A stretch of 64,000 nt of DNA from Siniperca chuatsi. Lineage: Eukaryota; Chordata; Actinopteri; Centrarchiformes; Sinipercidae. Below are positions 1 through 64,000 of the stretch, piece by piece. Position 1 is the stretch's first letter. Each line of letters opens with the position of its first letter. The notes below the pieces were generated by a model that saw nothing but the letters and a program-made list of their open reading frames with translations, ran no database searches and was not told the DNA's origin. A program made the position numbers and the translations under genes. The DNA is taken from contig NC_058055.1 of assembly GCF_020085105.1 (NCBI RefSeq), positions 15,625,822 through 15,689,821 on the forward strand, read 5' to 3'.

Positions 1-2640
1 GTATACTTTGGGCCATCTGTTTGGAACATTATGTATATTAAAACTATTACAATAAAGTAATGTAAAATCAGTGAAACAACAACTATTGTGAATACTAGAT
101 ACTTTTGTAACCTCCCACAAATGTTTCAACATAAAATTCAACATGTATTTATTCCATAAACATTACATTATAATAATTTAGTTTGAAATCAAGTAACAAT
201 TATTTAATGAACAAGGGTAATAACTACACTCAACAGTATGACACATTTACGACACAATTACAATTAGACTAGTGTTATGATAACTGGTTTAACTTATGCT
301 CGTGTGCTTGTGTGATAACTGCAAAGATATACTACAAACAGGTTCTTGTGATCAAACAGTTGGTGTCTCTACATATGTTGTCTTGACGGTGTCTATTGTA
401 TATTAGACAATGTATAGTGTTTTCTGTTTTCATATTTTGGTACAACATTTAAAACATACAAAGAACCAGATTTTTTTATTTCTAAAATTGATGATTAAAC
501 AAGAAAGATTTATTGCAATCAAATGTCATCCTGTTTTTCTGCTTCTTTATAGTCATGGATACCTCCTAGTTGCATTTAAAAAGGAACAAGACCCGTCTTG
601 TTTTCTTGTCTGCTTCTCTTTTCAGAATTAATCTACTGTGTTTTCTAACTCAACACTACTTCACATTAAACCTCTCCGGCCATTCAGGGACCGGACTGAC
701 TTTTCTTGAAGAATTTTATTGTGAAGTAGCAGCTACAGGACACGTATATTCTGTGGAGCTGACCTGCTCTTTTGTGATCGTACTGTATGCTTGAATTTCA
801 AGATTTTGCAAGATGAACAAAGGAAAATTACCCAAATGTTTTGACATGTTTGTCCAGAGTGAGGTTGTTTTCAACAAGGATTGAGGTCCGATTTAGGCTA
901 CCGAGGCCAATCATGAGGCTCTGTGTCTCTTCAGTGTGTAATTGCAGAATGCTTTGATGCATATTATTGTGGTTTTCTGGGAGGCAGTTATGAAGAGAAC
1001 AGATTTTTATAAAACTATTTTTTGTTGCATTTCATACAGGTTGTTGTGTTATACGTAGAATCTGAGGTGATGATATAAGATGTGCAAGAGGCAGCATATC
1101 GATAACATTATTAAACACTGAACCCAATGAGACTCAGCAGAGAAGCTCTAAGATAGAGGACTTAAAGTCACCATGGCCTATAGTGAACGCCCTGCCAGAG
1201 GTATAACTTAAATCAGTAGAAATCTGTTCCAGTTACCATAGCCAGAAAGGGGATTTTTGAGATTTGTCTCACTTTTTAAACATTGGGGACTACAGCTAGC
1301 TTTTTCAGCAATGGTTGAACTTTAGGATATTTAGAAAATGAGAATTGTACCATTGGCAGGTAAACTATCTGTAATGTTTAAGACAAAAGGGCCGTTTTTG
1401 TTAAAAAAAACTTATCCAACCCAATTTTGACCCCCAAAGCATTTCAGATCATACAATACAATAGCTAGCTGGGATTGATACTTCACAGTTCCTGAACAGT
1501 TGCTAATACTTTCAGCCATCAAGCAGTTGTCGGTGCCTCAGTCTCGCACAGTAAGTGAGCGCCCAGAAACCTGTTTGCAACAACAGGGGGCTTGAAGCTT
1601 TCTTAAAGATAAACCGAAAGAAACAAATGCCAAAATTCTCAAATTCATTCAGGAAATGGGTCAGACAACCTAAAATAGAAAAATGATACCACTTTATTTC
1701 AAGGCTTCTTATTTTGTTTCCCTTCAACTGTAATACTATACCATGCTGCCCTGTCTCCTAGAAATTACATTTATATAGAACTAATTTGCAACAGCTAATA
1801 TGTTTTAAGGGAAACATAATGCCAACTGATTTATGTTTTCTGTTAACATAATAAGGAAATAAGACGGTGTAGTCCCTCATTCGTCCAGAAGTGTTCTATC
1901 ATAGAAAAGGTTTCAGTCGTAGTCATCTGGACACTGTTTTCAGAATCAAGACGTTCTCAATTGAGAATGACTTCCAATGATGATGAGTCCAGATGACTAC
2001 AACTGAAACCTTTTCTACAATAATAAGGAAATGTTGTTAATTAACATAACTGACAAGTCGCAAAAATTATGATACTGAACCTATCAGTAAAATGTTCACT
2101 GACAACGTATTTCATTTAGTTTTTCGCCAAAATAGGCAATCTTGCAATACACTAGCCACTCGTAGTGACTACAGCATTATTCAACTTTTTTATGATTATG
2201 TTATTGACATTTAACCAAAATCACGACCTTTCCATAATCGTCCCCAAAGTGCTTTTGTTGCTCAAACCTAACCACAGGAGTCTGGATGCGAACCCTGGAT
2301 TCTGGTATCACAGTCCTGCCATTCACCCCAACCATCTTCTTGCGACTCCAGCGCAGTACGTAACTGTACTGTTTCATTCACTAAATGAAATGCAGCGATT
2401 ACGTTGTCATCGCAACGTTATTATGAAAACAATTAGTCATAAAACAAACATAATTTAATAAGTACCTAATAATTGCAAACTACTTACACGGTAATTTGAA
2501 TGCTGTAATCAGTCAAGCAAAGTTTTACCTAAATCACTCCAGGAATGAAGCTCTTGCTTTGAGCATGCAACTGAGTTGTAGTTTATATTTCTTGTCATGG
2601 TCTAAGAATCTTTATCCATAGTGTCCTTTCAGAATAACTA
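1..2640. other. Intergenic flank, paralogous to other OR flanks
   Basis: No convincing gene. Bases about 1-210 resemble the sequence just after the OR at 2949-3917 (shared stretch GAATACTAGAT followed by TTTTGTAAC near 90 and 3980). Bases about 540-1000 resemble 10090-10490, including a shared TTCTGTGGAGCTGACCTGCTC. This suggests the window opens in the 3' flank of another OR of the same subfamily lying off the left edge. Short open frames here show no known domain. One palindromic repeat lies at 1861-2019. Confidence 0.55.
1861..2019 (+). mobile_element. Palindromic short interspersed element, copy 1
   Basis: The element begins AAGACGGTGTAGTCCCTCATTC and carries long inverted repeats. The segment TAGAAAAGGTTTCAGTCGTAG near 1903 is mirrored by its near reverse complement at 1990-2018. 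It is bounded by a perfect 13-bp direct repeat, ATAATAAGGAAAT, at 1848-1860 and 2020-2032. A 13-bp target-site duplication points to target-primed (retro)transposition rather than a cut-and-paste transposon. A shorter copy lies at 16587-16681. I do not recognise the family with certainty, and no coding capacity is seen. Confidence 0.75.
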
Positions 2641-2689
2641 TATAGAAATCTGAAAATGTGATAAGTAGTTTGGATGAATGCAATGAGTT

Positions 2690-2948
2690 TAATGGACTGA
2701 AAAAGGGTTTGTATGATTCTGAGTGGCTTACATACAATAGGCTCAGGGGATCAGACATTGACATTATTTAACATGAACTCAGAAGAGGACTGCTCCTTTT
2801 ATTAGCCACTCCTGTCCAAACAGTTAAAGCCAGACAGAGCTGCATCATCAGAAAGAGAACAACAGAACACAGTACTGAAACGCTGAAGAGGACGTTTATC
2901 TACATCAGCCACTGCACTGTGAGCAGGAAAGGCTTGACAAGTTTTACA
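2690..2948 (+). promoter_or_regulatory. Conserved block upstream of OR gene
   Basis: This stretch is recognisably related to the DNA before the ORs at 11016 and 18852. Shared words include GAGTGGCTTACATACAATAG, GACATTGAC and AGCCACTCCTGTC. It holds the 5' UTR and perhaps the promoter. No TATA box or splice pair can be fixed with confidence in this copy. Confidence 0.4.
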
Positions 2949-3917
2949 ATGAACTTTTTCAACTCTGCTCTTGGGAAAAACATCACTTTTGTGCGTCCTG
3001 CATATTTCATGATAAGTGGTTTATCTGACATCCCACATATCAAGTATTACTATATCTTCCTCCTTTTTGTTTATATTGCATCATTGCTGGGAAACACAGT
3101 TGTAATGGCCGTAATATGCTTGGATCATAACCTGAGAACTCCAAAATATATTGCAGTTTTTAATTTAGCATTTGTGGACCTGTTTGGTAACTCTGCTCTG
3201 GTGCCGAAGCTTCTTGACATTTTTCTGTTTAACCATCGCTACATCCCCTACAACGACTGCTTGGCATTCCTTTTTTTCTGCTACACCTGCCTTTCAATGC
3301 AGGCTCTTAATCTGGTTGCACTTGCCTATGACAGACTGATAGCTATCATCTTCCCACTGCACTATCATGTGAAGATGACCCACAGGTTCATGCTGTCTTT
3401 GATTGCCTCTTTCTGGGTACTTGCTATAACTAGTACACTCATTGCAGTTGGCCTTCTTACAAGACTTTCCTTCTGTAAGTCTGTGGTTATTAACAGCTAT
3501 TTTTGTGACCATGGCCAGATATACCGGCTTGGCTGCAATGACTATACACCCAGCTTTGTCATTAGTATATTGTCACCACTTCTTATTCTTTGGCTTCCTC
3601 TGATATTCATCTTGTTAAGTTACCTATATATTGGCTATGCATTGTCTAAAGTAGCCACAGTTCAGGAAAGAGTGAAGGCCTTTAAAACCTGCACAGGTCA
3701 TCTTTCATTAGTGGCAATCTATTTCCTCCCATTATTAATCACATTTACTATGAGTGCAAATATACCTCCAAATGCCAGGATCATAAACCTGTCTCTGACC
3801 TCCGTCTTTCCTCCCATGTTGAACCCAATCATTTATGTTCTGCAGACACAAGAAATCAATAAATCTGTAAAGAAGTTGTTTAAAATCAGAGTGCAATCCA
3901 AAGTTACCATAATGTGA
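2949..3917 (+). CDS. Odorant receptor, fish type, intact (plus-strand subfamily)
   Basis: This is a seven-transmembrane G-protein-coupled odorant receptor of 322 residues with a single-exon coding region. The ATG at 2949 is chosen because the frame upstream opens only with a GTG and the paralogue at 11016 starts at the equivalent codon. Visible OR features are an N-terminal glycosylation sequon NIT (about residue 11), GN in TM1 (about 49), LRTPKY in loop 1, an AYDRLIAI version of the MAYDRYVAIC box at the end of TM3, several cysteines in extracellular loop 2 (SFCKS, YFCDH, LGCND), KAFKTC before TM6 and NPIIY in TM7. Length and ends match an intact receptor. It would signal through olfactory G proteins in the cilia of olfactory neurons. 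The ligand cannot be told. The nearest relatives in the window are the genes at 11016 and 18852. Confidence 0.93.
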   Translation: MNFFNSALGKNITFVRPAYFMISGLSDIPHIKYYYIFLLFVYIASLLGNTVVMAVICLDHNLRTPKYIAVFNLAFVDLFGNSALVPKLLDIFLFNHRYIPYNDCLAFLFFCYTCLSMQALNLVALAYDRLIAIIFPLHYHVKMTHRFMLSLIASFWVLAITSTLIAVGLLTRLSFCKSVVINSYFCDHGQIYRLGCNDYTPSFVISILSPLLILWLPLIFILLSYLYIGYALSKVATVQERVKAFKTCTGHLSLVAIYFLPLLITFTMSANIPPNARIINLSLTSVFPPMLNPIIYVLQTQEINKSVKKLFKIRVQSKVTIM

Positions 3918-4509
3918 GTGTTTGTTGATGTTTTGGGCCTTCTGTTTTTTGCATTATTTGCATTACAGTAAAACAGCCGTTATGAATACTAGATTTATTT
4001 TGTAACATCACACAAATGTCTGAAAATTTAGTTTGTATGTATTAATCAACAATTACTGAAATTAAAACCTTTTTAAGATAGCTTAACTACCATACAAACT
4101 TCTCTTATAGTATATGAACTTATGTACAGTAATATTTTAGTTTCTGCTCGGGTGAGAAATGCAAGAGGGAAAGCAACTGATAATGTGTGTTATAGTAATG
4201 TCCAAAATACGGTTGGTGCAAAACCTAAACCTCACAGAGAAATTAATGGTTGTATTTATAAAATTATTAATCAAGCAAACAAGTAATTGTGATCAAACTA
4301 TTTATGTTCCTGCACATGATAACTGTGTATGTGAAAGTAAATTTTGCATGAATTTTATATCTTTTGATGAAAAATATAACCATGTAAAAGAAACTAAATT
4401 TTGTATTTCTTTTTTTTCAATAATTTCTCTTCTTATTCATGTTCATCATTTAACAAACATAATGATAAGACGGAGTACAGAGAAAATAAAGATAAGATAA
4501 AATAATAAT
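3918..4509. other. 3' flank of OR, no gene seen
   Basis: AT-rich 3' flank. It shares words with bases 1-210, which supports a common array unit. The 113-codon open frame at 4159-4500 is low-complexity and matches nothing I recognise. Confidence 0.5.
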
Positions 4510-4590
4510 TTGTTTATCAGTTTTTATTGTAAAGCACTTTGTAACTTTGTTTTGAAAGGCGCAATATAAATAAGTTATTATTATTATAAA
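4510..4590 (+). repeat. LINE/SINE 3' tail (L2-like)
   Basis: The sequence TGTAAAGCACTTTGTAAC, then TTTTGAAAGGCGCAATATAAATAAG and a short ATT repeat, is the usual 3' end of L2-group LINEs and of SINEs that borrow their tail. Only the tail is visible. Confidence 0.6.
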
Positions 4591-5062
4591 GTGAAATAAA
4601 GTACAAAATGAAAAGAAAATATCAACTGTGGTCACAGTACATACAGTATATATAGAGTCAAAGCAAATCTGACTGGACAGGGCAGATGGTTAGAGGTCCA
4701 TATGAGGTTACCATGTTCTCAGAAAGATATTACTTTTTTAAGTGCACTGTTCCACTTGTAATGTTTCGTTCAGAATTTATTTGAACAAATTAAATGTTGC
4801 TGGTTCTGAGCAAGCTATATAAGATATTATGCCAATCCTCTTGGCAGACATGGGGTCTTGTGACCTGTCCATTTCCGTACCAAAGAGGTACCGTATTGGT
4901 GTAATGTCCAGCAGAATTTCCAAAACCTGAATTTGGGTATGTCTGTGGAAACACTTCAAACTTGTGTTGATTAGCGGAACGAGACAATACCAGACTGGAA
5001 GGCGAATCTTTCTCCCCATAGCGTTCAGGCAGCCTTTCACTGCAGGTCTGGCCCATGCCAAA

Positions 5063-5195
5063 GTAATAACTAATGCTATAGAAGTGATTATCACAGCAGA
5101 TATTCGACCATACTCGGTCGTAGAGAATACAAAATTTAAGCATATGGTCAAAGTGCTTGAGCCCCGCTACAATGTGGGTTTACGTGTGCCCTGTA
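5063..5195 (+). mobile_element. hAT (ZBED-type) transposase fragment
   Basis: The plus frame reads VITNAIEVIITADIRPYSVV followed by ENTKFKHMVKVLEPRYNVG. The pattern of D-x-x-PYS-V-E-x-x-x-F-x-x-M plus LEPRY is typical of the region just after the BED zinc finger in hAT transposases and ZBED proteins. Only about 45 codons are kept. No BED finger, catalytic core or dimerisation domain is seen nearby, so this is a relic. The minus-strand frame over the same bases (4777-5151) is a shadow. Confidence 0.7.
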
Positions 5196-5379
5196 TAAAC
5201 GAGCATGAGCTGCTGTTGTTCAGGAATTATCAACAGGTCAGCGTCTCACGATGGAGCATTACTGACACTTGTATTATTTATTTTTTCTTATTGACAATAA
5301 TCTAGTATTTGATGTTAAATCAAAACTGTTAAATCTTTCCAGTGAGCAGTTCTGCATTTTTGTACTAACTAATTAGGCC

Positions 5380-5890
5380 TTTTTTTCTGGGTGGCCCAGT
5401 AGTACAACTGAAGGTCTGGGATTCCCAGTCCACCTTTCTCTTTGGACTTAGTTTAAGCTATTCTGGGTAAGGAGATCTTTCAAATAAAGAAGCTCATCAA
5501 TTTGTTTATGGGTTTAAAAAATGCTTTATCTAAATAACAGGACAGTGACTGAAATAGATAACTAAATCGTGGCAATCCATTTATTTTAATTATGTTAATT
5601 CGTCCGAGAAATGAGATGGGAAATAAATTCCAATGTTCCAATTCTTCCTTGATCTTTTTAAGTAGTGGGGCGTAGTTTATATGAAACAAGTCTTTAAGTT
5701 TGGGAGACACAATCACCCCCAGATACTTAAGTCTGCTCTGTGTCCAGGTGAAGGGTGAAATGGTCTTGAGTTTACTAGAAATTGAGTTCAATAAGAACAA
5801 CAAATCCTTATCAACGAACTGCTGGAATGGATCTCTCTGGGTTGGTTAGGTACAAGATAATATCATTAGCATACAATGAGATTCTATTCT
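5380..5890 (-). mobile_element. L1-type LINE, downstream RT part
   Basis: On the minus strand the frame resumes with ISLYANDIILYLTNPERS, the catalytic box of a LINE reverse transcriptase. It continues with a thumb region containing LKYLGVIVSPKLKDLF, then LKKIKEELEHWN and SFLGRINIIKIN, which is L1-like. The usual YADD box reads YAND, so a catalytic aspartate codon is replaced. This fragment and the one at 7248-7705 belong to a single insertion, now separated by the hAT-like element at 5891-7247. Dead copy, 5' and 3' incomplete. Confidence 0.75.
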
Positions 5891-7247
5891 CAGGGCTCCA
5901 GGGTGCGACCACAAATCTGTTAAGTGCAACTAAACATTACACTGGTGTATCTGAAATTTAGCAGCTCTGATTAAAAATAATGCATAAAAATATTTTTTAG
6001 CAAACACAGAGTGTGCTGTGGTGATGCACGGATCAGCTCTGACGTGATCCGTATGTTGCCTACCCATAATTCATCCACCCGCCACCCACCCAAACAAATT
6101 ATTTTCTCAGATTTAGAGACCCGCACCAGCGTGGACATTTCCCTCCTCCTCTACCGGTCCCTGTAAGTTATATTGCCATTTAAATTATGTGGAGGAGCGC
6201 TAGTTTTCCAGGTAATTTCTTTATCATGTGTGGTATTGATGAATGAGTGTTTTCTTTAACAATTTACTTTAATGATTAGACAGGCTGCTTTCAGTAGTTT
6301 TTAAACATTTTCATGCATGCAGTACAGTTCATGCATGTCACAGCATATATCAACATTTAAGCAGAAAAAATAAAAACTGTAGTTATAAAATTGACAGGAC
6401 AGAGAAAACTCTCCAGAGGAAACAGAATTAAACTTTAGCTTATGAAATACATTTTTAGACAGCTGGGATGGAGCTAAGGATTTATCAGGAGGACGGCTAC
6501 TCTCCTCCAAGCAATTTAACTGCATGAACCTGGACTGTGTGTATGTGACCTTTTGGATGTATAGAAGAACAAAGAACATTAATTAACATTAGATCCTGAC
6601 CGATCCTGTCGGCATGTCGGGAGATTTAATTAATCAATGAAGTTACGCTGCTGTGCCTCGTGCATAAATGCGCACAGTGTCTCTCTTAATGAGGAGACAC
6701 TGCAACCCATCTGTATTAATCAGAATGTTCATTTTTATGACCTGCCCACCTGATCCACAGATTATTCGCAGGCACTGCAGATATAACTGCGATCTGCGCA
6801 TCAACTGGGAACAGTGCTTTTGCTGTCGGAGCATCAACTTTCCGAATTGAAACGTTTGAAAAGCACAATGTCTCCAAGAAACACGTCCTGTGTCCTGACA
6901 GGTGCTTGGCTGGCAGAGCAGCCCCCCTTTCTGCAGCATTTCAGCACCAGGCAGCAGCAAACCGACGCAGTGAAGAGTCAGAAATCATAATAAAATTACA
7001 CTAAAATAATACTGCTCACAATATAGCCAAAGAGGAGCTATCTTTTACTAAATTTAAGTCCATTAAAAAAACATTTATCTGCACCTTTATTGCTGTTTAC
7101 AATCATTTACAAATTACCAATGTGTATGGGAACTGACAAAAAAGGTAACGCTTAAAATATATTATTGGGTGCACCTAAATTATGTGCTGTTGCACCTAAG
7201 TTAGGTGCACCAGTGCCACCAATGTAAAAAGTTAGCCTGGAGCCCTG
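5891..7247. mobile_element. hAT-like non-autonomous DNA transposon nested in L1
   Basis: The 1357-bp insert is bounded by a perfect 11-bp terminal inverted repeat, CAGGGCTCCAG at the left and CTGGAGCCCTG at the right, with related sequence just inside (GGTGCGACC; GGTGCACC). CAGGG termini fit hAT elements. The flanks share only ATTCT directly beside the ends, so the 8-bp duplication expected of hAT is not clear. Rejoining the flanks gives a continuous LINE reading frame, which proves it is an insertion. The short open frames inside show no transposase, so it is probably non-autonomous. Confidence 0.72.
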
Positions 7248-7705
7248 ATTCTCTATTTTCTAAATGTCAATTCCAGAAATCTCTAACAATCCATATGGCC
7301 TCTGCAGGGATTCAATCACCAAATTAATTAAGAACGGGGATAATGGGCACCCCTGCTGACAGCCTTTATATAAGCCAGACTTTTCAGAGAGAGTGCCATT
7401 TACACATATTTGAGCTTGTGGATTAGTGTACATAGACTTGATCCAAACGATACATCTATCACCAAATGAAGTACATTCTACAATGTCTGTATCCTTCTTA
7501 TGCATCAGTGATATTAGCTGTCTATATATAGCTGTCTTCATTGATTTGGGAAGGATTCCATTCTCAAAAAAATCTGTAAGCATTGGCATAAAAAGGGGCT
7601 CAATTTGGGACCAAACGGTCTTATAAAATTCTGAAGAGTATCCATCCAAGCCTGGAGTCTTTCTGGAAGGCAGTGACATAGTTGCTGGTGTTATTTCCTA
7701 ATCCT
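7248..7705 (-). mobile_element. L1-type LINE, upstream RT part
   Basis: The minus frame reads LPSRKTPGLDGYSSEFY, then LISLMHKKDTD, FGDRCIVWIKSMY and GCQQGCPLSPFLINL. These are successive reverse-transcriptase blocks of an L1-clade LINE (the TPGxDG entry and the QGxPLSP box). The segment between LISLMHKKDTD and FGDRC is shorter than in full elements, so an internal deletion is likely. It continues into 5380-5890 across the hAT-like insertion. Confidence 0.75.
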
Positions 7706-7849
7706 GGATAGGAGCAACAAACATTTGTGACGGGGGTCGCTAGGCTATATGGACACAAGCCCTAACGGATTTTATGAATTGATATCGGATAATTCAAATA
7801 AAGGTCGATTGAATCGGAAAATCAATTTTTGAAACACACACTCATGCTC

Positions 7850-8620
7850 CGATCAGCATGATGACTTTGAATCAGAGCTGGAGTGTGCGACCCCCATTCT
7901 GCCATTTGTTGTACACGATCCTCTGGAGTATGTACTTCACTAAACTCGGTGTGAGTTCCTGCCTTGTACCTGTTCAAAGTTATATTGAGTTGAGCGTGTA
8001 ATACTAGACGATGGATATGCTTCTGGATTGGTACATGCAATGGTTAAGGTCAGGGTGGTCATGTCATCCATGTAGGTGCGAATAGGAGGTACCCGCTGTC
8101 CGGAGTGCAAACGTTCTCCTCCTACAACCCATTTGGAAGCTCGGGTGATCAATTCCATTGCCATGGTAAAGGCTAGAGGGGAGATGGTACACCCTGCCAT
8201 TATTCCCACTTCCAATGATTGCCACGATGTTGTGTATTCTGTTGTTTTGAGGCAGAATTGTAGATCTTTTAAGTAGTTTCTGACCAGGTGTGTAACTCAA
8301 AGGCGGTCCAGAAGAGAGAATGGGGGATGAATCCAAAAGCGTTGGCTAAGTCCAGGAATATGATGTGCAAATCTCTTCCTTCCCTCTTTGTAGTCTGGAT
8401 TTGATTCCATATCATTCTTGTGTGTTCTAAGCATCCCGAGAAGCCTGGTATACCAGCTTTCTGTATCAATCCAGTTGTTCTGTTTCAGGTACGTTGCAAT
8501 CCGTTGAACAACAATGCTAAAGATCTTTCCTTCAACATTCAAGAGATTGATTTGCTGGAATTGGTTTATGTTTGAGGCATCCTTTTCCTTGGGGATTAGC
8601 ATGCTCCCTGCTCTTCGCCA
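7850..8620 (-). mobile_element. Second non-LTR reverse transcriptase relic (YMDD type)
   Basis: Three overlapping minus frames give successive pieces of one reverse transcriptase: LIPKEKDASNINQFQQINLL with VEGKIFSIVVQRIATYLK (about 8470-8602), then KAGIPGFSGCLEHTRMIWNQ with FLDLANAFGFIPHSL (about 8300-8465), then VGIMAGCTISPLAFTMAMEL with PPIRTYMDDMTTLTLT (about 8030-8215). YMDD is the catalytic box. Order and spacing fit one LINE, but the frame changes between blocks, so there are at least two frameshifts. The clade is uncertain. The blocks differ clearly from the neighbouring L1. Confidence 0.7.
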
Positions 8621-8739
8621 TGCTTACAATAATGAGCAACAAATACATTATTATACTATAATAATTATACTTATGCCTGTCATATCATACCTTTGCATGT
8701 CTCCTTGGGTTGCTGTTATGGCTGACTGCTTGTGAGCTT

Positions 8740-9620
8740 GCCTTGTGGCACACTTGAAACGTGAATTTTTGGCTGTGCCTTTGACAAGATGTCCACAAAG
8801 CTGCGAACAGCTCTCTCTATTAAGGAGTTATGCTCCTGTATGTTTAAAATTAAAGACATTTAGCAGCTCATGAAAGAGGTGTATGATAGATGAAACAAAT
8901 GTTCTCCCATCATAAAAACATAATACTGACATAAGATTTTACTTTATTGACCGTTAACCACTGTCCCCTTTTAGATTTGACGAGTGTATTATTAGCCTAC
9001 TACTGTTACTTTCCTGTTCATTTGGTTTATTTTCCAGCTGACATGAACATGTACAAGTTGGACTGGAAGCTGACCCTTCTCGGCCTTTAGCTAACTACCT
9101 TCCTTCTCACGTTAATGCCTGCAGCATTATGTCTTGAAGCACCTGTTAAAGAATAGCCTTACTTTCCTTAATATTAACGTTAATTGTTCAAATGGCACAA
9201 CAACAAACGTTAGCCAACTGACTATAGCTAGCTAAGACATTAGTTAATATGCAAATTAAGTAAATCCGGGATGCGCACACACAGCTGTCTTGATATATCT
9301 AGTTAATTACAATGTAAAACTTTACTGGCATGTTCCGTGCTAATTAACCCACCTGTATCCCAGAAGAGTTCGCCTCAGGCTCCTCCATGTTGATTCCAGC
9401 ATACTACAGATGGACGCAGTAACCTTTTGTCCCCTGATTGGACAGTTTGACTTCCTCTGATTGGATGGTCAGTGGGAAACGTGCTGATTGGCTAGTCAGC
9501 GCAGGCATTAAAACAGGGCCAAAATTCGCGCTTGTAACTCGTACCATGTAGCTTGTAACTTCAGTGTCGCATACAAAGATGGGACATTTGTGTGAAACCT
9601 CACTATTGAAAATATTCCTG
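8740..9620. other. Intergenic, no gene seen
   Basis: No domain or credible gene. The stretch around 9410-9500 has three similar short phrases (CTGATTGGACAG, CTGATTGGATGG, CTGATTGGCTAG), each containing a CCAAT-like ATTGG. They may be regulatory or chance. Confidence 0.4.
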
Positions 9621-9632
9621 CACATATTTTAA

Positions 9633-9790
9633 TTACACATACACAAAATATTTCTACAGCTGCAAAACTGTTTTTACACATGTGCAAATTATATCTGTGT
9701 GCACAAAACTTTTTCACACATGCACAAAATATTTCTATTGCTGCAAAACGTTTTTACAAAGTCACACATATGTGCATGCAAATTTATTTG
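9633..9790 (+). repeat. Diverged two-copy direct repeat
   Basis: ACACATACACAAAATATTTC with GCTGCAAAACTGTTTTTAC at about 9633 recurs as ACACATGCACAAAATATTTC with GCTGCAAAACGTTTTTAC at about 9717. The unit is roughly 85 bp. Further loose TGTGCA/TGCACA words surround it. Confidence 0.55.
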
Positions 9791-9869
9791 ATATACAACT
9801 GCAGGCTGTGAAATTATTTCTGAACATATTTTCACAACTCAAAATATTAATGACCCTAATTTGCTTCCA

Positions 9870-10620
9870 TACAATCTAAGAAGCCATCTTCATCAGGGTC
9901 ACATGGCTCCCCCCATAAATTCTGTATTTTCTAAAATGAATGATAAATGATTTATTGTGATTAAATGTTATGATGTATCTCAGAATCACAATTAAACATT
10001 CTTAAACAAACTTTCTACATCTATAAAATCATTTAGCATTTATTTTATGACTTGTAATAAGAAAACTGTTAGAAATCTGTTCATTTATGTTTATTTATGG
10101 CGATGGATACCTCATAGTTGCATTTCAAAGAGGAAGGAATTAGATCCCTATTGTTTTCTTATCAGCTCCTCTTTGCTGTGTTAAACTATACAGTGTTGCT
10201 TTAAATTAAACTTTTTTAGCCATTCGGGGGCATTTCTTCTCTGGAAGAATTTTATTATGAAGCAGCTATAGAAAGTGTAGATTCTGTGGAGCTGACCTGC
10301 TCATATTGTGCCTCTATGTTTTGAATTTTTGGGGATTTTGTAGGATTAATATAGTAAAATTGCAAAAATGTTTTGACTGGTTTATTCAGAGTGTGGTTTT
10401 TATACAAGAATTGAAGTCAGATTTAGGCCACTTAAGCCAACTGTGAGTTTCTGTCCTTTTAGTATGTAATGGAAGCATGCTTTGATGAAGAGAATTCTTT
10501 CCAAGAAGATCCACCAGATCCAAGTTCAAGTTTATTTGTCATTGCAACCATAAAACATACAGCTGAATGAATGGTCAGAGATGTTTATCGTCTCCTCTCA
10601 AAATATGCATTTAAACAGTA
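9870..10620. other. Intergenic, paralogous to bases 540-1000
   Basis: Bases 10090-10490 resemble 540-1000 with many substitutions, an old duplication of array flank DNA. The words near 10521 (TTCAAGTTTATTTGTCATTG) look like the tail of a fish LINE or SINE. No gene is seen. Confidence 0.45.
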
Positions 10621-10653
10621 AATTAATTGAAAGGTCATAGAAATACAATACCA

Positions 10654-10686
<33 letters not shown>
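10654..10686 (+). repeat. (AAT)n microsatellite
   Basis: About ten consecutive AAT units. Confidence 0.9.
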
Positions 10687-10689
<3 letters not shown>

Positions 10690-11015
10690 AAAATGTGTTA
10701 TAGGTGCTATATAGATATATAAGTAAATTACATGATTGCAATCAGTAAGATGGATTGAAAAAGGTTTGTCTGATGATGAGTGGCTTACATACAATAGACA
10801 CAAGGGAACAGACATTGACCTTATATGGCAGAAATGCAGAGGAGGACTGCTTTTCTTAGTAGCCACTCCTGTCAAGACAGTTAAAGCTGCTCAGAGTTCT
10901 GTCACCAGAAAGAGAAGCGCTCATCTTCATCTACATAAGACAACAGAGTGCTGATGCTGATGCACGGACGAGGACACTTCTCTACATAAATCACTGCGCT
11001 GTGGACAGTTTTACA
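10690..11015 (+). promoter_or_regulatory. Conserved block upstream of OR gene
   Basis: Nearly the same sequence precedes the OR pseudogene (18520-18851), and a more diverged version precedes the OR at 2949. A TATA-like CTTATATGG lies near 10823. An open frame across it (WIEKGLSDDEWLTYNRHKGT and on) is kept between the two close copies but is shifted in the copy at 2690. It is therefore more likely UTR or promoter than protein. Confidence 0.45.
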
Positions 11016-11996
11016 ATGTTATTCAACTCTGCTCTTGGGAAAAACATCACTTTTGTGCATCCTGCATATTTCATGATAAGTGGTTTATCTGGCATCCCAA
11101 ATATATCGTATTACTATGTCTTTCTCTTTTTTGTTTATATTGTTTCAGTGCTGGGAAACACAGCTGTGATGGCTGTAATATGCTTGGATCATAACCTGAG
11201 AACTCCAAAATATATTGCAGTTTTTAATCTAGCATTTGTGGACCTGTTTGGTAACTCTGCTCTGGTGCCGAAGGTTCTTGACATTTTTCTGTTTAACCAT
11301 CGCTACATCCCCTACAACGACTGCTTGACATTCTTTTTTTTCTGCTACACCTGCCTTTCAATGCAGTCATTTAATCTGGTTGCACTCTCCTATGACAGAC
11401 TGATAGCTATCATCTTCCCACTGCACTATCATGTGAAGGTGACCCACAGGTTCATGCTGTCTTTGATAGCCTCTTTCTGGGTATTTGTTATAATTGCTCT
11501 ACTCATTGCAGTTGGCCTTCTTACGAGACTTTCCTTCTGTAAATCTGTGGTTATTAACAGCTATTTCTGTGACCATGGCCAGATATACCGGCTTGCTTGC
11601 AATGACCATTTCCCCAATTATGTCATTAGTTGTTTGTACCCAGTTCTTATTTTTTGGCTTCCACTCGTTTTTATCTTGTCAAGTTACCTCTATATTGGCT
11701 GTACGTTAGCTAAAGTAGCCACAGTTCAACAAGGACTCAAGGCCTTTAAAACGTGCATAGGTCATCTCTCATTAGTGGCAATCTATTTCATCCCGCTGTT
11801 AATCACATTTACCTTGATGGAAAATATACATCCAAATGCCAGGATCATAAACCTGTCTCTGACCTCCGTCTTCCCTCCCATGTTGAACCCAATCATTTAT
11901 GTTCTGCAGACACAAGAAATCAAAGAATCTCTAAAAAAGTTACTAAAAATCAGAAAGCAGTCCAAAGTTACGATAAAAAAATTAACCATAATGTAA
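11016..11996 (+). CDS. Odorant receptor, fish type, intact (plus-strand subfamily)
   Basis: A 326-residue seven-transmembrane odorant receptor with a single-exon coding region. The ATG at 11016 is preferred over the upstream in-frame GTG at 11001. Motifs: sequon NIT at 10-12; LGN at 47-49 in TM1; LRTPKY at 61-66; C103 at the TM3 start, expected to pair with a cysteine of loop 2 (C175, C185 or C195); SYDRLIAI at 125-132; KAFKTC at 242-247; NPIIY at 291-295. The C-terminal tail is lysine-rich and ends in LTIM. Very close to the broken gene at 18852, and both lie in copies of one duplicated segment. Expected in the cilia of olfactory neurons; ligand unknown. Confidence 0.93.
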   Translation: MLFNSALGKNITFVHPAYFMISGLSGIPNISYYYVFLFFVYIVSVLGNTAVMAVICLDHNLRTPKYIAVFNLAFVDLFGNSALVPKVLDIFLFNHRYIPYNDCLTFFFFCYTCLSMQSFNLVALSYDRLIAIIFPLHYHVKVTHRFMLSLIASFWVFVIIALLIAVGLLTRLSFCKSVVINSYFCDHGQIYRLACNDHFPNYVISCLYPVLIFWLPLVFILSSYLYIGCTLAKVATVQQGLKAFKTCIGHLSLVAIYFIPLLITFTLMENIHPNARIINLSLTSVFPPMLNPIIYVLQTQEIKESLKKLLKIRKQSKVTIKKLTIM

Positions 11997-13635
11997 CCAT
12001 AATGTGAATTAATTCAATAATAATTACATCCTCATAACAACGCTAAGTTTTCAAAAGTAGTAGCAGAAGATGGAAAGAAAGAAGAAAGAAAATATACATA
12101 TATGAAAATCATAGTGAATGGAGTTTTTACATACTTATGTTTGTATGTGCAGTTATTTAAAAGAAAAAAAGTCTGATTTGTTTTCTGTACATGGTTTTTA
12201 GATTTCTGGGGTTGTAAATAAGGTTTGTGAGTAGATATATAGAGTTTCGAACAAAAGCATGCATGTTTTCTTTTTCTTTTTTCACATCAGTGATTGTGCA
12301 AACAAGATATTGTGATCAAACAGATTGTGTCTCTCCATATGAAATCCATATAAATAAACTAATTTTGTGTTTAAAAACAATGATTAAACACATATTTTAT
12401 TGTGATAACACACTGAAACTCTCTGCTTCTTGATGGAGCATCCTCTCTACATCTAAACAATAATTTTAAATTAATTTGATTTCTTTGAATACAAAAGTAG
12501 TTATCTGTTTATCCTTTAATGGTTATGAATACCCTATGATTATAGCATTTTTGCATTTTAGAGATGAAATGTAGTAGTTGTTGACTGTCTTCTTTATTAA
12601 AACAATGTGACTCAATGAACCCTTACCGCATGGTTTGTTTGGGTGTGCTGTAAGCAGATACATGAATTGCTCTTCTTGCATTTTTGACAAAGTAGCTGCT
12701 CAAGGCATATTTGTTTCCTCCTGTGGTTCATTTTGAATCTATATTATTGGAATCTGTATTAATAAACTTTCTAATGGCAGATGCATTTATGCTGTCTCCA
12801 CTGGTTGATTTGATACTTGAACTTTCAACTCAGTTTCAAATCTTATAGAGTAAGTACACCCTAAAATTCTCCCTCTTGTCTCATAGCTACGTAATGTGTG
12901 ACACCGTGGGGGGTTTGAGGACACGGGGGTCAATGTCTGACCCATGGTCTGAAAACCGCATAGTGTAGCATTGATAGCGTCATGCATTCCTGGTGCTGGT
13001 ATTCAGAGCTATCCAGCCCTGAGCAACTACCGTCAGGCATTTGTGTCTTTACTGGAAGGGCAGACAGTGCGACTTTTACAGTCCGAGCTTTTACAGTCAC
13101 TGGAGGCACAGTTATGTCCTTTGAGAGCTTCGTAAAGGGACCTGTGTTGTAGCTGGGCTAGTGGCTCTACTATGAGGTGTGTGTGAGTGTCTTTCGGAAG
13201 TGCCACAATGTAGTGGTAGCTATGTTGTTTATCATGGTTAAGTTAAATATCTTGTTAAGTTCTGCATATAGCACAGTTATCTCATGTGATATGTTAATAA
13301 TTACCACAGAACAGGAATAAAAATGAATGTACGATGTCGTCTGTACACTGGCGCTTGTAATGGCTTGCTAACATTACAAGCAGCTACTGTATGTATGGCT
13401 ATGGCTACGGATATTATGTCACAGTTTGGGCGGGCCAGAAAATTTGGCTTAACAGACATCACTAAATAGATTTGGAGTTCAAATTTTATAATTGCCTGGT
13501 AGGCTGAGACATTCAAGTTTTAATATTCCCTGTAATTCATTCAATTCTTAAGGTTAAAAGTAGTGGAAGGCAGTCCTCCCAAGTTCAGTATTTACCAGAG
13601 GGGTAACTAGAGTTTAAGAGCTCTGGTTTGATGAG
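11997..13635. other. Duplicated intergenic segment, no gene seen
   Basis: This runs parallel to about 20105-21435 downstream of the paralogous OR, with long nearly identical runs (for example GTGATTGTGCAAACAAGATA in both). About 300 bp at 12938-13235 is present here and absent from the other copy, so one copy gained or lost it after the duplication. Confidence 0.6.
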
Positions 13636-13639
13636 CAGA

Positions 13640-14330
13640 GGTTTTAAATTCTGAGAAGACAAGTGATATACTGCTTTTGCAGGAGACCTCTATAGATATA
13701 CATGATAAAATGTTGTTTTCCCCTTGTTACTAGTGAGGACCAGCTGACATTTTCTGACATATAGTACACAGGGATGAGTATAATATTTATCTCATGTAAT
13801 AAAACGCAAAGTACAATGATAAAGTGCACTCTACGCAATTAAGGACATCTCCACAGTCAAGCACAGACATGATTTTTGACTGTACAATCATTTTCCTGTC
13901 GTCAAGACAGAAACATGCTTTATTCCAATATAAGAAACACATTTGTGACTTTTCTTTTTTTATGTAGAGTCTAAATAGTAAAGGACCCACCACAGACCCT
14001 TGTGGTACCCATTATGCATTAAAATCCTTTTCTGAGGAAAACATCCAAACCAAAACAGTGTAAAATGCAGTGGTCAACAGTATCAAAATCCTTAGAAAGA
14101 TCAGCAAACAGATCAAGAAACAACTGTTTCTTGTCCATTGAATGCGTAATGCCATTGTAGTAATTATACTATGTCATGGTCCAAAAACTGACTGCTGTGA
14201 CTGGAGAGTACAGTTATAGTCTAGATAAGCACATAGTTGCCTTTCAACCAGAATTTCAAGGATCTTTGGAAGGAAGAAGATTTTAGATTGGACGATAATT
14301 GTTCATGTTATCAGTGGATCCACCTTTGTG
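13640..14330 (-). mobile_element. L2/CR1-group LINE relic, copy 1
   Basis: On the minus strand, pieces of a LINE polymerase can be read: WVPQGSVVGPLLFRLYIKK (about 13960-14010), CLDDRKMIVQSKIMSVLDCG (about 13845-13905), and a C-terminal stretch containing YYMSENVSWSSLVTRGKQHF and MYIYRGLLQK (about 13670-13770). These follow the usual order for an L2/CR1-type element, but frames change and large parts are missing. A paralogous copy sits at 21440-22215, so the LINE was already present before the OR segment duplicated. Confidence 0.65.
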
Positions 14331-14692
14331 CAGTGAGTATTGTTGGAAAAATCATGTGTTTTAACATAATATACCAACAAGCATCTATGTGATTATGTGT
14401 ACAGCACAAAAACAATAAAATTATCTAGAGGTCCTCTTAACATATTTGTCTTTATTGTGTTTCTTTCTATTTCTTATAGTTTCATATAATTGAATGTGAA
14501 ATATTCATGACTCAATCATCAACAATCAAAGATCAACTTCTGAAAAAAAAAAACAGATCAAAATTTTGATTGAGGCATGGAACTTCAGCTTTTTCCAAGT
14601 GAGTGCCACCCACTTCACACCAGTGAGAAGGGGACTGACCAAACCGCACAAGCATGAATCTCTCAATTTAAATATCAGAAACTGCTCTAACT

Positions 14693-16560
14693 GTCATGGT
14701 CATGCCAGGCTCCCCAGCTGAACAACCACAGCGCAATCCCTCTCCAGAAAAGTACACGCCTGTTTCCAATCTCACACCTGACATTCATCTGCACCACATC
14801 AACCCCAGTATAAAAATACTCCACTCACCTCAGTCAGTGTCCGGTCTCGTTGATGCATGGACAAGAATCGCTGCTACCTAAGACGATCACCTTCATACTC
14901 AAGCCTATCCGTGTGTGTGTCTCTGTGTCCCTGTGTCCCTGTCGCCTGTCCCGTGTTTTCCAAGCTCCTGAGTGTGTCTGCAGTCCCCGATCTCCAACGC
15001 CATTTCAAAAGGACGGTATCCGTAACCCCTTCCAATACTGAAACTCTCTGCTTGTTTAATCTGGGTTGAATAAAATCCTCTGTGTCTCCACCTCGGTGTC
15101 TCCTGCCCTTCTGTGACGTAACAGAAGACCGGACCTGTTGTTGGACGACAACATGAGTGCTACGGACCCATTCCAGGAGTTGGTGGATCTCCTGCGCCGT
15201 AGCCTAAGCGCTTCACCACCCGTATCCACGCTGTCATCCACTTCCGCATCCGCCACCGCAACTCCACCCTCTCTGGGACACGCCAGTCCCATGGCCAAAC
15301 CCACGCCCTTCTCTGGCTCGGTGGAGGAATGCAATGGCTTCTTACTTCAATGCTCGCTGGTCCCGGAGATGCAGTCTTCCCTGTACCCGACAGAGCGCTC
15401 CAAGATAGCGTTTATTATCTCCCAACTCCAAGAGAGGGCTCTCCAATGGGCCGAATCCATCTGGGCCCAAGACGGACCTGTGACCCAATCCCTGGTGAAC
15501 TTCCTCGCTCACTTCAAGGAGGTATTCGGGAGATCAGCTGGGGACACCTCCGCAGGTGAGCGCCTTTATCACCTGAGGCAGGGTTCCTGGTCAGTCACGG
15601 ATTATGCCCTGGAGTTCTGGACCCTCACCGCTGCAAGTGGGTGGAATGAACAGTCTTTAATTACCACCTTTCGTCAGGGATTGGAGCCCAGGGTAAGACT
15701 GCATCTTGCCGCATACGAGGATACCATCGGCCTCGAGAGGTCGCCACTCGTATGAAGGCGTGTTTAGATGAACACCAGGACCAGCCATCCCCTATCTCGT
15801 CCCTCCGTCAGCCAGAGAGTCACCGTCCTCCAGAACCCGACCACGAGCCCATGCAGCTTGAAAATAGCCGACTAACTCCAGCTGAGCAGCACCGAAAGCT
15901 GACCTGGGGGTTGTGCTTGTACTGTGGTACTGCAGGTCACAGCATTTCCTCGTGCCCCATTCATCCTCTGCGACCCCTGGTGAGTGCAATCATCCCTACC
16001 ATAAAAAATTTAAAGCCACTTTCCACTCTCATAACTTTGATTACTCCCACCATATCTCTACCAGTACAAGCCCTCATCGACTCCGTGTCAGCCGGCAACT
16101 TTATCTCCGGTGCCCTCAGCCGCCAGCTCAGCCTCAAAACCACAGCTACGTCCTCCGTATACCAAATCCACACAGTAAATGGAAGACCCCTCAGCCGCGC
16201 CCGTGTCAATAGGGCTGCTGGTCCAGTCACCCTCCAAGTGGGGGTGCTGCATGAGGAGCAACAACATCTGCTGGTTCTGGAGGGCTCGGCCGCGGAGGTA
16301 ATCTTGGGGCGTCCTTGGTTGGAACAACACAATCCCATTATTTCATGGACCACCGGCGAGGTGCAATGGTGGGGTCGTTCCTGCCATCCAGACTGTTTCC
16401 CCCGCCTGCCTTCACCACCACATCCTCAGCCTAGGGAACTTCTGGTCTGTACCACCTCCATCAAGAGCCCGCAGGAGAAACAGTCTAGAGAACAACTAAC
16501 ATTGTAAAACCACTATTGTAAAAACAATAGTGGTTTTATATAGCCAGTTATTGTAATGGT
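14693..16560 (+). mobile_element. Ty3/Gypsy LTR retrotransposon fossil (gag-protease part)
   Basis: An LTR-like block of about 430 bp (14693-15122; TG start, CA end, a TATA-like and a poly-A-like signal) is followed by a gag region (about 15150-15755) of the sushi-like type. Next come a CCHC zinc knuckle (CLYCGTAGHSISSC, near 15915) and an aspartic-protease-like region ending in the ILGRPWL type of motif (to about 16330). No reverse transcriptase, integrase or second LTR is found, so it is incomplete, with at least one break in the reading frame. The paralogous site near 22690 lacks it, so it arrived after the local OR segment duplication. The exact right end is unclear. Confidence 0.75.
16505..16538. 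repeat. Perfect 15-bp hairpin
   Basis: TAAAACCACTATTGT is followed by the loop AAAA and then its exact reverse complement. It lies right after the gag-protease fossil. Its role is unknown. Confidence 0.8.
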
Positions 16561-16586
16561 TGAAAAATTATTTAACTTTACTGTTA

Positions 16587-16681
16587 AGACGGTGTAGTCC
16601 CTCATTCATCCAGGAGTGTTCTATCGTAGAAAAGGTTTCAGTTGTAGTGTCCAGATGACTACGACTGAAACCTTTTCTACG
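16587..16681 (+). mobile_element. Palindromic short interspersed element, copy 2
   Basis: A shorter relative of 1861-2019. It starts AGACGGTGTAGTCCCTCATTC and contains GTAGAAAAGGTTTCAGTTGTAG with its inverted partner CTACGACTGAAACCTTTTCTAC. It is flanked by a perfect 13-bp direct repeat AACTTTACTGTTA (16574-16586 and 16682-16694). The central part seen in copy 1 is missing. Confidence 0.75.
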
Positions 16682-16694
16682 AACTTTACTGTTA

Positions 16695-18519
16695 GCATAA
16701 ATCATGTGTTTTCTCAGTCAATATGCATTTGAAAAAATATTGCTTAGATGATTAAAGATGCTTTTCAAGACTGACCTATCATACAAATTAAGGATGGTGA
16801 AATTGGCTCTTAAAATAGTAATACTTTAAAACCGCTTAACATGGCGAACTCTGTCCAAGTGGTTGTCGCCCATAAAAACCAGCAGTTGCCTTGTGCTGGC
16901 GCCTCAGTTGAATTGTGATTACTGGTCACAATCATCACACTTCATGATCATTATTTTTCAATCATTGTCTGAATTTAGTCATTGTCTGAATAATCACACA
17001 ATAAACAAATGCACTCAAAATAGAAAATTGGTACCCAGTGAAGTTCAATATGTTATGTTTCTCAAACTTTTTCCCTCCGGTTTTGCTTCTTTTTTTCTGT
17101 GTTGAGGAACATATAGAGAACCTCAAATGGACCATATACAGACAATGATATATTTCAAACAGATTTAATGTCAGAAAAAGAAAAGAAAATCTAACAATCA
17201 TTAGTATCAGTGGTCTGTCTCTACCACGACCCTATTTGCTCACCCAGTGGGGCCTTGAGCCCAGACAGAGAAACTGTACAGTAGATACAGGGGTAAAAAA
17301 ATGACCTGTTGGTGAGACAAGATGAAAAGTCAGGGGATGACCTTAGTTATTACAATTCACAAGCACTGTGACTAAGTACAGCCTCACAGGGCCACTGGCA
17401 TGGCTGTTGTTGGGACCACTGGCACTCCACCATTTGAAATTCAATTGATTGATTTGTGGGGGCTTTAACTGAACTTTTGTGATGTTGTGATGTCACCAGG
17501 TCAGTAAAAGGGGTCTCTTTCTCCAGTCTTCTCTCTTCTCCTGCACATTGGGGGAGGTCTGCGTTACGCAGATCCACCGACGAAGAACAAAGGATTAAGG
17601 CCACAACACGAGGGCCTGCCTTTGCCTTAAGATATCTGGTTATCTCACAGCTAACCAAACTCTTCTGCTGCTATAATCTCCCTCTCCGTGTTATCTGCCT
17701 GGAGCAGAGATACAGCACAACTGAACTCTCTCTCTTACAGCAGCGACACAAGGGCCTGCATAAGTTACACAGTCTGCCAGCTAACTTAAAGAACCGACTT
17801 TGATGAGAACTACAGTAGGAGCGCCCGGGTCCTCCATCTGTACACAGCAACGACTTTTCTTCAATCAGAACCAACATTCTTCCCCGCCTGGCTAATCCAA
17901 CAGGACAGATAATCACCGCAACTTCAAAGCAACTTCTGACTTTATGGACTGGTAATGTAACCACCGAACATATAACTGGGTATAACATAGGATAGCACGG
18001 TACACGGCTAAGCACAGGACTATTTTACTTTTGTGAATGTACATGTATTGATATATTTTTATTGTTATAATGTGCTTCCCCTGTTAGGATTTGGTAGCCA
18101 CATTTTAAGTTGATGTTAGTTAATGTTATGCTTCCCACAGTCTTTGCATGCTAACTAACTCTCTTTTAACATGGCAATGTTTATTCTACACAGTTCACAC
18201 ATACACTTAAATTTAGCCCTTTAACAGAGCCACACTCTTTAACATACATGGCCCTGCCACCATTTTGAATTAACTTTCTTTGTCTGACGACATGCAGCCT
18301 CTGCAATAGCCACCATTTTGGATCCAAGCAGCCATCTTGGATCACCCACTCACACACGCACCACGTGATGTCCCTGAGGATTTTGTTCATTAAAGTTATT
18401 ATTTATGAGTATCTTTGATAATTTTCTGCTCCCATAATTACTACACAAAACATGGATATAAACAGAAAACACATCGAAAGGTCGCTCCCTTAAATACAAT
18501 AACCGATATCAAAAATTGT
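16695..18519. other. Intergenic, unidentified repeat-like DNA
   Basis: Bases 16683-16744 match 22686-22742, the end of the duplicated OR segment. Beyond that no gene is recognised. About 17480-17960 is less AT-rich than its surroundings. A block from about 18083 (TGTTAGGATTTGG) to 18444 (ending in TACTACA) could be a solitary LTR, but no partner is found and this is a guess. Confidence 0.35.
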
Positions 18520-18851
18520 TGTAGGTGCTCTATAGATTTTCAATAAGTAAATTACATAAATTACAAATTACAATCAGTAAGATGGATTGAAAAAGGTTTG
18601 TCTGATGATGAGTGGCTTGCATACAATAGACACAAGGGAACAGACATTGACCTTATATGGCAGAAATGCAGAGGAGGACTACTTCTCTTAGTAGCCACTC
18701 CTGTCAAGACAGTTAAAGCTGGACAGTGATATGTCACCAGAAAGAGAGAGAAGTGCTCATCTTCATCTATGTACGACAACAGAGTTCTGATGCTGATGCG
18801 CAGAAAAGGACACTTCTCTACATAAATCACTGCGCTGTGGACAGTTTTACA
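18520..18851 (+). promoter_or_regulatory. Conserved block upstream of OR pseudogene
   Basis: A close copy of 10690-11015 without the AAT repeat. It keeps CTTATATGGCAGAAATGCAG and GCCACTCCTGTCAAGACAG, so the promoter region was duplicated with the gene. Confidence 0.45.
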
Positions 18852-19830
18852 ATGGAGTTATTCAGCTCTGCTCTTGGGAAAAACATCACTTTTGTGCATC
18901 CTGCATATTTCATGATAAGTGGTTTATCTGGCATCCCAAATATATCGTATTACTATGTCTTTCTCTTTTTTGTTTATATTGTTTCAGTGCTGGGAAACAC
19001 AGCTGTGATGGCTGTAATATACTTGGATCATAACCTGAGAACTCCAAAATATATTGCAGTTTTTAATCTAGCATTTGTGGACCTGTTTGGTAACTCTGCT
19101 CTGGTGCCGAAGGTTCTTGACATTTTTTTATTTAACCATCACTACATCCCCTACAACGACTGCTTGGCATTCCTTTTTTTCTGCTACACCTGCCTTTCAA
19201 TGCAGTCATTTAATCTGGTTGCACTTGCCTATGACAGACTGATAGCTATCATCTTCCCACTGCACTATCATGTGAAGGTGACCCACAGGTTCATGCTGTC
19301 TTTGATGCCTTGCCTCTTTCTGGGTATTTGTTATAATTGCTCTACTCATTACAGTTGGCCTTCTTACGAGACTTTCCTTCTGTAAATCTGTGGTTATTAA
19401 CAGCTATTTCTGTGACCATGGCCAGATATACCGGCTTGCGTGCAATGACAATTTCCCCAATTATGTCATTAGTTTTTTGTTCCCTGTTGTTATTTTTTGG
19501 CTTCCACTCGTTTTTATCTTGTCAAGTTACCTCTATATTGGCTGTACGTTAGCTAAAGTGGCCACAGTTCAACAAGGACTCAAGGCCTTTAGAACGTGCA
19601 TAGGTCATCTCTCATTAGTGGCAATCTATTTCATCCCGCTGTTAATCACATTTACCTTGATGGAAAATATACATCCAAATGCCAGGATCATAAACCTGTC
19701 TCTAACCTCCGTCTTCCCTCCCATGTTGAACCCAATCATTTATGTTCTGCAGACACAAGAAATCAAAGAATCTCTAAAAAAGTTGTTAAAAATCAGAAAG
19801 CAGTCCAAAATTACAAATACATCATCATAA
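18852..19830 (+). pseudogene. Odorant receptor pseudogene, single frameshift
   Basis: Nearly identical to the intact OR at 11016-11996 from the ATG at 18852 to the stop at 19830. At about 19304-19310 the codons for LIAS (TTGATAGCCTCT in the paralogue) read TTGATGCCTTGCCTCT, a net gain of four bases. The first frame then ends at 19385 and the rest of the receptor continues in another frame (19390-19830, with YFCDHG, KAFRTC and NPIIY). The break falls in TM4, so no working receptor is expected unless the frameshift is an assembly error. All other landmarks are preserved, so the loss is recent. Confidence 0.88.
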
Positions 19831-21435
19831 CTGATCTATAAATGAAGTAGCTTTTTAAAAATTAAGTATTGAAATCAAACAGCCATTTTTAATGACAATA
19901 CAATACAATAACTACAAACTTCTCTTCATTCCTGCCTGTGTGATAAAAGCAAGATTGTACTGCATAAAGTGATTTCAAAGGAAAGGAATTGATAAGGAAC
20001 TGATAAGGAATTGATAGGGAATTGAAGGAATATTTAAAGACGTACAACAAATCTATTAAGATAAATATATTAGTGGTTGTCAAGGTAATCCACAACACTA
20101 TCTCTGCTGTCTATTAAGTTTATTAAAAGTAGTAGTAGAATATGGAAAGAAAGAAGAAAGAAAATATACATATATGAAAAATCATAGTGAATGGAGTTTT
20201 TACTTACTTATGTTTGTATGTGCAGTTATTTAAAAGAAAAATGTCTGATTTGTTTTCTGTACATGGTTTTTAGATTTCTGGGGTTGTAGACTTAAAAAAG
20301 CAGCCTACACTGAAATAGTTCTTTACAGAGTAACAGAGGATTGTGAGCAGATATATAGAGTTTCGAACAAAAGCAAAATGTTAAAAAGGAATGCATGTTT
20401 TCTTTTTCTTTTTTCACATCAGTGATTGTGCAAACAAGATATTGTGATCAAACAGATTGTGTCTCTCCATATGAAATCCATATAAATAAACTAATTTTAT
20501 GTTTAAAAACAATGATTAAACACATATTTTATTGTGATAACAGATTCTTGATGGAGCATCCTCTCTACATCTAAACAATAATTTTAATTCATTTGATTTC
20601 TTTGAATACAAAAGTAGTTATCTGTTTATCCTTTAATGGTTATGAATACCCTATGATTATAGCATTTTTGCATTTTAGAGAAGAAGTGTAGTAGTTGTTG
20701 ACTGTCTTCTTTATTAAAACAATGTGACTCAATGAACCCTTACCGCATGGTTTGTTTGGGTGTGCTGTAAGCAGATACATGAATTGCTCTTCTTCTGTTG
20801 CATTTTTGACAAAGTAGCTGCTCAAGGCATATTTGTTTCCTCCTGTGGTTCATTTTGAATCTATATTATTGGAATCTGTATTAATAAACTTTCTAATGGC
20901 AGATGCATTTATGCTGTCTCCACTGGTTGATTTGATACTTGAACTTTAAAGCCATTGAAACTCAGTTTCAAATCTTATAGAGTAAGTACACCCTAAAATT
21001 CTACTAGAACCCTCCCTCTTGTCTCATAGCTACGTAATGTGTGACACCGTGGGGGGTTTGAGGACACGGGGGTCATGTGGTTAAGTTAAATATCTTGTTA
21101 AGTTCTGAATATAGCACAGTTATCTCTGCATCCATGTCACATGTTTATTATTACTACAGAAGAGGAATAAATCTCTCATTCATGTACGATGTCGTTGCTA
21201 ACATTACAAGCAGCTATGCATGGCTTTGGCTACGGATATTATGTCACAGTTTGGGCGGGACCAGAAAATTCGGCTTAACAGACATCATTATATAGATTTG
21301 GAGATCAAATTTTAAAATTACCTGGTAGGGTGAGACATTCAAGTTTTAAAATTCCTTGTAATTCATTAAATGTATATGGTTAAAAGTAGTGGAAGGCAGT
21401 CCTCCCAAGTTCAGTATTTACTGGAGGGGTAACTA
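19831..21435. other. Duplicated intergenic segment, no gene seen
   Basis: The counterpart of 11997-13635. The first about 270 bases differ from the other copy, and similarity resumes at about 20120 (GTAGTAGAATATGGAAAGAAAG). No gene is recognised. Confidence 0.6.
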
Positions 21436-21439
21436 GAGT

Positions 21440-22215
21440 TTAAGGTGAGCAGTGTTTTTAAATTTGAGAAGACAAGTGATATACTGAGGGAGCGTTTGCA
21501 GGAGACCTCTATAGATATAAATAAAAAATAATTAATATATATAAAATGTAGTTTTCCCCTTGCTGCTAGTGAGGACCAGCTGACATTTTCAGACATATAG
21601 TACACAGGGATGAGTATGATATTTGTCTCCTGTAATGAAACGCAAAGCACAATGATAAACTGCACTCTACCTTGTTATAAGGTGGAGTGAGCAGCATGAG
21701 AATTAGGGACATCTCCACAGTCAAGCACAGACATGATTTTTGACTGTACAATCATTTTCCTGTCTTCAAGACAGAAACATATTTTATTTCTAAATAGAAA
21801 CACATTTGTGACTTTTCTTTTTTTAAGTAGAGTGTAAATAGTAAAGGACCCAACACAGACTCTTATGGTACCCATTATGCATTAAAATCCAGTTCTGAGG
21901 AAAACATCCAAACCAAAACAGTGTAAAATGCAGTGGTCAACAGTATCAAAATCCTTAGAAAGATCAGCAAACAGATCAAGAAACAGCTGTTTCTTGTCCA
22001 TATCTTTTAGTACACCTGTAGTGCAGTAAATGCCATTGTAGTAATTGTACTATGTCATGGTCCAAAAACTGACTGCTGTGACTGGAGAGTACAGTTAGAG
22101 TCTAGATAAGCACATAGTTGCCTTTCAAGTTTCAAGAATCTTTGCAAGGAAGAAGATTTTAGATATTGGACGAGAATTGTTCATGTTATCAGTGGATCCA
22201 CCTTTGTGCAGTGGG
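21440..22215 (-). mobile_element. L2/CR1-group LINE relic, copy 2
   Basis: Paralogue of 13640-14330 with the same decayed polymerase pieces on the minus strand (LEDRKMIVQSKIMSVLDCGD, about 21720-21780; YYMSENVSWSSLAARGKLHF, about 21540-21600). It was duplicated with the OR segment rather than inserted independently. Confidence 0.65.
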
Positions 22216-23008
22216 ATGAGTACAAGCTAAATTGAGCAGCTTTTGCTGTACTCTCTGTTGTTACTCACAATATGTGTATTGTTAGAATATGCCAACAAGA
22301 ATTTATGTGATTATGTGTACAGCAGAAAAACAAAAAAATAATGTAGAGGTCCTCTTAATTGAATATTAAATATTCATGACTCAATCATCAACAATCAAAG
22401 ATCAACTCCTGAAAAAACATCATTAGGTAATATTTATTAAGAGTTTAACATTCAAAAACTCGGCTAATCTGATTCATAAGGACTGTGTGGGTGTGGTTAG
22501 GGCAGATTTGATTGTCAGTAGCCTGGCAACATTTCCGCAACTGTCCGATACTGATTCAAATTTTAATTAAGGCATGAAAATTCAGCTTTTTCCAAGTGAG
22601 CACCACCGACTTCACACCAGTGAGAAGAGCACTGATCAAACCACACGAGCATGAATCGCTCAATTGCAATAACAGAAACTGCTCAAACTGTTAGCATAAA
22701 TAATGTGTTTTCTCAGTCAATATACATTTGAAAAATAATGCTTTATTGTTGAAGAAAAACCTGTACTGAAGAAATGTCCTCAATTGAATAAAAGAATAAC
22801 TCAATGAGCCCCAGTTGTCGTTACACAAATATATGGATTTATTACAAAAAGATCTATCAACAGAGCAGCCCAGAGACAGCATGTAGACATCGTCACAGCC
22901 AACACAATACTTAGTTTACATCCAATAGGTACACTTCTTATAGCAGAAAGGTAGGTGGTGGTTTACAGGTTACCTCATCTAAAGATGAGACCAAGATAAA
23001 CACTTCTT
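22216..23008. other. Intergenic, no gene seen
   Basis: To about 22742 this is the end of the segmental duplication and corresponds to 14330-14692 joined to 16687-16744. That join is the empty site of the Gypsy fossil. The remainder has no recognisable gene. Confidence 0.5.
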
Positions 23009-23287
23009 GGGGGTGGCTGTGGCTTAGTGGTGGAGCAGGTTGTCCACCAAGCAGAAGGTTGGTAGCTCAATCCTGGCTTCCCCCAGCCTACATGTCGAAG
23101 TGTCCTTGGGCAAAACACTGAACCCCAAGCTGTGTCTTTGGTGTCTGTGAAGAATTAGTTAGTTTCTTTGAACTGATGAGCAGTTAGCATCTTCCATCAG
23201 TGTGTGAATGGGGTGAATGCGACATGTAGTGTGTGAAGTTGGAAGACTAGAAAGGCACTATACAACTACAGTCCATTTCCATTTACT
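23009..23287 (+). mobile_element. tRNA-derived SINE
   Basis: The head has pol III box A-like TGGCTTAGTGGTGGAG and box B-like GGTAGCTCAATCC. The body carries the percomorph SINE phrase GTCGAAGTGTCCTTGGGCAA with ACACTGAACCCCAAG, and the end reads AGGCACTATACAACTACAGT with CCATTTCCATTTAC. This is a near full-length copy immediately 5' of a truncated OR. Confidence 0.82.
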
Positions 23288-23329
23288 TCTATCTTATGAT
23301 AGAAACATCTGATTTCATCAGACATCAAA

Positions 23330-23965
23330 TTTCTGTTTAACCATCGCTACATCCCCTACAACGACTGCTTGGCATTCCTTTTTTTCTGCTACACCTGCCT
23401 TTCAATGCAGGCTCTTAATCTGGTTGCACTTGCCTATAACAGACAGATAGCTATCATCTTCCCACTGCACTATCATGTGAAGATGACCCACAGGTTCATG
23501 CTGTCTTTGATTGCCTCTTTCTGGGTATTTGCTATAACTATTACACTCATTGCAGTTGGCCTTCTTACAAGACTTTCCTTCTGTAAGTCTGTGGTTATTA
23601 ATAGCTATTTCTGTGACCAGGGCCAGATATACTGGCTTGGCTGCAATGATGTTACCCCCAACCGTGTAATTGCTGGTTTGTCATCAAATATTATTCTTTG
23701 GATTCCACTAGTATTTATCTTGGCAAGCTACTGTGGTATTGCCTATGTCTTGTCAAAAAAGTCTACAGCTAAGGAAAGAGTGAAGGCCTTTAAAACCTGC
23801 ACAGGTCACCTTTCATTAGTGGCAATCTATTTCCTCCCTATCATATTTGTGTATCGCTTTGGGGAATCAATTTATCCAAATGCCATCATAAACCTGTCTC
23901 TGAACAAGGCAGTTTTGCTTCTTTGTGTTGAACGTCCCCCTTCTCCCTATGAGAAAGATGATTAG
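23330..23965 (+). pseudogene. Odorant receptor pseudogene, both ends lost
   Basis: Homology to the plus-strand OR subfamily begins abruptly in the loop before TM3 ([13 protein letters not shown]), 40 bases after a SINE, and TM1-TM2 are absent. The middle is open: [12 protein letters not shown] (the AYDR box with D to N and L to Q changes), [15 protein letters not shown] and [10 protein letters not shown]. After INLSL at about 23911 the sequence changes and TM7 with NPIIY is missing, replaced by unrelated residues before a stop at 23965. Without TM1, TM2 and TM7 it cannot be a working receptor. The TM5 region differs clearly from the neighbours, so it derives from another subfamily member. Confidence 0.87.
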
Positions 23966-24183
23966 CCGAATTAAAAACTGCTTGATAACTGGTTCAGGCT
24001 GCTTATAGGATGAAATTCGTATTTGATTGACAGTGGATTGTAAGCCTCTGATTGGCCAAATAAAAAAAATGATTGACAGTTACCCCGCCCATTCAAAGTC
24101 TCTGGTCTGCAGAGATATCCTACTCTCAATTTTCAGGAGTAGCATTCTCCCAGTTAAACTTTCATGTGTATTATATCGTTAAT

Positions 24184-24556
24184 TTAAAGGAGCAGTGTGT
24201 AGGATTTAGTGGTGAAATTGCAGTTTGTAACCATTTGAATACTGCTCGCCTCCCCTTCCAAGTGTGTAGGAGAAACTATGGTGGCCGCGAAACTCGCGAA
24301 AGACACGAATGGCCCTCTCTAGAGCCAGCGTTTAGTTTGTTCGTTTGGGCTATTGTTGAAACGTGGCAGTGCAACATGATGGACTCCGTGGAAGGTGACC
24401 CGCTCCTTTTGTAGATAAAAATAGCTTATTCTAAGGTAATGAAAACACAACAATTCTTATTTTTAGGTGATTATGCACTAATGAAAACATACTTATAAAT
24501 ATTATATTCCATTTCTGCCAGTAGATCCTCCTAAATGTTACACACTGGTCCTTTAA
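24184..24556. mobile_element. TTAA-flanked MITE
   Basis: The 373-bp element has imperfect terminal inverted repeats: TTAAAGGAGCAGTGTGTAGG at the left, and a right end whose reverse complement is TTAAAGGACCAGTGTGTAAC. Both ends start at TTAA, which fits a TTAA target site as used by piggyBac-like transposases. It is a common type of repeat in percomorph genomes. The internal 113-codon frame looks like chance. Confidence 0.75.
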
Positions 24557-24869
24557 CTTTATAAACTTTATAGTTTTGAACCAGCACCGACAGTATTAGG
24601 ATCAAGTAGTTTGTGAAAAAATAAGGTGTGTCAGATTAAGTATTAAGGTATTTCAATGTGTCAGCTTCATATTTAATCAACATTTAAGTAAATATGAGTG
24701 TGGCATTGGATCCCTAGATGTAGTTGTTCCTACAGAATGTTCAGCAGTTCAAACCGTTTAATCTTGTATTGTGAAGACAATTACACAGGTTGAAGTGTTT
24801 CAATATCCAGTTCATGACCATGTGACACAGCTATCTGCATTTCTACTGTCTCACAGTGACAGAGGAAAA

Positions 24870-24930
24870 TATAAATGACAGGTCTCTCACAGTACAACTC
24901 ACCTGAGTGTACTGCACACTTAATACTGAG
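24870..24930 (+). promoter_or_regulatory. Candidate TATA box and 5' non-coding exon of the OR at 25038
   Basis: TATAAAT at 24870-24876 lies about 25-30 bases before a possible start near 24900. The presumed exon ends at 24930 in a good donor context (ACTGAG then GTGAGT). Confidence 0.5.
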
Positions 24931-25020
24931 GTGAGTTTGATTTCATCATCTTTTATCAAACAATTCAGCTGTGTAATCCTTTATTATATATTCTGTTATT
25001 TTCTCTTTTTACACATTTAG
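24931..25020 (+). other. Predicted 5' UTR intron of the OR at 25038
   Basis: Donor GTGAGT at 24931, and a pyrimidine-rich stretch ending TTTACACATTTAG at 25020. A short non-coding first exon spliced just before the coding exon is usual for OR genes. The 90-bp intron is predicted from these signals only. Confidence 0.6.
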
Positions 25021-25037
25021 GGAAACAGATATTCGTA

Positions 25038-26051
25038 ATGGGCCCAGAAGAGAAAGCTGCTACTATATTTAATGGCACATTTGTTCGCCCTGCAAAATTC
25101 TATCTCAGTGGGTTTTCCAACATCCCTCATGTTAAGTATTACTATGTCTTCCTGTGTTTTGTCTATATCATGACTGTCATTGGGAATGGCCTCCTTCTGT
25201 CAGTTATTTACCTGGTCAAGACTCTACATACTCCTAAATACATGATTGTGTTCAACCTGGCTTTGACAGATATGTGTGGGAGCACTGCTCTCATCCCAAA
25301 ACTCTTAGACACATTTTTATTTGACAGGACATACATTGTCTATGAGGCTTGTTTAAGTTACATGTTCTTTGTTTTATTCTTTGGAAGTGTGCAGTCATGG
25401 ACACTTGTCACAATGGCATATGACAGATTTATAGCAATTTGCTTCCCTTTAAGGTATCATAGCATTGTAACTACACCAGCTATTGCTATGATGTTGCTGT
25501 TTGTGTGGTTCATTTTACTGAGTGTAATAGCGTGCATGGTTGGGTTTATTAATCGCCTCTCCTTCTGTAGCTCTTTGGTGGTAAAGAGCTTTTTCTGTGA
25601 TCATGGACCAGTATTTAGTCTGGCCTGTAATGACATGTCTTTAAATAATTTAATGGCACGTGTCGCTTTCATTATAATCCTCTGTATTCCTCTTGTATTG
25701 ATAGCAGTGACATATGTTTGCATTTCCATAGCACTGAGCAGGATTGCATCGGGAGAGAAACGAGTCAAAGCATTGAAAACTTGTACTTCTCACCTGATTC
25801 TTGTGGCTATTTTCTTCCTACCAGTTCTGAGCACCAACATAGCTACATTGGCCTCTTACATCCATCCTAATGCCAGGATCATAAACTCCTCTTTGACCCA
25901 CACCTTACCATCTTTGCTCAATCCCATTATATACTCTTTAAAGACAGAAGAAGTGCTGAACTCTATCAGGAAGCTTTGCAAAAGAAATAGGATTAGCAAC
26001 ATAACCTTATCTAAGAAGGTGAACTCTATCACTGCTATAATGACACATTAA
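25038..26051 (+). CDS. Odorant receptor, fish type, intact (distinct subfamily)
   Basis: A 337-residue seven-transmembrane odorant receptor. The ATG at 25038 is 18 bases after a predicted splice acceptor. Motifs: sequon NGT at 12-14; IGN at 48-50 in TM1; LHTPKY at 63-68; C105 at the TM3 start; MAYDRFIAIC at 126-135, the most canonical of the window; loop-2 cysteines SFC, FFC and LAC at about 177, 187 and 197; KALKTC at 244-249; NPIIY at 295-299. It is clearly diverged from the other plus-strand ORs, with which it shares the YYYVF and TPKY patterns. A damaged copy of its 3' end lies 0.9 kb downstream. Role: olfactory GPCR, ligand unknown. Confidence 0.94.
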   Translation: MGPEEKAATIFNGTFVRPAKFYLSGFSNIPHVKYYYVFLCFVYIMTVIGNGLLLSVIYLVKTLHTPKYMIVFNLALTDMCGSTALIPKLLDTFLFDRTYIVYEACLSYMFFVLFFGSVQSWTLVTMAYDRFIAICFPLRYHSIVTTPAIAMMLLFVWFILLSVIACMVGFINRLSFCSSLVVKSFFCDHGPVFSLACNDMSLNNLMARVAFIIILCIPLVLIAVTYVCISIALSRIASGEKRVKALKTCTSHLILVAIFFLPVLSTNIATLASYIHPNARIINSSLTHTLPSLLNPIIYSLKTEEVLNSIRKLCKRNRISNITLSKKVNSITAIMTH

Positions 26052-26447
26052 GGAGAGTTACAATCGTGTTTTGTAACTTTTTACAACTACAAAACTATTA
26101 TGTGTAAGCACTATAATTTCACTTTTTGAAATGGTTATCATTTGGCATTTTGTAATTTACTGTGTTTTGCTATGTAACAAGACCAGATAAAATAGTTTGA
26201 CTATATTGCATTAGCCATACAATGATTTTCTGCGAAAAATGAAATCAGGGAATTCAGTGTGTTGTGTGTGTACTGTACACTGCTTAAGATAACAATTATT
26301 TTGGACAAAGATGCAGTACATCATTTTGTGTGCATCTGTTAAATTTTTGGAGACATATTAGTAGGTTGGAGCTCTCAAACAGAGATATTTGGTTAGATTA
26401 CATATACATTAGTATCCTGGTTTTGAGCATTATCTTGATTTTGATCA

Positions 26448-26757
26448 GAGCTACAGTGATTAATCAATTAATCGACTAGTTAAATGACAGAAAATGAATC
26501 AGCAACTATTTTGATAATAAATTAATTGTTATTTTTCAAGCAAAAAATGCCAAATATTCTCTGGATTTGATGCTTTTCTTTGTCGTTTGGGTTTTGGACT
26601 GTTCATGTAATAAAAACTAAATTTAAATGCATCTTCATGGACTGTTGGACATATTAAAAGAGGCCTTTTTCACAATTTTCTGACATTTTATAAACAACGG
26701 ATTTATTCAATTAATTGAGTAAATAATTAATTGATACTGAAAATAATTGTTAGTGTT
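26448..26757. mobile_element. hAT-like MITE (ATTAATCGATTAATC family)
   Basis: The element contains AATCAATTAATCGACTAGTT near its left end, TTTTTCAAGCAAAAAATGCC, TTTTCTGACATTTTATA, and an inverted AATTAATTGATACTGAAAAT with AATTGTTAG at the right. This is the widespread vertebrate repeat whose ends read roughly GCTGCAACTAACGATTA. The copy is old and its termini are degraded. Confidence 0.6.
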
Positions 26758-26967
26758 AATATATCCAGTTTTATGAAACCAAGATGTGCATCAAATAATT
26801 GGGATACCTGATCATAACCGGGATATTAATGTACATGTCAATGTGCTCATTAAGTACTGCTAAATCAACTTGAATCACAGTAAATGATTAGATAAACCAT
26901 TCAATTTTTACAATATTTAATAATATTAATACTTAACTGTACGTGCTGTTCTCAGCAAACATCACCC

Positions 26968-27350
26968 TCAGTTAATCCCATTATGTACGCTTTAAAGACA
27001 GAAGAGCTGAACTCTATCAGGAAGCTTTGCAAAAGAAATAGGATTAGCAACACAACCTTATGCAAAAAGGTGATCTCTTTATCACTGCTATAATGGCACA
27101 TTAAGGAGAGTTAGAATTGTGTTTTCTAACTTTTTACTATTAACATCTTACTACTAAGTACTACAATTTTCATACAAAAATGGCTGTCGTGGTATCTTGT
27201 TATTTACTGCATTTTGCTAATAAGAAGGCCAAAGAAAATGGTTTCATTACATTGCATTAGCCATACAATGATTTCCTGTGCAGAATTAAGTCAGGGATTT
27301 CCATATGTTGTGAATTGTTGTTGTGACTGTACACTGCTAACATTGCGAAT
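26968..27350 (+). pseudogene. OR 3'-end fragment (tandem partial duplicate)
   Basis: The fragment repeats the last about 40 codons and about 250 bases of 3' flank of the OR at 25038: NPIMYALKTEE, then LNSIRKLCKRNRISN. Relative to the parent it has an in-frame loss of three bases after TEE and a change near the end that alters the last residues. The flank alignment (TTGCATTAGCCATACAATGA) continues to about 27350. TM1-TM6 are absent, so this is a relic of another gene copy or of a partial duplication. Confidence 0.85.
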
Positions 27351-28411
27351 ATTTAGGAAAAAGAATTAAACCATCTGCTACTCTGTTCTGAAATTACTTT
27401 ACTGGCGTTGTCTTAAAGGACAGGTGTGACACAATGACCTCCTTAAACTATCTCTGAGAGCATCTCCAACAACAGTAACCACTTGTTTTTGTATTTTACA
27501 GTACTGCGCTACATATATGTAGATATTTTAAAAATATATAAAATATAATAGATAGCAGTTTTAAAGTAAAAGAGAGCAAAAATCCAACACAGATTTCTGC
27601 TTGTATCAGTTTTCAAATCTTCAAAATTACAGTATTATTAATACTGTCAAAAGATTAAGCATGTAAAAGTCTCATACAGAGACGTGAATGCTGGCCTAAC
27701 ATTCTGCCATACCGGTTCAACATCCCTGGAACAAATTGTACCGTACATCAGTGTCCAGTGTTTCCATCAATGTTTGAACATCTATCCCATTTAATGAACC
27801 CATACTATCTGACTAAATTGTACTGCTCAGCTTTTGTAGCACTTTAATTTCCCTGCACAGGATCAGTTTTTTCACATCTTACCTTTACCTTTTAATCTCA
27901 CCTATACAGTATTTATTGTGTCTTGTCTTTGCTAATATTGCTCTGTGGAGGCAAAGGTGCAGCGGTTTTTAAGGGGGCAGTCACCCTACACTTTTATCTT
28001 ACATTCACTTCCATTAAAATCCAAAAGTAACCACAGCCATATGTGCAGAGTTTTTGCTAAGTTCAAGCTTGGTAAAATAATGACTGATAAGTAGACATGA
28101 TGTAAACAGTTTTGTCCAAAAGAGGTAATTAGGACTCACAGGCTGAAGATGAAACATGGAGGAGTCTACAATTCTGGTAGACTTGCACCATCTAGTGGTT
28201 TATACATGTACCTTAATGGATTAGTGGATTACAGTTGAAATATGCAGTACAGAAACCAAAACAGAGGCAGCTTGGCTTGCTGTGTCACAGTGTCTACTAT
28301 GTCACTATTTTAGCATTAGCAGCTATATAGCTAACCAGTAAGGTTTTAGTCTCCTGCCTATATATTAAAATTTGTAATTTAATACTGTTTAATACTGTTT
28401 CCTGCTGCTTC
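27351..28411. other. Intergenic, no gene seen
   Basis: AT-rich sequence at the border between the plus- and minus-strand OR arrays. No gene or recognised repeat. Confidence 0.5.
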
Positions 28412-28620
28412 ATCAGCATAATGTAGCTGGGCACAGCCAGTGTGGGATATCATACGTTCAACAGGGTCATCCTCATTGTCTTTCTGGCTGCGGTCATGGG
28501 ATTAAGTGGACACCATCCTGTTTCAATGCACGGCGCTGACTCAGGCAATCTGCTGAGGACAACACGTGATGTTATTAATAAACAAATGATAATACAGTTT
28601 TAGGAACAACCACAGAACTT
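28412..28620 (-). pseudogene. coa4 pseudogene, N-terminal part
   Basis: On the minus strand from ATG at 28516 the reading is MVST, a stop, then SHDRSQKDNEDDPVERMISH and TGCAQLHYA. This parallels residues 1-34 of the intact coa4 at 35173-35427. It breaks off before the second cysteine. The flank to its right (GTTATTAATAAACAA, ATACAGTTTTAGGAACAACC) matches the flank of intact coa4, and weaker matches continue to about 29530 against 36430. It is thus a genomic duplicate with its intron, not a retrocopy. Confidence 0.82.
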
Positions 28621-28654
28621 CTGAGGTGTTTATACATCTTGTCTTTGCTGTTTG

Positions 28655-29085
28655 GGCCACTCAGCTGTGGAACTCTCTACCTCCCTACCTTTCCTTACTA
28701 TAACCCTTACTATAATTGTAAATTATTAAAATCACTTGTTCAAAAAATCTTTTTTGTAAGGGTCGATTAAGTCACTTTTAAGGAATGGAACAATACCACT
28801 TTTTGTCTCTCGATACTAAGTCTGAGGCATCACATTGGTTGAGATGTTCATGCACCAGCAATGGTAAAATTGCATTGTTACAATTTTATAATTACAGGCC
28901 AATACTGAATACTGAGGCCTGATACAATCCAGTTTATCAGATTAATCACTACATTTTAGCTGTGGTTTTAATGGTTTATATATAATATTACTTTTGGTCT
29001 AATTTTTATGTACTTTATGATTTGGTGAGTCACTTTGTCCCGAAAAGTGCTTAAACCATATAACATTTATTGAGTTCATTTTTGA
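28655..29085 (+). repeat. Probable L2-like LINE 3' end
   Basis: The plus frame contains TQLWNSLPPYLSLL, a phrase typical of the C-terminus of L2/CR1-type polymerases. A tail resembling TTTGTCCCGAAAAGTGCTTAAA follows at about 29033. It inserted into or next to the duplicated coa4 intron. Confidence 0.4.
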
Positions 29086-31991
29086 TAGTATGATTTTTTT
29101 CCCTGCATTTTTAGGTACCAGCAATGAAAATACTCGTCCGTTCTAAGCAGCAGCCCTCCAGGAGGAAAATCAGATCTGTCATGGATTTTAACATTATATT
29201 TTATTGTATTGCTGTATTGAGGGTTTTTTTTTAATCCTGACAGATCACTGAGAAGTTCCCCTTCCCTCTGGTGAGTTGGTACTTTCAATATCCTTCTGTT
29301 AACAAACTTGATGAGCACTGAATGCCTTTGATGAGTGGGTTTAATGAAATAGCACTACAAGGCGGCGATGATGCAAGACCGTCTGATATCACAGATAGGC
29401 TAAATTGTGCCGGGCTACCGTGAACATCTAGGTTAACTAACTGTTACGGACAGCAGCAAAAAAAAAAAAAATCATTTTAGACATGGAGGTATTAAACAAA
29501 GTTTTAGGCAGAAAACAACATAGATACAATTAAGAAATAGCTCATGTTTAGGTATTGAGAATGGGGTTAAAGTATCCATTACATTCATAACTATGAGCTT
29601 TTCATATCAACACTATCAGTTATCATATTGTTTCATGTAGGACATATTCATATATCCATTGGCTGTCAGTGGAAGCATTAATGACAAAACAAGTAGAAAA
29701 TGTCTAGGAAGGAAATTATTGTTGTTACTGTTCATTGGCTATTGCGATTTCTATTTTTTCAAATGTAGTAGACCATGTAGTGCTGTCACAGAACTGTCAT
29801 TCATGGTACAACTTGCACTGTACACATAAACCCACTAGAGGGCAGGCACTAATCAAATTACCATTCTCCAGTCTGCGTCCTCCATTATGGACAGTTAAAA
29901 GTACAGTGTGATATATTGTTGTATTGTATCTTAATTTGATATGTTTATAAGAGAACAGGCAAGAGCAGCCATACGTCTGTGGTGTGCACAGTGTCTCCAT
30001 GTGTGCCTCTGCTGTCTGACCCCTGTAATTAAGTGTCCATGTAAATCCCATATTTTGTATGATTCTCTATAAATTCTGAATGTCTTACTTGTTTGTACTA
30101 TGTTTGCACTGACTGTGGAAAAGAATTTCCTCCTTGAGGACAAATAAACTACCCATCTATCTATAAAGAAAATGTCCCTGTGTATTAAAGTACACGTAGG
30201 ACATGTTAATGTTTAATACCATATAATATAATTCAAATTTTATTATGTTTTAAGTTAACATGTACTGTAGAAACTAGAAAAAAAGTTATCTGTGGTAATC
30301 TAACGACCGATGTGAGTATGAATCTGGTGATTATATGTACCATATTAAAAACCTCAAGTGGTAAATTGCTCCAATAACCACCCTATCATGTGACTAATGT
30401 TCATCTCTGTTTGATGTTCGTAGAAGTAGGTTCTTAAATACTTTATTTTACTCAACCTAGAAGAAGAAACCAGGAGTTTCAAAGACTTCAAAGAGTCAGT
30501 AATGACCGAATAGGCCTAATACTTTTCAAATGACATATTTTTATTTGAACACAAGTAAATACATATTGTTTCATTATTACTCAAACAAAAGAACTAAACT
30601 GATGTGGTGCAGCAATATTGAACACATCATATTGAAAAAAATATTGCATACATACAAATAAACTGCTTTACAAGAGCACAGTTCTCTGGTAATATTGGTC
30701 TGCTCAAACCATCTTCAGTGGGGCACGAGGACCAAAAATTGTGTAATCAAATGTTTGAATAGCAATTCTTCTGAAATAAAAAAAAAAAATAGCTGTTAAA
30801 ATAATTTCCAGATTATGAACAGGGTTGATGTTGCAGTGACAGTTGAATCAGGCAGGCCAGTAGGCAAAGTTTGACAAGAACGTCTGAATTTACAAGAAGT
30901 ATAAGAGAATTACATTATCGTATACTAACTACTAGTATTTGTGATTGTGCCTGTGATCTGTACCGCTCTGTAATAATGGAGTTGAATGGTCACTTGTAGT
31001 TTTAGTTTCTGTCTGAGTGCAACCTTCAACCTCCACTAGCCCTACACACAGACAACCCACCACCACCATGCCCCAAACTGTAACCTCAACTTGTGTAACT
31101 TATTCTTATATCTGAATAATTGACTTTAAAAAAAGCCTTTGATTCCTGAGTTTGCTTGAGACACTCAAACAGCTCTTGTCTCTTCTTGTCTGTTCATCCA
31201 AAGTGCTGCATAAATCAGAGCTTAGTCACAGAGCACAGAGTGTAACACCTGCTTTAACTGTTCCCAGGATTCCTCACGTTGCAAAGACTGACTATTAGGT
31301 CGCATGAAACTCAGTATTGCATAATTATGTACCTGCTTTAGATTCATATAAATACAGTATAATATAAATGTTTTCTGTAACACATTCATGAGGCACTCTA
31401 TTAAAACTTGAAGAATTTACAAGAATTTGTGTGAACTTGGCTGGTAAAAAGTGAATATGCAGTGCAATATGATCACTTGTTTACTGCATAGTGTTTGTTC
31501 GCAGAGGATGGATTTATTGTTAAACAGGCCACAGTAAGCCAAAACAAAATTATTCTAATGGGTCCAATTTGTAATGCCATTACCAGAAAGTGGTGGTTAA
31601 TGACTTTAACAAACAAACATTTTACTGTTTTAAACATGAGGGAGGGAGGTGGCCGAATACAGTCATTGTTTTTGTGAAGATGTTATTTCATTAACACCTT
31701 CGGTCAAAAGGGCGGCAAGAGAAAAGCCAGTGGTTTTTATGCTTCCCACTTGCCAACTGTCCTCTGTTTACTTTTAGTTTAAGCAAATGACAAGTTTAAA
31801 CTCACATTGTTCCAAGGTCTGTAATTTTAGAAAATGATACCTACATTTTTATTTGCCCCTGCCCCATGCTCTTAACACTCCAAGTCAGGGTTTTATGAAG
31901 CTGCTCATACTTGTTAAATATAATTTGGAATAATGATAGAAGAAACCATCTTTTCATCGTGAACACGTCAAGCATGTCCTCAACGCACTGT
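29086..31991. other. Intergenic, decayed OR/coa4 unit flanks
   Basis: No gene is recognised. Bases around 29100 and 29500 resemble the coa4 intron (36310-36430). Bases near 30680-30730 (TCTGCTCAAACCATCTTCAGT) resemble conserved 3' flanks of minus-strand ORs at 39400, 44845, 49410 and 57025. A LINE-like tail with CTAT repeats lies at 30098-30160. This could be the remains of a unit whose OR has gone. Confidence 0.45.
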
Positions 31992-32100
31992 GTGGAGTTG
32001 TGTTCAGTTGCACAGAGGAGGTTGGCTGCATCTGCTGTTCTTTCGGTGTATTGTGGAAAGTCACCAAGCAGTCCTTGAGAGTCTGGACCTGGCTCTGGCC
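31992..32100 (-). pseudogene. coa4 pseudogene, C-terminal part
   Basis: The minus frame reads SQVQTLKDCLVTFHNTPKEQ followed by PTSSVQLNTT. It parallels SQVQTFKDCMMNFQNAQKEQ of intact coa4. The first CX9C motif and N-terminus are absent. It lies 0.4 kb downstream of the OR at 32520-33539. Confidence 0.8.
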
Positions 32101-32519
32101 AAATGATCTCTCTTTCAAAGTAGAGATTGTTTTACTTTTTCCCAACAAAAGCAAACATGTTGTTTTATTAGTTTCTCAAGCACTACAGCTGAAATTGCTT
32201 TGCTGCAGCCATCTAAATATGAGGAGGTAGGAATTTAATCTGTGAAAATAGAGCACACATGCTTTAAAAGTGCAGACATTTAATGCATGAAATCTTCAAA
32301 ACACACAAGAAGCTATAAAGTAAAAATTAGTTGATATTTTAGGTTTGGCCTACTGTGAAAGCCCTTATAATATTGGAAATGATTAAAACTATAGAAAAGC
32401 AGAGGATACTTTTTTTCTGACCAGTCAGGGCTCTGGCTTAAAATGAAACCTTTTTTCTGCAAAATCAGGTATTTAGAAAGAGTCCCTCCTCTTGGGTTTT
32501 TAACCCTCTACACAAACAT

Positions 32520-33539
32520 TTAGGGCCTACATTTTTCCTTCATTTTAAAAACTCTCCAATATTTGCTCTTATGTTGGTTTGTGCCGATTTGATTTTTTCT
32601 TACCAGTGCCAATGCTCTGATTCTGATCTCTTTGGTTTTCAAAGAATATACAATAGGATTGATGCAGGGTGGGAGGCAAGAGGCCAGCGACAGACTCAGC
32701 GCACACTGGTCCGGGTCAGTGAGACGCAGATAAAACGCGATAGTAAAAATGGTAATAAGAGGAATGTAAAACACACCAACAAGAATGATATGCTCAACAC
32801 AAGTGGCAAGAGCTTTCACCCGGCTGTCTAAAGATTTCATCCTGAACACAGTCACCAGGATGCTGACATATGACAGAAAAATAAAAATAAAGGGTCCTAA
32901 AAGAAGCAAGAAAGTAAGCAAAGAGGCCACAGACCACTGCAATGTGTAATCATTACAGGCGAGTCTAAACACAGGTGCATAGTCACAGAAATAGCTGAGC
33001 ACTCTGACAGAATTGCAAAAAGAAAGTCGCGTCATTATAACTATTGCAAACGCAACGATTCCCAGAGAAAAACACCAAGTCAGGCCGACAATACAAGACA
33101 TGCTCCGCAGTGTGTTGATTGAGTTCTGACGCAGAGGGAAATATATTGCGATCAACCGGTCATAGGCAAGTATAGCGAGTGCATATGACTCCAAAGTCCC
33201 AAAAGCATAGTAGACAAACATTTGTACCAAACATAAGTTGAATGGAATGAAATTGTCCTTAACGAGAAATATCTTCATCATGCTGGGAATAGTGCATGAG
33301 TTAAGGATTACATCAATTACTGCGAGGTTGACAACAGCCAAAAACTTTGGAGTGTGTAAACAACGATTAAAGACAATTACATAGATCACCAAACTATTGA
33401 ACAGCAATGTAACCACATAAACAAACGCTAGAAAGATGAAGTAGACACTGATGAAGGGAAATGTCTCAAATCCGATGATATAAAAGCCTGGAGGATGAAT
33501 GATGACAGAGTTGTTTAAAACAGTCCTGAGATTAGACAT
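32520..33539 (-). CDS. Odorant receptor, fish type, intact (minus-strand subfamily)
   Basis: A 339-residue seven-transmembrane odorant receptor. The ATG at 33539 follows a predicted 5' UTR intron and is shared by all paralogues (MSNLRTVLNNS). Motifs: sequon NNS at 9-11; FNS where many ORs have GN in TM1 (48-50); LHTPKF at 61-66; C103 at the TM3 start; AYDRLIAI at 125-132; loop-2 cysteines in SFCNS, YFCDY and LACND; KALATC at 242-247; NPIVY at 294-298. The C-tail differs from its paralogues and ends in KMKEKCRP. It would be an olfactory GPCR. The TM3 end reads AIYFPL where its paralogues have AICFPL. Confidence 0.93.
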   Translation of the reverse strand: MSNLRTVLNNSVIIHPPGFYIIGFETFPFISVYFIFLAFVYVVTLLFNSLVIYVIVFNRCLHTPKFLAVVNLAVIDVILNSCTIPSMMKIFLVKDNFIPFNLCLVQMFVYYAFGTLESYALAILAYDRLIAIYFPLRQNSINTLRSMSCIVGLTWCFSLGIVAFAIVIMTRLSFCNSVRVLSYFCDYAPVFRLACNDYTLQWSVASLLTFLLLLGPFIFIFLSYVSILVTVFRMKSLDSRVKALATCVEHIILVGVFYIPLITIFTIAFYLRLTDPDQCALSLSLASCLPPCINPIVYSLKTKEIRIRALALVRKNQIGTNQHKSKYWRVFKMKEKCRP

Positions 33540-33596
33540 AGTTGAACTCCACAGGCTGCGTGTTGGAGGACAGCATCTGTTTAAAAGCTCTCCAGT

Positions 33597-33850
33597 CTAA
33601 AGAACAGGGAAATCATATCATACTGTACATTAGACCTTTATAGAGGCTATAAACTACATGTATAACTTCCATGCCAGTTTGATGAGCACATTTAAATTCA
33701 GCAGAATATAAAATATATTCTCAGTAAGTTCAAACATGTATACATGTGCAAAAAAATCAGTGAATGCGGTTTACCTGACGTTCTCTTCAGGATTGTTTAG
33801 CAGCAGCTCTGTTTGATGCTGCATCCAAAAGCAGCAAACCGATGACTGCA
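33597..33850 (-). promoter_or_regulatory. 5' UTR intron and first exon of the OR at 32520-33539
   Basis: The minus-strand acceptor TTTCCCTGTTCTTTAG ends at 33597 and the donor GAACGTCAG then GTAAACC starts at 33774, giving a predicted 178-bp intron. The first exon starts somewhere right of 33775. A TATA-like AGTATATC (minus strand, near 33873) would put the start near 33845. The same splice signals recur upstream of four other ORs. Confidence 0.6.
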
Positions 33851-35172
33851 TGTCTGACCTGTGTGCACTGGAAGATATACTTTCCTCATTGATCTCTTGA
33901 GATAAATCTTCCAGCTGATTCGTACAAAGTCATTTTGCAATACCCTATTAATGAGATTAATATGATCTATACTGAGGTTGTAGTTTACTCTGATTAAACG
34001 TCTCTTGCATTCAAAACAAACATCTAATGATTGTTTTGAATGATGATTAAGTGAGTTGGAGCATCTCACAATACTCTTTTGGATACATGGAAGATTACAA
34101 AGTGAGCAAACAGCAAAGTATTCCCTAAAGACACATGGATCTTTAAACAGGAATGTTAATATACGTATTATACAAAAATACGTTCTGCTCATTGGAGTCA
34201 CCAGCTTATGTTGTTCTTGATAATGCTTTGATTTCTTGCATTGTAGCTCCAAGACCCCTTTTATCAAACAGTGTTTTTTTAAAAGAAATATCACAGATTT
34301 TACAGTTTGGTAGTGGGAGACATCATTTATTCATATTTGTTGAATATTTGTATTTTTAGCTGTTGAGTTTTTGGTGTGCTATTTTTCCTAAACCTTGTCT
34401 ATGCAGTCACTGAGCCATATACATGCCATGGATGGAGCACTTTCACTGAAATGTACTGATACTGGAATAAGTCAGTGAATCTCTCATTCAACAATTTGTA
34501 TCCACCCTAAATCCTAAAATCAACTGAGATTCCTTTGAGATCTGTTATCTGCTTCTGTTTAAAGTAGTGTAAGATCTGAATCACTGATTAAACATTTCTC
34601 CCTGACACAGATTTTTTACTAAAGAGTATTTATCCCTGTACGCGTTATTGCCTGACTAAATTAAAACAAAGTGAATACTGGTTTGAGGCAGATCAATATT
34701 TGAGTTGTTTTTGTTGTTTTTTTAAGATAATGACATACATTTCTTTTTTTATCATAAACATAACATAATCAACCATTTTTGTCCATTAAGGATCCCTTAA
34801 ATTATGTTTTTTAACAATACAGTATTGACCAAGATATGTACTGAGTGGGACATTTTACAATTGAAAAATTAACTTCCCAGTGCTCTCTGGTGGACAAACC
34901 ATATAATAAAGACACTGTTTCTAAATGACCTCAAACATGTCTTTGGTATTTCTGTACTTCAATTTCTTGTTACTCATCAGCCAACTTATAAACCGATACG
35001 AAATATCTGCGATAAGCTTCTGTTTATCAGTTGGGCAACACACACTTGAAAGTCCAAGACAGGAGTTTTGTAGCTTCTCATACTTATTTATTTTCATTAT
35101 GAATAGTTAAATTAGGTACAGTCTTTCCACCTCAAGCAGGTCCTGTGGTGTGTGTGTGGAGGGGGTGGGAGT
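33851..35172. other. OR upstream region, conserved in five copies
   Basis: Bases to about 34640 recur upstream of the ORs starting at 41835, 46402, 50970 and 60358. Open frames of 60-165 codons found in each copy (33797-34294 here) are conserved only because the DNA is duplicated, and they show no domain. Confidence 0.6.
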
Positions 35173-35427
35173 TCAGCTGTGCGCAGACTCAGTGGAGGTT
35201 GGCTGCTGCTTCAGCAGCTGTTCTTTCTGGGCGTTTTGAAAATTCATCATGCAGTCTTTGAAAGTCTGGACTTGGCTCTGGCACGCTCGCCAGTCCTGGT
35301 GTTCTGCCATGCACTCCTGCACAGCATAGTGGAGCTCGGCACAGCCAGTGCGGGATATCATCCGTTCAACAGGGTCGTCCTCATCCTTGTCTTTACGGCT
35401 GCGGTCGTGAGGTGAAGGGGACGCCAT
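35173..35427 (-). CDS. coa4: Cytochrome c oxidase assembly factor 4 (twin CX9C protein)
   Basis: An 84-residue CHCH-type protein. Twin CX9C motifs lie at C29-C39 and C49-C59, the pattern oxidised by the Mia40/CHCHD4 relay on import into the mitochondrial intermembrane space, giving a helical hairpin with two disulfides. The acidic N-terminus (DEDDPVERMISRTGCAELHY) and the middle AVQECMAEHQDWRACQ with VQTFKDC strongly resemble vertebrate COA4 (CHCHD8), which supports complex IV assembly. The ATG at 35427 follows a possible acceptor (TGTCCTCAG at 35464), so the coding region is probably one exon with the first exon upstream near 36.5 kb. It is the only intact copy among five or more coa4 fragments in the window. 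Confidence 0.92.
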   Translation of the reverse strand: MASPSPHDRSRKDKDEDDPVERMISRTGCAELHYAVQECMAEHQDWRACQSQVQTFKDCMMNFQNAQKEQLLKQQPTSTESAHS

Positions 35428-35860
35428 CCTGTTTCAATGCACAGGCCTGTTTCAGTGGGTCTGCTGAGGACAACACATGATGTTATTAATAAACAAGTGA
35501 TAATACAGTTTTAGGAACAACCACAGAACATCCTGGCTGTTTGTTCAATATGCTACTCAGGCCTTTTAGTTGTGAAATGTATCTCTAAATCTCTGGCCGT
35601 AAAATCTGTAGTTATTTAACTCATTCTCTTTAAATGGGAGTTTTGAGAGGGTAGTAATTGTATGCTTTCAATTTTAATAATATTTTCTCATCTTTTATTA
35701 GTTTTTATGGTTGGTGGTGTGTGTTGTCAGTATATCAATATAACCTGTCTTGTGAGATACTTTGTAACTATATATCAAAAACTGCTTTTTTGAAAAGGCA
35801 TTTATTGTTTTTACCAACAAATATATAATTTGTGCAATATAACACATGTGTATGCAACAG

Positions 35861-36295
35861 CAGTGCTGGAATGTAAGTACATTTACTCAAAGATTGTACT
35901 GTACATGTAAGTACACTTTTAAGGTATTTGTACTTTACTTGTGGGAAAAATGTACTGACACCAATACGTTTGACTGCTGCATAGTTAATCACAGTTACTT
36001 TGCAGATTAAGATTTTACATAGAAAACAAAACGATGATGAAATGTGAACAGTTCAAATTAGCTCCACCTCGACCAGTTGCTACATTTACATGCTTATGTT
36101 ACATGTTAATGCATTAATAATAACAGTCTGAACAGGGGCATTGTGCACAGAGAGTAGTTTTACATTTGATAGTTTAACGTTAAGGACACTTTGCTGATAA
36201 TGTCTCTGTACTTTTACTTGAGTGCGATTTTGAAACCAGGACTTTTACTTGTAATGGCTTATTGAATTGTTGTATTTCTACTTTTGTTCAATCAC
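35861..36295. mobile_element. CAGTGGTGGAA-type MITE in the coa4 intron
   Basis: The element starts CAGTGCTGGAATGTAAGTAC and contains GGTATTTGTACTTTACTTG, CAGATTAAGATTTTACATA and ACTTTTACTTGTAATGG. This is the common percomorph MITE rich in AAGTAC/GTACTT. The right terminus is degraded. It is absent from the coa4 duplicate at 28.4 kb. Confidence 0.65.
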
Positions 36296-36479
36296 AGTAA
36301 ATATTAGAATTAGGTTCCAGCAACGAAAAATACTCGTCAGTGTCATTTAACATAATGTGGTTTCAATTTAGTTTAGTGTCAAGTCGTGTTAGGCAGAAAG
36401 TAACAGCATACGCTCCTACATAGGTTAGCTAACATAATCGAGAATGAGGCTAGCTAACACAGACTTTCACATTACTCTC

Positions 36480-36720
36480 CTTCGTTCTCACCGGTTTATC
36501 CTCTCTGGGTGAATCCGTCCGTCGAGACACTGAAATTAACTTTCCATCACCTGCATAACTCTGGTGTTTTCATAACCAGCCACACGGTCAAAGCTGTACG
36601 TGTTACGCGGAGGACACATTTGAGCGGAGGACGATAGTGTAGCCGTAAAATAGTGCCGTCGATGCATACATCAGTTCCGCTGGATAGCGAGAACACAACT
36701 GAAAGTGAAAACAGTGGCGT
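36480..36720 (-). promoter_or_regulatory. Probable coa4 promoter / first exon region
   Basis: A short run richer in CpG than its surroundings (GTCCGTCGAGAC, GTTACGCGGAGG, AGTGCCGTCGATG) lies about 1.1 kb upstream of the coa4 coding exon. That is where a housekeeping promoter is expected. No exact start or donor is assigned. Confidence 0.45.
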
Positions 36721-36814
36721 AACGTGGTATGGGTATCATCGGATGATCCGTAATTCATTTGTAATTTAAAAACGAAAACAACGTAAATCTGTTATTTGTT
36801 TCAAAACCCAGCAC

Positions 36815-38562
36815 AAATTCGAGGTACTTGTACTTTACTTGATTATTTCCATTATATTCAATAAAATTCAATTGTATTTATATAGCGCCAATTCATAACA
36901 TAAGTTATCTCATTGCACGTTTCCTATAGAGCAGGTTTTTATAATGTTATTTACAGAGACCCAACAAATCCCACCATGAGCAAGCACTTGGCGACAGTGG
37001 TGAGGAAAAACTTCCTTTAAGAGGCAGAACCAGACTCAGGGTGGACGGCCAGCTGCCACTGCCGGTTGGGTTGAGTGAGAGGGAGAGGGGGAGGGGAAGC
37101 ACAATGCAAATTCTACCTACAATTTTAAAATAATAATAATGTATTGGTATTGGTAATATTAATATTAATAAAGAAATAATAATAATAGGAATGACAGTGA
37201 TAGGAATAATCATGATAATAATAGTAATAAGACTAATAATAACAACTGTAGTAGCAGTTGTCGAGCAGGAACACGGGGGCAGCAGGTGGCTCACAATCAC
37301 CGATCCAGACTGCAGCTCCAGAGGCAGAAATACCTGCTGAAAGCAACAGAAGGAGAGCGGAGAGAGAGAGGAGAAAGCACAAAACTACAGGAGAGAGAAG
37401 ATGTTGAGTTTGTAACATGCATTAATGGGATAAAAATGCATACAGATGGAGAGGAGGAGAGAGGAAAGATGTGCATCATGGGAAGTCTCCTGGCAGTCTA
37501 GGCCTATAGCAGCATAACTAAAGGGATGGTTCAGGGCTCACCCAAGCCAGCCCTAACTATAAGCATCATCAAAGAGGAAAGTCTTAAGCCTATTCTTAAA
37601 TGTGGAGATGGTGTCTGCCTCCCAAACCCAAACTGGGACCTGATTCCACAGGAGAGGAGCTTGATAACTGAAGGCTCTGACTGCCAGTTCTACTTTTGGA
37701 GACTCTAGGAATCACAAGTAAACCTGCATCCTGGGAGCACAGCGTTCTAGTCGGGTAATAAGGTACTATGAGCTCTTTAAGATACGGTAGTGCCTGACCA
37801 TTAAGAGCTTTGTAGGTGAGGAGAGGGATTTTCAATTCTATTCTGGATTTTACAGGAAGCCATATGCAACTTTATACCTCTATTCCACTACATCTCCGAG
37901 GCAGTTATTGTACTTTTGACTCCACTAAATCATCATCATCTTTAGTTACTTTTCAGATTACAATATTTCAAACCCTTCCTGTCCAGTGAAAACCATGTAT
38001 CTCCAAATTAGACTTTTTACTGTAGTGTTCCCTTTTGGGTAGAGAGAATTTTCCTACTTCTTAAATTGAATTAAAAATTAAATTTAAAACTTACCTTGGC
38101 TGGAAAATGCATTGTCACAAAGAAACTTTGCTGTTTTTCTGAGCTCATGAAAAATACTTTTTAGAGATAAGTGGTTCTCACAGGACAGCAAAGCTACAAA
38201 CATGGTGATCTTATAGAATATGATCCATTGCTGTAGATTAAACTACCCAACAGTATATAAAGTAGTTAAGATTAGCTCAACCTTAAACATCTACAGCAGT
38301 AAAATGCAACATACACATTAATGCAGCAGTAACATTAATCCAGAAACATCAGATTTAATAGTAAAACACTGACAGAGACCATTATTCTGCAAATGAATAC
38401 TTTTACTTTTGATGTATTAAGTACATTTTGCTGATAATACTTACATACTTTTACTTAAGTAATGTTTTGAATGAAGGACTTTTACTTGTTGAGTGTTTTC
38501 ACAGTGTGGTATTAATACCTTTACATAAGTAAAGGATCTGAATACTTCTTCCACCACTGCAA
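36815..38562. mobile_element. CAGTGGTGGAA-type MITE split by a LINE
   Basis: The left part (GAGGTACTTGTACTTTACTT, about 36820) and the right part (37869-38562, ending CTGAATACTTCTTCCACCACTG) belong to one MITE. The L2-like LINE at 36858-37868 lies inside it. Remnants of the same nested pair recur near 43090-43440, 47655-48010, 55980-56060 and 61520-61975, so it predates the expansion of the minus-strand array. Confidence 0.65.
36858..37868 (-). mobile_element. L2/CR1-group LINE 3' end
   Basis: On the minus strand PLLTYKALNGQALPYLKEL, then YYPTRTLCSQDAGLLVIPR, is the C-terminal part of an L2/CR1-type polymerase. Its 3' UTR contains the very common fish phrase whose plus-strand form is CCCACCATGAGCAAGCACTT with AAACTTCCTTTAAGAGGCAG. 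It ends in an ATTGAATTTTATTG-like tail at 36858. An AT-rich simple region (37125-37250, AATAAT/AATATT) lies in it. 5'-truncated and dead. Confidence 0.7.
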
Positions 38563-39637
38563 TGAAGTCATTTACTAAACAAATTGTAGCCTAACTATCC
38601 ATGAATATAAGGTAGCAGAATGAACATATTGTTCATAGCTATCCTGGAGTGCAATTTCAAATAGCAGTCACACGATCCACCTGAGTCAAACACATTGGTA
38701 TGTGCTTGCACTCAAGGCTACATATTAAAGCCACTAGAGGACAGGCGACATAACCATTTTGTAGCTCATGTCCCCTCGCTTACTGACAGCTTAATATGTT
38801 GTATGATGTTCAGCAATGCATACCTGTATACTGTGCCTGAAGTTCATGCGTTCATGTTAGCCTGTGTCATTGCCTATAGCCTGTACAAAAATGTCATTGT
38901 GTATTGAAGTAGGCCTACTTATAAAAATCTATGTTCTTCATAGCCTATTTTATAAGGTTTTGAATTGTTAACATTTAGAAACTAAAAGATAAACTAAACA
39001 TAAAAACATTGTATTATCTCAGTGTAGCAGGTCTGTTGCTACTGTGGGTTCCCCTTGCATAAACATGAACACAGCAAGGTATTGTACAGGTCACATCTTT
39101 TTATTTGCTCAGACTGCTCACACACACATTTTTTCAATAGCCAACAAAACACTCACTCACACTCATAAGTCAGTAGTTTTCATTAGTAAAACATCTCATC
39201 AAATGTAACATTGCCATGTAGTTCAAGGTGCCTAAAAATCACAAGCATCACATTTTCCACACTTGACATCTTATAAGGTACACAAATGTTTGAAGACAAA
39301 TCACATATTTCAGCACAAAAAACATGCAGACACAATTGAACAAACTGCCTTTATCGGGTGGGGTTCATTTCAAACCTCACAAGCAAAAACGCTGTTCTCC
39401 AACAATGTCTGTCTGTTCAAAACCATCTTTGGTGGGCTGTGAGGACCAGCTGAACCTTTAGGGTATTTCTAATAAAGCACATGTCTATATGTGATTTTCA
39501 TCAAATAAATGGTGTTGGATTGATGTGCACCAACTCATCTGCAATTGCCCCATTGTGGGGAACAACCTTGATTAAAATGATCAGATTGGACTCCTCAAGC
39601 GTGTAAAGCATCATTCGAAGAAGTGCTGTTACAAGGC
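38563..39637. other. Intergenic, OR 3' flank
   Basis: No gene. Bases about 39375-39450 are the conserved OR 3' flank also seen at 30680, 44820, 49390 and 57000. Bases 38695-38910 loosely resemble 29800-30190. Confidence 0.5.
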
Positions 39638-39787
39638 GGTCTTGTGTCGAAGTCTGTTCCCTGTTTTCCCGCGTGTGGGGAAGGTTACACTTACAAGCAA
39701 AGCAGTGATAATTGGACAGGGTTAGGGATAAGGTTGGGTTCAAGTTAAGGTAACATACTGACGGGAAACAGACTTCGACACAACACC
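39638..39787. mobile_element. Short fold-back MITE
   Basis: TTGTGTCGAAGTCTGTT at 39642-39658 is matched exactly by its reverse complement at 39767-39783, and the match extends outward with one mismatch to GGT/ACC. The element is about 150 bp and has no coding capacity. No clear target duplication is seen. Confidence 0.7.
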
Positions 39788-39869
39788 TGTACAATCAAAG
39801 TGTCAAGTTATAAATCATATCATATCGAAAGCCTTATTAAACCTGGCTTTTGACCTGCTACGCAAACGT

Positions 39870-40672
39870 TTAGAGTAAGAATTTTTGCAATGTTTCATTA
39901 ACCATACAAGGTTTGCTCTTACGTTGCTCTGTGCCAATTGAATTTTTTCTTACCAGTGCCAGGGCTCTGGTTTTGAGCTCTTTCGTTTTCAAAGAATATA
40001 CAATAGGATTGATGCAGGGTGGGAGGCAAGAGGCCAGCGACAGACTCAGCACACACTGGTCTGGGTCAATGAAACGCAGATAAAACCCGATAGTAAAAAT
40101 AGTAATAAGAGGAATGTAAAATACAGCAACAAGAATGATATGCTCAACACAAGTGGCAAGAGCTTTCACCCGACTGTCTAAAGATTTCATCCTGAACACA
40201 GTCACCAGGATGCTGACATATGACAGAAAAATAAAAGTAAAGGGTCCTACAAGAAGCAAAACAGTGAGAAAAGAAGCTGCAGACCACTGCAATGTGTAAT
40301 CATTACAGGCGAGTCTAAACACAGGTGCATAGTCACAGAAATAGCTGAACACTCTGACAGAATTGCAAAAAGACAGTCGAGTCATTATAACTGTTGCAAA
40401 CGCAATGATTCCCAGAGAAAAACACCAAGTCAGGCCGACAATACAAGACATGCTCCGCAGTGTGTTGATTGAGTTCTGACGCAGAGGGAAACATATTGCG
40501 ATCAACCGGTCATAGGCAAGTATAGCGAGTGCATATGACTCCAAAGTCCCAAAAGCATAGTGGACAAACATTTGTACCAAACATAAGTTGAATGGAATGA
40601 AATTGTCCTTAACAAGAAATATCTTTATCATGCTGGGAATAGTGCACGAGTTAAGGATTACATCAGTTACTA
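39870..40672 (-). pseudogene. Odorant receptor pseudogene, 5'-truncated
   Basis: From 40672 leftwards the minus frame matches the minus-strand OR subfamily from VTDVILNSCTIPS (TM2) to the stop at 39870, with AYDRLIAICFPL, the loop-2 cysteines, KALATC and NPIVY all intact. The N-terminus and TM1 are missing. The open frame continues to 40805 through unrelated residues, so it is not a start. The next OR ends only 200 bases upstream and no promoter region lies between. A deletion has probably joined the 3' flank of one unit to the middle of this gene. The remaining frame is undamaged, so the loss is fairly recent. Confidence 0.85.
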
Positions 40673-40872
40673 TAATAAATAATATGATACTGCAAATGTG
40701 TGGAAACCTGGCTGTTTTGAAATGCTGATGAATCAGACAAACCATCCCTGCTTTCACTGGTCCACAGTGACAGATAAGTAAAATAAATTGTATCACCACA
40801 CACAAAGTCCTGCCTGTTTCCTGATAGTATTAAAACCTTCCACAGATTGATTTTGGATGGAAAGGAAAGTTG

Positions 40873-41835
40873 TCAAGGGCTTGTTTTCATTCTTTGGACC
40901 AGTGCCAGGGCTCTGATTTTGATCTCTTTGGTTTTCAAAGAATATACAATAGGATTGATGCAGGGTGGGAGACAAGAGGCCAGCGACAGACTCAGCACAC
41001 GCTGGTCCGGTTCAATAGATCGCACATAAAGCCCAACTAAGAAAATGCTGAATGTAGGAATGTAAAATACACCAACAAGGACTAGGTGCTCAATGCAAGT
41101 GGCGAGAGCTTTCATCCTACTGCTTACTGATTTCATCCTGAACACAGTCACCAGGATGCTGACATATGACAGAAAAATAAAAGTAAAGGGTCCTACAAGA
41201 AGCAAGAAAGTAAGCAAAGAGGACATATACCACTGCAATGTGTAATCATTACAAGCGAGTCTAAACACAGGTGCAAAGTCACAGAAATAGCTGAACACTC
41301 TGACAGAATTGCAAAAAGACAGTCGAGTCATTATAACTGTTGCAAACGCAATGATTCCCAGAGAAAAACACCAAGTCAGGCCGACAATACAAGACATGCT
41401 CCGCAGTGTGTTGATTGAGTTCTGACGCAGAGGGAAACATATTGCGATCAACCGGTCATAGGCAAGTATAGCGAGTGCATATGACTCCAAAGTCCCAAAA
41501 GCATAGTGGACAAACATTTGTACCAAACATAAGTTGAATGGAATGAAATTGTCCTTAACGAGAAATATCTTCATCATGCTGGGAATAGTGCATGAGTTAA
41601 GGATTACATCAATTACTGCGAGGTTGACAACAGCCAAAAACTTTGGAGTGTGTAAACAACGATTAAAGACAATTACATAGATCACCAAACTATTGAACAG
41701 CAATGTAACCACATAAACAAACGCTAGAAAGATGAAGTAGACACTGATGAAGGGAAATGTCTCAAATCCGATGATATAAAAGCCTGGAGGATGAATGATG
41801 ACAGAGTTGTTTAAAACAGTCCTGAGATTAGACAT
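40873..41835 (-). CDS. Odorant receptor, fish type, intact (minus-strand subfamily)
   Basis: A 320-residue seven-transmembrane receptor with the family start MSNLRTVLNNS, AYDRLIAICFPL, the three loop-2 cysteine words, KALATC and NPIVY. It differs from its paralogues mainly from TM5 onwards: QWYMSSLLTF, MKSVSSRMKALATCIEHLVL, then FSIFLVGLYVRSIEPDQR. The N-terminal half is nearly identical to the genes at 45335 and 49954. That mosaic suggests gene conversion or unequal exchange within the coding region. The C-tail is short (LVQRMKTSP) because the sequence downstream of the stop leads into the junction with the truncated OR. It keeps the conserved 5' exon and intron. Confidence 0.9.
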   Translation of the reverse strand: MSNLRTVLNNSVIIHPPGFYIIGFETFPFISVYFIFLAFVYVVTLLFNSLVIYVIVFNRCLHTPKFLAVVNLAVIDVILNSCTIPSMMKIFLVKDNFIPFNLCLVQMFVHYAFGTLESYALAILAYDRLIAICFPLRQNSINTLRSMSCIVGLTWCFSLGIIAFATVIMTRLSFCNSVRVFSYFCDFAPVFRLACNDYTLQWYMSSLLTFLLLVGPFTFIFLSYVSILVTVFRMKSVSSRMKALATCIEHLVLVGVFYIPTFSIFLVGLYVRSIEPDQRVLSLSLASCLPPCINPIVYSLKTKEIKIRALALVQRMKTSP

Positions 41836-41892
41836 AGTTGAACTCCACAGGCTGCGTGTTGGAGGACAGCGTCTGTTTAAAAGCTCTCCAGT

Positions 41893-42120
41893 CTAAAGAA
41901 CAGGGAAATCATATCATACTGTACATTAGACCTTTATAGAGGCTATAAACTACATGTATAACTTCCATGCCAGTTTGATGAGCACATTTAAATTTAGCAA
42001 TATATAAAATGTATGTATACATGTGCAAAAAATCAGTGAATGCGGTTTACCTGACGTTCTCTTCAGGATTGTTTAGCAGCAGCTCTGTTTGATGCTGCAT
42101 CCAAAAGCAGCAAACCGATG
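41893..42120 (-). promoter_or_regulatory. 5' UTR intron and first exon of the OR at 40873-41835
   Basis: Acceptor CTGTTCTTTAG (minus) ends at 41893 and donor GTCAG then GTAAACC starts at 42050, giving a predicted 158-bp intron. The first exon lies to the right of 42051. It matches the other copies. Confidence 0.6.
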
Positions 42121-43982
42121 ACTGCATGTCTGACCTGTGTGCACTGGAAGATATACTTTCCTCATTGATCTCTTGAGATAAATCTTCCAGCTGATTCGTA
42201 CAAAGTCATTTTGCAATACCCTATTAATGAGATTAATATGCTTACTCTGATTAAACGTCTCTTGCATTCAAAACAAAATCTATTTATATATAGTTTTGAA
42301 TGATGATTAAGTGAGTTGGAGCATCTCACAATACTCTTTTGGATACATGGAAGAGTACAAAGTGAGCAAACAGCAAAGTATTCCCTAAAGACACATGTAT
42401 CATTAAACAGGAATGTTAATATACGTATTATACAAAAATACAAACTGCTCTTTGGAGTCACCAGCTTATGTTGTTCTTGATAATGCTTTGATTTCTTGCA
42501 TTGCAGTTCCCAGACCCCTTTTATAAAACAGTGTTTTTTTAAAAGAAATATCACAGATTTTACAGTTTGATAGTGGGAGGCATCATTTACTCATTTGTAT
42601 TTTTAGCTGTTGAGTTTTTGCTGTGCTAGATTTTCTAAACCTTGTCTATGCAGTCACTGAGCCATATACATGCCATGTATGGAGCACTTTCACTGAAATG
42701 TACTGATACTGGAATAAGTCAGTGAATCTCTCATTCAACAATTTGTATCCACCCTAAATCCTAAAATCAACTGAGATTCCTTTGAGATCTGTTATCTGCT
42801 TCTGTTTAAACTAGTGTAAGATCTGAATTGCCGATTAAATATTTCTCCCTGACACAGTTAAGCTGCCATAGCACAAACTGCTAATTTTTGATATCTGTTT
42901 TCAAGATTTTTTTTTACTAAATAAAGATTATTTATCCCTGTGTGCATTATTGCCTGACTAAATTTAAACAAAGTGAATACTGGGTTTAACATGGTATGGG
43001 TATCATTCGGACAATCCACAATTCATTTGTAATTCCAAAATGAAAAAAACTTAAATCTGTTATTTGTTTCAAAACCCAGTACAAATTTGAGGTACTTGTA
43101 CTTTACTTGAGTATTTCCATTATAATCAATTCATTTTTATTAACACAAGTTATCTCATTGCACTTTTCCTACAGAGCAGGTCTAGACCGTACTCTCTACG
43201 ATATTGATGGTAGTGGTAATATTAATATTAATAAAGAAATAATAATAGGATTGATAGTGATAGGAATAATCATGATAATAATAGTAATAAGACTAATAAT
43301 AACAACTGTAGTGAGGAGAAGGATTATAAATTCTATTCTGGATTTTACTGGAAGCCATATGCAACTTTATACCGCTACTCCACTATATCTCAGAGGCAAT
43401 TATTCTACTTTTGACTCCACTACATTTGTCTGACAGCTTTAGTTACTTTTCAGATTACAATATTTCAAACCCCTCCTGTCCGGTGAAAACCATGTATCTC
43501 CAAATTCGGTGATTTTGAGCTAGATTTTTTCTGAAGTGTTCCCTTTTGGGTCGAGAGAATTTTCCTACTTCTTAAATTAAATTAAAAATTTACTTTAAAA
43601 CCTACCTTGTTTGGAAAATTCACTGTCACAATGAAACTTTGCTGTTTTCCTGAGCTCATGAAAAAGACTTTTTAGAGATAAGTGGTTCTCACAGGACAGC
43701 GAAGATACTTATGTAATGATCTTATAGAATATGATGCATTGCAATAGATTAAACTACCCAACAGTATATAAAGTAGTTAAGATTAGCTCAGTCTCACAAT
43801 CAACAGCATGGCCATTTTCCCCCCCTGACTTTGGATCCACCCTCCTAAAATAAAATGAGCATCCCGCAAGGTCTGTAATCTGCTTTTGTTGGCCTGAAAA
43901 GCAGAATTACTGCAATTTTAAATTGTAAACTTAGTGTCTCAGGGTTATCTCCTGAGCAGGCCATCTAGCCAGCAGGGAAGGT
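42121..43982. other. Upstream region with MITE/LINE remnants
   Basis: Conserved OR upstream DNA to about 42970. Then come remnants of the MITE (GAGGTACTTGTACTTTACTTG at 43090) and of the L2-like LINE with its AT-rich core (about 43128-43390), followed by the second half of the MITE to about 43800. The LINE is internally deleted compared with 36858-37868. The 108-codon frame at 43107-43433 is low-complexity. Confidence 0.6.
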
Positions 43983-44121
43983 TTCTTTCTGTGTAGTGTG
44001 GAAAGTTACCATGCAGTCTTTAAAAGTCTGAACCTGGATCTGGATTTGGCATGCACACCGTTCCTGATGCTCAGTCATGTACTTCTTAGTGGCACAGTAT
44101 AGCTCAGCACAACCAAATAGA
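43983..44121 (-). pseudogene. coa4 pseudogene fragment
   Basis: The minus frame reads GCAELYCATKKYMTEHQERC, then QTFKDCMVTFHTTQKE. The second cysteine of the first CX9C is lost (VQEC became TKKY) and the second motif is stretched by two residues. The N-terminus and C-terminus are absent. Confidence 0.83.
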
Positions 44122-45334
44122 CCTAGCTCCTTTAAAATATATATTAATATTTTCATTCATCCAATCAAAGCACCCATTGGATTAGAGCTAAAATGAATGT
44201 GGTAAAGCCACTTAAATCAAGAATCAAGAATCTATTCTTCAAACAGACATAAAGCACACAGGGATGAAAAGTTCACACATTTAATGCAGGAAATCTTCAA
44301 ATGAGTTTTTTCTTTTAACATTTCAGCTTACTGTGAAAGCTTTTTACAGTCAGACCATTTTATTCCAAAATGTTGAAAATCCCTTGAATGAATACAACTA
44401 ATTGCATGTGATAACCACATGATATCAGAGGTCAGGACACACATCTTTATGGGGAGTGTGCTTCTTACTATAGATCATCATTTGCTCTGAAAGTGTACCT
44501 TATGCATGATGCCATGATCTTGTTTTAGGCCTACATGCCCCGCCAGAGTGATCATTCTGGGGCTTGTTTTCATCAGCAAAACGTCTCTCGTCAAAAATAA
44601 CATTACTGAGCAGTTGAAGCAGCTTCAAATTTGAGAGATTAAGTTTTGAAAATGAATTGTTTTAATGAAATCTCATCACAATGTCACAATTTTTCCATAC
44701 CTACATCTTTGAAGATTCACAAAACATATAGATATTAGAAAACAAACCTGCAGACACAATTAAAGAATATTTATTGAGAATTTTATGTGCTGGGATTCAT
44801 TTGTAGTCTCACTAACAAGAGGATAGTTTTCCTGCTATGTCTGTCTGCCCAAAACCTTCTTCAGTAGAGTACGAGGAGCAGCAGTCAGCTTCTCCAAAGA
44901 TATTTATTGAAATGCTTACAAACTATGCACCTTTCTATTTACGAGATAACCCTCACATAAATGGCCTGAACACATCGACCTATGTGGCGCAACCAGTGTG
45001 TAAAGTATCAATGATGAAAAAAAGATTAAAGATTGTATATACAGTTATAGCACATTGGCCCAGAATTATCAGGGTATTCATAATAAATGTAATGCCTGTA
45101 AAAAGTCAGATATGTAGGAAACAAAAGACAGACAAGTTTTTCAACACCTATGGAATACAGCTAAGATAGGTATGCATATAATATTACATATAATGCAACT
45201 TTAATTAAATCACATTCAAATTAAATTGTGTGGTTTGCAGTAAAGTACCCTGTTCATAGCCTTCTTGACACTGATGACCTCATGGTTAAAACTGGTGACC
45301 CATTTGGGACATTTCTGTTGACAGACATTAATAT
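44122..45334. other. OR-coa4 spacer, conserved in three units
   Basis: Nearly identical to 48691-49953, and similar to 56306-57418 plus 59209-59311. Plus-strand frames such as 44837-45169 are preserved only by duplication. No gene is seen. Confidence 0.6.
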
Positions 45335-46402
45335 TTATGGCACACAGTTCAGGCTCTTTACTGACTGCACAAATATATTGGTACTATTATTGCTGTGTTT
45401 TATTAACCCTCCAGGGATAGCTTTTTGTTGGTATGTTTGTTGTGTGCCAATTGTATTTGTTCTTACCAGTGCCAGGGCTCTGGTTTTGATCTCTTTGGTT
45501 TTCAAAGAATATACAATAGGATTGATGCAGGGTGGGAGGCAAGAGGCCAGCGACAGACTCAGCACACGCTGGTCTGGGTCAATGAAACGCAGATAAAACC
45601 CGATAGTAAAAATAGTAATAAGAGGAATGTAAAATACACCAACAAGAATGATATGCTCAACACAAGTGGCAAGAGCTTTCACCCGACTGTCTAAAGATTT
45701 CATCCTGAACACAGTCACCAGGATGCTGACATATGACAGAAAAATAAAAATAAAGGGTCCTACAAGGAGCAAAACAGTGAGAAAAGAAGCTGCAGACCAC
45801 TGCAATGTGTAATCATTACAGGCGAGTCTAAACACAGGTGCATAGTCACAGAAATAGCTGAACACCCTGACAGAATTGCAAAAAGACAGTCGAGTCATTA
45901 TACCTGTTGCAAATGCTGTTACTCCCAGAGCAAAACACCAAGTCAGGCTGACAATACAAGACATGCTCCGCAGTGTGTTGATTGAGTTCTGACGCAAAGG
46001 GAAACATATTGCAATCAACCGGTCATAGGCAAGTATAGCGAGTGCATATGACTCCAATGATACAAACGTATAATATACATACATTTGTACCAAACATAAG
46101 TTGAATAGAATGAAATTGTCCTTAACGAGAAATATCTTCATCATGCTGGGAATAGTGCATGAGTTAAGGATTACATCAATTACTGCGAGGTTGACAACAG
46201 CCAAAAACTTTGGAGTGTGTAAACAACGATTAAAGACAATTACATAGATCACCAAACTATTGAACAGCACTGTAACCACATAAACAAACGCTAGAAAGAT
46301 GAAGTAGACACTGATGAAGGGAAATGTCTCAAATCCGATGATATAAAAGCCTGGAGGATGAATGATGACAGAGTTGTTTAAAACAGTCCTGAGATTAGAC
46401 AT
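45335..46402 (-). CDS. Odorant receptor, fish type, intact core with altered C-tail
   Basis: A 355-codon frame that is almost base-for-base the same as the OR at 49954-50970. Start MSNLRTVLNNS; TM3 start differs from the other paralogues (LVQMYVYYTFVSLESYALAI); AYDRLIAICFPL, KALATC and NPIVY are present. One T fewer in a T-run near 45421 shifts the frame after TYQQK. The tail then reads AIPGGLIKHSNN to KSLNCVP instead of the shorter SYPWRVNKTQQ. The seven-transmembrane core is unaffected, so it may still work. The extension could be real variation or a homopolymer error. Confidence 0.88.
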   Translation of the reverse strand: MSNLRTVLNNSVIIHPPGFYIIGFETFPFISVYFIFLAFVYVVTVLFNSLVIYVIVFNRCLHTPKFLAVVNLAVIDVILNSCTIPSMMKIFLVKDNFILFNLCLVQMYVYYTFVSLESYALAILAYDRLIAICFPLRQNSINTLRSMSCIVSLTWCFALGVTAFATGIMTRLSFCNSVRVFSYFCDYAPVFRLACNDYTLQWSAASFLTVLLLVGPFIFIFLSYVSILVTVFRMKSLDSRVKALATCVEHIILVGVFYIPLITIFTIGFYLRFIDPDQRVLSLSLASCLPPCINPIVYSLKTKEIKTRALALVRTNTIGTQQTYQQKAIPGGLIKHSNNSTNIFVQSVKSLNCVP

Positions 46403-46459
46403 AGTTGAACTCCACAGGCTGCGTGTTGGAGGACAGCGTCTGTTTAAAAGCTCTCCAGT

Positions 46460-46690
46460 CTAAAGAACAGGGAAATCATATCATACTGTACATTAGACCT
46501 TTATAGAGGCTATAAACTACATGTATAACTTCCATGCCAGTTTGATGAGCACATTTAAATTTAGCAATATATAAAATGTATGTATACATGTGCAAAAAAA
46601 TCAGTGAATGCGGTTTACCTGACGTTCTCTTCAGGATTGTTTAGCAGCAGCTCTGTTTGATGCTGCATCCAAAAGCAGCAAACCGATGAC
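46460..46690 (-). promoter_or_regulatory. 5' UTR intron and first exon of the OR at 45335-46402
   Basis: Same acceptor (46460) and donor (46618) as the other copies, giving a predicted 159-bp intron. The first exon lies right of 46619. Confidence 0.6.
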
Positions 46691-48551
46691 TGCATGTCTG
46701 ACCTGTGTGCACTGGAAGATATACTTTCCTCATTGATCTCTTGAGATAAATCTTCCAGCTGATTCGTACAAAGTCATTTTGCAATACCCTATTAATGAGA
46801 TTAATATGCTTACTCTGATTAAACGTCTCTTGCATTCAAAACAAAATCTATTTATATATAGTTTTGAATGATGATTAAGTGAGTTGGAGCATCTCACAAT
46901 ACTCTTTTGGATACATGGAAGAGTACAAAGTGAGCAAACAGCAAAGTATTCCCTAAAGACACATGTATCATTAAACAGGAATGTTAATATACGTATTATA
47001 CAAAAATACAAACTGCTCTTTGGAGTCACCAGCTTATGTTGTTCTTGATAATGCTTTGATTTCTTGCATTGCAGTTCCCAGACCCCTTTTATAAAACAGT
47101 GTTTTTTTAAAAGAAATATCACAGATTTTACAGTTTGATAGTGGGAGGCATCATTTACTCATTTGTATTTTTAGCTGTTGAGTTTTTGCTGTGCTAGATT
47201 TTCTAAACCTTGTCTATGCAGTCACTGAGCCATATACATGCCATGTATGGAGCACTTTCACTGAAATGTACTGATACTGGAATAAGTCAGTGAATCTCTC
47301 ATTCAACAATTTGTATCCACCCTAAATCCTAAAATCAACTGAGATTCCTTTGAGATCTGTTATCTGCTTCTGTTTAAACTAGTGTAAGATCTGAATTGCC
47401 GATTAAATATTTCTCCCTGACACAGTTAAGCTGCCATAGCACAAACTGCTAATTTTTGATATCTGTTTTCAAGATTTTTTTTTACTAAATAAAGATTATT
47501 TATCCCTGTGTGCATTATTGCCTGACTAAATTTAAACAAAGTGAATACTGGGTTTAACATGGTATGGGTATCATTCGGACAATCCACAATTCATTTGTAA
47601 TTCCAAAATGAAAAAAACTTAAATCTGTTATTTGTTTCAAAACCCAGTACAAATTTGAGGTACTTGTACTTTACTTGAGTATTTCCATTATAATCAATTC
47701 ATTTTTATTAACACAAGTTATCTCATTGCACTTTTCCTACAGAGCAGGTCTAGACCGTACTCTCTCACGATATTGATGGTAGTGGTAATATTAATATTAA
47801 TAAAGAAATAATAATAGGATTGATAGTGATAGGAATAATCATGATAATAATAGTAATAAGACTAATAATAACAACTGTAGTGAGGAGAAGGATTATAAAT
47901 TCTATTCTGGATTTTACTGGAAGCCATATGCAACTTTATACCGCTACTCCACTATATCTCAGAGGCAATTATTCTACTTTTGACTCCACTACATTTGTCT
48001 GACAGCTTTAGTTACTTTTCAGATTACAATATTTCAAACCCCTCCTGTCCGGTGAAAACCATGTATCTCCAAATTCGGTGATTTTGAGCTAGATTTTTTC
48101 TGAAGTGTTCCCTTTTGGGTCGAGAGAATTTTCCTACTTCTTAAATTAAATTAAAAATTTACTTTAAAACCTACCTTGTTTGGAAAATTCACTGTCACAA
48201 TGAAACTTTGCTGTTTTCCTGAGCTCATGAAAAAGACTTTTTAGAGATAAGTGGTTCTCACAGGACAGCGAAGATACTTATGTAATGATCTTATAGAATA
48301 TGATGCATTGCAATAGATTAAACTACCCAACAGTATATAAAGTAGTTAAGATTAGCTCAGTCTCACAATCAACAGCATGGCCATTTTCCCCCCCTGACTT
48401 TGGATCCACCCTCCTAAAATAAAATGAGCATCCCGCAAGGTCTGTAATCTGCTTTTGTTGGCCTGAAAAGCAGAATTACTGCAATTTTAAATTGTAAACT
48501 TAGTGTCTCAGGGTTATCTCCTGAGCAGGCCATCTAGCCAGCAGGGAAGGT
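46691..48551. other. Upstream region with MITE/LINE remnants, second copy
   Basis: Second copy of 42121-43982 with very few differences. No gene. Confidence 0.6.
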
Positions 48552-48690
48552 TTCTTTCTGTGTAGTGTGGAAAGTTACCATGCAGTCTTTAAAAGTCTGA
48601 ACCTGGATCTGGATTTGGCATGCACACCGTTCCTGATGCTCAGTCATGTACTTCTTAGTGGCACAGTATAGCTCAGCACAACCAAATAGA
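48552..48690 (-). pseudogene. coa4 pseudogene fragment
   Basis: Same fragment and same lesions as at 43983-44121, copied with the 4.57-kb unit. Confidence 0.83.
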
Positions 48691-49953
48691 CCTAGCTCCT
48701 TTAAAATATATATTAATATTTTCATTCATCCAATCAAAGCACCCATTGGATTAGAGCTAAAATGAATGTGGTAAAGCCACTTAAATCAAGAATCAAGAAT
48801 CTATTCTTCAAACAGACATAAAGCACACAGGGATGAAAAGTTCACACATTTAATGCAGGAAATCTTCAAATGAGTTTTTTCTTTTAACATTTCAGCTTAC
48901 TGTGAAAGCTTTTTACAGTCAGACCATTTTATTCCAAAATGTTGAAAATCCCTTGAATGAATACAACTAATTGCATGTGATAACCACATGATATCAGAGG
49001 TCAGGACACACATCTTTATGGGGAGTGTGCTTCTTACTATAGATCATCATTTGCTCTGAAAGTGTACCTTATGCATGATGCCATGATCTTGTTTTAGGCC
49101 TACATGCCCCGCCAGAGTGATCATTCTGGGGCTTGTTTTCATCAGCAAAACGTCTCGTCAAAAATAACATTACTGAGCAGTTGAAGCAGCTTCAAATTTG
49201 AGAGATTAAGTTTTGAAAATGAATTGTTTTAATGAAATCTCATCACAATGTCACAATTTTTCCATACCTACATCTTTGAAGATTCACAAAACATATAGAT
49301 ATTAGAAAACAAACCTGCAGACACAATTAAAGAATATTTATTGAGAATTTTATGTGCTGGGATTCATTTGTAGTCTCACTAACAAGAGGATAGTTTTCCT
49401 GCTATGTCTGTCTGCCCAAAACCTTCTTCAGTAGAGTACGAGGAGCAGCAGTCAGCTTCTCCAAAGATATTTATTGAAATGCTTACAAACTATGCACCTT
49501 TCTATTTACGAGATAACCCTCACATAAATGGCCTGAACACATCGGCCTATGTGGCGCAACCAGTGTGTAAAGTATCAATGATGAAAAAAAGATTAAAGAT
49601 TGTATATACAGTTATAGCACATTGGCCCAGAATTATCAGGGTATTCATAATAAATGTAATGCCTGTAAAAAGTCAGATATGTAGGAAACAAAAGACAGAC
49701 AAGTTTTTCAACACCTATGGAATACAGCTAAGATAGGTATGCATATAATATTACATATAATGCAACTTTAATTAAATCACATTCAAATTAAATTGTGTGG
49801 TTTGCAGTAAAGTACCCTGTTCATAGCCTTCTTGACACTGATGACCTCATGGTTAAAACTGGTGACCCATTTGGGACATTTCTGTTGACAGACATTAATA
49901 TTTATGGCACACAGTTCAGGCTCTTTACTGACTGCACAAATATATTGGTACTA
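48691..49953. other. OR-coa4 spacer, second copy
   Basis: Copy of 44122-45334. No gene seen. Confidence 0.6.
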
Positions 49954-50970
49954 TTATTGCTGTGTTTTATTAACCCTCCAGGGATAGCTTTTTTGTTGGT
50001 ATGTTTGTTGTGTGCCAATTGTATTTGTTCTTACCAGTGCCAGGGCTCTGGTTTTGATCTCTTTGGTTTTCAAAGAATATACAATAGGATTGATGCAGGG
50101 TGGGAGGCAAGAGGCCAGCGACAGACTCAGCACACGCTGGTCTGGGTCAATGAAACGCAGATAAAACCCGATAGTAAAAATAGTAATAAGAGGAATGTAA
50201 AATACACCAACAAGAATGATATGCTCAACACAAGTGGCAAGAGCTTTCACCCGACTGTCTAAAGATTTCATCCTGAACACAGTCACCAGGATGCTGACAT
50301 ATGACAGAAAAATAAAAATAAAGGGTCCTACAAGGAGCAAAACAGTGAGAAAAGAAGCTGCAGACCACTGCAATGTGTAATCATTACAGGCGAGTCTAAA
50401 CACAGGTGCATAGTCACAGAAATAGCTGAACACCCTGACAGAATTGCAAAAAGACAGTCGAGTCATTATACCTGTTGCAAATGCTGTTACTCCCAGAGCA
50501 AAACACCAAGTCAGGCTGACAATACAAGACATGCTCCGCAGTGTGTTGATTGAGTTCTGACGCAAAGGGAAACATATTGCAATCAACCGGTCATAGGCAA
50601 GTATAGCGAGTGCATATGACTCCAATGATACAAACGTATAATATACATACATTTGTACCAAACATAAGTTGAATAGAATGAAATTGTCCTTAACGAGAAA
50701 TATCTTCATCATGCTGGGAATAGTGCATGAGTTAAGGATTACATCAATTACTGCGAGGTTGACAACAGCCAAAAACTTTGGAGTGTGTAAACAACGATTA
50801 AAGACAATTACATAGATCACCAAACTATTGAACAGCACTGTAACCACATAAACAAACGCTAGAAAGATGAAGTAGACACTGATGAAGGGAAATGTCTCAA
50901 ATCCGATGATATAAAAGCCTGGAGGATGAATGATGACAGAGTTGTTTAAAACAGTCCTGAGATTAGACAT
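49954..50970 (-). CDS. Odorant receptor, fish type, intact (minus-strand subfamily)
   Basis: A 338-residue receptor whose first about 326 residues match the translated OR at 45335-46402. Family start MSNLRTVLNNS at 50970; AYDRLIAICFPL; loop-2 cysteines; KALATC; NPIVY. The tail ends WRVNKTQQ, which resembles the WRV tail of the OR at 32520 and probably represents the ancestral reading frame. It has its own copy of the conserved first exon and intron. Twin products such as these would be expected to share ligand specificity. Confidence 0.91.
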   Translation of the reverse strand: MSNLRTVLNNSVIIHPPGFYIIGFETFPFISVYFIFLAFVYVVTVLFNSLVIYVIVFNRCLHTPKFLAVVNLAVIDVILNSCTIPSMMKIFLVKDNFILFNLCLVQMYVYYTFVSLESYALAILAYDRLIAICFPLRQNSINTLRSMSCIVSLTWCFALGVTAFATGIMTRLSFCNSVRVFSYFCDYAPVFRLACNDYTLQWSAASFLTVLLLVGPFIFIFLSYVSILVTVFRMKSLDSRVKALATCVEHIILVGVFYIPLITIFTIGFYLRFIDPDQRVLSLSLASCLPPCINPIVYSLKTKEIKTRALALVRTNTIGTQQTYQQKSYPWRVNKTQQ

Positions 50971-51027
50971 AGTTGAACTCCACAGGCTGTGTGTTGGAGG
51001 ACAGCGTCTGTTTAAAAGCTCTCCAGT

Positions 51028-51260
51028 CTAAAGAACAGGGAAATCATATCATACTGTACATTAGACCTTTATAGAGGCTATACATGTATACATGTATAAC
51101 TTCCATGCCAGTTTGATGAGCACATTTAAATTTAGCAATATATAAAATGTATGTATACATGTGCAAAAAATCAGTGAATGCGGTTTACCTGACGTTCTCT
51201 TCAGGATTGTTTAGCAGCAGCTCTGTTTGATGCTGCATCCAAAAGCAGCAAACCGATGAC
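51028..51260 (-). promoter_or_regulatory. 5' UTR intron and first exon of the OR at 49954-50970
   Basis: Acceptor at 51028 and donor at 51188, giving a predicted 161-bp intron. A short TACATGTATACATGTATA repeat lies inside. This copy is slightly more diverged than the two to its left, marking the edge of the recent duplication. Confidence 0.6.
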
Positions 51261-52021
51261 TGCATGTCTGACCTGTGTGCACTGGAAGATATACTTTCCT
51301 CATTGATCTCTTGAGATAAATCTTCCAGCTGAGTCTAACAAAGTCATTTTGCAATACCCTATTAATGAGATTAATATGCTTACTCTGATTAAACGTCTCT
51401 TGCATTCAAAACAAAATCTATTTATATATAGTTTTGAATGATGATTAAGTGAGTTGGAGCATCTCACAATACTCTTTTGGATACATGGAAGATTACAAAG
51501 TGAGCAAACAGCAAAGTATTCCCTAAAGACACATGTATCATTAAACAGGAATGTTAATATACGTATTATACGAAAATACATACTGCTCTTTGGAGTCACC
51601 AGCTTATGTTGTTCTTGATATTGCTTTGATTTCTTGCATTGCAGTTCCCAGACCCCTTTTATAAAACAGTGGTTTTTTAAAAGAAATATCACAGATTTTA
51701 CAGTTTGGTAGTGGGAGGCATCATTTACTCATTTGTATTTTTAGCTGTTGAGTTTTTGGTGTGCTAGATTTTCTAAACCTTGTCTATGCAGTCACTGAGC
51801 CATATACATGCCATGTATGGAGCACTTTCACTGAAATGTACTGATACTGGAATAAGTCAGTGAATCTCTCATTCAACAATTTGTATCCACCCTAAATCCT
51901 AAAATCAACTGAGATTCCTTTGAGATCTGTTATCTGCTTCTGTTTAAAGTAGTGTAAGATCTGAATCGCCGATTAAATATTTCTCTCTGACACAGTTAAA
52001 ACACATAGCACAAACTGCTAC
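51261..52021. other. OR upstream region
   Basis: Fourth copy of the conserved upstream DNA. It stops at the Gypsy fossil after CACAAACTGCTA. About 0.4 kb present at the equivalent place in the other units is missing at the fossil's far end. Confidence 0.6.
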
Positions 52022-55000
52022 TGTCAGATTGTCAGCTGGCAAATACAGGACACGGAGGTAAGTGCAGATATGAGGGAGGTTTATTGCAACAGTTGGAGTT
52101 ATAAACAGGTGGAGCAAAATGGTAGACAACTTAGGCAAGAACTAGGAATGTCTACGAGAGTCTTATCTGTAGTAGAAGTCCGTTCTGTTCACTGGAAGTT
52201 ACGGGGAGCAGGAGAACCAGGAGACGAGGGCACACACAGGCGGAGGGGAATCCAAGGTACGCGGTGATCTGCAGTAGATAAGTCAGTCGGGTAGAACCTC
52301 ATGGTATGGTTGAGACCAGACAGTGAGTGATCTGGGGGGAGTGTTGCTTTATAGTGCAGTGGGGTGATTGGTGGCAGGTGTGTATAATCAGTATTCAGGT
52401 GATTGGGATCTAATGAGTGCGGTGGGTGGAGCCGGTGGTGTCTGTCGGCTCCCTGACCGTACCCCCTCCTCCAGGGGCGGCTCCTGACGCCCTCTGTCTG
52501 TGACGGGGTCGGCCTCGGCTTCTGGGTGCAGGACGATCCGGATGAGCCCGGTGAAAGTCAGCCAGTAGAGCAGGGTCGAGGATGTCGTCTCGCTGAACCC
52601 AGGATCTTTCCTTGGGCCCGTATTCTTCCCAGTCAACCAAGTACTCGAGTCGGCCGCTCCGTCACCTGGAATCCAGGATCTTATCCACCCGGTAGATCAG
52701 AGGTTGTTTGATTATGTTTGGAGGAGGAGATATGGGCGGCTCATCGGGTTCTGTGGAAAAAGGAGACACAGGTTTAAGGAGTGATACATGGAATAAGGGG
52801 TGAATGTGGTACCTCGGGGGAGCTGGAGACGGTAGGTGACCGTTAATCTGCCTCTCGATGGTGAAGGGACCTATGTAGTGGGGACTCAGCTTAGGGCAGG
52901 GCTGGCGGAGACGTAGGTCCCGGGTGGAGAGCCAGACACAATCCTCTGCGAAATGCTTATGTCTCCGCACAGCATGCCGCAGGTGTATATGGGCTGAGTC
53001 CCACACTCTCTCGCTCGAAACCAGTGGTCTATCGCTGGAACCTCCGATGGTTCCTCTGGAACAATGGGGGTTGGTACCCGAGCATGCACTGGAACGGGGT
53101 GAGGCCCGTGGTGTTCTGTTCGAGAGAGTTCTGTGCGTACTCGGCCCAAGGGAGGAAGCGGTTCCAGCTGGTCTGATTGTTATGACAGTAGGTCTGAAGA
53201 CATCTCCCTATCTTCCACTCATTCTGGGCGTTGGTCTGAGGATGATATCCGGATGAGAGCTTGACTGATACGTTGAGGAGCTTGAAAAAGGCGGTCCATA
53301 CACGTGAGGTGAACTGTGGTCCACGGTCTGAGACGATCTCTTCAGGGTTGCCAAAGTTGCGGAACAACTGGTGGAAACGGGCTTCTGCGGTTTCTAGTGC
53401 GGTAGGTAGTCCACGCAAGGGAATGAGTTTGCAGGCCTTGGAGAAGCGGTCTACCGCTACAAAGATACAGGTGAAACTGTCTGATTTAGGCAAGTCTGTG
53501 ACGAAAGCGACTCTGACGTGGGACCAGGGCTGTCATGGAATGGGGTACCAGTTTGCCGATGGGAAGTTGACGTGAGGTTCAGGCGATGGCAAAGACTGAG
53601 CATCCATCCACGTATTGGGAGATATCCTAGACCATACTGGCCCACCAGTAACGAGCCTGGAGGAGCGAGAGAGTTCGCTGGCTGCCTGGTGTCCAGGGAA
53701 GCATGCACAGAGCCCAGAAGGTCTTTACTTAAGCTGGTCGGGACGTAAACCTTACCCCGTGGGCCTCCCAGCAGAGTGGGTTCGGAAGCTGTGGCGGCCC
53801 GTATCTGGTCATCCAAGTCCAAGTCATCAAGTGGATGGGGCTTACGAGTATGGCTGGAGGGAGGATAGGCTCAGGTGTTGGGATTCCTTGGGGGTATGGA
53901 TTCTTGAGAGGGAGTCTGCTTTGACGTTCTTTTCTCCGGGTTTATAGGTGATTGTGAAGCGGAAACGGGTGAAGAAGAGGGTCCAGCAGGCTTGGTGAGG
54001 GTTGAGTCTCTTGGCTGAATGGAGGTATTCCAGGTTTTTATGGTCAGTAATCATGGAGAACGGGTGATTAGCTCCTTCCAGCCAATGCCTCCACTCCTCC
54101 AGTGCCAACTTGATTGACAGCAGCTCCCGGTTGCCGATGTCGTAATTCCGCTCTGCCGGGGTCAGCTTCTTGGAGAAGAAGGCACACGAACGGCATCACC
54201 GGATATTCGTAGTGGCCAGAAGGGGTGATGAATGGCGTCTTCCATTCGTCCCCCTCCCAGATCCGAACGAGGTTGTAGGCATTTCGCAGATCCAGTTTGG
54301 TGAATATGCGAGCCCCACAGAGTTTCTCAAGGACAGCAGGGACCAGAGGAAGAGGATAGGGGAGTTTGACGGTTTGACTGTTGAGGGACCGGTAATCAAT
54401 GGTGGGCCGCAAGCCTCTGTCCTTCTTGCCCACAAAGAAGAAGCTCGACGCCGCGGGTGAGGTGGAAGGTCGGATGAAGTTCTGATGGAGAGCCTCCTGG
54501 ACGTAATCTTCCATGGCCTTGCGCTCCGGGATGGACATGGGATATACACGTCCTTTGGGCGCTGTGGCCCCAGGCAGCAGGTCTAGGGCACAGTCCCATG
54601 GCCGATGTGGTGGTGAGAGGGTGGCTGCCTGTTTGCTGAAGACATCCTGGAACGCCACATAGTCAAATGGGATGTCGAGGTCTGGTGGTGGGTCGCTACT
54701 CGGGTGGAATGTACGTGGACGGGGGAGTGACTGACCAGAGGTTTGGGAATAGAGGAGATACACTGTTGAAAGCAGGCTGGACTCCCATCTGACTTCAGGA
54801 GAGTGTTGAGTGAGCCATGGGCGTCCCAGGATGATGTCTACGGTGGGTCCCTCCAGTACCAGGAAGGAGATTTGTTCACTGTGCAGACAACCCACATGTA
54901 GGGTGATGGACGGTGATTGATATTTGACTCTTCCACATCCTAGCGGCTTTCCCTGGATTGTTTCGATTTTCAACTCGGCATGACGTTGAAACAGTAACTC

Positions 55001-55374
55001 TAGGCATTTCAATAATGACGGTGTGAGATGAAGTTGCCAGAGGAGCTTGAGTCAAGGAGGGCACGTACTGCAATGACAGAATGTGGGGTGAGTAGTTGGA
55101 CCTCGAGAAGAGTTCATTTAGAAATGGCAGGATAACTATGGATGGTACTCACCGCAGGACATGGAGGACGGGTTGGGCATGCTCTGATCTGGTGCCCAGG
55201 AGCCCCACAATACAAACACCAGCCCTGGGTAAGATGGCGTGCACGTCCTTGGGGTGAAAGACGGCTGGTGTCAAGTTGCATGGGTTCTGGTACTGGAGGA
55301 CAGGCCTTGGGTGAGAGCGGTGAATGGGCTGTTTCCTCTGGTAGGCATGCGGTCAGTAACTGAGCAATTTTCAT
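52022..55374 (-). mobile_element. Ty3/Gypsy LTR retrotransposon fossil, 5'-truncated
   Basis: Read on the minus strand from right to left the parts are: end of gag with CCHC knuckle (CLYCGAPGHQIRAC, near 55180), protease-like region (about 54800-55000), reverse transcriptase (about 54170-54600), RNase H region (about 53840-54110), integrase (about 52660-53500), a purine-rich tract, and one LTR of about 430 bp (52022-52455). The 5' LTR and most of gag are lacking. It is broken, with several breaks in the reading frame. It is absent from the paralogous units, so it is younger than the array. Sushi-like affinity is inferred from gag and layout. Confidence 0.82.
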
Positions 55375-56166
55375 AATCATGATAATAATAGTAATAAGAC
55401 TAATAATAGCAACTGTTGTAGCAGTTGTCTAGCAGGAACAGCAGGTGGCCCTCAATCATCGATCCAGTCTCTGCAGCTCCGGAGAGAGACGAGAAAGCAC
55501 ATAACTACAGGAGAGAGAATATGTTGAGTTAGTAACATGCATTAATGGGATAAAAATGCATACAGATGGAGAGGGAGAGGAGGAGAGATGAAAGCGATGC
55601 ATCATGGGAAGTCTCCCGGCAGTCTAGGCCTATAGCAGCATAACTAAGGGATGGTTCAGGACTCCCCCAAACCAGCACTAACTATAAGCATCATCAAAGA
55701 GGAAAGTCTTAAGCCTACTCTTAAATGTGGAGATGGTGTATGCCTCCTGAACCCAAACTGGGACCTGATTCCACAGGAGAGGAGGTTGATAACTGAAGGC
55801 TCTGGCTCCCATTCTACTTTTGGAGACTCTAGGAACCACAAGTAACCCTGCATCCTGGGAGTGCAGTGTTCTAGTGGGATAATAAGGTATTATGAGCTAT
55901 TTAAGATACAATAGTGCCTGACCATTAAGAGCTTTGTAGGTGAGGAGAAGGATTTTCAATTCTATTCTGGATTTTACAGGAAGCCATATGCAACTTTATA
56001 TCTCTACTTAACTACATCTCCAAGGCAAATTTTGACTCCACTACATTTGTCTGACAGCTTTAGTTACTTTTAAGATTATAATATTTCAAACCCCTCCTCC
56101 TAAATTAAAAATTTAATTTAAAACCTACCTTGTCTGGAAAATGCACTGTCACAAAGAAACTTTCTG
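55375..56166. repeat. L2-like LINE and MITE remnants
   Basis: Continues the unit's nested LINE from its AT-rich core: CATGATAATAATAGTAATAA at 55377, then the UTR and C-terminal region (55650-55980) close to 37520-37850, then MITE remnants. The stretch corresponding to about 43480-43985 is mostly deleted. Confidence 0.65.
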
Positions 56167-56305
56167 TTCTTTCTGTGTAGTGTGGAAAGTTACCATGCAG
56201 TCTTTAAAAGTCTGAACCTGGATCTGGATTTGGCATGCACACCGTTCCTGATGCTCAGTCATGTACTTCTTAGTGGCACAGTATAGCTCAGCACAACCAA
56301 ATAGA
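56167..56305 (-). pseudogene. coa4 pseudogene fragment
   Basis: Same decayed fragment as at 43983 and 48552 (GCAELYCATKKYMTEHQERC and on), so the lesions predate the unit duplications. Its left flank is cut by a local deletion. Confidence 0.83.
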
Positions 56306-57418
56306 CCTAGCTCCTTTAAAATATATATTAATATTTTCATTCATCCAATAAAAGCACCCATTGGATTAGAGCTAAAATGAATGTGGTAAAGCCACTTAAA
56401 TCAAGAATCAAGAATCTATTCTTCAAACAGACATAAAGCACACAGGGATGAAAAGTTCACACATTTAATGCAGGAAATCTTCAAATGAGTTTTTTCTTTT
56501 AACATTTCAGCTTACTGTGAAAGCTTTTTACAGTCAGACCATTTTATTCCAAAATGTTGAAAATCCCTTGAATGAATACAACTAATTGCATGTGATAACC
56601 ACATGATATCAGAGGTCAGGACACACATCTTTATGGGGAGTGTTCTTACTATAGATCATCATTTGCTCTGAAAGTGTACCTTATGCATGATGCCATGATC
56701 TTGTTTTAGGCCTACATGCCCCGCCAGAGTGATCATTCTGGGGCTTGTTTTCATCAGCAAAACGTCTCGTCAAAAATAACATTACTGAGCAGTTGAAGCA
56801 GCTTCAAATTTGAGAGATTAAGTTTTGAAAATGAATTGTTTTAATGAAATCTCATCACAATGTCACAATTTTTCCATACCTACATCTTTGAAGATTCACA
56901 AAACATATAGATATTAGAAAACAAACCTGCAGACACAATTAAAGAATATTTATTGAGAATTTTATGTGCTGGGATTCATTTGTAGTCTCACTAACAAGAG
57001 GATAGTTTTCCTGCTATGTCTGTCTGCCCAAAACCTTCTTCAGTAGAGTACGAGGAGCAGCAGTCAGCTTCTCCAAAGATATTTATTGAAATGCTTACAA
57101 ACTATGCACCTTTCTATTTACGAGATAACCCTCACATAAATGGCCTGAACACATCGACCTATATGGCGCAACCAGTTTGTAAAGTATCAATGATGAAAAA
57201 AAAGAATAAAGATTGTATATACCGTTATATCACATTGGCCCAGAAATATAAGGGTATTCATGAAAAAAGTCAGATATGTAGGAAACAAAAGACAGACAAG
57301 TTTTTCAACACCTATGGAAAACAGCTAAGATGGGTATGCATATAATATTACATATAATGCAACTTTAATTAAATCACATTCAAATTAAATTGTGTGGTTT
57401 GCAGTAAAGTACCCTGTT
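56306..57418. other. OR-coa4 spacer, third copy
   Basis: Close to 44122-45250. Small deletions near 57260 distinguish it. It is interrupted at 57418 by a LINE. No gene. Confidence 0.6.
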
Positions 57419-59208
57419 AGCGTTAGCCCCGGGGTGCTAAAAGCCTGTGCCCCCCAGCTATGTGGAGTCCTTCAACATGTCTTCAACCTGAGCCTGAGTC
57501 TTCAAAGGGTCCCCATTCTGTGGAAGACATCTTGCCTCGTTCCTGTGCCGAAGATGCCACGCCCCAGTGGCTCCAAGGACTACAGACCGGTGGCACTGAC
57601 CTCTCACATAATGAAGACCCTGGAGAGACTAGTGCTGGAACAGCTGCGGCCCATGGTCAGACCTCTCCTGGACCCCCTTCAGTTTGCCTACCAGCCCCGG
57701 CTGGGAGTTGAGGACGCCATCATCTACCTGCTTAACCGCATCCACACCCACCTGGACAGGCCGGCAAGCACGGCGAGGATCATGTTTTTTGACTTCTCCA
57801 GTGCTTTCAACACCATCCGGCCTGCCCTGCTGGGAGAGAAGCTGGCAGCGATGCAGGTGGATGCCCCCCTTGTGTCCTGGATTGTGGACTACCTGACTGG
57901 CAGTCCACAGCACGTGAGCCTGCAGCACTGTGTGTCGGACAGCGTGGTCAGCAACACTGGGGCCCCTCAGGGGACTGTCCTCTCTCCCTTCCTCTTCACC
58001 ATCTACACCCCAACTTCAGCTACCACACAGAGTCCTGCCACCTTCAGAAGTTTTCTGATGACTCTGCTGTGGTGGGATGTATCAGCGGTGGTGATGAGAC
58101 GGAGTACAGGGCTGTGGGGGGTAACTTTGTTTCATGGTGTGAGCAGAACCATCTGCAGCTCAATGCGACAAAGTCAAAGGAGCTGGTTGTAGATCTACGG
58201 AGAGCCAAGGCACCAGTGACCCCGGTTTCCATCCAGGGGGTCAGTGTGGACATTGTGGAGGACTACAAGTACCTGGGAGTACACTTAGATAACAAACTGG
58301 ACTGGACCAAGAACACTCAAGCTGTTTACAGGAAGGGCCAGAGCCGCCTCTATTTTCTGAGGAGGCTGAGGTCCTTCAACATCTGCCGGACAATGCTGAA
58401 GATGTTCTATGAGTCTGTGGTGGCCAGTGCTATCCTGTATGCTGGTGCATGCTGGGGCAGCAGGTTAAAGGTAAAGTGGACGCAAACAGACTCAACAAAC
58501 TGATCCGTAAGGCCAGTGACATTGTGGGGTGGAGCTGGACTCTCTGGCGGTGGTGTCAGAGAGGAGGATGCTGGCCAAACTACACGCCATCTTGGACAGT
58601 GTCTCCCACCTGCTCTATGACGTGCTGGTCAAGCAAAGGAGCACCTTCAGCGGAAGACTCATCCCACCAAAAAGCACCACAGAGCGCCACAGGAAGTCAT
58701 TCCTGCCTGTGGCCATCAAACTATTTAACTCCTCCCTCTAAGTGTTAGTCTGTATGACCCTAAGTCACTAAACTGGACATTGAGCATTACATCTCCACCA
58801 TAATTAATAATAATTGTGCAATATTCTGTGTGCTACTCCCGTGCAATATTAGTTTTCCCATGTTAGTTTTTCTTATTTATTGTTATTGATATTATATACC
58901 TCTATTACTCTCGACAGTACATGCACCTCCGCTTATTACTATTACTTATTACATATTTGGTTACATTGTATTTTATACTGTACTTTCATCATCAACCAGT
59001 AAACCCAATTGGTACTCGACACTTAGTTTATCTTATACTTATACCGACCTGATACTTAATTTATTTTCTGACCTGTTTTATAGTGTTTATAGTGTATCAT
59101 ATCATTTTCTAGTACTTTCTCCTGTGTGCACTGACATAAAGGCAAGCTACTGTAACAAAGAGTTTCCCTACAGGGATCAAAAAAGTATTTCTGATTCTGA
59201 TTCTGATT
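57419..59208 (+). mobile_element. 5'-truncated LINE (CR1/Rex-like) with polymerase relic
   Basis: The plus strand encodes a non-LTR reverse transcriptase: PVPKMPRPSGSKDYRPVALT, FAYQPRLGVEDAIIYLLNRI, IMFFDFSSAFNTIRPALLGE and GAPQGTVLSPFLFTIY, then in another frame EDYKYLGVHLDNKLDW and YRKGQSRLYFLRRLRSFNIC, then a third frame ending near 58741. At least two frameshifts (near 58010 and 58480) kill it. The tail is GGGATCAAAAAAGTATTTCTG followed by ATTCTG repeats. The other units have CCCTGTTCATAGCC uninterrupted here, proving a recent insertion with almost no target duplication. The clade is inferred from the tail. Confidence 0.8.
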
Positions 59209-59311
59209 CATAGCCTTCTTGACACTGATGACCTCATGGTTAAAACTGGTGACCCGTTTGGGACATTTCTGTTGACAGACATGAATAATTATGGCACACA
59301 GTTCAGGCTCT

Positions 59312-60358
59312 TTACTGACCGCACAAATATATTGGTACTAAATTATTGTTGTGTTTTATTAACCCTCCAAGGATAGCTTTTTGTTGGTATGTTTGTTGTG
59401 TGCCAATTGTATTTGTTCTTACCAGTGCCAGGGCTCTGATTTTGATCTCTTTGGTTTTCAAAGAATATACAATAGGATTGATGCAGGGTGGGAGGCAAGA
59501 GGCCAGCGACAGACTCAGCACACGCTGGTCCGGGTCAACGAGACGCAGATAAAACTCGATAGTAAAAATGGTAATAAGAGGAATGTAAAATACAGCAACA
59601 AGAATGATATGCTCAACACAAGTGGCGAGGGCTTTCACTCGACTGTCTAAAGATTTCATCTTGAATACAGTCACCAGGATGCTGACATATGACAGAAAAA
59701 TAAAAGTAAAGGGTCCTACAAGAAGCAAAACAGTGAGAAAAGAAGCTGCAGACCACTGCAATGTGTAATCATTACAGGCGAGTCTAAACACAGGTGCATA
59801 GTCACAGAAATAGCTGAACACTCTGACAGAATTGCAAAAAGACAGCCGAGTCATTATAACTATTGCAAACGCAAGGATTCCCAGTGAAAAACACCAAGTC
59901 AGGCCGACAATACATGACATGCTCTGCAGTGTGTTGATTGAGTTCTGACGCAGAGGGAAACATATTGCGATCAACCGGTCATAGGCAAGTATAGCGAGTG
60001 CATATGACTCCAAAGTCCCAAAAGCATAGTAGACAAACATTTGTACCAAACATAAGTTGAATGGAATGAAATTGTCCTTAACGAGAAATATCTTCATCAT
60101 GCTGGGAATAGTGCATGAGTTAAGGATTACATCAATTACTGCGAGGTTGACAACAGCCAAAAACTTTGGGTGTGTAAACAACGATTAAAGACAATTACAT
60201 AGATCACCAAACTATTGAACAGCACTGTAACCACATAAACAAATGCTAGAAAGATGAAGTAGACACTGATAAAGGTGAAATGTCTCAAATCCGATGATAT
60301 AAAAGCCTGGAGGATGAATGATGACAGAGTTGTTTAAAACAGTCCTGAGATAAGACAT
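59312..60358 (-). pseudogene. Odorant receptor pseudogene, two frameshifts near TM1
   Basis: A member of the minus-strand subfamily starting MSYLRTVLNNS at 60358. An extra base near 60275 (AAGGTGAAATGTC against AAGGGAAATGTC) and a missing base near 60168 (TTTGGGTGTG against TTTGGAGTGTG) put TM1 and the first loop out of frame. The rest, from HPKFLAVVNLAVIDV to the tail, is open, with AYDRLIAICFPL, KALATC and NPIVY. The frame opens internally at 60181. The tail is the long form (AILGGLIKHNN). Because the two shifts cancel, only about 35 residues are affected, but TM1 is destroyed. Confidence 0.82.
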
Positions 60359-60415
60359 AGTTGAACTCCACAGGCTGCGTGTTGGAGGATGGCATCGGTT
60401 TAAAAGCTCTCCAGT

Positions 60416-60665
60416 CTAAAGAACAGGGAAATCATATCATTCTGTACATTAGACCTTTATAGAGGCTATAAACTACATGTATAACTTCCATGCCAGTTTG
60501 ATCAGCACATTTAAATTCAGCAGTATATAAAATATATTCTCAGTAAGTTCAAACATGTATACATGTGCTAAAAATCAGTGAATGCGGTTTACCTGACGTT
60601 CTCTTCAGGATTGTTTAGCAGCAGCTCTGTTTGATGCTGCATCCAAAAGCAGCAAACCGATGACT
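60416..60665 (-). promoter_or_regulatory. 5' UTR intron and first exon of the OR pseudogene at 59312-60358
   Basis: Acceptor at 60416 and donor at 60592, giving a predicted 177-bp intron. The first exon lies right of 60593. It is still intact although the coding region is broken. It is closer to the 32520 gene's version (extra AAATATATTCTCAGTAAGTT) than to the three middle copies. Confidence 0.55.
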
Positions 60666-61519
60666 GCATGTCTGACCTGTGTGCACTGGAAGATATACTT
60701 TTCTCATTGATCTCTTGAGATAAATCTTCCAGCTGATTCGTACACAGTCATTTTGCAATACCCTATTAATGAGATTAATATGATCTATAATGAGGTTGTA
60801 GCTTACTCTGATTAAACGTCTCTTGCATTCAAAACAAACATCTAATGATTGTTTTGAATAATGATTAAGTGAGTTGGAGCATCTCACAATACTCTTTTGG
60901 ATACATGGAAGATTACAAAGCATTGCAGTTCCCAGACCCCTTTTATAAAACAGTGTTTTTTTAAAAGAAATATCACAGATTTTACAGTTTGGTCGTGGGA
61001 GACATAATTTATTCATATTTGTTGAATATTTGTATTTTTAGCTGTTGAGTTTTTGGTGTGCTAGATTTCCTAAACCTTGTCTATGCAGTCACTGAGCCAT
61101 ATACATGCCATGTATGGAGCACTTTCACTGAAATGTACTGATACTGGAATAAGTCAGTGAACCTCTCATTCAACAATTTGTATCCACCCTAAATCCTAAA
61201 ATCAACTGAGATTCCTTTGGGATCTGTTATCTGCTTCTGTTTAAAGTAGTGTAAGATCTGAATCGCTGATTAAATATTTCTCCCTGACACAGTTAAGCCA
61301 TTGCACAAACTGCTAACTGTTTTAGATATCTGTTTACTAGATTTGTTTTACTAAATAAAGATTATTTATCCCTGTGTGTATTATTGCCTGACTAAATTTA
61401 AACAAAGTGAATATTGGGTTTAACGTGGTATGGGTATCACTCGGACAATCCATTATTCATTTGTAATTCCAAAATGAAAAAAAAAACTTAAATCTGTTAT
61501 TTGTTTCAAAACCCAGTAC
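60666..61519. other. OR upstream region, fifth copy
   Basis: Conserved upstream DNA with a deletion of about 150 bases near 60920 relative to the other copies. No gene. Confidence 0.6.
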
Positions 61520-61975
61520 AAATTTGAGGTACTTGTACTTTACTTGAGTATTTCCATTATAATCATTTCAATTTTATTTGATTTATACAGTGCCAATTCA
61601 TAACACAAGTTATCTCATTGCACTTTTCCTACAGAGCAGGTCTAGACCGTACTCTTTATGATATTATTTACAGAGACCCAACAAATCCCACCATGAGCAA
61701 GCACTTGGTGACAGTGGCGAGGAAAAACTTCCTTTAAGAGGCAGAACCAGACTCAGGGTGGACGGCCAGCTGCCGCTGACGGTTGGGTTGAGTGAGAGGG
61801 AGAGGGGGAGGGAGGGGAGGGGGAAGCGTAATGCAAATTCCGCCTATAATTTTAAAATAATAATAATGTAATGGTAGTGGTAAAATTAATATTAATAAAG
61901 AAATAATAATAGGAATGACAGTGATAGGAATAATCATGATAATAATAGTAATAAGACTAATAATAACAACTGTAG
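61520..61975. repeat. MITE and L2-like LINE 3' remnants
   Basis: GAGGTACTTGTACTTTACTT (61527), then the LINE 3' UTR (CCCACCATGAGCAAGCACTT at 61687) and AT-rich core. It is the same nested pair as at 36815 and is cut at 61975 by the LTR. Confidence 0.7.
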
Positions 61976-62403
61976 TGTCACGGACTAACAGGCAGAGGAC
62001 ACCGAGATGGAACTGGAATGTCTTTATTTATGATGACAGCCAGCAGTGGAGAGTGTGGAGATAGGTAGAGTGGATCTGGGAAGGTTTACCGGAGGGAAGC
62101 CACAGGAGACCTGAGAGACCAAGGAGAAATGGAGAAACCACGGAGGACTGGCGATGACACGGAGGACTGGAGAACACACGGAGGACTGGAGAGACCACGG
62201 GGAACTGGAGAGACCATGGGGAACCGGAGAGACACAGGAGTAGTCTGGTGTATGGAGTCCTATCCACAAAAGAGGTTGGACACTGAGTGTGGAGAGTGGA
62301 GTGATTTTATCCTGGGTGTGATTGGGGCTGATTAAGGGCAGGAGTGTAATTAGGAGCAGGTGTGGGTGATTATGGGCTGGTGAGGACATGACAGGCTGTG
62401 ACA
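61976..62403 (-). mobile_element. Gypsy-type LTR fossil
   Basis: A block of about 428 bp with TGTCA at one end, TGACA at the other, and a purine-rich tract (minus strand GTGGAGGGGGTAC) just beside 62404. This is how a 3' LTR looks on the minus strand. No pol genes or second LTR are present, so the element is incomplete. Confidence 0.7.
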
Positions 62404-62639
62404 GTACCCCCTCCACGGTCAGCTCCCGAGGGCGAAACCCCCTCCCCGACGCGGTTGCCCGTCCCCAGGAGCACGCTGATCCGGGAGCCGGCTGGAGTCC
62501 GGTCACGCCAGGTGGACGATCAAGAGCTTGAGACGGGGAGGCCGTCGCGGACTCTGGCGGCCGACCAGGGGCTTGGAGACGGGGAGGCCGTCGCGGACTC
62601 TGGCGGACGACCAGGGGCTTGGAGATGGCTGGAGGTCGG

Positions 62640-63498
62640 AGAGGAGACTGAGAGGAGACCTCCGGGCGAAACCGGAGCGGACTGTGGCTGACTGCTGACC
62701 TCCGGGCTGGAAACCGGAGCGGACTCTGGCTGACTGCTGACCTCCGGGCTGGAAGCCGGAGAGGAGACTGGCTGCCTGCTGACCTCCGGGCTGGAAGCCG
62801 GAGCGGAGACTGGTTGACTGCTGACCTCCGGGCTGGAAGCTGGAGAGGAGACTGGTTGACTGCTGACCTCCGGGCTGGAAGCCGAGAGAGAGACTGGCGA
62901 CTCTGGCAGCCGGGCTGGAAGCCGGAGCGGAGACTGGCTGACTGCTGACCTCTGGGCTTGAAGCCGGAGCGGAGACTGGCTGACTGCTGACCTCCAGGCT
63001 TGAAGCCGGAGCGAGACTGGCTGACTGCTGACCTCGGGCTTGAAGCCGAGAGGAGACTGGCGACTTTGGCGGCCGGACATCCGGGCTGGAAGCCGGAGAG
63101 AGACTGGCTGACTGCTGACCTCCGGGCTGAAACCGGAGCGGAGCCTGGCGACTCTGGCTGGCGGACCTCCGGGCTGGAAGCCGGAGCGGAGCCTGGGGAC
63201 TCTGGCGGCTGGCGGACCTCCGGGCTGGAAGCCGGAGCGGAGCCTGGGGATTCAGGCGACTGGCGGACCTCCGGGCTGGAAGCCAGAGCGGAGCCTTGGG
63301 ACCCTCTGGAGACGGACGGGGAAGGCTGGGACCCTCTGGAGACGGACGGGGAAGGCTGGAACCCTCTGGAGACGGACGGCGAAGGCTGGGCCTCTGGGCT
63401 GGAGGCAGGTGGCGGCGGCGGCTGGGCATCAGGGCTGGAGGCAGGCGGCGGCGGCTGGGCCTCAGGGCTGGAGGAAGGCGGCGGCGGCGGCTGGGCCG
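62640..63498. repeat. GC-rich tandem repeats (42-bp, 30-bp and about 33-bp units)
   Basis: About a dozen copies of a roughly 42-bp unit built on GCTGACCTCCGGGCTGGAAG and CCGGAGCGGAGACTGG run from 62650 to 63300. Then come three copies of a 30-bp unit (CTGGAGACGGACGGGGAAGG, 63305-63385) and about three GGCGGCGGCTGGGC units to 63498. On the minus strand one frame gives a 14-residue Pro/Ser-rich repeat (APASSPEVSSQPVS). It lies between the LTR and the OR and may be part of the same retroelement. Confidence 0.8.
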
Positions 63499-64000
63499 TT
63501 CTTACCAGTGCCAGGGCTCTGGTTTTGATCTCTTTGGTTTTCAAAGAATATACAATAGGATTGATGCAGGGTGGGAGGCAAGAGGCCAGCGACAGACTCA
63601 GCACACGCTGGTCTGGGTCAATGAAACGCAGATAAAACCCGATAGTAAAAATAGTAATAAGAGGAATGTAAAATACACCAACAAGAATGATATGCTCAAC
63701 ACAAGTGGCAAGAGCTTTCACCCGGCTGTCTAAAGATTTCATCCTGAACACAGTCACCAGGATGCTGACATATGACAGAAAAATAAAAATAAAGGGTCCT
63801 AAAAGAAGCAAGAAAGTAAGCAAAGAGGCCACAGACCACTGCAATGTGTAATCATTACAGGCGAGTCTAAACACAGGTGCATAGTCACAGAAATAGCTGA
63901 ACACTCTGACAGAATTGCAAAAAGACAGCCGAGTCATTATAACTGTTGCAAACGCAACGATTCCCAGTGAAAAACACCAAGTCAGGCCGACAATACATGA
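63499..64000 (-). pseudogene. Odorant receptor, partial at window edge, C-tail replaced
   Basis: From the right edge the minus frame matches the subfamily from SCIVGLTWCFSLG (TM4) through MTRLSFCNSV, YFCDYAPVFRLACND, KALATCVEH and NPIVYSLKTKE to LVRT. The frame then enters the GC-rich repeats as AQPPPPPSSSPEAQ and stays open, by chance or not, to 62024. The normal OR tail (NTIGTQQ and on) and stop are lost. The N-terminal half lies outside the window, so it is unclear whether TM1-TM4 are intact. A receptor with a long Pro/Ser tail is conceivable, but a broken gene is more likely. Confidence 0.75.

Follow-up and report, generated by a model that had tools for sequence, protein, structure and literature searches.

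An odorant-receptor array in Siniperca chuatsi that carries a putative coa4 gene as passenger and probably grew by unequal crossing-over

How does a small gene, predicted to serve the mitochondrion, come to lie both whole and in pieces among the odorant receptors (ORs) of a fish? The question is raised by a 64,000-nt window of the Siniperca chuatsi genome (GCF_020085105.1, NC_058055.1, 15,625,822 to 15,689,821, forward strand), where an earlier note had placed six coa4-related stretches on the minus strand, each of which blastn recovers near its proposed position, and had read them as one surviving gene amongst the debris of an amplified OR-coa4 pair. Numbers above 64000 denote sequence to the right of the window, in the same coordinate count. 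Across the array there are nine coa4 copies, two of them open (I1 and I2) and seven broken (f1-f7):

28405-28516, minus strand: f1, the 5' part of coa4 (cds 1-114), with one in-frame stop; blastn 83% identity, E 2e-24
31996-32099, minus strand: f2, the 3' part of coa4 (cds 146-253); blastn 75%, E 2e-15
35173-35427, minus strand: I1, intact coa4, translating to 84 aa with a twin CX9C pattern
43983-44115, minus strand: f3, remnant of about cds 81-210; blastn 70-71%, E 6e-16 to 3e-17
48552-48684, minus strand: f4, remnant of about cds 81-210; blastn values in the same ranges as f3
56164-56299, minus strand: f5, remnant of about cds 81-210; blastn values in the same ranges as f3
67312-67447, just right of the window: f6, coa4 remnant
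74722-74857, just right of the window: f7, coa4 remnant
80551-80805, just right of the window: I2, second intact coa4, 99.2% identical to I1, with two coding bases different

The intact gene is, judged from its sequence, coa4, a putative mitochondrial complex IV assembly gene. Direct reading of the I1 translation places cysteines at 29, 39, 49 and 59, which is the twin CX9C pattern, and the product aligns with a human COA4 sequence at 58% identity over 67 aa (E 1e-29); the Pfam CHCH model scores 23.0 bits, under its cut-off of 27.2, and matches to solved structures, taken up to E 1, include no COA4 chain. All five fragments inside the window prove to be remnants of coa4, with blastn E values from 2e-15 to 2e-24, and the same coa4 searches, run as a control on the 144-kb sequence after reversal, yielded no blastn match at E<=10 and a best tblastn match of only E 0.71. 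A whole-genome protein search (E<=0.001), which missed f2, found eight coa4-like places, every one of them inside the OR array, and protein and DNA searches together listed no copy elsewhere in the genome, f3-type remnants being covered by the protein search (E<=0.001) only.

The remnants fall into two lineages, one consisting of f1, which resembles the intact gene, and the other of f2-f7. As f1 clusters with intact coa4 and f2 joins f3-f7, and as the missing parts differ, coa4 copies broke at least twice, and a single ancestral pair with a single decay is not supported. Within the second lineage, f3, f4 and f5 are indeed identical across the 139 bp given in the earlier note, and the defects that they share extend to f6 and f7: all five have lost the 5' end (in f3-f5, the first ~80 bp of the cds), carry C39 to Y, which removes a motif cysteine, and contain a 6-bp in-frame insertion. 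In f3-f5, little or no coding sequence is recognisable past about cds 210. The view that these copies were made after breaking is supported, but not all lesions are common to them, since a 5-bp deletion is additionally shared by f3 and f4, and ~330 bp just downstream, present in f3, f4 and f7, is missing from f5 alone, at a short near-repeat; f6 retains about the first 160 bp of that stretch, followed by minisatellite. Older co-duplication rests on short matches, given that f2 matches f3 at only 70% in 122 bp of flanking sequence and at 85% in 61 bp of the coding part.

The receptors around these copies belong to one OR subfamily in tandem, with 13 OR places, 5 of which are broken or fragmentary. 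The locus lies between a PREB/RPA1 side and a C98-peptidase side. The members in or reaching into the window are as follows:

32520-33539, minus strand: OR a, intact; Pfam 7tm_4 E 3.7e-48
39924-40685, minus strand: OR b, 5'-truncated
40873-41835, minus strand: OR c, intact, with a second type of 3' flank common to ORs k and m
45335-46402, minus strand: OR d, intact chimaera, e-like in its frame and 3' side and c-like upstream
49954-50970, minus strand: OR e, intact; the first 946 bp of the frame equal OR d
59393-60358, minus strand: OR f, frameshifted; against OR i over 945 bp, no substitutions and two 1-bp indels
63491-64000, minus strand: OR g, the 3' part within the window, the gene running on to 64441

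Four ORs were scanned with Pfam 7tm_4, and besides OR a these were OR d (4e-48) and two plus-strand ORs (2.8e-53 and 1.3e-40). Among eight intact frames, dN/dS is 0.27-0.75 in 27 of 28 pairs, the remaining pair being identical, and the ORs are under purifying selection. Selection had been thought to keep only the ORs, and yet both recent coa4 duplicates are open and 5 of the 13 OR places are not intact. The rule that every decayed copy other than the leftmost lies downstream of a minus-strand OR is true of f2-f7, but the nearest OR upstream of I1 is the broken OR b, and that of I2 the broken OR j.

Were receptor and passenger copied together? Shared blocks span both, as the earlier note had supposed. 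The stretch 40881-47451 (minus) matches 45451-52020 at 98.3%, in tandem and with a shift of 4570, a single OR and a single remnant being present per unit; 49316-56175 (minus) matches 67532-74405, also at 98.3%; 56161-60920 (minus), with f5 and OR f, matches 74719-79481 at 99.58%; and 32511-39155 (minus), with OR a, I1 and the sequence upstream, matches 77882-84538, with OR i and I2, at 98.2%. This last, 6.66-kb duplicate holds both intact coa4 copies, so that the gene has two survivors and not one. The recent blocks start in one OR, cross a coa4 copy and reach the upstream flank of the next OR, and because they span OR to OR, the DNA in between, coa4 or remnant included, is copied along. The two sides of each recent copy agree: where f3 is paired with f4 and f5 with f7, the OR frames lack substitutions (d/e, 0/946; f/i, 0/945), and the adjoining intervals show matching pairings, f3 to c with f4 to d (0/1082), f5 to e with f7 to h (10/4118), and I1 to a with I2 to i (2/562). 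A search of 50900-56400 for an LTR pair that would date the element there found no repeats of at least 80 bp.

The receptors at the joints are mosaic. In OR d, 39/39 informative sites upstream are c-type and 109/109 from +132 onward are e-type, i.e. a single donor switch in 148 informative sites, between -20 and +132 of the ATG; when switch counts were tested against 2000 shuffles, none had as few, the minimum being 43. OR i passes from a-type to f-type at -708/-705, with 5 switches in 106 sites, and OR h switches type at -118/-115 and reverts in its 3' end, with 16 switches in 546 sites (0/2000 shuffles as few in either case). These repeated switches in ORs i and h tell against crossing-over alone and call for conversion too. 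The frame of OR a is mosaic as well, its 5' part being k/c-like and its 3' part g/h-like. Mosaicism at the joints makes OR trees vary by partition, and the tree of the remnants is all but devoid of signal (support 34-63), so that the expected match between the two trees is not supported; blocks and joints were analysed in its place. Nor can the remnants themselves serve as the neutral clocks once suggested, f3, f4, f5 and f7 differing at 0-1 of 248 sites; the longer passenger intervals, taken whole, are informative and show that the OR frames are not clock-like. Between units d and i the passenger differs at 12/1254 positions and the OR frame at 44/946, and dates for the array drawn from OR sequence alone would mislead.

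As read from these alignments, recent growth of the array has gone by blocks that run from one OR to within or near the next, with mosaic ORs at three joints. Same-orientation paralogues sit in shared blocks, and chimaeric paralogues sit at the joints, cleanly in OR d and with extra switches in ORs i and h. We therefore favour, at a probability of roughly 0.86, an OR array with a passenger coa4 that grew by unequal crossing-over between ORs, with some gene conversion. Non-allelic homologous recombination would have taken place between similar OR stretches of ~2 kb, gene conversion would have contributed in part, and coa4 would have been a passenger between the recombining receptors; older coa4 duplicates would have decayed in at least two lineages, and one copy would have stayed open until it was recently duplicated together with its OR, giving the two open copies of today.

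Could some of the near-identical blocks instead be haplotypes that the assembly left unmerged, side by side? Allelic variation in fishes includes divergences of 0-0.4%, and the closest blocks (0-0.4% divergent) fit that range. However, the contig spans 29.6 Mb with no N in the 284 kb examined, donor switches occur in the ORs where the copies meet, and haplotypes would hardly account for the older copies, with K of about 1-3% for ORs d, e, f and i against each other or h, and 22-40% when the f1 and f2 flanks are compared with I1, all of which makes even a partial artefact improbable. Slightly less probable still is that coa4 copies and ORs duplicated separately, as two tandem families that happen to share one place. 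No OR of this subfamily lies beside f1, and coa4 is not detectable in four OR-OR intervals (c-b, g-f, k-j and m-k), both of which also speak against our explanation; OR g, for its part, has had its 3' flank replaced by minisatellite, and no adjoining coa4 was detected there. The poor resolution of the remnant tree would suit separate duplication too. Yet the sister pairs (f3, f4), (f5, f7) and (I1, I2) sit in continuous duplicated blocks that contain ORs, which contradicts separate duplication for the recent copies; f1 and the split of f2 from f3-f7 may have arisen in that way.

It is hard to believe that the short open frame of the f3-f7 remnant has been retained for a separate function, although the matched part of f3-f5 has no stop, the frame stays open for 63-76 codons, f3, f4, f5 and f7 are nearly invariant, and third positions differ from I1 more often (20/42) than first and second positions (17/82; Fisher p 0.003). 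Such invariance is expected at the block rate (P 0.31 for at most one change in 248 bp), constraint on I1 alone would give the third-position excess, and a model in which the frame died at once fits only slightly badly (p 0.04-0.07 for the three levels of constraint assumed); moreover, the start region and one motif cysteine are gone. Weakest of all is the idea that processed retrocopies of coa4 mRNA landed independently beside ORs, which we reject because the flanks look unprocessed and extend past where the transcript presumably ends: the coding sequence of intact coa4 has no intron anyway, so that intron absence from the coding part of the remnants is uninformative, but homology of f1 to I1 runs about 166-169 bp further upstream (to 28686) across an intron-acceptor-like CAG, suggestive of a 5'UTR intron, that of f2 runs to 31871, beyond AATAAA and 128 bp past the stop, f3-f7 lie within kilobase-long shared blocks, and the genome searches listed no copy away from the array.

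Returning to growth by exchange between receptors, what might it mean for coa4 itself? We raise, as a doubtful idea, that turnover of smell receptors sets the number of coa4 copies as a side effect, that this number still differs between individuals, and that f2-f7 are what is left of an earlier second coa4, functional for a while. If this were true, the position of coa4 between recombining ORs would let unequal exchange alter the dosage of a nuclear gene that serves the mitochondrion, and passenger intervals would tell the age of a block apart from exchange between ORs for each gene in turn. The locus offers a readable case in which inter-receptor DNA records when blocks were copied and receptor frames record exchanges, and in which a mitochondrial gene is copied through the dynamics of an adjoining, unrelated family.

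We found no OR-coa4 array in print among the matches listed for coa4 or chchd8 together with odorant or olfactory receptors. In fishes, OR subfamilies of single orientation and contiguous arrangement have been ascribed to tandem duplication, and tandem copies have been traced to unequal crossing-over (PMC1325023, probably Alioto and Ngai; Lu et al. 2012, PMC3464592); the S. chuatsi array is alike in being one contiguous subfamily in one orientation; the relevant passages of those papers mention no non-OR passenger, whereas this array has one. Gene conversion is reported to have diversified a primate OR cluster (Sharon et al. 1999, cited in PMC3464592), as against a fish array here. The passenger itself resembles COA4/CHCHD8, described as an assembly factor of cytochrome c oxidase (PMC7909247) and likewise a small protein with the twin CX9C pattern, but in S. 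chuatsi there are two open copies, sited within an OR array. Growth of an OR array with a non-OR passenger is a known kind of gene-cluster growth, and co-duplication has precedent: a 2003 study, to go by its title, concerns OR cluster growth that copied an unrelated non-OR gene (cited in PMC3464592 and PMC1794568), much as coa4 has been copied along here. Compared with what that title conveys, the S. chuatsi array is distinguished by a passenger that is a small, putative mitochondrial assembly gene, by the decay of 7 of its 9 copies, and by joints that fall at the ORs.

A protein search with the intact 84-aa coa4 across the entire 719-Mb genome (65 contigs) listed eight coa4 places, f2 being absent and none lying outside the array, and a whole-genome DNA search, for which I1 and its surroundings (550 bp) served as query, found four, all in the array (I1, I2, f1 and f2); the reversed-sequence control gave no blastn match and a best tblastn E of 0.71. 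Mapping coa4 and odorant receptor (OR) matches over 144 kb, made up of the window at C14:15625822-15689821 and 80 kb of flank, and translating the named stretches, we found nine coa4 places, every one on the minus strand.

coa4 copies in the 144-kb mapping (window-scale positions lie right of the window)
28405-28516, minus, remnant f1
31996-32099, minus, remnant f2
35173-35427, minus, intact I1
43983-44115, minus, remnant f3
48552-48684, minus, remnant f4
56164-56299, minus, remnant f5
window-scale 67312-67447, minus, remnant f6
window-scale 74722-74857, minus, remnant f7
window-scale 80551-80805, minus, intact I2

The earlier note had a single coa4 surviving; there are two, the second to the right of the window, and they differ at 2/255 bases (99.2% identity) with one amino-acid change. 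We use the name coa4 because of the twin CX9C spacing in the translated protein and its likeness to a human COA4 sequence (58% over 67 aa); against Pfam CHCH the protein scores 23.0 bits, under the cut-off of 27.2. Directly 3' of I1 lies a ~110-bp repeat (34901-35018), with at least 37 other places among the best 40 of 1245 candidates.

The remnants look like DNA copies rather than the processed retrocopies that would have spoken against co-duplication: f1 and I1 align over a stretch that begins 166 bp before the ATG and ends at cds 114, the alignment of f2 with I1 runs from cds 146 to 128 bp beyond the stop, past AATAAA, and f3-f7 retain about cds 81-210. The upstream part common to f1 and I1 includes TTATTAATAAC...TCCTCAG, which resembles the end of a putative 5'UTR intron. 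In the flanks, f1 is closer to I1 (36/167 sites differ) than is f2 (51/128), and f2 matches f3 both in its flank, at 70% over 122 bp, and in its coding sequence, at 85% over 61 bp; there are thus two remnant lineages, separately broken. Within f3-f7, a 5-bp deletion is common to f3 and f4, and ~330 bp present in f3, f4 and f7 are missing from f5; f6 keeps about the first 160 bp of that stretch, followed by minisatellite, and lacks roughly 520-550 bp present in f4 between OR and remnant. A reverse-transcriptase-like fragment (57392-58192), spotted by eye in translations, lies between OR f and f5 and is possibly one reason for their larger distance. Differences between f3 and I1 fall at 10/41 first, 7/41 second and 20/42 third codon positions, and if the f3 lineage is modelled as dead ever since the split, the fit is marginal (p 0.04-0.07 for the three strengths of I1 constraint assumed); f2-f7 may descend from a second coa4, functional for a time.

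The minus-strand OR subfamily occupies 13 places, a to m, all in the array. Among the best 124 of 313 candidates in a whole-genome OR search, 12 of the 13 are listed (l is missing), and matches outside the subfamily have at most 41% identity.

OR subfamily members
a, c, d, e, g, i, k, m: minus, open frames (in g the C-terminal end is replaced)
b: minus, 5'-truncated
f, h, j: minus, broken
l: minus, OR fragment

Among the eight open frames, dN/dS is 0.27-0.75 in 27 of 28 pairs, the remaining pair (d, e) being identical. Read along the minus strand, eight of the intervals of passenger DNA downstream of an OR hold a coa4 copy, namely a (f2), b (I1), d (f3), e (f4), f (f5), h (f6), i (f7) and j (I2); no coa4 was detected in the 144-kb mapping in the four following c, g, k and m; fragment l lies in the one after m. 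Remnant f1 is located beyond f2, with no subfamily OR between them. OR g (63498-64556) is flanked by direct copies (61086-63497 and window-scale 64556-66980; 98.6% identical) of 2.4 kb, rich in minisatellites (periods of 19-124 bp in the left copy), into which its frame continues, giving 824 open codons. A second, divergent OR group on the plus strand (2919-26051), in opposite orientation and about 40% identical to the first, includes broken or partial members at 18.8 and 23.3 kb.

Duplicated block pairs
40881-47451 and 45451-52020, 98.3%
49316-56175 and window-scale 67532-74405, 98.3%
56161-60920 and window-scale 74719-79481, 99.58%
32511-39155 and window-scale 77882-84538, 98.2%

Gag/pol-like retroelement fragments were spotted by eye in translations at 15138-16507 (plus) and 53029-55012 (minus), the latter within the block common with window-scale 67532-74405; no repeat pairs of at least 80 bp were found in 50900-56400, which holds it.

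An OR has different nearest relatives in its upstream flank, in its frame and in its downstream flank. Among these mosaics OR d stands out most clearly: it carries c's base at 39/39 informative upstream sites and e's at 109/109 sites from +132 (counted from the ATG) on, a single donor switch where the minimum in 2000 shuffles is 43. In OR i the changeover from an a-type upstream to an f-type frame falls at -708/-705, with 5 switches in 106 sites that include two small patches, and in OR h an e-type upstream meets a g-type frame at -118/-115, the 3' end being again e-like (16 switches in 546 sites); the frame of OR a is likewise mosaic. The shared blocks and mosaic joints that this analysis shows are the marks expected of unequal crossing-over among ORs accompanied by some conversion; we infer that process, its order and the absence of any role for coa4.

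Maximum-likelihood trees on four partitions group d with c (97) and e with h (99) for the OR upstream, d with e (100) and f with i (77) for the 5' part, and the latter pairs again for the 3' part (65 and 99) and the remnant (63 and 57, with h joining f/i at 34). The remnant pairs match the frames just upstream and conflict with the upstream flanks of those same ORs, as mosaic joints predict. The remnant tree alone, however, carries next to no signal, f3, f4, f5 and f7 differing from one another at 0 or 1 positions in 248-251 bp and f6 from these at 4-5 in 208-211 bp.

The proposal that remnants serve as neutral clocks is partly useful once moved to the passenger intervals, where signal exists: 1/1346 differ for d-e, 1/1255 for f-i, 12/1254 for d-i, 12/786 for d-h and 21/710 for f-h. 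From a coa4 copy to the next OR, f3 to c and f4 to d differ at 0/1082, f5 to e and f7 to h at 10/4118, and I1 to a and I2 to i at 2/562; upstream of I1 and I2 the figure is 14/3650. The d-i frames differ at 44/946 (dS 0.111), more than their intervals (Fisher p 6e-8) despite purifying selection on the frame, whereas d-e and f-i show the reverse, their frames being identical and their upstream flanks 20/1028 and 11/895 apart; intervals therefore date the blocks, and OR frames do not.

The array's surroundings include, on the right, exons for which PREB (5tf2) and RPA1 (9mj5, 1l1o) are the closest solved relatives, separated by an LRR exon and one that matches SET weakly (21.5 bits, under the cut-off of 22.4), and, on the left, a C98-peptidase exon.

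Flank exons (PREB-like, LRR, weak SET-domain and RPA1-like, right; C98-peptidase, left)
L015:6290-6796, 9046-9915
L022:8723-9181
L026:4583-5128
L028:4894-5850

Our literature search for an OR-coa4 array found no paper; tandem expansion of fish OR subfamilies (PMC3464592, PMC1325023) offers a precedent. The OR-coa4 array is real and instructive, and its growth is of an already known type. In mouse, ORs have reportedly co-duplicated with MHC class I, a further precedent for a non-OR gene copied along with the receptors, as coa4 is here.
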